Source: Haliscomenobacter hydrossis DSM 1100 (GTDB lineage Bacteria; Bacteroidota; Bacteroidia; Chitinophagales; Saprospiraceae). Taken from it: a DNA stretch of 36,314 nt. Every line of letters starts with the position of its first letter. The stretch's first letter is position 1. The stretch covers positions 2,500,001 through 2,536,314 of the forward strand of contig NC_015510.1 of the NCBI RefSeq assembly GCF_000212735.1. The letters run 5' to 3'. Below are positions 1 to 36,314 of this stretch, one piece after another. A program made the translations under genes and the position numbers. The notes below the pieces were generated by a model that had not been told where the DNA came from, did no database searches, and saw only the letters and a list, made by a program, of their open reading frames with translations.

Positions 1-37
1 GCAAACTACTCAACCACCTTCCTTTCAAAGTGGAGCG

Positions 38-68
38 CAAAGGTATTTTTTCATTTTTGCACAAACAA
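38..68 (-). promoter_or_regulatory. Candidate Bacteroidota-type promoter firing out of the window to the left
   Basis: Read on the minus strand, TACCTTTG (45-38) matches the Bacteroidota -7 box TAnnTTTG. A TTG lies 20 nt upstream (68-66), in a TTGTTTG context that would serve as the -33 box. The gene it would drive lies beyond the left edge. The motif match is seen; the function is inferred. Confidence 0.4.
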
Positions 69-250
69 GCTTTTACAGAAAAATCTTTCAGTTTTTTTCT
101 GTGGTAATCGCTAAACCGTTGAATGTTAAATTTGTGGTGATTTGAACTAGGATAATAAAGTTAAGACTTTCTTAAGATAGACGCAAGAGGTTTTTGTAAA
201 AAAATACAGATTTTTTTCAGCGCTGGTCGAAATTGGTCATTTTTACCCAA
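69..250. other. Intergenic AT-rich stretch, no gene seen
   Basis: The first 377 bases carry no convincing coding frame. This part is AT-rich, with A and T runs and no repeat that I recognise. It separates an outward-facing promoter at 38-68 from the terminator of the methyltransferase gene at 251-283. Confidence 0.5.
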
Positions 251-283
251 AAAAAAGAAGGGGGCCGGAAAAGCGACCCCCCT
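251..283 (-). terminator. Rho-independent terminator of the RNA methyltransferase gene
   Basis: On the minus strand GGGGG (281-277) pairs with CCCCC (264-260) around a 12-nt loop and is followed by a T-rich tract opposite the A run at 251-256. It lies about 95 bp past the methyltransferase stop codon. A second small G/C hairpin (CCCC 360-363 with GGGG 370-373) sits directly after the stop. Confidence 0.65.
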
Positions 284-377
284 ATAATTTAACTACCTTG
301 ATGTACCAAATTTGTTGTAAAAACATTTCAAAGGTAGGATAGCTAATCATTTTTGTCAACCCCATATTAGGGGGGTA

Positions 378-1604
378 TTAATGTTGGATCAGGCGAGCCA
401 TGTAAAAACCATCAAACCCCGCCTCTTGCGGAAAGATGTGTTTGCTCGCCTCTACCTTGTAATTTGATCCTACACCATTAATATAGGCATCAATTTGTAG
501 TTGGTTTTCCGAAGGCAGGATGCTACAGGTGGCGTACACCATTTTACCATCAGGCCGACACATTTTAGCATAGGAACTCAATAGCTGCTTTTGCAGGGCG
601 ATCAATTCCTGGAGGTGTTCGGGCGACAAACGCCAGCGGGTATCTGGATTGCGCCGCAAAACACCAAGTCCCGAACAAGGAACATCCAAAAGGAGTCGGT
701 CTGCCGATTGGGCTAGCCGTTTAATGGTCTTGGTAGATTCGATCAAACGAGTTTCGATAATGCTCACTCCGGCGCGTCGTGCTCGTACCCGAAGTTGTTC
801 CAATTTTTTATCGTCCGTGTCCAGTGCGATAATGCGGCCTTTGTTTTGCATCAGGCTGGCCAGGTGAAGGGCTTTGCCCCCATTGCCCGCACAGGCATCA
901 ATGACCCGCATGCCCGGTTCCACTTCCAAAAAGGGGGCTACTTGCTGAGAAGAATAATCCTGTACTTCAAACCAACCATGGCGAAATGCCGCAGTATGGT
1001 AGAGCTTACCCCGCTGTTCGATAACCAATGTATCCTCTGCAATGGCTTTGCCGATGATGTCGGTTTGCTGTAGCTGTTGTTGAAGGGTAGCTACATCGGT
1101 TTTCAGCCGGTTAACACGTAAAACCAGCGATGGAGATTCATTCAGTGCTTTAAGCGTAGGTTCCCATTGTTCTCCCAACTCCTGGAACCCTAACTCATCG
1201 AGCCAATCGGGTATAGATTCCCGGACGGCCCTCACCTTATATATAGTATGGTAGGCGTTGTTGATTTCGTTTCTGGTGAGAAATTTAAACTGCGCACCCA
1301 ATGGATGGTTTTTCAGCATCAACCAGGCACCCAATAAATCTTCCCAGTCCAGCATGCTGGCGGGTGTTTTTCCAGCTACAGCACACAGCATGCGGTAGTA
1401 GCGCACCAGGGCATACACTTGCTCGGCAACAAATCCCTGTTCTTCGATAGACCAATGTGGGTGGGCTTTTAATTGCCGTTCAATGGCGTGATCGGCAAAA
1501 CGATTGTCTTGTAAAACCTGCGCAGCTGCAGTACAAATCGCAGAAACTTGTTCGCTGGTAACGTTTATCCTGTTTGTCTTCATCCTTGATAATGCACTAT
1601 TCAT
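378..1604 (-). CDS. RsmB/NOP2-family 16S rRNA cytosine-C5 methyltransferase
   Basis: Likely transfers a methyl group from S-adenosylmethionine to C5 of a cytosine in 16S rRNA, in the cytoplasm. The C-terminal half is a Rossmann methyltransferase: a SAM-binding DACAGNGGK motif, the acidic IALDTD strand, a DVPCSG motif with the cysteine that releases the product (about residue 310), and YATCSI with the catalytic cysteine (about residue 360). The N-terminal half resembles the NusB-like RNA-binding part of RsmB, though shorter. The frame extends upstream to a TTG at 1658, but the first ATG is at 1604 and another is at 1583 (which gives an MKTNRI start); no Shine-Dalgarno decides between them. I chose 1604, giving 408 residues. 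The family is certain; the exact target cytosine is not. Confidence 0.9.
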   Translation of the reverse strand: MNSALSRMKTNRINVTSEQVSAICTAAAQVLQDNRFADHAIERQLKAHPHWSIEEQGFVAEQVYALVRYYRMLCAVAGKTPASMLDWEDLLGAWLMLKNHPLGAQFKFLTRNEINNAYHTIYKVRAVRESIPDWLDELGFQELGEQWEPTLKALNESPSLVLRVNRLKTDVATLQQQLQQTDIIGKAIAEDTLVIEQRGKLYHTAAFRHGWFEVQDYSSQQVAPFLEVEPGMRVIDACAGNGGKALHLASLMQNKGRIIALDTDDKKLEQLRVRARRAGVSIIETRLIESTKTIKRLAQSADRLLLDVPCSGLGVLRRNPDTRWRLSPEHLQELIALQKQLLSSYAKMCRPDGKMVYATCSILPSENQLQIDAYINGVGSNYKVEASKHIFPQEAGFDGFYMARLIQH

Positions 1605-1688
1605 CAGAAAAAACAGCAAATTAGCAGATTGATGCGATTTTTTTGCAACCTTCTGCAATTTTCTGCGGTCTTATGGTCACGAATGTCG

Positions 1689-1696
1689 CAAAGATA
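1689..1696 (-). promoter_or_regulatory. -7 box upstream of the RNA methyltransferase gene
   Basis: On the minus strand TATCTTTG matches TAnnTTTG and lies about 85 bp before the chosen ATG. No clear TTTG -33 box stands at the expected spacing. The region upstream holds two copies of TAAACACCTAAAC (1695-1707 and 1711-1723), the first overlapping this box. Confidence 0.35.
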
Positions 1697-1735
1697 AACA
1701 CCTAAACGAGTAAACACCTAAACAACCCTTTAAAG

Positions 1736-1816
1736 GCAACCACTTGGGTTGCTCCAACACCTAAAAACACCCGAGAGCGGCAACCCGTGTGGGCAACCAC
1801 GCAGGGTTGCCCACAC
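1736..1816. repeat. Hairpins built on the word GCAACC/GGTTGC
   Basis: GTGTGGGCAACC (1787-1798) pairs perfectly with GGTTGCCCACAC (1805-1816) around the 6-nt loop ACGCAG. Just upstream, GCAACC (1736-1741) pairs with GGTTGC (1747-1752), and a further GCAACC lies at 1780-1785. The same hexamer is reused, as in the iterated-word palindromes elsewhere in this window. It has no following T tract and does not look like a terminator. Confidence 0.6.
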
Positions 1817-1858
1817 TGACCCGACTTTTTGAAGAGACATTTAGCGTTTTAATGAGGT

Positions 1859-1935
1859 AGCAGGTTTTTTGGAGTTATCAGCCTCTTGTTTTGGAGGCCT
1901 GCTATGGAGGGAGACAAAAGCGTCTCCCTTTTTTT
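1859..1935 (+). terminator. Structured segment ending in a plus-strand intrinsic terminator, with no plus-strand gene upstream
   Basis: GGGAGAC (1909-1915) pairs with GTCTCCC (1922-1928) and is followed by seven T residues, a textbook rho-independent terminator on the plus strand. It lies between two minus-strand genes. Just upstream, GCCTC (1881-1885) can pair with GAGGC (1894-1898), nested between AGCAG (1859-1863) and CTGCT (1899-1903). Together this could be the 3' end of a small plus-strand RNA; no convincing promoter was seen for it. Confidence 0.5.
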
Positions 1936-1952
1936 ATTGACAAAAATGACAA

Positions 1953-1982
1953 GGGGGACCACGTTGAACAACGTAGTCCCCC
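1953..1982 (-). terminator. Terminator hairpin downstream of sprA
   Basis: GGGGGAC (1953-1959) pairs with GTCCCCC (1976-1982). One mismatch inward, ACGTTG (1961-1966) pairs with CAACGT (1969-1974), giving 13 pairs. It begins 18 bp beyond the sprA stop codon. The T tract on the minus strand is weak (TTGTCATTTTTG), so termination may be partial. Confidence 0.6.
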
Positions 1983-1999
1983 CGATCATTTTGATACAT

Positions 2000-4900
2000 T
2001 TATTGCAAAGCGAAGCGCACCACTACCCCACCCGAGGAATCCGTGCGGGGATACCCTGCCGAGGTCTTCGGCTCGCTGCGGCGGTAATCCACAAAGAAAC
2101 GCAACGATAGCCGCTGATTAAGCTTATATTCTGCTGAAGGCGAAATACTCAAGTTATAGCTGCCCCGCGTTGGTTCACGTACCCCTTGATCGAGCAAGTG
2201 ATTGAACGTCACGTCATCGCTGAGCGAGAAATTGAACTGCAAATCCAGGCCCCGTGGTGCAATTGCGGTACTGGCAGGGTTGCCTCCAGTGGTTGGTGGT
2301 TTTGGTGCCGGGCGTTTTTTCTTTTTGGTTTTGCCAAAAATGGAACTGATGTCGAAATCATTGATCTTGTGGCCAAAGCCAAAGACAATCTCTTTCCGAC
2401 GGGTTTCCGCCAATTGGTTGCTTACAAAACTCATCGCCAGGTTACGCGTCAGCTTATAATCGAAGTTGAAACTCATGCCATTTTTCAAAGCGGCACTTAC
2501 CGCGATCAAGGGGTTGAAGCCCTCTTGAATCACCAGTTCGGGTACTTCCAAGCGGGGATAGAAGTTGTTGTTCAACTCGTTGAGGAAACCCTCATCACGG
2601 GTACGCAAAAAGTCAAGTCCCGTATTAAAGGTGTTGATGGTCAATGAAGATTTATAGCCATGCGTCAAACTGAAGCTTTGGAAAAATTCCTTAAAGAATG
2701 GCAATCGACTCAAGCCATTGTAGGTAAAACGCCAGTTGATTTGGGGCAGTAGTTCGAACAAATTCAGGTTGATGCCCCGCGGATCCTGCCCCGTGTACGC
2801 CGCCAGGAATGCCGGAATCAGTACCTCTTGTTGAGTCCGGCCATAACCATAGGTGTAGCCTTGTTGGGCCAGCGTTGTATCCACGTGCTCACCGTTGCCC
2901 AAACGTTGTGAAATGATTACGCGGTTATCTTCAAAGGTTTTGAAAAGGGTACGCAAATCTGCAGTATCTCCTCTGAACAAGGTTTTGAGCGCCGAATACG
3001 ACATGGTCAAGGTCCCGATGTCCTGCGGAATCGCATGGACAAACCGTGCGTTGTTGTCCAACAAGGTATCCTTGAAGTACTGTGAATGGTTCTGGGTATA
3101 GTTCCGGCTGATGTCCAGGTCCAAACGCATGTCGCGGAATGGTTCGATGGTCACCCGCGCATCCCAGTTTTGAGTAGACAATTGGGATACTTCCCGGTTT
3201 TGGAACACACTACTCGACATCCACCCCTGGTTGGCTGCTTGTGCCAGCCAGTCCTTTCCTGTTCCAAATTCATCTTCCCGTAATTTGCTGATGCGGGGCT
3301 GGATACCTGCTACGAAATCCCAACCAGGTGAGTTGAATTGGTTCATCCCGAATAAGCGGGATGCAGGCGTATAACCCGGCACCACGGTATTGTGCTGCTC
3401 AGAGTAATTGAAGCGAGCTTTGCGTAAAGACAAGAGTGGCCGCAAAAGTAATTTCACACCGTTGGGCAAATCACCACCGCCTTTTTTCTCCTTGTCTTTG
3501 TCCGCGTTGGCCTCATCCGTACGCCGGGTGCGGGGATTGCCCTCTGCGCCTCCACTGCGTGGCCCCTGGTCAATTTTGCGCAGGAACGGAATTTTGTTGT
3601 ACAATTGGTCAAAGTTAAAGTCGGCATTGGCCTGAATGTTTTGACCATTCTGAATGACGTTGCCCAGAGAGTCGGTATTGAGCGCCGCGGCGGTCCAGCC
3701 GTAGTTGCCCCGGTATTGTCCTTTGATGGCTACCCATTCCATGTAGGGAATCAACTTGGTGGGCAACGTATAGTTGAGGGTAAACTCGTGTTGGTAATTT
3801 TTGGTGCGTCCCAGGTTTTGGATGTTGCTCCAGATGCTGTCGCGGCGGTAGCGGTTTTGTTCCGCCAGTGAAAAGCCCTTTTCACGCAACAAGCTTTCGT
3901 CGGGTTCATCCACTACAGCGTCGTTGGCCGCATTGAAGTTAAATTTCAAACCTTTGGTAAAATCCCATTGCAGGTTGTAATCACGCCCCCAGAGGAAACG
4001 CTTGTTGAAAAACGTGCTGTATTTGGGATCCAAATCCGTAAAGCGGTACTTGGTGGTTTGGAACTGTCGATCCATTAAGGTACTAAAGGTAAAGGTGCTG
4101 GGCAGGGGGTTGAAGTTGATTTCGGAAATCAATTTCAAGGCACTGCCCTTGAGCTTTTTAAACGGCTGAATGTATTTGGTTTGGGTACTGAACTGATAGT
4201 TCACCCCCCCATTGTATTTTTCCAATTGGTCACTTTCAATAAACGGATCGCTGCGCTCGAGAGCAGTGTAGCCATAACTGACCGAAAAATTGGAAATGTC
4301 CCAAGGCATGGGTTTTCCCTGATTTTGTGGGCTGCGGTCTTTGCGCACGTTGGTGAAGTTGTAACTTTTCACCGTGCTGATTTCCTGAGTCGTGCGCTGA
4401 ATGGAATCACGAACCGTGGCATTGTCCGTTTTGCGGATTTTTTCTTTGAGGATGATGTCCAGGTCGTAAGGATCGTATTCAGGGGTTTCCACGTTGCGGG
4501 AATATTGGGCATAAAAAGGCAGGCGCAGGTTCCAGTCTTTGGGCAAAAACTTGTTGAGTTCCAGGTTGCCCGCAATATCGAAACCAGAGTTGTCAAAGCG
4601 ACTGCGTTGTTGTACTTTTTGGTCGATGGCCCCGTAACCAATGGTGCCAAAGTTACCGGCTACGGTCACGTTCCCCAAATCGGCCATTTGGACATCCAAA
4701 CGGGCAATACCGGCCACACCTCCACGTTCGTCCAGGCCAGTCAAACGCATTTCATTGGCCCAAACCACTGCACTTGCATTGTTACTTCCACCTTGGGGAT
4801 TACGGATACCAATCATGACAATTTTGGAGTTGCCCAGGTTGGGATTACCGCGTACTTTGACCCATCTCTCCACAATTTGGCCGTTTTCCAGGGTTACACT

Positions 4901-7900
4901 GATGGGTTTAATGTATTCTTGATCTAAATTCGAGCCACTAGTGGCATTACGTTCCTCCTTGACCTGACGGAGAAGATTGAGTGGAAAATCAAACTCGTTT
5001 TCAATTCGCCATACTTCTTCTTTGTAAGCAGGCAAAATGACTGGATTTGTACCTCCTGTCATAGGAGGTAAACGGTCTAATTCCGAAAATACCAATGGCA
5101 TTTCGTATTCATAATAGTTGTTTTTGAAATCACTACCCATCCGAACAAAAATGCGTAAACCAGAGGAGTCAGGGCCTTGATTTTGGTCAAATTTTTCAGC
5201 GTGAACGTACATTTTAAACCGTTCGTATACCCGCATATCTAGTCCGATATTTTTGAATACAGCCTTTTCCTTTCCATCGCATAAATCTTGTAAAGTCAGG
5301 GCAAGCGACTGTTCATTTTGCAAAGTATTGATGACTCCACCAATGGATTGCTCACGCTGAATGCCCAGTGGAAGCACATAAGCGAAAGGACGCGCTTCAC
5401 TGGGGTCAGTATTTTCTTCAATATTAACTGCGTCTACTTCAAAAACGGTTAGATTATCACAAGCAACAGTACTGGGGGATAAATCCTGGGTGTATTTCCG
5501 CCACTGGTTGCGTACAAATTCCAGGGTAGCAAAACGCAGGTTGACCTGGCTCTCAAAACCATCCATCAACACCCGCATAAAGCGAATGGAACGGAAATCG
5601 CGGATTCCACCTACTGCCCGGTCAAACTGGCTCAAAGGCATCCGGAAGCGGTACCAAACGCGGCCCTCCTTTTCAATGCGGTCGGTAACCAGTTTAACAC
5701 CTCCATTGCGAAGCCTGGCCGAATCCAGATTGAGCTCGCCATCTTTATCGTGGAAAATCGGAATACGGTATTGAAAATAAGCTTCGGTTTCATTGAGGGT
5801 ATTGTCAAAGTTGAGGTCTTCCGCATCGGGGTTGTTGGTAGAAGAGTTTTGACTTTGACGGCTGGTATTGGTTTCCGAGTTTCCTTCAGGGTTGTTAAAG
5901 TCACGATAACGTGTGACCACATCCACATTGTCGGGAAAGCTGGGGTCATTCCAGAAACGGAAATTGTCGCCGGAAGGGTCTTGTTCCAATCTTGCAGCGG
6001 CGTTGGTATTGACCGCACGAATCGAATTCAACCAAGGAGCAAACTTGTTGCGTTCGCCAGCATCATTCAAACCATCCAAACCTACGTCCTGTAAACGGCG
6101 CGAAGTGGTATCGTTGTCAAATGCCGCAGTGACCTGTTGGGTCAATGGCACTTTGGACCAGCTGGTTTCTTTGGTGCGGCGGTCTTTGTTGAAGTTACTG
6201 GGCAGACCATTTTCAAAAAAGCGCAAGCCGTCTTTGAGGATGTCTTCAGAAATGTTGCCCAATTGGAAAGTCAAATATCCTTGTTTTTTTTCGGCATCGG
6301 GTGATGCGGTTCCACTGCCATCTTCGTTGAGGAAGGGACTCAGCATCCAGAATTCCAAAAATTCAATGTTGGCCGCCTGGAAGTCGTTGATGGTCAAGGC
6401 ACGCATCATGCCGCCCCAGCGGCTCTTGGGATTTTTCAGAAAAGTTTCCCCACCCACAAATTCCAAACCGCTGGAGAATGGACTTCCATTCGGTTGTTCA
6501 AAGTTGTAAGGACCCCGTTCACGTGGATTAAACACAATATCCAAGGTCTGGATATTGGGCAATTCGGTCAACTGCAACTGTCGGTTGGGGAAAACCTCGT
6601 TTTGAGGAATTACTCTGGTGTAAGGGTTGACGTTGTCTTGTTGACCGGAACGCAAGCCAAAGTTGTCGATGCGGTACCAGCTCATTTTGGCACGGTTGTA
6701 GCCATAAGTTACATCGTCGCGGAACAAGGCTTCGGGGCGTGCCGCAGGGTTGCTCGAGTTCTGGTCTGAAGGTGCACTCGATAAATACCAGTTGATGATG
6801 GGCTGGCGCAAATCGAAGGTGTTGTTGGCGCCTTCAAAGTCATCCACATACACTACGCCACCCTTATCTTTGCGGTTTTGGTTGATGGCCTTGGCGTGGC
6901 CAGGGCGGATGGCGGCCAATTCGCCCGTAAAACTGATGCTGGAGGGCGCTTTGGTGGACATGCCGGGAATGGCATCGACCAATTTGGTCAGCCAGGGCGC
7001 TTCCCGTTTGAAATTGACATCAAAGCCATATACGTTGTTGTTGATGGGGTCTTCGCCAATGTTTACTTTTTGGGTAAAAGGGCGTTCCCACAACTTCATA
7101 ATGGTGGCACCGATGTTGAAGTTTTTATCAAATTCATAATCGGCCCGCAAGCCCATCATGCTGCGGTTTTGAAAACCGAACAGGGTATTGTCCTCTAATG
7201 AAATGTTGATTTGAGCTCCGGAAGCCAAAATGGCATCATTGAGGATGCGCACGCGGCCCAGGTTATAGTCGATTTCATAGTCGCGGCCTTCCACCAGTTG
7301 TTGCCCGCCACCGCTCACTTTCACCGAGCCTTGCGGGATGTTGAAAGCGCCCAGGGAGATCTCTGAAGAAACACTAGACTTATAGGTACCTTTAATTACG
7401 TAGCGGTTTTTCTCCTGGAATTCCTGCGCCCGGAACAAGGTCGAGTCGTACAATTCCTGGTAAATGTACTTGTCGGCAATTTCCGCTGGCGTATCCTTGA
7501 TTTTTTTGAGCAAAGAAGACCCAAAGGGTTCCAAAACCGGGAACATGATCCGTCCCGTATTGGTATTGATGGTCAAATCGGGTACAAAGTCAAAAATCCC
7601 GTCGGGTTGAGGGTCTCCCTGAATATTGAGTACATCCACGTTGAACACCCGCAACAAGGGGACTCCTTGCAAATTGGTTTCGGGCAAAAAGCGTTTTACC
7701 CCTTTACCTGGATCTTCGTAATAGATGTCCAGACGAAACTCCTTTTGATCCACCTGGGTAGCACCAGTAGGATAGATGTTTTTCATCATCAGGTCCCAGG
7801 TCGCAATGTCGGTTCGTTGGATGGTGCTTTTGAGCAATTTAACGTACAATACGTTCAGCGAAGAGTCGGGGCGAATGTTTTCCGAGTTGTTGGACAACTC

Positions 7901-9373
7901 CCCTACTTTGTACGAACGGCCATTGTAGGTATATTGGTAAGCCACCCCTACCGTTTGGTCGGGCAGTACGTTGATGCGCAACGAAACAAAACCCAGTTCG
8001 GGGTGAACGGTGTATTCCGTTGGTTTCAATTTACGCGCGGTGACCTTTTCAAAATCGCGGGTTGGTACCATGCCAAACTGGTTTTGCAGGGTACTGATCG
8101 ATTTTTCAATGGCGCGGGCATCGCCCTGGCCAATGACGCGGTCGTAGAGGTTGTTGGCGCGGTTGTCGGGCAAGGGAATTCCGGTGATGTCTTTGGGTGC
8201 TCCGGGGCGGAGGTCTACGGAATTGGTATTGACGAGCCACTCTTCACGGCCTTCACCCAAGTCGGCAAGGGCAACGATGTCGCGCACGTTGTCTACTTCG
8301 TTGCGGTCGTTGGTGATCCACACTTCGATGTTTTCCAGTTTGAACAAAGACCGGATTTGGGGCAGGTTTTGCAGCGCGGGTTCGAAAGCTTCGCGGTTGT
8401 AATGCGAGAGCAGAAAGTGGCGGTTTTCGTCGTATTCATCGGCTTTGACATCAAACTCCTGTTGCTCGCTACCACCCTGAATCTGGATATTTTTGCGCTC
8501 AGATTTTTGTTGAGACACCAAACCGGTGAGGCGCAAATGGCCAAACTGGAGTTCGGTTTTGATCCCGAAGAGGCTTTGTGCACCCTGAATCAAGGTACCC
8601 CGCAGCGGCATACTCACGTTACCCGCTTCAATTTTTTTCAGGATATCGTCTTCTCCAAACTTCTGGCTATCGTAGTTTAGTTTGATGACCTGGTCAAAAT
8701 CAAAAGTAGCCCCCGTGTTGTAATTGGTATTGAGGTTGAGCTTTTCGCCAATTTTTCCCTGAACGTTCATTTGAATGTTCATGTCAAAATCAAACAGGAA
8801 CTGGTCGCGCTGGCGCAGGTTGAGGATGGGGTTTTCGAGGCGTTGGTAGTCATAGCCGAAGGTAAGATCCACGTTACCCTGCGGTTTGATGTCGATGGTA
8901 CTGCCACCAAACAACCGGTCGATGAGGTCTTTTTTGATGTCGATCTTGCTGAAGGGATCGAGTGGGTTTAAAGCATCTTTTTTGCCCCTGGATTTGGCAG
9001 ATAACTCGTTGAAATAGGCAGCTTCATCTTGCTTTTGACGGTATTTTGTATACTCTTCAAAACTCATGTATGAAGGTGGCCGGAAAAAATCTTCACCAAT
9101 TTTTTCTTCGATGATGTAGTTGCCCGTAGCAGGATCGTACTCTACGTTTTTATCAATGGCCTTGGGATCCCGCACGTCAAATGGATTGCGTTTGGGTGCA
9201 TTGATGAAGTTGTCGGGACGGTCTTTAATTGGTACCGTATCGGTCAACGTTCTGTGGTCTTTCGCACCAGGCATTTTACCTGGCATAAATGTCGGATGAT
9301 AGGCTACGTCTACCGCGCTAAGGGTAACGGCGATTCCTAACAACAAGCTGAATGGTAAAAGTGTCTTGTTCAT
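2000..9373 (-). CDS. sprA: SprA, outer-membrane translocon of the type IX secretion system
   Basis: SprA (Sov in Porphyromonas) forms the giant outer-membrane beta-barrel through which type IX cargo, including gliding adhesins in motile species, leaves the cell. The predicted protein has 2457 residues from the ATG at 9373, within the family's usual 2300-2500. An alternative start at 9391 adds six residues in front of the hydrophobic signal segment and is less likely. The N-terminus has a lysine followed by a hydrophobic run ending near SAVDVAYHP. The rest is rich in alternating polar/aromatic beta segments (for example VDLTFGYDYQRLENP and LNYDSQKFGEDD) and ends in FALQ, a typical barrel terminus. 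The assignment rests on length and recognisable family text. It lies downstream of ruvA, separated by an iterated-word palindrome, so co-transcription is uncertain. No type IX cargo gene is in the window. Confidence 0.93.
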   Translation of the reverse strand: MNKTLLPFSLLLGIAVTLSAVDVAYHPTFMPGKMPGAKDHRTLTDTVPIKDRPDNFINAPKRNPFDVRDPKAIDKNVEYDPATGNYIIEEKIGEDFFRPPSYMSFEEYTKYRQKQDEAAYFNELSAKSRGKKDALNPLDPFSKIDIKKDLIDRLFGGSTIDIKPQGNVDLTFGYDYQRLENPILNLRQRDQFLFDFDMNIQMNVQGKIGEKLNLNTNYNTGATFDFDQVIKLNYDSQKFGEDDILKKIEAGNVSMPLRGTLIQGAQSLFGIKTELQFGHLRLTGLVSQQKSERKNIQIQGGSEQQEFDVKADEYDENRHFLLSHYNREAFEPALQNLPQIRSLFKLENIEVWITNDRNEVDNVRDIVALADLGEGREEWLVNTNSVDLRPGAPKDITGIPLPDNRANNLYDRVIGQGDARAIEKSISTLQNQFGMVPTRDFEKVTARKLKPTEYTVHPELGFVSLRINVLPDQTVGVAYQYTYNGRSYKVGELSNNSENIRPDSSLNVLYVKLLKSTIQRTDIATWDLMMKNIYPTGATQVDQKEFRLDIYYEDPGKGVKRFLPETNLQGVPLLRVFNVDVLNIQGDPQPDGIFDFVPDLTINTNTGRIMFPVLEPFGSSLLKKIKDTPAEIADKYIYQELYDSTLFRAQEFQEKNRYVIKGTYKSSVSSEISLGAFNIPQGSVKVSGGGQQLVEGRDYEIDYNLGRVRILNDAILASGAQINISLEDNTLFGFQNRSMMGLRADYEFDKNFNIGATIMKLWERPFTQKVNIGEDPINNNVYGFDVNFKREAPWLTKLVDAIPGMSTKAPSSISFTGELAAIRPGHAKAINQNRKDKGGVVYVDDFEGANNTFDLRQPIINWYLSSAPSDQNSSNPAARPEALFRDDVTYGYNRAKMSWYRIDNFGLRSGQQDNVNPYTRVIPQNEVFPNRQLQLTELPNIQTLDIVFNPRERGPYNFEQPNGSPFSSGLEFVGGETFLKNPKSRWGGMMRALTINDFQAANIEFLEFWMLSPFLNEDGSGTASPDAEKKQGYLTFQLGNISEDILKDGLRFFENGLPSNFNKDRRTKETSWSKVPLTQQVTAAFDNDTTSRRLQDVGLDGLNDAGERNKFAPWLNSIRAVNTNAAARLEQDPSGDNFRFWNDPSFPDNVDVVTRYRDFNNPEGNSETNTSRQSQNSSTNNPDAEDLNFDNTLNETEAYFQYRIPIFHDKDGELNLDSARLRNGGVKLVTDRIEKEGRVWYRFRMPLSQFDRAVGGIRDFRSIRFMRVLMDGFESQVNLRFATLEFVRNQWRKYTQDLSPSTVACDNLTVFEVDAVNIEENTDPSEARPFAYVLPLGIQREQSIGGVINTLQNEQSLALTLQDLCDGKEKAVFKNIGLDMRVYERFKMYVHAEKFDQNQGPDSSGLRIFVRMGSDFKNNYYEYEMPLVFSELDRLPPMTGGTNPVILPAYKEEVWRIENEFDFPLNLLRQVKEERNATSGSNLDQEYIKPISVTLENGQIVERWVKVRGNPNLGNSKIVMIGIRNPQGGSNNASAVVWANEMRLTGLDERGGVAGIARLDVQMADLGNVTVAGNFGTIGYGAIDQKVQQRSRFDNSGFDIAGNLELNKFLPKDWNLRLPFYAQYSRNVETPEYDPYDLDIILKEKIRKTDNATVRDSIQRTTQEISTVKSYNFTNVRKDRSPQNQGKPMPWDISNFSVSYGYTALERSDPFIESDQLEKYNGGVNYQFSTQTKYIQPFKKLKGSALKLISEINFNPLPSTFTFSTLMDRQFQTTKYRFTDLDPKYSTFFNKRFLWGRDYNLQWDFTKGLKFNFNAANDAVVDEPDESLLREKGFSLAEQNRYRRDSIWSNIQNLGRTKNYQHEFTLNYTLPTKLIPYMEWVAIKGQYRGNYGWTAAALNTDSLGNVIQNGQNIQANADFNFDQLYNKIPFLRKIDQGPRSGGAEGNPRTRRTDEANADKDKEKKGGGDLPNGVKLLLRPLLSLRKARFNYSEQHNTVVPGYTPASRLFGMNQFNSPGWDFVAGIQPRISKLREDEFGTGKDWLAQAANQGWMSSSVFQNREVSQLSTQNWDARVTIEPFRDMRLDLDISRNYTQNHSQYFKDTLLDNNARFVHAIPQDIGTLTMSYSALKTLFRGDTADLRTLFKTFEDNRVIISQRLGNGEHVDTTLAQQGYTYGYGRTQQEVLIPAFLAAYTGQDPRGINLNLFELLPQINWRFTYNGLSRLPFFKEFFQSFSLTHGYKSSLTINTFNTGLDFLRTRDEGFLNELNNNFYPRLEVPELVIQEGFNPLIAVSAALKNGMSFNFDYKLTRNLAMSFVSNQLAETRRKEIVFGFGHKINDFDISSIFGKTKKKKRPAPKPPTTGGNPASTAIAPRGLDLQFNFSLSDDVTFNHLLDQGVREPTRGSYNLSISPSAEYKLNQRLSLRFFVDYRRSEPKTSAGYPRTDSSGGVVVRFALQ

Positions 9374-9479
9374 AACTACAAACTGCTGCACACGGGATAA
9401 TCACGGTTCGAGCCTCCGAACCCAAATAAATCGGTTTGTGGAAAAAAGCTTAGGTGCGTCTTTGGGAGGAGAGGGCGAG

Positions 9480-9558
9480 GGTTCGGGAGTTCGGAGTTCG
9501 GGGGTTCAAAGCACAATGCTCCGACCTTCGAACCCTCAAACCTTCGAACTCTCGAACC
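9480..9558. repeat. Iterated-word inverted repeat, word GGTTCGnn (copy 1)
   Basis: The left arm (9480-9507) is made of GGTTCGGG-like 7-8-nt words; the right arm (9530-9558) carries the complementary CGAACC words. They are separated by a 22-nt spacer. It lies between ruvA and sprA. A further GGTTCG/CGAACC pair (9405-9410 with 9417-9422) sits between it and the sprA start. The same word recurs at 32131-32227. Confidence 0.8.
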
Positions 9559-9563
9559 TTCTT

Positions 9564-10154
9564 TTATGCAGATAGCTCTCTTAGAGCAAGCTTGATTAGC
9601 TGCTCTACATTTTGGATAGCCTGGTCTTTCAGAAGATGATTTAAGGCCTTTTGAACCGCTATCTTCTGGAAGCCCAACGCTACCAATGCAGATAACGCCT
9701 CTTCCCGAATAGTATTGTTTTGTGAAGGAAATGTTAACGGCAAATCTCCGGAATCTTTTATCAGTTTATCTTTCAAATCCAAAATAATGCGTTTGGCCAT
9801 TTTGGGGCCAATGCCTTTTACTGCCCGAAAAACCTGCTCTTGCTCGCCGATAATGGCGGCGCGAAGCTCGTCAGGACTAAGCGAGGACAGCATAATTTGG
9901 GCGGTAGTGGGGCCAACTCCACTCACCGAAATGAGGTGTCGGAAAAGGCTGCGCTCGGCTTCTTCCGCAAAACCATACAAGGTGTGGCTGTCCTCTTTGA
10001 TGTTTAAATGGGTCAGGATTTTGACTTCTTCTTTCTTTTCGATCTGACTGTAGGTATGCAAACTGATGTGCACCAAATAGCCTACCCCTGCTGTTTCAAC
10101 AACGATGTAGGTTGGCGTTTTTTGGGTGATGTTTCCTCTTAAGTATGTGATCAT
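9564..10154 (-). CDS. ruvA: Holliday junction branch-migration protein RuvA
   Basis: RuvA tetramers bind four-way DNA junctions and load the RuvB motor for branch migration during recombination and repair. The 196-residue product has the usual length. It starts with the OB-fold text MITYLRGNI, followed by two helix-hairpin-helix segments, seen as LISVSGVGPTTAQIML and AVKGIGPKMAKRIIL. The C-terminal part (about residues 150-196) is the flexible RuvB-binding domain. It diverges from purD, and the intergenic space is filled by an iterated-word palindrome. It sits upstream of sprA on the same strand, with 190 bp to the chosen sprA ATG. Confidence 0.95.
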   Translation of the reverse strand: MITYLRGNITQKTPTYIVVETAGVGYLVHISLHTYSQIEKKEEVKILTHLNIKEDSHTLYGFAEEAERSLFRHLISVSGVGPTTAQIMLSSLSPDELRAAIIGEQEQVFRAVKGIGPKMAKRIILDLKDKLIKDSGDLPLTFPSQNNTIREEALSALVALGFQKIAVQKALNHLLKDQAIQNVEQLIKLALRELSA

Positions 10155-10162
10155 ATTGATTG

Positions 10163-10275
10163 GCTGATTTGCTAATGTGTTGATTTGCTAATAAAAGCGG
10201 CGGCAAATTTAGCACATTTATCAATTATCACATCAGCAAATCAGCACATTATCACATCAACACATTAGCACATTA
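10163..10275. repeat. Iterated-word inverted repeat, word AGCACATT-like, in the ruvA/purD divergent region
   Basis: The right arm (about 10225-10275) is a run of degenerate 8-nt words (ATCACATC, AGCAAATC, AGCACATT, AACACATT). The left arm (10163-10192) is their reverse complement (GATTTGCT, AATGTGTT and similar). The spacer is about 32 nt. It occupies most of the space between two divergent genes, so it must overlap or flank their promoters. Confidence 0.75.
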
Positions 10276-10288
10276 CCCCATTAATTTC

Positions 10289-10296
10289 TATTTTTG
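10289..10296 (+). promoter_or_regulatory. -7 box of the purD promoter
   Basis: TATTTTTG matches TAnnTTTG and lies 20 bp before the purD ATG, implying a very short leader. The -33 position falls inside the right end of the AGCACATT-type repeat (TTAG rather than TTTG), so the match is half a promoter. Confidence 0.4.
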
Positions 10297-10316
10297 CGGC
10301 CAAAATCGAGAAAACC

Positions 10317-11582
10317 ATGAAAATTCTGTTGCTTGGAAGTGGAGGAAGAGAACACGCCTTGGCCTGGAAGTTGCGGCAAAGCCCGCTTTGTACAGCACTC
10401 TGGATTGCGCCAGGCAATGCCGGAACGGCTGAATTGGGAACCAACATCGCGCTGGATCCCAATGATTTTCCAGCAGTGGCAGATCTGGTACAACGTGAAG
10501 GCATCGACATGGTTTTGGTAGGCCCCGAAGAACCCCTGGTGCGGGGCATTTATGATTATTTCCAGGTACATTTCCCCAATTTGCCCGTGATCGGGCCCTC
10601 CCAGGTGGGTGCTCAACTGGAAGGCAGCAAGGCTTTTGCCAAAGAATTTATGCTCGAAATGGGCATTCCTACTGCGGCTTATCGCGAGTTTACTGCGGCT
10701 ACCCTGCAAGCTGGACTGGATTATATTTTGACCCAAACACCACCCATTGTGCTCAAAGCCGATGGCCTTGCGGCCGGCAAAGGGGTGGTGATTTTGGACG
10801 ATTTGGCCGCTGCTCAGGCCGAATTGCGCGACATGTTGAGCGGCAAGTTTGGTGCAGCCAGTGCCAAAGTTGTGATTGAGCAATTTCTCTCCGGCATCGA
10901 GTTTTCCGTATTCGCCCTGACCGATGGCAAAGATTATTTGATTTTACCCGAAGCCAAAGATTACAAACGGGTTGGAGAAGCAGATAGTGGCCCGAATACC
11001 GGCGGCATGGGTGCCGTTTCACCCGTACCTTTTGTGGATGAAGCATTGATGAAAAAGGTGGAAGAAACCATCATCAAGCCCACCATTGCAGGTATCGCCA
11101 AACGAGGAATTGTGTACAAAGGTTTTGTTTTCTTTGGCTTGATCAAGGTGGGAGGAGAACCCTTTGTGATTGAATACAACTGCCGTCTGGGCGATCCCGA
11201 AACCGAGGTGGTTATGCCCCGTTTGCAAAATGACCTGGTTGAACTATTGCAAGCTACCCACGAAGGGATCCTGTCGCAACAGCAAATTGTGATGGATCCA
11301 CGCTCGGCGGCGACCATCATTCTGGTATCTGGTGGGTATCCTGGCGATTATGAAAAAGGGAAAGTCATCAGTGGTTTGACGGCAGTAAAAGACAGTATGG
11401 TTTTCCATGCTGGCACCAAGAATTCATCAGATGGGATTGTAACGAACGGCGGTCGCGTTATCGCGCTGACTTCTTTCGGCGATAATTTTGATGAGGCACT
11501 GGTGTTTTCCAATCGCAACGCCGAGGTTGTTAAGTTTGAAGGAAAATATTACCGCAGGGATATTGGTTTTGATTTGCATTGA
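10317..11582 (+). CDS. purD: Phosphoribosylamine-glycine ligase (GAR synthetase)
   Basis: Joins glycine to 5-phosphoribosylamine using ATP, the second committed step of de novo purine synthesis, in the cytosol. The 421-residue length matches monofunctional PurD. It begins with MKILLLGSGGREHALAWKL. The ATP-grasp domain follows, with KADGLAAGKGV near residues 145-155, the GPNTGGMGAVSP loop, and the metal-binding NCRLGDPETE near residue 290. It stands alone as a purine gene here, divergent from ruvA and convergent with the POT permease gene. Confidence 0.96.
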   Translation: MKILLLGSGGREHALAWKLRQSPLCTALWIAPGNAGTAELGTNIALDPNDFPAVADLVQREGIDMVLVGPEEPLVRGIYDYFQVHFPNLPVIGPSQVGAQLEGSKAFAKEFMLEMGIPTAAYREFTAATLQAGLDYILTQTPPIVLKADGLAAGKGVVILDDLAAAQAELRDMLSGKFGAASAKVVIEQFLSGIEFSVFALTDGKDYLILPEAKDYKRVGEADSGPNTGGMGAVSPVPFVDEALMKKVEETIIKPTIAGIAKRGIVYKGFVFFGLIKVGGEPFVIEYNCRLGDPETEVVMPRLQNDLVELLQATHEGILSQQQIVMDPRSAATIILVSGGYPGDYEKGKVISGLTAVKDSMVFHAGTKNSSDGIVTNGGRVIALTSFGDNFDEALVFSNRNAEVVKFEGKYYRRDIGFDLH

Positions 11583-11611
11583 TCAGACTGCAATCTACTC
11601 AAAATCATTTT

Positions 11612-11708
11612 TTTAAACACAAAGGACACCACGGAAGCACAAAGGGCACAAGGTGGAATTGCTCCAAGTTGTGTTCCTTGTGCATCCTTGGTGTCCTTTG
11701 TGTTTAAA
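11612..11708. repeat. Inverted repeat with CACAAAGG-like words between convergent genes
   Basis: TTTAAACACAAAGGACACCA (11612-11631) is perfectly complementary to 11689-11708. Inside, GCACAAGG (11646-11653) pairs with CCTTGTGC (11676-11683). The arms reuse CACAAAGG-type words of about 9 nt. It lies between the convergent purD and POT genes, where it could fold in transcripts from both sides. Confidence 0.8.
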
Positions 11709-11738
11709 GTGTCGCTTTGGAGCCCAAGCCCATATTTA

Positions 11739-13325
11739 TCAATGGATTCCATGCATCCACTTCCGCAGCAACGGAATCAATAAAGCCAGTACCACCGTGA
11801 TCCCGAGTACCACGTAAATGCCCCACAACAAATAAGTATCGGTATACACCACCAAAGAATCTGTTCGACTCAATTTGCTGCCATCAAGGTTTCCACCTGC
11901 AGTCAATTTACCAATTTCGCTGGCCATACTATTGCCCAGTGAAATGGACAAATACCAGGCACCCATCACAAAACCCACCATCTTGGCCGGGGAAAGTTTA
12001 CTGATCATGGACAAGCCGATCGGCGAAATACTCAATTCGCCCGAAGTGTGGAAGAAGTACATCAATACCAGAAAAACCAGCGGCATAAGACCATCGGTAG
12101 CAAACGAACGCGCGCCCCAGACGATCAATCCAAAACCAAGCGCAATTTGGAATAAACCCAATAAAAATTTCATCGGTGTGCTTGGCTCCATTTTACGCTT
12201 GCCCAACCACATCCACATCCAGGAGAAGAGGGGTGCCAACAAAATGACAAAAAAGCCATTGAGTGCCCCAAATTGAGACGCCGGAATCTCTGTTCCCAGC
12301 ACCATCCGGTTGACGTTTTTATCCGTAAACAGGGCGATTGAACCTCCGGCCTGCTCAAATAGCATCCAAAAGATCATGTGGAAGAAAAACAAAAATACAA
12401 TGACCAGGAGGCGTTGCCCCTCCTTCCGATCAGGCAAACTCAAGGCATGCCAGATGATGTAGCTCAAGATAAGGATACTCACCGCCAGCAATACCCGGCT
12501 CAGGATGGCATTGGGATTCAGCAGAAACATCACCACCGGGATCAACACAATTGTCCCCAAAATGATGGTCGAATTGACGTTCAAGCCAGCGAATAAAGGC
12601 TTCTTACCGGCATTGGGGTCATTGGGAAGCCCTTTGTCTTCAAAATACTTTGGCCCCAGCCACATGAACAAAATCAAGCCCAGGGTCATCCCGATTCCCG
12701 CCAATCCAAAGCCGTAATGCCAGCCAATGCGCTGCCCTACGTATCCGCAGGTGAGCATGGCCAACAAGGAACCCGTATTGACCCCCATGTAAAAAATGGA
12801 GTAGGCACTGTCTTTGCGCGGATCATCGGGTTCGTAAAAGGTACCCAAAAAACTGGACATGTTGGGTTTAAAATACCCATTGCCCAATATGATGATCGCC
12901 AGCGACAGGAAAAAAATGGTTTGATTGCTTTCAAACCCCGGAATGCCTTGCATCCCCAGGGTAATGTGACCAATGGCCATCAAGGCTGCACCAATAATAA
13001 CCGACTTGCGGAATCCAAAAAAACGGTCGGCGATCACGCCTCCTACCACCGGGAACAAGTAAGCCATTGCCGTATACGCTCCGTATACCCCGATTGCCTT
13101 GGTATTGGCTTGTTGCTCGCCCAGATTGGCGTACAAAACCTTGGCCATATATAAGGTGAGCAAAGCCCGCATACCGTAGTAGGAAAAACGTTCCCACATT
13201 TCGGTGAGGAAGATGATAAACAGGGCTTTGGGGTGAATCTTTCGGTTGGAATAAATGACAATGGGAATCCAGATGAGGACAAATACCCATCCCGAAATGA
13301 GGAGGAGAAGTGCGATGTCTTGCAT
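11739..13325 (-). CDS. POT/PTR2-family proton-coupled oligopeptide transporter
   Basis: An inner-membrane symporter that probably takes up di- and tripeptides with protons. The 528-residue protein is made of long hydrophobic segments consistent with the 12-14 helices of the family. The family signature ExxERFxYYG is present at residues 42-51 (EMWERFSYYG), and a second conserved stretch appears as NGYFKPNMSSFLG. The FYMGVNTGSL segment also fits the PTR2 pattern. The gene starts 10 bp after the prfA stop, so it is probably co-transcribed with prfA. Substrate range cannot be read from sequence. Confidence 0.9.
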   Translation of the reverse strand: MQDIALLLLISGWVFVLIWIPIVIYSNRKIHPKALFIIFLTEMWERFSYYGMRALLTLYMAKVLYANLGEQQANTKAIGVYGAYTAMAYLFPVVGGVIADRFFGFRKSVIIGAALMAIGHITLGMQGIPGFESNQTIFFLSLAIIILGNGYFKPNMSSFLGTFYEPDDPRKDSAYSIFYMGVNTGSLLAMLTCGYVGQRIGWHYGFGLAGIGMTLGLILFMWLGPKYFEDKGLPNDPNAGKKPLFAGLNVNSTIILGTIVLIPVVMFLLNPNAILSRVLLAVSILILSYIIWHALSLPDRKEGQRLLVIVFLFFFHMIFWMLFEQAGGSIALFTDKNVNRMVLGTEIPASQFGALNGFFVILLAPLFSWMWMWLGKRKMEPSTPMKFLLGLFQIALGFGLIVWGARSFATDGLMPLVFLVLMYFFHTSGELSISPIGLSMISKLSPAKMVGFVMGAWYLSISLGNSMASEIGKLTAGGNLDGSKLSRTDSLVVYTDTYLLWGIYVVLGITVVLALLIPLLRKWMHGIH

Positions 13326-13335
13326 GGTTGGTTAT

Positions 13336-14412
13336 TTATGCGCCGATTTCTTCCCCGGCTTTCAATTTTTCCGTATTCTCGTACAATTGCAAACCTTCGA
13401 TGATCGCCTCCAGATCACCTTCCAATACCTTATCCAACGAGTAGATGGTCAGGTTGATGCGATGGTCTGTGACGCGGTTTTGGGGAAAATTGTAAGTGCG
13501 AATCTTGTCTGAACGATCACCGCTGCCGACCAAAGATTTGCGTTTGGCGGCTTGCTCTGACTCGTGCGCTTGACGGCGCATTTCGTATATTTTTTGGTAA
13601 AGGCGTTGCAGAGCAATCTCCCGGTTTTGGATTTGGGAACGGCCATCGGTACTTTCTGAAACCACTCCGGTAGGTAAGTGGGTAAAACGCACCCCGGATT
13701 CCGTTTTGTTGACGTGCTGCCCACCGGCACCACTGGAGCGAAAGGTATCGGTTTTGAGGTCTTCTTTGCGGATTTCGAGGTCTTCCATTTCCAGCTTGGG
13801 CATTACCACCACCGTTGCTGCCGAAGTGTGTACCCGGCCTTGTGATTCGGTTTTGGGTACCCGTTGTACCCGATGTGCACCCGACTCAAATTTGAGTGTA
13901 CCATATACGTCTTCGCCGTTGATTTCCAGCACCAACTTGTTGTAGCCGCCTACCGAGCCTTCATTGATTTCCATGGCGGACACTTTCCAGCCTTTTGACT
14001 CAAAGTAGCGGGTGTACATGCGATATAGATCGCCGGCAAAAAGGCTCGCTTCATCGCCACCCGTTCCGGAGCGAATCTCAAAAATTACATCACGCGAGTC
14101 TTCGGGATCTTTGGGGATCAGCAAAAACTTGATTTTATCCTCCAGTTCTTCAATCTGTGGATTCAAACTTTCCAGTTCCTCCTGCGCCATTTCCCGCATT
14201 TCGGGGTCTTCATCGCTGAGTGCCTGCTTGGCTGAATCCCGATTGCCCACCAGGTTTCGGTAAATGAGAAATGCCTCTACAATTGGTTTGAGGTCCTTGT
14301 AGTTTTTGCTAACCTTTTTGTACCGGTCCATGTCCACGATGATATCGGGGTCCGACATCTGCTCCTCCAAGTTCAAGTACCGATCATAAATGGCTTCCAG
14401 CTTTTCCAGCAT
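13336..14412 (-). CDS. prfA: Peptide chain release factor 1
   Basis: RF1 recognises UAA and UAG in the ribosomal A site and triggers hydrolysis of peptidyl-tRNA. The 358-residue length is typical. The catalytic GGQ is at residues 230-232 (SSGAGGQHVNKTES). The codon-recognition loop reads PKT at 186-188, in VPKTESQGRVHTSAAT. This is the RF1-type PxT and not the SPF of RF2, which separates the two paralogues. The gene diverges from tsaB and is followed 10 bp later by the POT permease gene. Confidence 0.96.
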   Translation of the reverse strand: MLEKLEAIYDRYLNLEEQMSDPDIIVDMDRYKKVSKNYKDLKPIVEAFLIYRNLVGNRDSAKQALSDEDPEMREMAQEELESLNPQIEELEDKIKFLLIPKDPEDSRDVIFEIRSGTGGDEASLFAGDLYRMYTRYFESKGWKVSAMEINEGSVGGYNKLVLEINGEDVYGTLKFESGAHRVQRVPKTESQGRVHTSAATVVVMPKLEMEDLEIRKEDLKTDTFRSSGAGGQHVNKTESGVRFTHLPTGVVSESTDGRSQIQNREIALQRLYQKIYEMRRQAHESEQAAKRKSLVGSGDRSDKIRTYNFPQNRVTDHRINLTIYSLDKVLEGDLEAIIEGLQLYENTEKLKAGEEIGA

Positions 14413-14745
14413 AGCGTTGTTCGATTAAATACCTTGTTTCAAAGGTTTTTTTATAGCTTGGCCAGCAAAATAAGTTGTATTTGTCTGGACAAACTTAAAA
14501 TCTAAAAAAAATTTAATATTGTTTTGGCAAAATTACCACATTTTTTGCATCTTGCAGCATATTATCCAGCCTGTAGCTTTCAACAACCCATTTTTCTATG
14601 GTGAACGCATCATGGAAGTCCAGCATGTTTTAAAAAGTTATCTTTGAACTTATTTTGCGTCAAAGCAAAGTTTTTTTTATCAAGCGATATAGTACGTAAG
14701 TATAAGCTTGCGATATGTAATCGTTTATACAATAAGTTTTCTTGC
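14413..14745. other. prfA/tsaB divergent regulatory region
   Basis: This 333-bp gap is AT-rich and shows no gene. It holds a dyad, TTTGTC-tg-GACAAA (14480-14493), about 70 bp upstream of prfA. It also holds a -7-like TATCTTTG on the plus strand (14639-14646), which would give tsaB a leader of about 90 nt. The reading frame of tsaB extends upstream to a TTG at 14644, but this extension is not family-like. Confidence 0.5.
14639..14646 (+). promoter_or_regulatory. -7 box upstream of tsaB
   Basis: TATCTTTG matches TAnnTTTG. No TTTG is found at the -33 distance, so this is only a partial promoter match. Confidence 0.35.
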
Positions 14746-15435
14746 ATGGCGTTAGTTCTTTGTATGGAAACTGCTACCGAGCGGTGCTCCATCGTTGTGG
14801 CAAGCGAGGGAAATATCATCGAAAAAGTATATTCTTCCGGTGATTTTGACCATACCGCCCAACTCACATTGCTGATTGAAAAATGTTTGAGGCTAGGCAA
14901 TCTTCAATTGTCAGATTTGGATGCCATCGCCATCAGCATTGGACCTGGTTCGTACACCTCGCTGCGTGCGGGCCTGAGTACAGCGAAGGGGCTGGCCTAT
15001 GGCCTGGATCTGCCGCTGTTGCCCATTGATTCGCTCAGCATTATCGCAGCCGGTGCAATCCAGGAACATTCACCATCTAAGGCTACTCTTTATGTGCCCA
15101 TGATTGATGCTCGAAGGATGGAAGTGTATACCGCGATTTATTCGCCTACAGGGGAAACATTGGAAATGGCCAACGCAGCAATTTTGACACCAGATAGTTT
15201 TTGCACCTATTTTGAACAAGAAATTTCTTTGGTTTTTGCGGGTAATGGCGCCCCCAAGTTTTCCCTCATCGCCTCATCACCCTTTGCAATTTTCAGCTCG
15301 GTACGTTCAGATGCGACTTATATGCCCGCTTTAGCCGAAAAGGCATATCAACAAAAAGCATTTGCTGATGTGGCTTACATTGAGCCTTTTTACCTCAAAC
15401 CCCCAAACATTACGGTTCCTAAAAAACAAATTTAA
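14746..15435 (+). CDS. tsaB: tRNA threonylcarbamoyladenosine biosynthesis protein TsaB
   Basis: TsaB is the scaffold partner of TsaD in the complex that installs N6-threonylcarbamoyl on A37 of ANN-decoding tRNAs. The 229-residue product from the ATG at 14746 starts MALVLCMETATERCS, the usual N-terminus with its LxxxTAT pattern. It contains the family's GPGSYTSLRAGLSTAKGL motif near residues 75-92 and an actin/HSP70-like fold pattern. An upstream extension to 14644 would add 34 residues that look like untranslated DNA. As expected for TsaB, no iron-binding HxxxH of TsaD is visible. Confidence 0.93.
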   Translation: MALVLCMETATERCSIVVASEGNIIEKVYSSGDFDHTAQLTLLIEKCLRLGNLQLSDLDAIAISIGPGSYTSLRAGLSTAKGLAYGLDLPLLPIDSLSIIAAGAIQEHSPSKATLYVPMIDARRMEVYTAIYSPTGETLEMANAAILTPDSFCTYFEQEISLVFAGNGAPKFSLIASSPFAIFSSVRSDATYMPALAEKAYQQKAFADVAYIEPFYLKPPNITVPKKQI

Positions 15436-15461
15436 GGTTCCAGATGTTGTATTAACAAAAT

Positions 15462-15478
15462 TTGGCATGCGTTTTGCA
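15462..15478 (+). promoter_or_regulatory. Sigma-54 (-24/-12) promoter ahead of the first ArsR-type gene
   Basis: TTGGCATGCGTTTTGCA fits the RpoN consensus YTGGCACG-N4-TTGCW with one mismatch (T for C). The invariant GG (15464-15465) and GC (15476-15477) have exactly 10 nt between them. The predicted start lies near 15489, about 42 nt before the ATG. The match is seen; use by RpoN is inferred, and no activator gene or enhancer site was identified. Confidence 0.65.
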
Positions 15479-15531
15479 CGCTGAGCTTTATACGAGGCAA
15501 AAATCCTTTATGTTTTATCAAAGTGCATGAA

Positions 15532-15876
15532 ATGAGAAAGCAAAAAAACGACGTGATCACCCTGAAAAAAGGGCAGACCGAAATCGAACTTGACTACGCA
15601 GAATTGCGTAAAGCGGTGCTCGTACTCCGGGCCATCAACCACAAGCTTCGCCAAAGAATCATTGATCTGCTAGAAGAGCATGAAGCCATGACCGTAACCG
15701 AAATTTACGTCAAACTCCGTTTGGAGCAGTCCGTAGCTTCTCAGCATCTGGCTATTTTGCGCCGTGCCGGAGTTGTACAAACCGATCGCAGCGGCAAATT
15801 TATTCACTATTCTTTGAATAAAGATCGCATCGAACAGATCTCTCGTCTGGTAGAGGAACTTACTGGACAACAATAA
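15532..15876 (+). CDS. ArsR-type winged-helix transcriptional regulator (paralogue 1)
   Basis: A 114-residue winged-helix protein that probably binds DNA as a dimer. The helix-turn-helix lies in the middle (TVTEIYVKLRLEQSVASQHLAILRRAGVV), followed by the beta wing (DRSGKFIHYSLN). The ArsR metal-binding ELCVCDL motif in the recognition helix is absent, and the protein has no cysteine, so it is not a classic metal sensor. The frame extends to a GTG at 15523, but the ATG at 15532 is preferred. It is closely similar to the gene at 16078, sharing LEQS...SQHL.LR and GKFIHY. No obvious target gene is adjacent. Confidence 0.85.
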   Translation: MRKQKNDVITLKKGQTEIELDYAELRKAVLVLRAINHKLRQRIIDLLEEHEAMTVTEIYVKLRLEQSVASQHLAILRRAGVVQTDRSGKFIHYSLNKDRIEQISRLVEELTGQQ

Positions 15877-15912
15877 TGACGAAGACGCACTGGTTGCGTC
15901 TTTGCCATTATT
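15872..15912 (+). terminator. Long hairpin after the first ArsR-type gene
   Basis: AAGACGCA (15882-15889) pairs with TGCGTCTT (15895-15902). Outside it, AATAATG (15872-15878), which includes the stop codon, pairs with CATTATT (15906-15912). The whole stem has two mismatches in 18 positions. The following T tract is poor, so it may be a weak terminator or an RNA-stabilising end. Confidence 0.5.
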
Positions 15913-15957
15913 CTTACTACGAGCTTTATTGTTTTGTAATTACAAATCTTATTTTTT

Positions 15958-16051
15958 GCAAATATGCATTGCAGCTGTTAATGATTTGTCTGATTTTCAG
16001 ACGAAACTGAATTTTTTATTTGTGAGAAAACAAAAAAAAATGCATATTTGC
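15958..16051. promoter_or_regulatory. Paired inverted sites upstream of the second ArsR-type gene, candidate operator
   Basis: GCAAATATGCATT (15958-15970) recurs in inverted orientation ending at 16051 (TGCATATTTGC, 16041-16051). Each copy is itself a near-dyad, TGCA-AATA-TGCA. TTTTGTAATT is also repeated directly on either side (15932-15941 and 16052-16061). Such paired dyads suit an autoregulated ArsR-type protein. The sites are seen; the binding is inferred. Confidence 0.45.
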
Positions 16052-16077
16052 TTTTGTAATTCTAATGTAACATTACT

Positions 16078-16383
16078 ATGAGAAACACAAAAGTTGGTAT
16101 TAATCCTGAAAAGCTAGAAGCTGCTTCAGAGCTTCTCCGTGCGTTGGCACATCCTCTCCGTCTCCAGATCATTGATTTCATTGATCAAAGCGATGCCATT
16201 AATGTGAACAAAATCTACAACACGCTGAAGTTGGAGCAATCCATCACTTCTCAGCATCTGCGGGTTTTGCGCACAACCGATCTGGTAAGTACGGAAAGGG
16301 ACGGAAAGTTTATCCATTACCGGGTTGACTACGACAAAATCGATCAAACCGTAAAGGCCATCCGCAATTTCTTGAAGAAATAG
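16078..16383 (+). CDS. ArsR-type winged-helix transcriptional regulator (paralogue 2)
   Basis: A 101-residue paralogue of the preceding regulator and probably another DNA-binding dimer. It has the N-terminal ALAHPLRLQIIDFI helix typical of ArsR proteins. The helix-turn-helix is VNKIYNTLKLEQSITSQHLRVLRTTDLV, followed by the wing ERDGKFIHYRVD and a C-terminal dimer helix. No cysteines are present, so no classic metal site is evident. It is separated from paralogue 1 by about 200 bp holding a terminator-like hairpin and paired inverted sites, so the two are likely controlled separately. The ATG at 16078 is the only good start. Confidence 0.87.
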   Translation: MRNTKVGINPEKLEAASELLRALAHPLRLQIIDFIDQSDAINVNKIYNTLKLEQSITSQHLRVLRTTDLVSTERDGKFIHYRVDYDKIDQTVKAIRNFLKK

Positions 16384-16397
16384 TTGGAACACGAGTG

Positions 16398-16425
16398 GTA
16401 GAGCCGCGATGCATCGCGGCTCTAC
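16398..16425. repeat. GTAGAG...CTCTAC palindrome (copy 1)
   Basis: A perfect 28-bp palindrome (GTAGAGCCGCGATG and its complement) between the convergent second ArsR-type gene and the lipoprotein gene. It shares its GTAGAG/CTCTAC ends with palindromes at 22242-22269 and 25285-25314. It has no T tract on either side. Confidence 0.75.
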
Positions 16426-16442
16426 TGCCTCTCATTAGACTG

Positions 16443-17975
16443 CTATTGAACAATAGCTTTCGCGCCCACCTTAATGTTCACTTTTTGTTGAGCGAGCACC
16501 CTCACCGACTTGCCAGGGTTGCTGTTTTCCGTTGATATATATGCTTGCATACGAAGCTGTTTCGCCGTACGAATCCGGGCAAAGCGAATTTCATCAAATC
16601 CCGCCAGGGTTGTTTTGCTGCTCGGTGTAGTGCTGATGCCCTGCGCATTGGTTTTGGCACCTGGTATAATTTGTTCCAAAGGCTTCAATAAGGAATCCAG
16701 CACCTGGCCTGAACTACTCAAGAAGTAGCCTTGTATGCTAATATCCAGCGGCAGTTCATTATCAGCGACCACCTTAAATTCCAGCTGTTTGACATTTTTG
16801 TATTGCGAAAAATCCACGTCATAAACATCCTCTGCCAAAAAATTCGATACACTGCCGTACAAAGGCAATTCCACTTGCACCTGCACCCGATAAAAGCTTT
16901 TATCCGTAATGAAACCTTTTACCCCGGTATCCCCAAAAGGATTGGTAAAGGCATCTACATCGTAGGCAACGGCAATGGGACCCGAGCCAAATACTACATC
17001 CAGGTTGGAATTGGTGGTGTTAAATGTGAACGTATCCCGTTTAACCTGCCCAACTTCGTTGATCGTGGGATATGGGAAATCGATGCCGTTGCGCAAAAAA
17101 ACACTCTCGACATTCAGCGCCCGGTTGTCTACGGTAAAGACTTTAAAATCTCGTACAATCGATCGGGAGGGAATGCCAAAGGAATTTTCCAGAAAAAACG
17201 ATACCCTGGGATCGGCAAAGTAAATATTGCCTTTGATGTAGTTTTGAAAAAAATCAATGCCAATCGTATCTCGCCCACCTTCGTACAATAAACTGCCGAA
17301 AAAACCCTCGGCGTAGGAAAATTGCAAGTCCGTGATCCGCACCAAAAACAACCCGGCATTGACACTAGCCCCACTGGGCGTTACCGCATTGTATTCAATG
17401 TACACCGTATCATTTTTAGGGATCAACGAATACCCGGCAATGGAGGCCGGAGTCACTTGATTGCTAGCAGAAGGCCGGGCACCCGAACCACTATACGCCG
17501 GAATATCTACCGAAAACGTATAGGGTTGACCCGCTTTGAGCATTTGTGGAAAAGTTACCTGCACTTTAATGGCCTCAAGATTGGGGTTTTCGATGTAATA
17601 CACAAAATCCCCTTTTTTTAAGTCCACCCGGTCGATTTTCACCCCATTGGGCAAATTAAAGGGCAAGGGCATTTTTTTGCTTAAGACGGGTATAAGTGGA
17701 GGCAATGCCGTGCTTAAGGTGCCAAAAATATCCTCACTCGTGCGGGTGAGAATGTCCCCAATATAGCGGAAGCGGATGCGGCCATCGGGGTCAACCACAA
17801 TGTCTGACAGGTCTTCTACACTTTCCAAAATTTCTTGTAAGGTGGTACTGGAGTTAACCAGCGGAAAGGCTATTTCGGGTTGATAATTGGACACTTCCCA
17901 GTCTTCGAGATTGCTGAGTTTGCTGCAGGCCAGGCTCGATACAATCAGCATCAATAGTAAACATGTGTTCTTCAT
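16443..17975 (-). CDS. Unrecognised lipoprotein, probably beta-rich
   Basis: A 510-residue product that I do not recognise. The N-terminus is a lipoprotein signal with a lipobox ending at Cys17 (SSLAC). The next residues (SKLSNLEDWE) lack the acidic run typical of Bacteroidota surface-export signals, so its final side of the outer membrane is unclear. The body is rich in beta-type text and proline/glycine turns (for example VDIPAYSGSGARPS), without repeats or catalytic motifs that I can name. It follows the gene at 17993-18799 by 17 bp and is probably in one operon with it. A secreted binding or structural role is possible but not shown. Confidence 0.75.
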   Translation of the reverse strand: MKNTCLLLMLIVSSLACSKLSNLEDWEVSNYQPEIAFPLVNSSTTLQEILESVEDLSDIVVDPDGRIRFRYIGDILTRTSEDIFGTLSTALPPLIPVLSKKMPLPFNLPNGVKIDRVDLKKGDFVYYIENPNLEAIKVQVTFPQMLKAGQPYTFSVDIPAYSGSGARPSASNQVTPASIAGYSLIPKNDTVYIEYNAVTPSGASVNAGLFLVRITDLQFSYAEGFFGSLLYEGGRDTIGIDFFQNYIKGNIYFADPRVSFFLENSFGIPSRSIVRDFKVFTVDNRALNVESVFLRNGIDFPYPTINEVGQVKRDTFTFNTTNSNLDVVFGSGPIAVAYDVDAFTNPFGDTGVKGFITDKSFYRVQVQVELPLYGSVSNFLAEDVYDVDFSQYKNVKQLEFKVVADNELPLDISIQGYFLSSSGQVLDSLLKPLEQIIPGAKTNAQGISTTPSSKTTLAGFDEIRFARIRTAKQLRMQAYISTENSNPGKSVRVLAQQKVNIKVGAKAIVQ

Positions 17976-17992
17976 CGTTTTTGGGTGATTAT

Positions 17993-18799
17993 TTACGCTT
18001 TATTTCTAAACGCTGATTCCAGGCGTTGCAGGTATTGCGAGAGGGTTTGTTTTGTAAAAAAACGAAAAGTAAGTGCTGCTTCATCCAATAAATTAAGGGT
18101 GAAAAGGCTGTAATCAAACTGATGTTCCAGCCCAGCCGTCAGGTACTCGCGGTTTTTGGCGATGAGGGCTTGTTCGGAACTGGAAATATTGTTGTCCCCT
18201 CCAGCGTCAATGTATTTTCTCAGCCGTACTTCACAAACCTCGAGGGCTCGGGTCAAAATGTTGAGGTCCCGCGCGGCATTGCCCAGCAATTTTCGCTGAA
18301 AAAGTAGTCCATCCAGGGCCAGTTCTTTGTCTGATTTCACCTGCAAGTCCGTTTTTTCTACCGAATAGTAATGCTCATCCACATCTTCGTTGAATTGATG
18401 GGCAATTTCACTGTGCAGTTTGGCCAATTCGAGCATGGGCACAATGATGGAGCGAAATTTATTTTCCAAAAAATGATGGTAGGCCTTCTCCTGCCGCATG
18501 CTCCCCTGATCGTGCGGATCGTGAATTTCAATCAGGTATTGTACCAGTGTATTGCCTGCAAAAGCCACCGGCTCATGGTCTACGGCATTGGTATGGCTCA
18601 GCAATTTTGACAAACTTTGCGCACTGCGTTCAAAGGCCACATTTTTTTCAAGAATCTCATCCAGCGATTCCTTTCCGTTTTCCGGAAAAACCGAGTGATC
18701 CTCCAGCGGAGGATAGGTCGTTTCTCGTTCAGGTTGATCTTTTTTCTCTCCAGGCTCGCCGGGAGGTTCAAAAAAAGCATCAAACGGATTGCTAGGCAT
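17993..18799 (-). CDS. Unrecognised cytoplasmic helical protein
   Basis: A 268-residue protein with no signal peptide and no membrane segment, not recognised. The first 50 or so residues are proline- and acid-rich and probably disordered (NPFDAFFEPPGEPGEKKD). The rest is strongly helical, with regular hydrophobic spacing (for example ENKFRSIIVPMLELAKLHSE). It lies 17 bp upstream of the lipoprotein gene on the same strand, and diverges from the GH3 gene. The start at 18799 is the only ATG near the 5' end of the open frame. It could be a partner or regulator of the lipoprotein, but nothing in the sequence proves this. Confidence 0.7.
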   Translation of the reverse strand: MPSNPFDAFFEPPGEPGEKKDQPERETTYPPLEDHSVFPENGKESLDEILEKNVAFERSAQSLSKLLSHTNAVDHEPVAFAGNTLVQYLIEIHDPHDQGSMRQEKAYHHFLENKFRSIIVPMLELAKLHSEIAHQFNEDVDEHYYSVEKTDLQVKSDKELALDGLLFQRKLLGNAARDLNILTRALEVCEVRLRKYIDAGGDNNISSSEQALIAKNREYLTAGLEHQFDYSLFTLNLLDEAALTFRFFTKQTLSQYLQRLESAFRNKA

Positions 18800-18940
18800 T
18801 GTCGGATATTTTTTGCCAATTTACGAAAAATAGTAACAATCATGTAGCGTCTGAAATGGGGTAATTCACTTAATACTGTGCAAGATCGACCAAAAGAAGC
18901 AAATTTTATTTCGCAATTCCACAAAAAAAGTCGTACCTTG

Positions 18941-20467
18941 ATGTTTATGCGGAGACTCGTCAATTCCTTTTTTCACCGCCTCTACCATTACCGCTACCGC
19001 TTGATACGGAGCTATATGGAAAACCCTCATCGGATCCAACAGGCCCAACTTCAAGAGCTATTGCTCTTCGCGGCGGATACCGAATGGGGCAAGTCTCATT
19101 TTTTTCACGACATCCGCAACCCCGAAGATTTTCGGCAAGCCATTGCCCTTACTGACTATGAAGACCTTAAACCATTTATTGGCCGCATGATGCTCGGTGA
19201 GCGCGATGTGCTTTGGCCAGGTCAAATCAATTGGTATTCAAAATCTTCAGGTACCACCAACGACAAGAGCAAGTTCATTCCAGTTACCCCACAGAGTTTG
19301 TACAAATGTCACATGCGCGGTAGCTGGGATACCATGACCCTCTATTACCACAGTCGGCCCCAAGCCTCACAGTTTGCCGACAAAAGTATGGTGATGGGTG
19401 GCAGCCTAAGTCGCTTTGAACCCTTCCCCAAAACCATCGTCGGGGATGTCAGTGCCATCATGATCCAACACATGCCCTGGGTGGCGCGACCTTTTTTTAT
19501 TCCCGATTTTGAAACCGCATTGTTGGCCAATTGGGAAGAAAAATTGGAAAAACTGGCTCTTGCCGGGGCCAGCACACCCAATGTGGTGATGATTGGTGGC
19601 GTACCCACCTGGACGGTTGTCCTGTTTCGCCGTATTTTGGAATTAACGGGCAAAAGCAATATGCTGGAGGTCTGGCCTAAATTTCAGGTGTACACCCACG
19701 GTGGGGTAAGTTTTACCCCTTACCGTCATCAGTTTCAGTCTTTTTTTCCTTCTCCTGCGGTTGATTATCAGGAAATTTACAATGCTTCGGAAGGTTTTTT
19801 TGCCGTGCAGGATAACCTGGATGAAGAAGGTTTGTTGCTGTTGCTCAACAATGGCATTTATTACGAATTCATCCCCATGAGCGAATGGGAACAAAGCAAT
19901 CCCAAAGCCCTGAGCCTGGCGGAAGTGGAAGTGGGTAAAAATTACGCCCTGGTCATCAGCACCAACTCGGGCTTATGGCGTTATTTGCCTGGCGATACCG
20001 TCATTTTTACTTCGGTACAACCCTACCGCATCAAAGTCAGCGGGCGCACCAAGCAGTTTGTCAATGCGTTTGGAGAGGAAGTGATGGTAGACAATACCGA
20101 CAAAGCCCTGGCCGAGGCCTGCCTCCTCACTGGTGCAGAGGTGCGCGAATACACCGTGGCCCCCGTCTATTTTCAAGGCAACGCTCAAGGCGGCCACCAA
20201 TGGATCATTGAATTTGCCAAAGAACCCTCCGACCTTCAGGCTTTTACACGTTTGCTCGACCTCAACTTGCAACGCATCAACTCCGACTACGAAGCCAAGC
20301 GCTTCCGCGACCTCGCCATGCTGCCCCTCCGCATTCAGGTAGTGCCCAATGGTACTTTCCACAATTGGTTGCGGGCCAAAGGCAAGTTGGGCGGCCAACA
20401 CAAAGTGCCGCGTTTGTCCAATCACCGCAATTTCATCGAAGAGATTCTAGCTCAAGTGGGTCCTTAA
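18941..20467 (+). CDS. GH3-family acyl-adenylating enzyme
   Basis: GH3 proteins belong to the ANL superfamily and adenylate a carboxylic acid; plant members then conjugate it to an amino acid. The bacterial role is not established. The 508-residue product has the ATP-binding loop YSKSSGTTNDKSKFIPVT near residues 99-116. It also has the family's GGVSF and EIYNASEGFFA motifs, and the C-terminal hinge GRTKQFVNAFGEEVM. The frame opens upstream at 18878, but bacterial GH3 proteins have only a short stretch before the MENPHRIQ region, so ATG 18941 (or 18947) is preferred. A terminator hairpin begins at its stop codon, so it is probably a single-gene transcript. Confidence 0.88.
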   Translation: MFMRRLVNSFFHRLYHYRYRLIRSYMENPHRIQQAQLQELLLFAADTEWGKSHFFHDIRNPEDFRQAIALTDYEDLKPFIGRMMLGERDVLWPGQINWYSKSSGTTNDKSKFIPVTPQSLYKCHMRGSWDTMTLYYHSRPQASQFADKSMVMGGSLSRFEPFPKTIVGDVSAIMIQHMPWVARPFFIPDFETALLANWEEKLEKLALAGASTPNVVMIGGVPTWTVVLFRRILELTGKSNMLEVWPKFQVYTHGGVSFTPYRHQFQSFFPSPAVDYQEIYNASEGFFAVQDNLDEEGLLLLLNNGIYYEFIPMSEWEQSNPKALSLAEVEVGKNYALVISTNSGLWRYLPGDTVIFTSVQPYRIKVSGRTKQFVNAFGEEVMVDNTDKALAEACLLTGAEVREYTVAPVYFQGNAQGGHQWIIEFAKEPSDLQAFTRLLDLNLQRINSDYEAKRFRDLAMLPLRIQVVPNGTFHNWLRAKGKLGGQHKVPRLSNHRNFIEEILAQVGP

Positions 20468-20520
20468 TGCCATTTTGTCTGTACGTTTCCAATCTTAAGC
20501 GTCAAAATGGCATTTTATTT
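20466..20520 (+). terminator. Terminator of the GH3 gene
   Basis: AATGCCATTTTG (20466-20477), which includes part of the stop codon, is perfectly complementary to CAAAATGGCATT (20503-20514), and TTTTATTTT follows. The loop is 25 nt. Confidence 0.65.
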
Positions 20521-20554
20521 TCAAGCAATTGACAATTTGTACTGCTTTTAGGCA

Positions 20555-20571
20555 TTGGAATGCCGTTTGCT
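20555..20571 (+). promoter_or_regulatory. Sigma-54-like promoter of the small heat-shock gene
   Basis: TTGGAATGCCGTTTGCT matches YTGGCACG-N4-TTGCW with two mismatches, both in the -24 half. The GG (20557-20558) and GC (20569-20570) are exactly 10 nt apart. The predicted start is near 20582, about 30 nt before the ATG. With the copy at 15462 this is the second such site within about 5 kb. Confidence 0.55.
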
Positions 20572-20613
20572 AAACAGAGAGCAAACAACATTTAAACATA
20601 AAAATCCAACGCC

Positions 20614-21060
20614 ATGAAAGTTGTAGCTGTTAAACCACAAGTACCCTCTGTTTTTGTAGACGAATCTCTCGACCGTCTGATCAATCGTTTCTTTGGCCCA
20701 GAAGTTTCCTTTGGCCCTTTCCGCGATTCAGTGGAAAATCGTCCAGCCGTTAACATCGTTGAGACTGAACAGGCATTCCGCATTGAATTGGCCGCTCCCG
20801 GTTTGAACAAAGAAGATTTCAACATCAAATTGGAAAAAGATACGCTGAGCATCTCGGCCAAAAAAGAAACCACTACCGTGGAAGGCGAAAAAGTGAAAGT
20901 GCGCGAGTTTGCTTACTCCAGCTTCCAACGCAACTTCAATTTGCCCAAAACGGTCAACGCTGAGGCCATCGAAGCCCGCTACGAAAATGGGGTCTTGTTC
21001 TTGACCTTGCCTAAAAAAGAAGAAGCGCTGCCTAAAGTTCAGCAGATTTCGGTAGGCTAA
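20614..21060 (+). CDS. Small heat-shock protein, Hsp20/alpha-crystallin family
   Basis: An ATP-independent cytoplasmic chaperone that holds unfolding proteins. The 148-residue length is typical. The alpha-crystallin domain runs from about residue 45 (PAVNIVETEQAFRIELAAPGL) to residue 135. It includes the conserved ARYENGVLFLTLPK segment, with the family's GxLxxxxP-type motif, and a short C-terminal tail. The N-terminal part contains an LINRFFGPE stretch typical of bacterial members. It stands alone, with a sigma-54-like promoter upstream and an iterated-word repeat directly after its stop. Confidence 0.95.
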   Translation: MKVVAVKPQVPSVFVDESLDRLINRFFGPEVSFGPFRDSVENRPAVNIVETEQAFRIELAAPGLNKEDFNIKLEKDTLSISAKKETTTVEGEKVKVREFAYSSFQRNFNLPKTVNAEAIEARYENGVLFLTLPKKEEALPKVQQISVG

Positions 21061-21069
21061 TTCTTTTAG

Positions 21070-21172
21070 TGATGAGTTATGAGTGATGAGTGATGAATTT
21101 GACCCTGCATTTGAAAGGAGCATACTCATAACTCATAACTCATAACTCATAACTCATAACTCATAACTCATT
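21070..21172. repeat. Iterated-word inverted repeat, 7-nt word ACTCATA
   Basis: The right arm (21124-21172) is six perfect ACTCATA units plus a terminal ACTCATT. The left arm (21070-21097) is four inverted units (TGATGAG, TTATGAG, TGATGAG, TGATGAA). The spacer is 26 nt. The right arm is nearly error-free while the left arm has diverged, which suggests recent slippage expansion on one side. It lies 10 bp after the small heat-shock gene. Confidence 0.85.
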
Positions 21173-21470
21173 TAACTTTCTTTGAAAAAAAGTTGACAAA
21201 GTGCCAACTTTTACCCCTCGGATATTGTCTTGTTATAAGAAAACAGATATATTCAAGGCGAATTGAAATGAACCTTTCCGACTTGATACTGTTAAGTACA
21301 ATACATTCGCTAAAATCAACATTCTGTCGCCAACAAGACGCAGATTCTGACGCTACGCGAAACTTTTTGCTTTAGATAGTAGTTAATAAGGTAGAAGCGA
21401 GTCCAGTACTTGCACAACTTATTGATGAATAGTTTATAGGTTAGTTAATAGGGTTTTAGGTGTTTTTTGG
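21173..21470. other. Intergenic region between the heat-shock gene and the DUF3109 gene
   Basis: No convincing gene is seen; a 60-codon plus-strand frame at 21193-21375 has no family resemblance. AAAAGTTG can pair with CAACTTTT near 21185-21210, and a short imperfect repeat (TAGTTTATAGG, TTAGTTAATAGG) lies at about 21430-21452. The stretch ends in a plus-strand terminator, so it may be a long 3' leader-out of the heat-shock transcript or hold a small RNA. Confidence 0.4.
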
Positions 21471-21502
21471 GGCCGGCACATTTTGTGTACGGCCTTTTTT
21501 TT
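21471..21502 (+). terminator. Plus-strand intrinsic terminator
   Basis: GGCCG (21471-21475) pairs with CGGCC (21490-21494), with CACA/TGTG pairing inside, and is followed by eight T residues. The nearest plus-strand gene, the small heat-shock gene, ends 410 bp upstream. The end of the minus-strand DUF3109 gene lies 8 bp away. Confidence 0.65.
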
Positions 21503-21509
21503 GCGTTCA

Positions 21510-22085
21510 TCACTCCTCCAACACCTTCGCCGCCGCGCACAACTCCGCATAAAAATCCGCTCCGTACTTGCGGACCAGCGCGTCTTTCAAAAACACGTAA
21601 ACGGGTACTTTTTCTTTTTTTCCCAAGGTACAAGCCGCTGAACAAATGTGCCAGCGCTCGTAGTTCAGTCCTTCAAAGCCCGATACCTCTGAGCTGACCC
21701 TGATCGGATAGAGGTGACAAGAGATCGGTTTGATAAAATCAGTGGCACCCGCCTGGTGAGCCAGCTCGATGCCACACTTGGCGATGCCAAAATTATCGTA
21801 AGTAAGGTAGGCACAAGCAGCATTGTTGACCAGCGGAGTAGCGTAGCCCTTGTTTTCCTCAACATAGGTGTATTTGCCTTGCGCCTCAATGGCTGCCCGG
21901 CCATCGCTGGTCAAAAAGCTTTTGATGGAGTCATAAATCTCGTCGAGAATGGGCAATTCAGCCCTCTCCAGAGGCGCACCAAAGTCGCCTTCCCAACAAC
22001 ACGCCCCTTTGCAGGCATCCAAATCGCAGATGAAATGCTCCTGCACTATTTCGTCACTAACCAATACATCGTTTACAATCAACAT
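21510..22085 (-). CDS. DUF3109 family cysteine-rich protein
   Basis: A small cytoplasmic protein of the DUF3109 family, whose function is unknown; a zinc or iron-sulfur site is presumed. The 191-residue form starts MLIVNDVLVSDEIV at 22085; eight extra codons to 22109 are possible but not family-like. Conserved cysteines are visible as CDLDACKGACCWEGD near the N-terminus, CGIE in the middle, CHLYPIR, and HICSAACTLGK near the C-terminus. This spacing recalls the YkgJ-type metal-cluster proteins. It stands alone, with a TAnnTTTG box upstream. Confidence 0.88.
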   Translation of the reverse strand: MLIVNDVLVSDEIVQEHFICDLDACKGACCWEGDFGAPLERAELPILDEIYDSIKSFLTSDGRAAIEAQGKYTYVEENKGYATPLVNNAACAYLTYDNFGIAKCGIELAHQAGATDFIKPISCHLYPIRVSSEVSGFEGLNYERWHICSAACTLGKKEKVPVYVFLKDALVRKYGADFYAELCAAAKVLEE

Positions 22086-22106
22086 GCGGAAATGCTTAAA
22101 TGAACA

Positions 22107-22114
22107 CAAAACTA
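22107..22114 (-). promoter_or_regulatory. -7 box of the DUF3109 gene
   Basis: On the minus strand TAGTTTTG matches TAnnTTTG and ends 21 bp before the ATG at 22085. No exact TTTG stands at the -33 distance. Confidence 0.4.
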
Positions 22115-22241
22115 AAAAAGAAGCAGAAAGGAAATCTGGCTGACCTTAAAAAACCAAATTATTATTGCATTTTTACGGAAACAGGAACCAGGAGCAAACC
22201 CTTCTACACTTGAAGCGTTTTCTTTTCAACGCCAAATTTCA

Positions 22242-22269
22242 GTAGAGACGCAATGCGTTGCATCTCTAC
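22242..22269. repeat. GTAGAG...CTCTAC palindrome (copy 2)
   Basis: GTAGAGACGCAA (22242-22253) pairs with TTGCATCTCTAC (22258-22269) around TGCG, with one G-T pair. It lies between the divergent DUF3109 and citrate synthase genes. Confidence 0.75.
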
Positions 22270-22337
22270 CGACAAAAATAAAATGCGCTGAAGTGGTAAA
22301 TCCTTGCCAAATAGTTTTTTTTTGGCGGAATGAATGT

Positions 22338-22374
22338 AATATTTTTGCGCGCGAAATGATCCGCGCAAAATATT
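22338..22374 (+). promoter_or_regulatory. Citrate synthase promoter -7 box inside an inverted repeat
   Basis: TATTTTTG (22340-22347) matches TAnnTTTG; a TTTG lies upstream but at only 15 nt. The box is part of an inverted repeat: AATATTTTTGCGCG (22338-22351) is complementary to CGCGCAAAATATT (22362-22374) with one bulged T. This could be an operator over the start site or a hairpin at the 5' end of the transcript. The ATG is about 60 bp downstream. Confidence 0.45.
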
Positions 22375-22434
22375 CATGCGGGTTGTACCCAAAACAAACA
22401 GCGAACAACATTACTAACCATAACACTTACTTGA

Positions 22435-23754
22435 ATGGATACCCTCAAGAAAAAATTCTACGAGAAATCCAGCGCCTTAAAAGTCGAAATCAAATCCTTG
22501 CTCAAGGAGCACAGCGAATTGATGGTGGATGACGTAAACCTCGGTCAGATTTATGGCGGTGCCCGCGACATCAAAATGATGGTATGGGAAACCTCCGAAC
22601 TGGACGCAATGGAAGGTATCCGCTTCCGGAACATGTCTATTCCGGAATTGAAAGAAAAACTACCCAAAGGTAAAGATGGCAAAGAACCCCTACCGGAAGC
22701 CCTATTCTGGTTGATGCTGGTGGGTGAAGTGCCAACCAAAGCTGAAGCCGACTGGCTGACGGAAGAGTGGCGCAAGCGCAGTACTGTACCAGCCCATGTA
22801 TTCAGCACGCTGGATGCTCTGCCGACCAACACCCACGCCATGACCCAGTTCACGATTGCCATCAATGCCATGCAAACGGAGAGCATCTTTGCCTCCCGCT
22901 ACGACGAAGGCATGAATAAAGACGAGTATTGGGATGCCACTTACGAAGACACGATGAACCTCATCGCCAAGCTTCCACAAGTGGCCGCCTACATTTATCG
23001 CCGCACTTACGCCGCTGGGCAACACATCGCCCCAAGCACAACGGAAGACTGGTCGGGCAACTACGCCCATATGTTGGGTTTTGAGAATGAAGAATTCAAA
23101 GCCTTGATGCGCCTGTACCTGACCATCCACGCCGATCACGAAGGTGGAAACGCATCTGCGCATACTACCCACCTGGTGGGTTCTACCCTCAGCGATCCCT
23201 ATTTGACCTTTGCCGCAGGGATGAACGCACTGGCTGGCCCTTTGCATGGCCTGGCCAATCAGGAAGTGATCAAGTGGATTTTCGATATGCTTGAAGAATT
23301 GGGTACCACTGCGCCGACCAAAGAACAAATCGCTGATTATGTACACGCTACTTTGGCCAAAGGACAGGTAGTGCCCGGTTATGGTCACGCGGTATTGCGC
23401 CGACCTGACCCCCGTTTTATGGCCCAAATGGAATTCGCCAAAGAATACATTCGCCACGACGATGTGGTAGAAGTCGTTTGGAAAGTATTTGACGTCGTGC
23501 CCGGTATTCTGAGCAGCCTGGGTAAAGTAAAAAATCCCTGGCCTAATGTTGACGCCCACTCTGGTGCCTTGTTGGTGCACTATGGCTTGAAGGAGTATGG
23601 CTATTATACCGTTTTGTTTGGGGTTTCCCGGGCATTGGGTGTATTGGCCGCCTTGTGCTGGTCACGGGCATTGGGTTTCCCACTCGAACGGCCAAAATCG
23701 GTTACTACCGAATGGGTTCGGCAATTTTTGGCGGAGCACAAAGCAAAAGCATAA
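22435..23754 (+). CDS. gltA: Citrate synthase, mitochondrial-type
   Basis: Condenses acetyl-CoA with oxaloacetate to citrate at the entry to the TCA cycle. The 439-residue product carries all three catalytic residues: His271 (LAGPLHGLANQEV), His318 (VPGYGHAVLRRPDP) and Asp373 (NVDAHSG). The ADHEGGNASAHTTHLVGS stretch resembles mitochondrial citrate synthase more than the NADH-regulated hexameric GltA of enterobacteria. The N-terminus (MDTLKKKFYEKSSALKVEIK) also fits this class, without a targeting peptide. It is expected to be a dimer. It is followed 160 bp later by gcvH on the same strand, with an iterated-word palindrome between them. Confidence 0.95.
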   Translation: MDTLKKKFYEKSSALKVEIKSLLKEHSELMVDDVNLGQIYGGARDIKMMVWETSELDAMEGIRFRNMSIPELKEKLPKGKDGKEPLPEALFWLMLVGEVPTKAEADWLTEEWRKRSTVPAHVFSTLDALPTNTHAMTQFTIAINAMQTESIFASRYDEGMNKDEYWDATYEDTMNLIAKLPQVAAYIYRRTYAAGQHIAPSTTEDWSGNYAHMLGFENEEFKALMRLYLTIHADHEGGNASAHTTHLVGSTLSDPYLTFAAGMNALAGPLHGLANQEVIKWIFDMLEELGTTAPTKEQIADYVHATLAKGQVVPGYGHAVLRRPDPRFMAQMEFAKEYIRHDDVVEVVWKVFDVVPGILSSLGKVKNPWPNVDAHSGALLVHYGLKEYGYYTVLFGVSRALGVLAALCWSRALGFPLERPKSVTTEWVRQFLAEHKAKA

Positions 23755-23878
23755 AGGTTGAGAAGGGTTGAGGGAGGTTGAGAAGGTTGAGGCTACCGCA
23801 GAGAGACTTAGACAAAACCCTTGTCAGTATTGCCCGCGGCAGCCTCAACCTTCTCAACCGCTCTCAACCTTCTCAACT
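23755..23878. repeat. Iterated-word inverted repeat, word GGTTGAGAA
   Basis: The left arm (23755-23794) is four copies of an AGGTTGAGA-like 9-10-nt word. The right arm (23841-23878) is its complement (CTCAACCTT words). The spacer is 46 nt. It overlaps the end of the citrate synthase gene by a few bases at most and fills most of the gap to gcvH. Confidence 0.8.
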
Positions 23879-23917
23879 AACCAATAAACCAATTTTAAAC
23901 ACCACAACAATTCAAAT

Positions 23918-24301
23918 ATGAATTTTCCTCAAGACTTGCGTTATACCTCCGAACACGAATGGGTTAGTGTCTCGGAAGGCAATATTGCCACCATTGGCAT
24001 CACTGATTTTGCTCAGGGTGAATTGGGCGATATTGTTTATGTAGATATAGATACCGTAGGGAACCAACTCAACGCCAACGAAGTGTTTGGCTCCGTAGAG
24101 GCCGTAAAAACCGTTTCGGATCTCTTCATGCCCGTAGATGGAGAAGTACTGGAAGTAAACGCTGCCCTGGATGGCGCGCCTGATCTGGTCAATACCGATC
24201 CTTACGGCGAAGGCTGGATCATTAAAATCAAGATGAGCGACCCCGCTCAACTTGAAGGGTTGATGGATGCTGCTGCTTACGAAAGTAGTGTAGCGGGGTA
24301 G
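23918..24301 (+). CDS. gcvH: Glycine cleavage system H protein
   Basis: The lipoyl-carrying shuttle of the glycine cleavage system, passing the aminomethyl group between the P, T and L proteins. The 127-residue length is typical. The lipoylated lysine is Lys64 in [20 protein letters not shown]. The N-terminus ([10 protein letters not shown]) and the C-terminal GEGWIIKIK stretch match the family. The other glycine cleavage genes are not nearby. A perfect 31-bp hairpin follows its stop and should terminate it. Confidence 0.97.
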
Positions 24302-24308
24302 TATGGTT

Positions 24309-24378
24309 ATTTTAGCCACAAGCCAAAAAGGCGCTAAGTTTGAATGTACTTAGCGCCTTTTTGGCTTGTGGCTAAAAT
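24309..24378. terminator. Bidirectional terminator with a perfect 31-bp stem
   Basis: 24309-24339 is perfectly complementary to 24348-24378 around an 8-nt loop. The arms carry an AAAAA/TTTTT run in mid-stem. It starts 8 bp after gcvH and ends 6 bp before the end of the DUF4349 gene, so it serves both converging transcripts. The stem is unusually long for a plain terminator. Confidence 0.8.
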
Positions 24379-24383
24379 TGAAG

Positions 24384-25205
24384 TTATTTTTTTCTCCAAC
24401 GACGCCAGAAGAAATACCCACCAATACCAAAAATGATCAAAAATGGCCAAATCGAAGTAAGGCCAATCATAAAACTGACCATACCATCCCATCCATTCCG
24501 GAAAGCACGACCGAACCGGTTTTCTTCTACAACTCTATGCTCGGCTACCTTTTTGTAAAAACGAATATCCAGTGTTGAATAATCCACCCGATTGCTGAGG
24601 TAGCGCAAACGTCCTTCGATAGATTCGATCTCGGCGCGTAGTTCACCGATCTGTTTTTCGATTTCCAGGATTTCAGAAATTTTGTTGGCGCGTTTGAGTA
24701 GGTCTTGATACCGCTGTTCAACCTGTTTTTTGGTTTTGAGTCGAGCCTCCGCATCCACAAATTCTTCCGTGACATCGACGGCCTCGATGTTTTTGGTGTC
24801 AAAATGCTTCACCCCTTTGGAAATCGCCGATAACAACGGATCAAAATTGCGCGATGGTACCCGAATGGTCAGATGTTGTACGATGCGGTCGTATTCGTTG
24901 GCTGTAGATTCATTGCTTACGAATGCCCCATTGGTTTGTGCCGCAGTTCGAATGCGCTGATAGGTACTTTCTAAATCCGAGGTCTCAAACTCCAGCGTCC
25001 CGGTTTTGATCAATTTGATTTCGACATTCGCCTCACCTTTAGCCTCTTTGGGCGCTACCTCTCCAGGAGGTGGTGGCGGAGCAGCCTCAGATTGAGGAGC
25101 AGAGGACTCTTTTACATCGCCGTTTTCAAAATTGGACGAAGCCCGATCACAAGCAGCGATAAGACCAATGCATAAAAACCAATAAAGGCAAGGTAACCAA
25201 CGCAT
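24384..25205 (-). CDS. DUF4349 lipoprotein with a C-terminal membrane helix
   Basis: A 273-residue envelope protein of the DUF4349 family; its biochemical function is unknown. A signal peptide ends in the lipobox IAAC (Cys19). A low-complexity Pro/Ala/Glu linker follows (to about residue 55). The DUF4349 body comes next (LIKTGTLEFETSDLE to SRNFDPLLSAI). A long coiled coil spans about residues 155-215 (TKKQVEQRYQDLLKRAN, EIEKQIGELRAEIESIE). Near the end is a hydrophobic helix (about 240-264) capped by WRRWRKK. Having both a lipid anchor and a C-terminal helix suggests it is tethered at both ends. It lies about 115 bp after the ECF sigma gene on the same strand; a link to that sigma factor is possible. 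Confidence 0.85.
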   Translation of the reverse strand: MRWLPCLYWFLCIGLIAACDRASSNFENGDVKESSAPQSEAAPPPPPGEVAPKEAKGEANVEIKLIKTGTLEFETSDLESTYQRIRTAAQTNGAFVSNESTANEYDRIVQHLTIRVPSRNFDPLLSAISKGVKHFDTKNIEAVDVTEEFVDAEARLKTKKQVEQRYQDLLKRANKISEILEIEKQIGELRAEIESIEGRLRYLSNRVDYSTLDIRFYKKVAEHRVVEENRFGRAFRNGWDGMVSFMIGLTSIWPFLIIFGIGGYFFWRRWRKK

Positions 25206-25284
25206 AATCAGGGATTTTTAGTTACAAAAGCAGATGCTAATGTACACTAAAATGGTGTGTCCTGATGCATTTTTTTTACCCATG

Positions 25285-25314
25285 CGTAGAGACGCGATCC
25301 AGCACGTCTCTACG
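25285..25314. repeat. GTAGAG...CTCTAC palindrome (copy 3)
   Basis: CGTAGAGACG (25285-25294) pairs perfectly with CGTCTCTACG (25305-25314) around a 10-nt loop. It lies between the ECF sigma gene and the DUF4349 gene, only 8 bp from the sigma stop codon. Confidence 0.75.
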
Positions 25315-25321
25315 AACCAAG

Positions 25322-25939
25322 CTAATATGCGGCGGAATCAGGTGTACACAGCATACTGTGCAGGATTTCTTTAGCCCGATGCAATTGCGCTTTTACGGTG
25401 CCCAGCGGAACGTGCATTTCCGCAGCGATCTCGGCATACGTAAGGTTTTCAAAATAACGCATCTCTACAATTACTTGATACCGTTCATTGAGCTGCGCAA
25501 TCATTGTTCTAATGAGGGCCCGTTTTTGAGCAGAAATAAGGCTTTCCTCCGGATTCATCGTGTTGGATCGAATGTTTTCGGAGTAACGTCCTTCAAATTC
25601 TTCATGAACCTGGGTGTCGATGGACAATGTGTGTAATCGGCGTTTGCGTTGATGGTCAATGCAGTGATTGATTGCAATGCGTTGTAGCCAGGTACCAAAA
25701 GCGTGCTGTGGGCGGTACGTCCCAAGATTACTAAAAGCCTTTCCAAACGATTCCTGTGCAAGGTCTTCTGCGTCGACCCGATTGGGTACAATTCTTTGAA
25801 TGGTCCGGAGCAAACTGCTTTGGTGCCGTTCCACTAAAATACTGTAGGCGCGTTGATTGCCATTTACGGCCAATTCAACCAGGCTGTGATCGTCTTTGCC
25901 CCGGCGGCGGGCGGTGTTGTGTTGTGCTAGTGTTTCCAT
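25322..25939 (-). CDS. ECF-type RNA polymerase sigma factor
   Basis: A sigma-70-family extracytoplasmic-function factor that should direct RNA polymerase to a small regulon. Region 2 is visible as DAEDLAQESFGKAFSNLGTYRPQ and FGTWLQRIAINHCIDHQRKRR. Region 4 is LNERYQVIVEMRYFENLTYAEIAAEMHVPLGTVKAQLHRAKEIL. A linker of about 35 residues separates them. The reading frame stays open to 26266, but the part beyond 25939 lies inside the glycosyltransferase gene in another frame. The ATG at 25939 gives 205 residues, right for the family. It overlaps the glycosyltransferase stop by 13 bp, which implies coupled translation. No anti-sigma factor of the usual kind is adjacent; the DUF4349 lipoprotein is the nearest candidate. 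Confidence 0.92.
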   Translation of the reverse strand: METLAQHNTARRRGKDDHSLVELAVNGNQRAYSILVERHQSSLLRTIQRIVPNRVDAEDLAQESFGKAFSNLGTYRPQHAFGTWLQRIAINHCIDHQRKRRLHTLSIDTQVHEEFEGRYSENIRSNTMNPEESLISAQKRALIRTMIAQLNERYQVIVEMRYFENLTYAEIAAEMHVPLGTVKAQLHRAKEILHSMLCTPDSAAY

Positions 25940-27048
25940 GTCCGTGGGTTGCCGATTATCAAAACCGGCGCGAACACTAGATAGTAGAGAAGATAAAGTA
26001 CATCCAGAAAAAGCATCCAGGGCCAGAGTGAAAGGGCTTTCAAGCGGCTCAAAATGGGTCGACTTACCGTTGCTACTACCGTGGCTCGCGCCAGGTAAAA
26101 AACCAAGATCATGCTCCATTGACCCGTAGCAACACCCCAGCCCAATCCTGCGGTATAATGCAAGAAGTGGCTGGCGGACAACAAACCCAAACACCATTGG
26201 TGCAGTGGTTTGTAGCGTGTGCCCGTGGTCAAATGACGCGATTTTTGATGGTAGTAGCCTCCCCAAGTCGTTTTGGGGATCGAAAAAACAAAACTTTCTG
26301 AAGCCAACATCACTGCGGTATTCCTCCCATTCGCTGCGGCATTGACAAATAGATCGTCATCGCCGGAAGCAATGTCCAAATGCGTAGAAAAACCCTGTTG
26401 ACGTTGGTAAAGTGATTTAGCGTAGATTAAATTTCGACCAACACCCATGTAAGGCATGCCCACAATGGAAAAAGAGAAGTACTGAATAGCGGTGTATATG
26501 GCCTCAAAGCGAATAAAACGGTTGAGTAAACCGTGGCGATATTCAAATGGACTATAACCTAGTCCAATCAAAACATCATTTTTAATTGTCGACTGCATGA
26601 AACGAATCCAATGGGGGGAAGATGGATAGCAGTCGGCGTCACTCAAAAGAAGCAAATCGTATTTTGCTGCTGCAATCCCCACCTGCAAAGCGTATTTTTT
26701 GCCTGGTGGATGTTGCTCTCTGATCGTAACGGGACGTAAGATCGAATATTTTTTTTTAAACTCCAATAATATTTTTTCACTATTGTCAACAGAATTGTCG
26801 TTAACCACGATTACTTCAAAGAAAGGGTAGTCCTGGCTGAGAAAGCGGTCAAGAAATTTGCTCAAATTGTCCGCTTCATTACATCCACAAATGACGACCG
26901 AAACGGGTGGAAGTTCGGTTTGAGGATGCTCCGGCTCTAAAATAACGGATTCAGGGTATCGACCCAAACGGGAAAACAACAACAACCAAAAGAGCACTTG
27001 CACGAGGGTGGCCCCCATAAAAACCAGTCCAATGATTGTGGCCCCCAT
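25927..27048 (-). CDS. Membrane-anchored family 2 glycosyltransferase
   Basis: Probably transfers a sugar from a nucleotide donor to an envelope lipid or polysaccharide at the inner membrane. The 373-residue protein has an N-terminal membrane helix (residues 3-25). The GT2 domain follows: VSVVICGCNEADNL, the VVNDNSVD strand, the metal-binding SDADC (DAD at 137-139), the GDDD acceptor-side motif (229-232), and a QKSRH (268-272) in place of the QxxRW seen in processive enzymes. Two or three C-terminal membrane helices end the protein. Its ATG directly follows the acyltransferase stop codon without a spacer. Its 3' end overlaps the sigma factor gene. The acceptor is not known. Confidence 0.9.
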   Translation of the reverse strand: MGATIIGLVFMGATLVQVLFWLLLFSRLGRYPESVILEPEHPQTELPPVSVVICGCNEADNLSKFLDRFLSQDYPFFEVIVVNDNSVDNSEKILLEFKKKYSILRPVTIREQHPPGKKYALQVGIAAAKYDLLLLSDADCYPSSPHWIRFMQSTIKNDVLIGLGYSPFEYRHGLLNRFIRFEAIYTAIQYFSFSIVGMPYMGVGRNLIYAKSLYQRQQGFSTHLDIASGDDDLFVNAAANGRNTAVMLASESFVFSIPKTTWGGYYHQKSRHLTTGTRYKPLHQWCLGLLSASHFLHYTAGLGWGVATGQWSMILVFYLARATVVATVSRPILSRLKALSLWPWMLFLDVLYLLYYLVFAPVLIIGNPRTWKH

Positions 27049-28401
27049 TTACTGCGGAATCGATTGAAGCAAGTCATGCAATTGGGTCACAAGCGCAGCC
27101 CTTTCTTCGGCTAACTTATCCTTGATTGGACCAGCATTTTTCAACTTCAGATACGACAATCCATTGTCCATGCGTCTTTTGTTTTTCAGCGTAATTAAGC
27201 CTGTACCGATGGTTGCTGCCAGATACCACCAGCTCCAGGCCGTTGAACTCATGGCTTCAACGAGCAAAGACTGCAATACATAAAAAATGGGAATCGCCAA
27301 TAAACCTACACAAAGCTCCACCGTCGTTTTGTACCCAATATGAAGATTGAATCGACGAACCGCAAAACGACACAAGGCGGTGGCTGGCCAATGATTGATG
27401 GCCGCAAAAACCCAAATTGGCAAAAGCAACCAAAAAGGGAGGAGCTGCTGTTGGCGCGCGACCGGGCCAAGTTGCTGCAGATACACGGCACCTGAGCGAA
27501 TCCTGACTGACTTGAGCGCTGCGGCGTAAGCCTGCACCTGGGCCAAAAACAACGCATGCTGCTCAGGTTCCTCAATGGCAAAATTGCGCAAACGATGCAT
27601 CAGGGCTTTGCTGCGCTGGAAAAAATCGGACAAGGGCAACGGTGCCTCATCACGCAGCAATTCTTCCAGGGTATGCAGCATTTGGTCTTCTTCCTCGTCT
27701 TTGACATTCAAGAGCAAATCCTGCATGCGTTTTTCCAAAAGTGCCGTCAAACGACGTACTGTTCCTTGTGGGTCCGATGCATAGGTTTCGGCAAAATCTT
27801 TGAGAAAAATGGGCTCGCCAGCCTGAATCAACATCTCACTACCAAACTGCTCACGATCGCCAAAGTAGGTATACCCCAGGGGCAAAATGCGCAATCCCAA
27901 TTGAAAATCCTGTAAATTTTCGGCCCCGAGACTAATGCGTGCAGTACCGGTTTTTAAGGGCAAAAGGTTGCGCTCCAATTCATTGCCACCATCAGGAGCG
28001 ATGAACAAATGGCGGTGTTTGGAAAGGTGTTCGATGGCCTGGCGAAAGGAATCTTCATTATCGACTGGGCCACCACCATTGTCTTTGCGGCGCTCCAATG
28101 GGATACAAAACAAAAAACGCAGAATATTGCCGACCCAATCGGGCTTAAACAAACGCGCCATGGCCAGAAAATAGACGGGTTGGTCTACCCAAAGCGCACC
28201 ATTGAGCGCATCCATCAAGGTATTGGGGTGATTCCCAAGCACAATGGTCGGGCCTTTTAGCTTTAATTTGTCCTTGCCCTCCAGGTAAATGTGAGGGTAG
28301 TAAACATGTACTACGATTTTTATCAAAGCTTTTAGAATGGTATAGACAATGCGTTGTAGCAAACTCACGACGTAGGTTTTAAGAGCATACAGAAAACTCA
28401 A
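27049..28401 (-). CDS. PlsC-like membrane acyltransferase with extended C-terminus
   Basis: A probable glycerophosphate or lipid acyltransferase of the inner membrane. Residues 50-180 form the acyltransferase domain, with NHPNTLMD at 57-64 supplying the catalytic His58 and Asp64. CIPLERRKD (about 99-107) matches the second motif. The usual third motif, FPEGxxS, is replaced by APDGGNE (135-141). Motif IV may be ILPLGYTYFG. A long C-terminal part (about 270 residues) adds a helical stretch and at least two pairs of membrane segments (around 325-350 and 370-410). The gene overlaps lpxK by 4 bp and abuts the glycosyltransferase gene, which suggests a role in lipid A or related envelope lipid. The altered motif makes the substrate uncertain. 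Confidence 0.85.
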   Translation of the reverse strand: MSFLYALKTYVVSLLQRIVYTILKALIKIVVHVYYPHIYLEGKDKLKLKGPTIVLGNHPNTLMDALNGALWVDQPVYFLAMARLFKPDWVGNILRFLFCIPLERRKDNGGGPVDNEDSFRQAIEHLSKHRHLFIAPDGGNELERNLLPLKTGTARISLGAENLQDFQLGLRILPLGYTYFGDREQFGSEMLIQAGEPIFLKDFAETYASDPQGTVRRLTALLEKRMQDLLLNVKDEEEDQMLHTLEELLRDEAPLPLSDFFQRSKALMHRLRNFAIEEPEQHALFLAQVQAYAAALKSVRIRSGAVYLQQLGPVARQQQLLPFWLLLPIWVFAAINHWPATALCRFAVRRFNLHIGYKTTVELCVGLLAIPIFYVLQSLLVEAMSSTAWSWWYLAATIGTGLITLKNKRRMDNGLSYLKLKNAGPIKDKLAEERAALVTQLHDLLQSIPQ

Positions 28402-29465
28402 ACTTTAAAATTGAGCAAATAATTTTGGATCAATTGATCAAATTGAGGGCCTTCATTAAAAAGAAAAGCCACGGAAATAGGCAAAACGAAGATAGGAAGA
28501 TTTTCTGCTTGGATGTATTCCCGGTGTGCTTCGAGTCGCATGGCGTCCTTTTCTGTCGTAAGGATAATTTTATTGGGTGAGTCCAAACGCAAAAATTGCC
28601 CCCGGATATCGAAGAGGTCTGTCGAAGTAAAATTGTGGTGATCGGCGTACTCCTGACTGGTAACCGTTGCCACCCGTGGCGCAAGGTTAGACAAAAGATA
28701 ATCCGTACCCGCAATGGCGCTGAGCAACAATACATCCGTGTCTTTGTCCAACACTTTTTTATACCCCGGATTGAGCAGGTAGTAAGGGTCTTCGTACAGA
28801 TAATGGGTAAAAAAAACTTGCTGATGAGCCAATGGTGCCAATTTTTCAATCATGGCCTGCTTTTGTTCAAGGCTCAAATCTGGCGGACATTTGCTCACAA
28901 TGAGTACATCGGCACGGCGGTATGCTCCACGCCATTCGCGCAGACGACCGGCAGGCAATAAAAAATCACGAAAAAAAGGCCGATCGTATTCGGTCAGCAT
29001 GATATTCAATCCAGGCACGACTGCGCGGTGCTGAAAGGCATCATCGAGCAAGATGGCCTGTATTTCAGGATGACGCCCTACCATTTGGGGAATACCGTAT
29101 GCGCGGTTTTCACAAACCGAAACGGTTACATCCGGAAACTTTCGGCGAAACTGTAGCGGTTCGTCGCCTACCTCCGCCGCACTGTGCTCGGGCAAAACAT
29201 CCATATATCCAGCCGTATTGCGCTTGTAGCCCCGGCTGAGTGTAGCTACTTCGAGGTAGTCGTGTAAAAGCATCAACAGGTATTCGATATGGGGGGTCTT
29301 GCCCGCGCCACCCATCGAGAGGTTACCCACGGAGATCACGGGCAAGTTGAACTTGACCGAGCGAATGATCCCATTGTTGTAAAAGGCATTGCGCAGGGTG
29401 ATCCCGATGCCGTACAACAAGGACAGGGGGGAGAGGAGTAATTTGACGATGATGTTGTCGATCAT
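28398..29465 (-). CDS. lpxK: Tetraacyldisaccharide 4'-kinase
   Basis: LpxK phosphorylates the 4' position of the tetraacylated disaccharide to give lipid IVA, at the inner membrane. The 355-residue product has an N-terminal membrane-associated helix and the Walker A loop GNLSMGGAGKTP at residues 47-58. LSRGYKR and the LLDDAFQHR motif, both conserved in LpxK, follow. It is the first gene of a tightly packed set with the acyltransferase, glycosyltransferase and ECF sigma genes, and has a good promoter match upstream. Confidence 0.95.
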   Translation of the reverse strand: MIDNIIVKLLLSPLSLLYGIGITLRNAFYNNGIIRSVKFNLPVISVGNLSMGGAGKTPHIEYLLMLLHDYLEVATLSRGYKRNTAGYMDVLPEHSAAEVGDEPLQFRRKFPDVTVSVCENRAYGIPQMVGRHPEIQAILLDDAFQHRAVVPGLNIMLTEYDRPFFRDFLLPAGRLREWRGAYRRADVLIVSKCPPDLSLEQKQAMIEKLAPLAHQQVFFTHYLYEDPYYLLNPGYKKVLDKDTDVLLLSAIAGTDYLLSNLAPRVATVTSQEYADHHNFTSTDLFDIRGQFLRLDSPNKIILTTEKDAMRLEAHREYIQAENLPIFVLPISVAFLFNEGPQFDQLIQNYLLNFKV

Positions 29466-29511
29466 GGGAAAAGATTCGTTAAGTGCTTCTAGCGTAGCAC
29501 CAGCACAGGTT

Positions 29512-29542
29512 CAAAATTAGAACTTTTTCTGATACCTTGAAA
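29512..29542 (-). promoter_or_regulatory. Promoter of the lpxK operon
   Basis: On the minus strand TTTC (29542-29539), 19 nt, then TAATTTTG (29519-29512) fits the Bacteroidota TTTG-N19-TAnnTTTG pattern with one mismatch. The ATG is 47 bp downstream of the -7 box. Confidence 0.55.
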
Positions 29543-29566
29543 GAAACAAGCCGACACCTTATTTCG

Positions 29567-29597
29567 GTTGTTCTTAAAGCAAAAAAACGTATTTTTG
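29567..29597 (+). promoter_or_regulatory. Promoter of the small protein/HNH module
   Basis: GTTG (29567-29570), 19 nt, then TATTTTTG (29590-29597) fits TTTG-N19-TAnnTTTG with one mismatch. It lies 46 bp before the ATG at 29644 and back to back with the lpxK promoter. Confidence 0.55.
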
Positions 29598-29643
29598 TAC
29601 AGCACAGTTTCAATGTAAATTTTTTTTGACAAAAAATATAGGT

Positions 29644-30045
29644 ATGTCCAATGTAAAAGCCCAGCCACCAAAAGTAAGCCCTGAACAGATCCTTGCCGAG
29701 ATGGGACAACTTGCGTTGGAGGAGTTAGAGCAAGTAATGAACAAGGGGTATTATTTACTTGCTGAACGTAAAGCACCTCATTTATCCAAACGAGAGACTG
29801 AGTTATTTCTCGAAATCAATAAAGGATTTGAAACTGATTTTCAGAATCGTTATGACGAGCTTAGTGAAAAACTATCGGAAGGGACAATGACACCAGAGGA
29901 AAATAGAGAATTCATCGGCCTAACTGAAATAGTTGAAGAAAGAACCGCCACTCGGTTATTATATTTGATTGAGCTTGCTCAAATTAGGAAAACTACTGTA
30001 CCTGAATTGATGAAACAATTGGGACTTTCCAAGCACTATGGCTAG
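29644..30045 (+). CDS. Small helical protein paired with an HNH nuclease
   Basis: A 133-residue protein of unknown function. It is almost wholly helical and charged. I recall similar small proteins encoded just ahead of HNH genes in cyanobacteria and Chloroflexi. Shared text includes ETELFLEINKGF near residues 50-61, RYDELSEKLSEGTMTPEE, and the C-terminal LIELAQIRKTTVPELMKQLGL. The frame opens at a TTG at 29626, but the ATG at 29644 is preferred and fits the promoter. It overlaps the next gene by 8 bp. Codons and base composition are visibly more AT-rich than in the flanking operons, suggesting transfer. It could be an antidote or DNA-targeting partner of the nuclease; neither is shown. Confidence 0.75.
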   Translation: MSNVKAQPPKVSPEQILAEMGQLALEELEQVMNKGYYLLAERKAPHLSKRETELFLEINKGFETDFQNRYDELSEKLSEGTMTPEENREFIGLTEIVEERTATRLLYLIELAQIRKTTVPELMKQLGLSKHYG

Positions 30046-30475
30046 GACCTACATCAATAAGGCACTTCGAAAACTGGTTTTCGAAAGAGCGAACCATCGC
30101 TGTGAATATTGTAAGAGTATGGCCGAATACTCTTGTCAATCATTCGCTGTTGAGCATATTATTCCATTCATCAAAGGAGGAAAAAGCCAGGAGGATAATC
30201 TTGCTTTAGCTTGTCATGGTTGTAATGGGCACAAATATGAGAAGGATTTAGGCTTTGATCCTTTCGACAACACCGCGTCTCGGCTATTTCATCCAAGAAA
30301 AGATAGATGGGAAGAACATTTTGAATGGAGCGAAGAATATACTCTTATTTTGGGTAAAACTCCAGTAGGACGTTCAACCATTGAGACCCTTAAGCTAAAT
30401 AGACCTGGCCTAATCAACATTAGGCATGTTTTTATTTTAGTTGGCCTACACCCACCAAATAACTCAAAATCATGA
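30038..30475 (+). CDS. HNH endonuclease-like protein
   Basis: A 145-residue protein with a zinc-stabilised HNH (beta-beta-alpha metal) nuclease domain. The pattern is CEYC at residues 22-25, the catalytic-type EHIIP with His40, Asn54 in the DNLALAC helix, and CHGC at 59-62. After it comes GHKYEKDLGFDP, common in stand-alone HNH proteins. The C-terminal 50 residues (from about RKDRWEEHFEW) may bind DNA or the partner. Its start overlaps the small helical protein gene by 8 bp, and its stop overlaps the peptidase start as ATGA, so all three may be translated together. A role in DNA cleavage is expected from the family; defence or toxin function is inference. Confidence 0.88.
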   Translation: MARTYINKALRKLVFERANHRCEYCKSMAEYSCQSFAVEHIIPFIKGGKSQEDNLALACHGCNGHKYEKDLGFDPFDNTASRLFHPRKDRWEEHFEWSEEYTLILGKTPVGRSTIETLKLNRPGLINIRHVFILVGLHPPNNSKS

Positions 30476-32130
30476 TTCAAATCAATATTCTTTTCATTAG
30501 CATACTAATGTTATGCTGGTCATTCTCTTTCGCCCAAATCGCCATTCTCGATTCCGGTGGTCCGCTTAGTCCCGAACAAGCAGCCTACGACGTGAGTTTT
30601 TACGACCTCAGCGTACGCATCATGCCCGATACCCGCGAACTGGAGGGGCAGGTCATCGTGCGGGCCAAGGTACTGCACCCGATGAATCAGTTGGTGCTGG
30701 ATCTGGATACCCTACTGAGTGTAAAGGAAGTATGGGACCTTTCTAACCCTCAAAAACCAAGTGTCGCTCCTTACGCACGCAAAGTGGGCAAAATCTGGAT
30801 CGACCTGGGTTTCACCCGCCAGGCTGGCGAACAAATCTCGGTACGTATATTATATGGTGGCAAACCACGGGTAGCTGCCCGCGCACCCTGGGACGGCGGA
30901 TTCACCTGGGCGACCACCAAAGCGGGAGCACCCTGGATCGCCACCACCTGCCAGGGCGAAGGTGCCGACCTCTGGTGGCCCTGCAAAGACCACGTATCCG
31001 ACGAGCCCGATTCGATGGCGCTGCACGTTAGAGTACCCGAAACTTTGGTCGCCGCCTGCAACGGCAAGTTGTTGAATACCAGCACTCACAAAGACGGTAC
31101 CAAAACCTACCATTGGTACATCTCTACCCCCATCAACATCTACAACGTTGCCTTGAATATTGCGCCTTATCGGGCCATCGAAGGGTCGTATAAAAGTGTA
31201 GCTGGCGAAACCTTCCCGGTGGTTTTTTATGTACTCCCTGAAGATTACGATAAGGGCAAAAAGCTGTTCACCGAAATATTCGAGCACATCAAGTTTTACG
31301 AAAAATTACTGGGCCCCTACCCTTTCCGCATCGATAAATACGGTGTAGTACAAACTCCGCACCTGGGCATGGAGCACCAAAGCATCATTGCCTACGGCGC
31401 CAACTTCAACAATGGCAGCATGACCGGGGGCAAAGATTGGGGTTTTGATGCCCTGCACCACCACGAATTTGGCCACGAATGGTGGGGCAATCTGGTCACC
31501 AATTACGATTGGAAAGACATGTGGATCCACGAAGGTTTTTGTACGTACATGCAAGCCCTGTACATGGAAGAGCTCAAAGGTATGGCGGGCTACCATGAAT
31601 TCATGAATACTTCCCGCCGCTTCCCCAATAACCTGGCCGTAGCGCCCCTCGCCTCCCAATCCTCCAAACAAATTTACCGAGCGCCCATTTATACCAAAGG
31701 AGCCTGGATTTTGCACGCCTTGCGTGCCGTAATTGGCAAAGAGGCTTTGTTGAAATCGATGCGCCGCTTGTGCTACGCCACTCCTGAAGCGGAAAAAATA
31801 AAAGATGGCAGCCAATGCCATTTTGTAACCACCCACGATTTTCAGTTGCTTTGTGAAGCAGAAAGTGGCAAACCCCTGGGCTGGTTCTTCGATGTGTACC
31901 TTCGTCAAGCGCAATTGCCCAAACTCGTTTCCAAAGTAGAAGGCCAAGCCATTAGTTTACACTGGGAAACGCCCCAGGATTTGCCCTTTTCTTTTCCCAT
32001 CGAAGTAAAAATTAATGGAAAAATTCAGCGGATTGATTTGGGTAAAGAAACCATTACCTTATCTTTCAACCCTGGAGACAAACCGGAAGTAGACCCCAAT
32101 CGTTGGGGGCTGTACGATATCGGAAAATAG
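30472..32130 (+). CDS. M1-family (gluzincin) metallopeptidase, secreted
   Basis: A zinc aminopeptidase of the M1 family, probably in the periplasm. Residues 1-21 are a signal peptide ending FSFAQ. The N-terminal beta domain is followed by the catalytic domain with a GMEHQ substrate motif (299-303, where GAMEN is usual) and the zinc site HEFGH (331-335), with the third ligand Glu354, exactly 18 residues later. The 552-residue length is shorter than PepN and lacks its C-terminal helical domain. No type IX sorting domain is present. The start codon overlaps the HNH stop by 4 bp, which is odd for an enzyme unrelated to that module. An alternative start is not available without losing the signal peptide. 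Confidence 0.93.
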   Translation: MIQINILFISILMLCWSFSFAQIAILDSGGPLSPEQAAYDVSFYDLSVRIMPDTRELEGQVIVRAKVLHPMNQLVLDLDTLLSVKEVWDLSNPQKPSVAPYARKVGKIWIDLGFTRQAGEQISVRILYGGKPRVAARAPWDGGFTWATTKAGAPWIATTCQGEGADLWWPCKDHVSDEPDSMALHVRVPETLVAACNGKLLNTSTHKDGTKTYHWYISTPINIYNVALNIAPYRAIEGSYKSVAGETFPVVFYVLPEDYDKGKKLFTEIFEHIKFYEKLLGPYPFRIDKYGVVQTPHLGMEHQSIIAYGANFNNGSMTGGKDWGFDALHHHEFGHEWWGNLVTNYDWKDMWIHEGFCTYMQALYMEELKGMAGYHEFMNTSRRFPNNLAVAPLASQSSKQIYRAPIYTKGAWILHALRAVIGKEALLKSMRRLCYATPEAEKIKDGSQCHFVTTHDFQLLCEAESGKPLGWFFDVYLRQAQLPKLVSKVEGQAISLHWETPQDLPFSFPIEVKINGKIQRIDLGKETITLSFNPGDKPEVDPNRWGLYDIGK

Positions 32131-32227
32131 GGTTCGAAGGTTCGTGAGTTCGGGGGTTCAGCGAGCGGTCACCGAGCGAAGTCGAGGTGTTGGTCGCTGA
32201 ACCCTCGAACCCTCGAACCCCCGAACC
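32131..32227. repeat. Iterated-word inverted repeat, word GGTTCGnn (copy 2), with a nested element
   Basis: Both arms are 34 nt (32131-32164 and 32194-32227) and each is four 8-nt GGTTCGnn words in register. Mismatches fall mainly on the two variable positions. The 29-nt spacer (32165-32193) contains a smaller partial dyad, CACCGAGCGAAGTCGAGGTG, that resembles a short repeat common between bacterial genes. The element begins directly after the stop codon of the peptidase gene. Confidence 0.85.
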
Positions 32228-32245
32228 TTTTAACCTATAACAGAC

Positions 32246-33298
32246 ATGAAAACCATTCAAGGACCCGCCATTTTCCTGGCGCAGTTCATGGGCGATGAAG
32301 CCCCATTCAATAGCCTGGATAGTGTATGCCAATGGGCAGCAGGCCTGGGCTACGAAGGTATCCAAATTCCTACCTGGGATGCCCGTTTGATCGACCTCAA
32401 AACCGCCGCTGAAAGCAAAACCTACTGCGATGAATTGATCGGCAAAATTGATGACCACGGGTTGTCAATCACCGAATTGTCGACACACTTGCAAGGGCAA
32501 TTGGTAGCAGTACATCCTGCTTACGACGCCATGTTTGATGGTTTTGCGCCGGCAGAAGTACACGGCAATTCCAAAGCACGTACCGAATGGGCTGTTCAGC
32601 AGGTGAAATGGGCGGCAAAAGCCAGTAGAAATCTGGGGCTGACCTCGCACGTAACTTTCTCGGGAGCCTTGCTGTGGCCATTCCTCTATCCCTGGCCCCA
32701 ACGCCCGGCGGGTTTGGTAGAAACCGGATTCAAAGAATTGGCGGCACGTTGGAAACCGATCCTGGATGTATTTGAAGACAATGGGGTAGATGCTTGTTAC
32801 GAGTTGCACCCTGGCGAAGACCTCCACGACGGCGTTACCTTCGAAATGTTTTTGGAGGAGCTAAACGGCCACCCTCGCGCCAACATCAACTACGATCCAA
32901 GCCACTTTGTATTGCAGTGCCTGGATTATCTGGCTTTCATCGATTTGTACCACGACCGCATCAAGGCATTCCACGTCAAAGACGCCGAGTTCAACCCCAC
33001 CGGTTCACAAGGGGTATACAGTGGTTTCCAGGGCTGGGTCAACCGGGCTGGCCGCTTCCGCTCACTGGGTGATGGGCAGGTTGATTTTAGTGCGATCTTC
33101 AGCAAACTATCTCAATACGACTACGATGGCTGGGCGGTATTGGAATGGGAATGCTGCATCAAAAGCCCCGAACAGGGTGCCGAAGAAGGTGCGCAGTTCA
33201 TTGCCGACCACATCATCCAGGTTACTGAAAAGGCGTTTGACGATTTCGCAGGCGCGGGATCGGATGAGGCGTTTAACCGGAAGGTGTTGGGAATTTGA
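32246..33298 (+). CDS. Sugar phosphate isomerase/epimerase-like TIM-barrel protein
   Basis: A 350-residue xylose-isomerase-like TIM barrel that probably isomerises or epimerises a free or modified sugar in the cytosol. The expected divalent-metal ligands are visible in order: Glu in CYELHPGED, Asp/His in NYDPSHF, His in AFHVKDAE and Glu in LEWE. A LGYEGIQIPTWD start strand and a glycine-rich QGVYSGFQGWVNRAGRFRS loop follow the family pattern. No sugar-catabolism genes flank it, so the substrate is unknown. It ends before a clear intrinsic terminator. Confidence 0.88.
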   Translation: MKTIQGPAIFLAQFMGDEAPFNSLDSVCQWAAGLGYEGIQIPTWDARLIDLKTAAESKTYCDELIGKIDDHGLSITELSTHLQGQLVAVHPAYDAMFDGFAPAEVHGNSKARTEWAVQQVKWAAKASRNLGLTSHVTFSGALLWPFLYPWPQRPAGLVETGFKELAARWKPILDVFEDNGVDACYELHPGEDLHDGVTFEMFLEELNGHPRANINYDPSHFVLQCLDYLAFIDLYHDRIKAFHVKDAEFNPTGSQGVYSGFQGWVNRAGRFRSLGDGQVDFSAIFSKLSQYDYDGWAVLEWECCIKSPEQGAEEGAQFIADHIIQVTEKAFDDFAGAGSDEAFNRKVLGI

Positions 33299-33318
33299 GC
33301 TGATTCATTTGAAATAAT

Positions 33319-33358
33319 AAAAAAGGGCTGGTACACATCGTTGGATCGGCCCTTTTTT
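33319..33358 (+). terminator. Terminator of the isomerase gene
   Basis: GGGCTGGT (33325-33332) pairs with ATCGGCCC (33345-33352) with two G-T pairs, flanked by six A residues before and six T residues after. It begins 20 bp past the stop codon. Confidence 0.7.
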
Positions 33359-33395
33359 ATTGATGGCCATCGCGCAGGTTTTTTCCCATCTTCTC

Positions 33396-33562
33396 GTCTA
33401 TACCCTACGCGGGGTGGGAAGGTGAAATTTTGGCGAATTTATTTTTTGACCTGCAAGGCGCAAAGCGCAGACGTAGCCAAAGCTACGGCGAGCATTTGCA
33501 ACGCGGCAGGGCGAAAAAATAAAGAGACAAAAATCGCCTGGTCATCCCGCGTAGGGTATGAC
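33396..33562. mobile_element. MITE-like palindromic element
   Basis: The ends are inverted repeats: ATACCCTACGCGGGGTG (33400-33416) against CATCCCGCGTAGGGTAT (33543-33559), with one mismatch in 17. Inward, a TTTATTTTTT...CCTGC stretch (33438-33453) is mirrored by GCAGG...AAAAAATAAA (33506-33523). At the centre CGTAGC (33472-33477) pairs with GCTACG (33482-33487). No coding frame of family type is present. It lies just upstream of the second ECF sigma gene. No clear target-site duplication was seen. Confidence 0.6.
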
Positions 33563-33642
33563 TCTTCAAACGCGTTTACACATACAAAATCCGCAGCCCA
33601 TTGAGCAACGCCAAAGCACAGCCCGCCAACACGGAGGAAACC

Positions 33643-34176
33643 ATGATTTCCTTTCAAGCGTGTTTCAATACCCACAAAGACCGGGTATTCAACACGGCCC
33701 TGTCTTTGTTGCAAAATTGGGAAGAAGCGGAGGAAGTGACACAAGATGTGTTTGTTGCCGTTTATGAGGCCTTACCCAGTTTTCGGGGGCAATCCATGCT
33801 CAGCACCTGGTTGTACCGCATCACCATGAACAAAGCCCTGGATCGCCTGAAAGCCCGCAAGGCCAAAAAACGCAGCGGATTCATCATTTCACTTTGGAGC
33901 CAAAAAGACCATCGGGAACAGCACTTAGATTTGCCCGATTTTATACACCCCGGAGTAATTTTGGAAAAACAAGAGTCTAGCAAAGCCCTGTTTCAGGCCA
34001 TTGCTCAATTGCCCGAAAACCAGCAAAGCGCTTTTGTATTGGCCAAAATAGAGCAACTCAGCTATGCAGAAATTGCCAATATTCTCGACTTGAGTATTCC
34101 AGCCGTAGAGTCGCTATTGGTACGTGCCAAACAAAAACTCCGGGGACTTTTGAAAGACTTTTACGATAACCATTAA
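33643..34176 (+). CDS. ECF-type RNA polymerase sigma factor, CnrH/RpoE-like
   Basis: A 177-residue ECF sigma factor. Region 2 is seen in KDRVFNTALSLLQNWEEAEEVTQDVFVAVYEALPSFRGQ and LSTWLYRITMNKALDRLKARK. Region 4 is LPENQQSAFVLAKIEQLSYAEIANILDLSIPAVESLLVRAKQKL. The frame opens at a TTG at 33601, but the ATG at 33643 has an unusually good ribosome-binding site for this phylum (GGAGG, 5 nt before), so it is preferred. It is followed, 11 bp later, by a one-span membrane protein and then by a periplasmic protein. This order matches an ECF/anti-sigma/sensor operon. Confidence 0.93.
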   Translation: MISFQACFNTHKDRVFNTALSLLQNWEEAEEVTQDVFVAVYEALPSFRGQSMLSTWLYRITMNKALDRLKARKAKKRSGFIISLWSQKDHREQHLDLPDFIHPGVILEKQESSKALFQAIAQLPENQQSAFVLAKIEQLSYAEIANILDLSIPAVESLLVRAKQKLRGLLKDFYDNH

Positions 34177-34187
34177 TTGTATTTGTT

Positions 34188-34490
34188 ATGGAAAACCAGG
34201 ACATTCAAGCCAAGATCGAAGCCGCGCTCAACAGTTTGGAAGGCATCCAAAGTGCCGTGGCGGATCCTTTATTGTTGCAAAAAATTGAAGAGCGGGTTCA
34301 GGCCAACCGTGCCCGGGGACAAATCGAACCCGCCAAAGTCCGGTACATCGCCTTTCGACTTGCCATAGCAGCCTGCATTATACTGGTACTCAATTGTACC
34401 GTATGGCTCAGCGTCGGCATCCGACAGCAACAAAACAAGACCGTGCAGCAGTTTTCGGAAATTTACTTTGGTACACCCTTAAATTATTGA
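34188..34490 (+). CDS. One-span membrane protein, putative anti-sigma factor
   Basis: A 100-residue protein that I do not recognise by family. About 50 charged helical residues face the cytoplasm. One membrane helix follows (about 55-76, LAIAACIILVLNCTVWLS), and about 24 residues lie outside. This layout is that of CnrY-type anti-sigma factors, which hold the sigma factor with a short N-terminal helix. Position between the sigma gene (11 bp upstream) and the periplasmic sensor gene (2 bp downstream) supports that role. No zinc-binding HxxxCxxC motif is visible, so it is not a ZAS-type anti-sigma. Confidence 0.75.
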   Translation: MENQDIQAKIEAALNSLEGIQSAVADPLLLQKIEERVQANRARGQIEPAKVRYIAFRLAIAACIILVLNCTVWLSVGIRQQQNKTVQQFSEIYFGTPLNY

Positions 34491-34492
34491 AC

Positions 34493-34957
34493 ATGAACGC
34501 CATCAAAATAATGGGCATCGCTTTGGTCCTTTTGCTCATCCTCAACTTCATCAGTTTGGGCTTGCTTTGGAAGATGTCCAGCCCCCAAAATGGCCGGCCA
34601 TCCCGGCCTTCGGAGGCCGCTGATTTTTTGATGCGGGAACTAAAATTCAACGAGGTACAACGCAAATATTATCAGGGACTGATCCTGCAGCACCGCAAAC
34701 AGATGCGCAGGCTGCAATCCTCGCGCATCGCCTTGCACAATAAATTCTTTGCCGGTATTGCTACCGGAGACACCAGCCAGTTAAACGCCTTGCGCCAACT
34801 GCAAGGGGAAACCGAACTGCTTACTTTTCAACATTTTCAAGCGGTGCGCAAACTGGGTACGCCAGAACAACAAACCCGTTTTGATCAAATCATTCAGGAA
34901 GTACTGCGCAAGATGAGCCCACGGAGGCCAGGCCCACGGCGTTTACCTGAGCACTAA
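34493..34957 (+). CDS. Periplasmic Spy/CnrX-like sensor or chaperone
   Basis: A 154-residue protein with an N-terminal membrane anchor or signal (residues 5-27) followed by a helical periplasmic domain. The stretch LKFNEVQRKYYQGLILQHRKQM resembles the LTxxQ-bearing helix of Spy, CpxP and CnrX proteins. A second long helical hairpin follows (TELLTFQHFQAVRKLGTPEQQTRFDQIIQEVL). The tail is basic and proline-rich. The frame extends to 34394, but that part overlaps the preceding gene; the ATG at 34493 is right. Several histidines could bind metal. It probably senses metal or envelope stress for the neighbouring sigma factor; chaperone activity is an alternative. Confidence 0.82.
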   Translation: MNAIKIMGIALVLLLILNFISLGLLWKMSSPQNGRPSRPSEAADFLMRELKFNEVQRKYYQGLILQHRKQMRRLQSSRIALHNKFFAGIATGDTSQLNALRQLQGETELLTFQHFQAVRKLGTPEQQTRFDQIIQEVLRKMSPRRPGPRRLPEH

Positions 34958-35039
34958 ACCATAGACTTTATGACAATCGAACCACGAAATCAATAATCAA
35001 TAAAATTTCCCATAATTACGAAGCCCGCCCGGCCTTTAA

Positions 35040-35091
35040 GCTGGTTTATAGGGCTTTAGAAGGAAGTGATAAAAATCACCTAAAAACCAGC
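35040..35091. other. Two-stem structured element upstream of leuC
   Basis: GCTGGTTTATAG (35040-35051) pairs with CTAAAAACCAGC (35080-35091), one mismatch in 12. Directly inside the 3' arm, GTGAT (35066-35070) pairs with ATCAC (35075-35079) around AAAA, so the two stems would stack. The 14-nt strand 35052-35065 joins them. It has no T tract. It lies in the 297-bp gap before leuC, which holds no gene that I can see. Confidence 0.45.
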
Positions 35092-35210
35092 ATTTACGCG
35101 TCTTTTAGCCCCATTTCGCCAAAAGTGCTGTTAAAAAAAACCAGTCATTTTTTCCAGCTTCCATTTTTTTCATCCTTTTCATCCATTCAAATTATTCTGC
35201 CAAAACTTCA

Positions 35211-35218
35211 TAATTTTG
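35211..35218 (+). promoter_or_regulatory. -7 box upstream of leuC
   Basis: TAATTTTG matches TAnnTTTG and lies 36 bp before the proposed UUG start. No exact TTTG stands at -33. If used, the two-stem element at 35040-35091 would be upstream of the transcript and not in its leader. Confidence 0.4.
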
Positions 35219-35254
35219 CTGACCATTTTGCGAAATCTTTAAAATCCTCAAAAA

Positions 35255-36314
35255 TTGGCTGGTAAAACGATATTCGATAAGATCTGGGACGCCCACGTTG
35301 TTGAACAGATCGAAGATGGACCAAGTGTAGTGTACATCGACCAACACCTGATCCATGAAGTGACCAGTCCGCAAGCTTTTGCCGGACTGGATGCACGCGG
35401 ATTAAAGGTATTCCGCACCAACCGCACGGTGGCCACCCCTGACCACAACGTACCTACCATTGATCAGGATAAGCCCATTCGCGACGAGCTTTCCCGTTTT
35501 CAGGTGGACAAGCTGACCGAGAACTGCCAAAAACACGGCGTAACCCTCTATGGTTTGAACCACCCGTACCAGGGGATTGTCCACGTGGTAGGGCCACAAC
35601 TGGGCATCACCCAACCCGGTATGACCATTGTGTGTGGCGACAGCCATACCTCAACCCACGGTGCTTTTGGCAGTGTAGCCTTTGGTATCGGTACTTCTGA
35701 AGTTGAAATGGTGTTGGCTACCCAGTGCCTCATGCAATCCAAAGCCAAGCGCATGCGCATCACGGTGGATGGTGAGCTGGGTGAAGGCGTTGGTGCCAAA
35801 GACATCATTCTGTATATCATTTCCAAGATCACCGCCAGCGGAGGCACCGGCTATTTTGTAGAATACGCTGGTTCCGCTTTCCGCAACCTGACGATGGAAG
35901 GCCGCATGACGGTTTGCAACATGAGCATCGAAATGGGTGCCCGTGGTGGTTTGATCGCTCCTGACGACACAACGTTTGAATACATCCGTGGCCGTGAGTT
36001 CGCCCCGAAGGGTGCTGACTTCGACGCCGCCGTAGCCAAATGGCGCGAGTTGTACACCGATGCCGATGCGGTATTTGATGCCGAATTGCACTTTGATGCC
36101 GCCGACATTGAGCCGATGATCACCTACGGAACCAACCCGGGCATGGGCATCAAGATCACCGCGAACGTACCCGCACTGAGCGAAATAGAAGAATCGAACC
36201 GCACCAGCTTCGCCAAGTCGCTCGATTATATGGGGCTGGTACCCGGTGAGCGCCTGCTGGGCAAAACGGTCGATTACGTGTTCGTGGGCAGTTGTACCAA
36301 TGGCCGCATCGAAG
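35255..36314 (+). CDS. leuC: 3-isopropylmalate dehydratase large subunit (5' part, cut by the window edge)
   Basis: The large subunit of isopropylmalate isomerase, which with LeuD interconverts 2- and 3-isopropylmalate in leucine synthesis and carries a 4Fe-4S cluster. About 353 codons are present. The N-terminus reads [19 protein letters not shown], and [13 protein letters not shown] and [11 protein letters not shown] fit the aconitase family. The first cluster cysteine is in GSCTNGRIE at the very end of the window; the other two lie beyond it. No ATG is available: the frame is closed by TAA at 35240, and the only plausible start is TTG at 35255. There is no Shine-Dalgarno. LeuD and other leu genes should follow to the right. 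Confidence 0.93.

Follow-up and report, generated by a model that had tools for sequence, protein, structure and literature searches.

The intergenic regions of Haliscomenobacter hydrossis DSM 1100 contain hundreds of hairpin-forming stretches that lie beside genes and are built from short repeated words. These words are species dialects that form genome-wide families, and at several of the sites compared between species the palindromes stay in place while their words are rewritten, swapped or lost. We describe them from a window of 36,314 nt (NC_015510.1, positions 2,500,001-2,536,314; GCF_000212735.1), in which an initial annotation had reported six intergenic inverted repeats with arrayed arms; all six are present within a few bases of the reported positions. 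The genome under study is denoted G000, and four congeners G001, G002, G003 and G004.

Palindrome 1 (9477..9561; arms 9477-9511 and 9526-9561; stem score 17) belongs to the GGTTCG family and lies between an sprA-like gene (2000-9391, minus strand) and ruvA (9564-10154, minus strand), 2 nt past the ruvA stop codon; in the orthologous spacer, G001 has a GTTCC-like array, and G003 and G004 each have a 38-nt stem that is not periodic. Palindrome 2 (10155..10285; arms 10155-10192 and 10248-10285; stem score 20.5) is composed of GTTGATTTGCTAATGT-type words and separates ruvA (minus) from purD (plus), and its counterparts in G001, G003 and G004 are shorter and degenerate, without a stem of at least 11. 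Palindrome 3 (11612..11708; arms 11612-11657 and 11663-11708; stem score 28.5) is of the CACAAAGG family and lies between purD (10317-11582, plus) and a POT-family transporter gene (11739-13325, minus); the same family occupies this spacer in G003 and G001, and G004 has a gene-sized insertion there. A 7-nt word, ACTCATA, makes up palindrome 4 (21068..21172; left arm 21068-21099, right array 21124-21172; stem score 22), which is 3′ of an hsp20 gene (20614-21060, plus); its inverted repeat spans 21068-21168, and the congeners yielded no orthologous spacer for it. Palindrome 5 (23757..23877; arms 23757-23799 and 23836-23877; stem score 31.5), a member of the GTTGAG family with the inner core GGCTACCGC, is located between a citrate synthase gene (22435-23754, plus) and gcvH (23918-24301, plus); the element is also present in G001 and G003, the G004 site is empty, and G002 has no stem. 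Palindrome 6 (32131..32227; arms 32131-32164 and 32194-32227; stem score 21.5) is again of the GGTTCG family and starts directly after the stop codon of an M1-peptidase gene (30472-32130, plus), upstream of a xylose-isomerase-like gene (32246-33298, plus), with a GGTTCC array in the G003 spacer and no stem in G004 or G002.

The initial annotation was right in kind about the mixture of contexts, which are co-directional (9477, 23757, 32131), divergent (10155) and convergent (11612, 21068), but its view that each locus has a different word needs correction, since GGTTCG is the word at two of the loci and the words counted genome-wide (all but ACTCATA) are families that recur elsewhere in the genome. 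Periodicity of the arms is strong at four of the six loci (z of 5.4, 6.2, 8.7 and 6.6) and weaker at 11612 (z 3.3) and 23757 (z 3.1), where shuffled arms have their 95% point at 3.1. No Rfam family matches within the window at gathering score.

Two dinucleotide shuffles of 436 kb (the window plus 20 stretches from G000), searched with the same detector, each gave 3 stems scoring at least 14, none of at least 16 and a maximum of 15, against 91 intergenic stems of at least 16 in the real sequence; the window loci, scoring 17 to 31.5, are thus no chance hits. Periodic palindromes are likewise absent from 200 kb of E. coli and from 200-219 kb of G002. These zeros and the shuffles rule out chance or intergenic background, for which we found no support and which we regard as vanishingly improbable. 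A scan for inverted repeats with periodic arms, proposed earlier for the whole genome and run here on an 836-kb sample of G000, finds 64 elements, a density of about 7.7 per 100 kb; at z of at least 3 the 36-kb window holds 6 elements and the 836-kb sample 91, so that the window is about 1.5 times as dense as the genome on average and no local oddity.

The elements of G000 draw on about a dozen words, 7-11 nt in length, and mostly lie only a few nucleotides from a stop codon. Among 66 periodic elements the periods are 7 (17 elements), 8 (25), 9 (14), 10 (9) and 11 (1), with loops of 3-173 nt; a gene 3′ end adjoins 57 of them, 41 of these at a distance of 7 nt or less with overlaps counted, and nine have no adjacent 3′ end. 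In a sample of 516 G000 spacers, elements occupy 18 of 93 convergent, 35 of 325 co-directional and 6 of 98 divergent spacers, such that convergent spacers are occupied more often than divergent ones (p=0.008) and the co-directional and divergent classes do not differ significantly (p=0.24); because ORFs were called on length alone, and gcvH was missed for an antisense ORF, these context counts contain some error.

Three tandem copies of GGTTCG are matched 416 times in G000 (overlaps counted); none of the four congeners has a match, nor has any of 295 further Bacteroidota genomes. In one congener, G003, GGTTCC takes its place (79 matches). The orientation of the word is fixed, 127 to 0, and 13 GGTTCG elements were found in the 516 sampled spacers. 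Since the word families extend across the genome in fixed orientation, their copies are related, and the suggestion that each locus generates its own word is not sustained. Some families also share cores: a loop core is common to 11 of 15 CACAAAGG copies, all 11 of them in congeners, and many GTTGAG elements have a core.

Comparison of the same sites between species shows the hairpin kept while its word is rewritten, swapped or lost, depending on the site. Of 40 GGTTCC loci in G003, six match available G000 sequence and five have a resolved spacer; all five, where chance would predict 2.5%, bear GGTTCG words in G000, four as two-armed palindromes and one as a one-armed mixed array. Going from G000 to G003, three of six GGTTCG sites bear GGTTCC, and in G004 none of the six keeps a GGTTC word. 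Arrays mixing the two words occur in both species (L299 in G003, L216 in G000). At the sites compared, the GGTTC family reads GGTTCG in one of the lineages and, in the same positions, GGTTCC in another, and many elements occupy sites beside gene ends that are shared between species. Some other sites have another family's word, or are empty, in congeners. One spacer holds GTTGAG in G000, G001 and G004 and GGTTCC in G003, with a left junction identical to the base; a single site may hold hairpins of unrelated sequence in several congeners, and even species whose flanks are about 94% identical differ by the loss or swap of sites. Disregarding the word, site-sharing between G000 and the congeners is modest: 22 sites are occupied in both, 24 in G000 alone, 12 in the congener alone and 37 in neither, with p=0.02 when pooled and no significance for any single congener.

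Several features point to copying between arms at the DNA level. Rare unit variants are common to both arms of one element more often than with shuffled partners (4 versus 0.38 and 4 versus 0.53). With arms defined by the word alone, a definition adopted because pairing-defined arms favor their own partner and length-normalizing favored short arms, an arm's own partner is the best match among all arms in 8 of 20 CAGAT, 9 of 23 CACAA and 4 of 5 GACGA elements, where chance predicts about 0.5 in each case. Templating within the hairpin is weak in the GGTTCG and GGTTCC families, because the own arm is closest in only 2 of 23 elements (median rank 0.60) and 5 of 40 elements (0.49) respectively; since GGTTC arms are hardly closer to their own partner, within-hairpin copying is not enough, and some further process must spread or homogenize words between loci.

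Among 597 stem pairs compared between orthologues, changes on one side predominate (74), and 24 are two-sided where 10.8 were expected, 16 of them Watson-Crick against 3.6. These counts derive from 18 rows, some of them non-periodic stems, with G003 as the reference throughout and a poor-homology row (row 34) and low-identity pairs excluded; four comparisons, three of them at 74-76% identity and the fourth at 83%, supply 20 of the 24 two-sided changes; one of the four is the GGTTCG/GGTTCC pair itself, and gaps in tandem arrays soften the alignment. At purD the loop is inverted between G003 and G001, a single case. Stem mismatches show no RNA-strand bias, with 69 G-U and 90 A-C, the share of G-U having a 95% interval of 0.36-0.51; a control on 18 T-tract hairpins, too few to judge by, gave 9 G-U to 5 A-C. 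The generating process at the DNA level proposed in the initial annotation is supported insofar as arm-shared variants, paired changes, the inverted loop and the lack of RNA bias are concerned. Arm homogenization and spacer inversion are both published outcomes of template-switch (quasipalindrome) mutation, and have partial counterparts here, in the CAGAT, CACAA and GACGA arms, the rare units and the one inverted loop, with weak signs in the GGTTC families; the published accounts describe a mutation mechanism of single repeats and not word families that span a genome (PMC8604942, PMC8794818).

The explanation we favor, which we hold to be about evenly poised between right and wrong, is that these are resident intergenic palindromes whose tandem-array arms evolve in concert, through slippage, switches of template from arm to arm, and exchange among copies; it does not account for their first dispersal. 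Each genome contains several families, each probably derived from one ancestral hairpin. Rewriting would proceed through DNA-level copying errors: replication slippage may lengthen and trim the arrays, extruded hairpins may allow a switch of template that carries variants into the opposite arm and on occasion flips the loop, and ectopic template switching or conversion with other copies, primed by the shared word, could carry a word across sites. The elements would persist between a stop codon and the start region of the next gene because this space tolerates them. The absence of the GGTTC word from all six G004 sites counts against concerted evolution, as do the weak templating in the GGTTC families, the predominance of one-sided stem changes, the lack of any ectopic exchange seen as an event, and the genome-wide change of a single base in the word, which is also expected from selection by a word-reading factor.

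Such a factor could be a trans-acting protein (an uptake receptor, nucleoid protein or regulator) for which the word is the site, with dialects arising as the word drifts with its specificity, a reading that we consider unlikely. It gains from the single-base dialects and the fixed orientation, and from two precedents: DNA uptake sequences (DUS), which are read by the receptor ComP, likewise show inverted pairs and dialects (PMC3630211, in the portion available), and comparable arrays in Geobacter were put forward by their describers as sites of global regulators (PMC2700814, likewise). The presence of about a dozen different words within one genome argues against it, as do the losses and swaps between species with flanks about 94% identical, and in coding sequence five of seven words are near or below the mean of permuted words (e.g. 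GGTTCGAG, 17 versus 20.1), with GGTTCGGG (58 versus 30.7, SD 14.6, about 1.9 SD above) and GTTGAAAA (100 versus 20.4, SD 16.7, about 4.8 SD above) exceeding it; with five of seven words not enriched there and two above, we rejected uptake sequences of the DUS or USS kind. Alternatively, and we think this improbable too, one factor per lineage might read or write an 8-nt dialect, so that a change of factor rewrites all sites in place, with several word systems coexisting and competing for gene-end sites; the factor would be either a protein that reads the word or an enzyme writing the hairpin arms from a short template.

Were the elements gene-end RNA hairpins, either terminators or 3′ mRNA stabilizers, selection would act on pairing only and any word would suffice. 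The predominance of gene 3′ ends, the excess in convergent over divergent spacers and the hairpins of unrelated sequence at one site fit this, but TTTT follows within 10 nt of the stem in 9 of 60 co-directional periodic elements and AAAA in 11 of 60 (the 60 comprising 36 elements of the G000 sample, 13 of congeners and 11 of chosen loci), the stem mismatches show no excess of G-U over A-C, co-directional spacers are not significantly favored over divergent ones, and nine of the 66 elements have no 3′ end beside them, so that we regard it as distinctly unlikely. Intrinsic terminators were rejected, there being no U-tract directly after the stem and no G-U bias; the initial annotation's statement that termination alone does not explain the elements thus stands, and hairpins beside gene ends should not be taken for terminators by default. 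Very doubtful, finally, is a non-autonomous mobile palindrome (MITE, REP or REPIN type) served by a transposase in trans. Dispersed families, the shared cores of the CACAAAGG and GTTGAG elements, empty sites in congeners and seven Y1 transposase genes in the genome speak for it. Target-site duplications of at least 5 nt, however, flank 3.6% of 138 elements versus 4.0% with shuffled flanks (those below 3 nt being undetectable), a GTAG/CGTC tag is present in 8 of 138 elements (z of at least 3) against a background of 6.2%, loop and unit order vary among the 40 GGTTCC elements compared, GGTTC sites are common to different species, and none of the seven Y1_Tnp loci (3.3 kb) has a palindrome with z of at least 4, one having a REP-like pair at z 3.5. 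REP-like palindromes are borne by some Y1 transposase loci. A single mobile sequence with a transposase partner was rejected for want of a RAYT link, tag, target-site duplication or common unit order, in agreement with the initial annotation's claim that the loci are not copies of one mobile sequence.

Short intergenic tandem words are also known from the cyanobacterial STRR heptanucleotide repeats, which are described as direct arrays and are not known to have paired inverted arms like those here. The closest published layout is that of the paired octamer and heptamer arrays of Geobacter metallireducens, which Aklujkar et al. (2009, PMC2700814) list as 'predicted global regulator binding sites' in classes 1-3 and a miscellaneous set (g); these carry no family name but come close to the layout for which the initial annotation knew of no named family. 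Their units are tandem octamers (GTTGCTYN or TWGTTGAY) or heptamers (MTYCTGA), and the arrays form multicopy pairs, one on each strand, whose spacing varies in classes 1 and 2; the genome has several word classes, as here (PMC2700814); tandem 7-8-nt words, opposite-strand pairs and variable spacing are all found in our elements. Geobacter belongs to another phylum and has other words, compared by description only, with 8-24 pairs per class versus hundreds of elements here, and three of its sets are called unique to that genome; the available description makes no mention that we met of the gene-end position, orthologous word swaps and dialects seen here (PMC2700814). The TAACTGA heptamer arrays (MacGregor 2015, PMC4679880), as far as described in the part available, are intergenic, occur also in some Bacteroidetes and have some sites that are repeat-free in relatives, but they are direct repeats, with one indirect only, and in the main genome lie mostly just upstream of start codons. 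REP, BIME and REPIN sequences are interspersed intergenic palindromes too, described as 20-40 bp long with a GTAG or CGTC tag and, in the GTAG type, a RAYT gene as partner (PMC3733652; see also PMC3116915); here the tag stays at background level and no such partner was found. Neisseriaceae DUS dialects are species words one base apart with inverted pairs tied to terminators, but number thousands of copies, also within genes, mostly with one dialect per genome, and the account available mentions no tandem arms (PMC3630211).

Many scattered sequences that change in concert are an unusual case: the usual subjects of concerted evolution are gene families and satellites, and here they are scattered small bacterial palindromes that can be compared site by site, with G002, which has no periodic palindromes in the sampled sequence, as a natural control. 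Slippage, template switching and exchange among dispersed copies could all be measured in this one system, or, should selection be responsible, a factor that reads the word could be found.

Some words were also encountered in more distant genomes. Remote CACAAAGGACACNAAGG matches in G111, G059 and G123 (L229, L230, L231, L233) lie outside stems. Of 148 further genomes in the order, four contain triples of GGTTCNNN, in the form of tandem GGTTCTTT, GGTTCATT or GGTTCGAC, and the seven loci inspected represent five distinct places in the four genomes. One of these, L318 in G369 of the same family, has the GGTTCNNN array in its own stem (score 16) with the GGCTACCGC core; the others inspected are without a stem of their own, the array at L315 lying in a loop.

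All six inverted repeats that the initial annotation claimed in the window, which covers positions 2,500,001-2,536,314 of the 8.37 Mb chromosome (the whole genome is 8,771,651 bp in four contigs), are present. Aligning the sequence on either side of a centre with the complement of the opposite side, a detector found intergenic stems scoring at least 15 at 177 places in 836 kb of the H. hydrossis genome (G000); in 66 the arms are strongly periodic (periodicity score z of at least 4). Word periods in these 66 elements are 7 in 17, 8 in 25, 9 in 14, 10 in nine and 11 in one; arms extend over 15-107 nt (median 35) and loops over 3-173 nt (median 23.5). Two dinucleotide shuffles of 436 kb yielded no stem scoring at least 16, against 91 intergenic ones observed. 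Per 100 kb there are 7.65 periodic elements in G000 and 8.6, 7.9 and 12.1 in the congeners G003, G004 and G001, the latter three densities coming from parts chosen as orthologues and hence from a non-random sample. E. coli K-12 has none in 200 kb, and 77 loci around purD in other Bacteroidota gave 0.99 per 100 kb (13 in 1.31 Mb), all 13 with period 7 and with Mucilaginibacter, Prevotella, Chitinophagaceae and Bacteroidales among the hosts. The congener G002 has none in 19 kb and none in a further 200 kb, and its lack of periodic palindromes in those 200 kb implies that elements have been gained or lost within the genus; the same 200 kb (L302-L311) hold 11 other, non-periodic stems.

The proposal that each locus has its own word does not stand, since the words are families recurring across the genome rather than inventions of single loci. 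Among the recurrent words are GGTTCGNN, GTTGAGAA (in many cases around the inner core GGCTACCGC), GTTGAA, GTTGAT, CACAAAGG, CACAGATT, CACGACGA, GCGGATT, ATGACGA and AAAGTGA, with ATTTCGG, CACCTAAG and GGTTCC recurring in the congeners. For twelve words tested, 127 element-word cases have at least two copies of the word in the left arm, and no case has its complement there (one element may score under several words), a fixed orientation that is expected if one palindrome is the ancestor of each family. A loop core is common to 11 of the 15 CACAAAGG copies examined, all 11 in congeners, and lies in either direction. The 40 GGTTCC elements compared in G003 (36 usable arrays from 40 fetched loci, plus four others) have the word in common, and their units show a mildly preferred order close to the loop; they vary in unit order, in length and in most of the loop.

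A gene 3′ end adjoins 57 of the 66 periodic elements, at 7 nt or less in 41 of the 57 when overlaps are counted. Among convergent spacers 18 of 93 are occupied, among co-directional ones 35 of 325 and among divergent ones 6 of 98; the difference is significant only for convergent versus divergent. In 60 co-directional elements, 36 of which come from the G000 sample, the upstream stop lies a median of 3 nt away and the downstream start 23.5 nt away; the element fills the room from the stop codon to the start region, an arrangement compatible with tolerance and with function alike. The stems of these 60 are not followed by a U-tract (TTTT in nine, AAAA in 11).

The words also form dialects. Three tandem GGTTCG units match 416 times in G000, overlaps counted, and not once in four congeners or in 295 other genomes of the phylum sample, while three tandem GGTTCC units match 79 times in G003 (2 for the reversed control pattern), four times in G004 and never in G000, G001 or G002. 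Similarly, CACAAAGGACACNAAGG is found 62 times in G000 and five times in total elsewhere, in 3 of 197 other genomes. In a genome from another genus of the family (G369), locus L318 has one GGTTCTTT array within a stem having the GGCTACCGC core, perhaps a third dialect of the GGTTC family.

Different dialects occupy the same sites. We compared 40 of about 49 listed GGTTCC loci of G003 with a G000 set composed of the window, random stretches and loci picked for their GGTTCG (L001-L030, L244), and six had matches, of which L268, matching by flank only and in the chosen loci, was dropped. At the remaining five sites, all in random stretches, the orthologous G000 spacer has GGTTCG words in every case; four are two-armed palindromes and the fifth (L216) is an array with one arm and mixed GGTTCG and GGTTCC words, where no GGTTC palindrome was detected. 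Because the G000 sample has 13 GGTTCG elements in 516 spacers, the chance of finding all five under independent insertion would be about 1 in 10^8, and that of four or more about two in a million. In the reverse direction, G003 has GGTTCC at three of six GGTTCG sites with a resolved spacer (window 32131, L047:2412 and L244:15980, L244 having been picked for its GGTTCG arrays), and at the others a non-periodic stem, a GTAGAGACGC palindrome and a GAGTGACGAG-type palindrome; G004 has GGTTC words at none of the six. At L244:15980-16066 GGTTCG in G000 corresponds to GGTTCC in G003, GTTGAG in G004 and nothing in G001, and at L047:2412-2513 to GGTTCC in G003 and a CAGCAAT-type heptamer in G004. At L244:2271-2448 G000, G001 and G004 have GTTGAG and G003 has GGTTCC, with a left junction identical to the base. 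Since flanking genes show about 94% identity between G003 and G004, word turnover is fast. Among 16 spacers with a stem of at least 16 in one genome and at least 11 in another, classified by eye, word or type clearly differs between at least two genomes in 11, one is doubtful (24320-24383) and four are unchanged: palindrome 3 (11612-11708; a gene-sized G004 insertion set aside), palindrome 5 (23757-23877, before gcvH) and two others. A short perfect palindrome of GTAGAGACGCGA type lies at 16398-16425 in the window, and at two spacers an ATTTCGG heptamer palindrome replaces one of this type in three congeners.

Some sites are empty. In G004, palindromes 5 and 6 (the latter at 32131-32227) are absent, with 36 and 34 nt at the respective sites; element boundaries are often not clean, and no target-site duplication was seen. 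At palindrome 6, G002 has a one-armed half-array, ATTTCAACCCTTCAACC, possibly the remains of a palindrome or the seed of one. Downstream of purD (L083), G004 has about 845 nt in place of palindrome 3, with an open frame that may resemble XisH-type proteins.

The pattern is best summed up as concerted evolution of palindromes that in many cases keep their sites. We see about an even chance that it is driven jointly by slippage, which would act on the arrays, template switching, which would operate inside the hairpin, and exchange, which would take place between copies; the leading rival is a factor that reads the word and pulls its sites with it. With arms defined by word alone, the best match among all arms of the family is an arm's own partner in 8 of 20 cases for CAGAT, 9 of 23 for CACAA, 4 of 5 for GACGA, 4 of 30 for GTTGAG, 2 of 10 for GTTGAA, 2 of 23 for GTTCG and 5 of 40 for GTTCC, where chance gives about 0.5 each. 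Rare units are present in both arms of one element four times in each of the two GGTTC families; shuffling the partners gave 0.38 and 0.53, and four was reached in 0 and 3 of 2000 shuffles. In 18 comparisons of orthologous stems, with 597 stem pairs, 74 pairs changed on one side and 24 on both, against 10.8 two-sided changes expected; Watson-Crick pairing is retained in 16 of the 24 against 3.6 expected. Much of the excess stems from the comparisons at 74-83% identity, in which tandem arrays cannot be aligned firmly. G-U mismatches should be favoured if an RNA stem were under selection, and the sense-strand mismatches of co-directional periodic elements are 69 G-U and 90 A-C. At the purD locus the G001 loop is the reverse complement of the G003 loop over 13 bases; published work on polymerase template switching describes both arm homogenisation and spacer inversion as its results (PMC8604942, PMC8794818). 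The nearest published layout is that of the Geobacter metallireducens arrays (PMC2700814), and we found no description of dialects with site rewriting in the open-licence literature searched.

Other hairpins lie nearby. A long imperfect one of about 165 nt (33396-33562), with TATACCC ends, inner GACCTGC and non-periodic arms, has copies in the genome at L036:702-864, L043:9099-9281, L043:14325-14497 and L164:989-1150, and looks like a MITE-type family. A perfect stem of 31 bp around an 8-nt loop (24309-24378) lies directly past the gcvH end and looks like an ordinary bidirectional terminator, and congeners have shorter stems there, perhaps a diverged version. Of the seven Y1 transposase genes, two are adjoined by REP-like palindromes with CCCCGAAGGGGTGACA, which also occur elsewhere (loci L164, L165 and L031:7880-8061 in all); together with those genes they probably constitute the true REP/RAYT system of G000.
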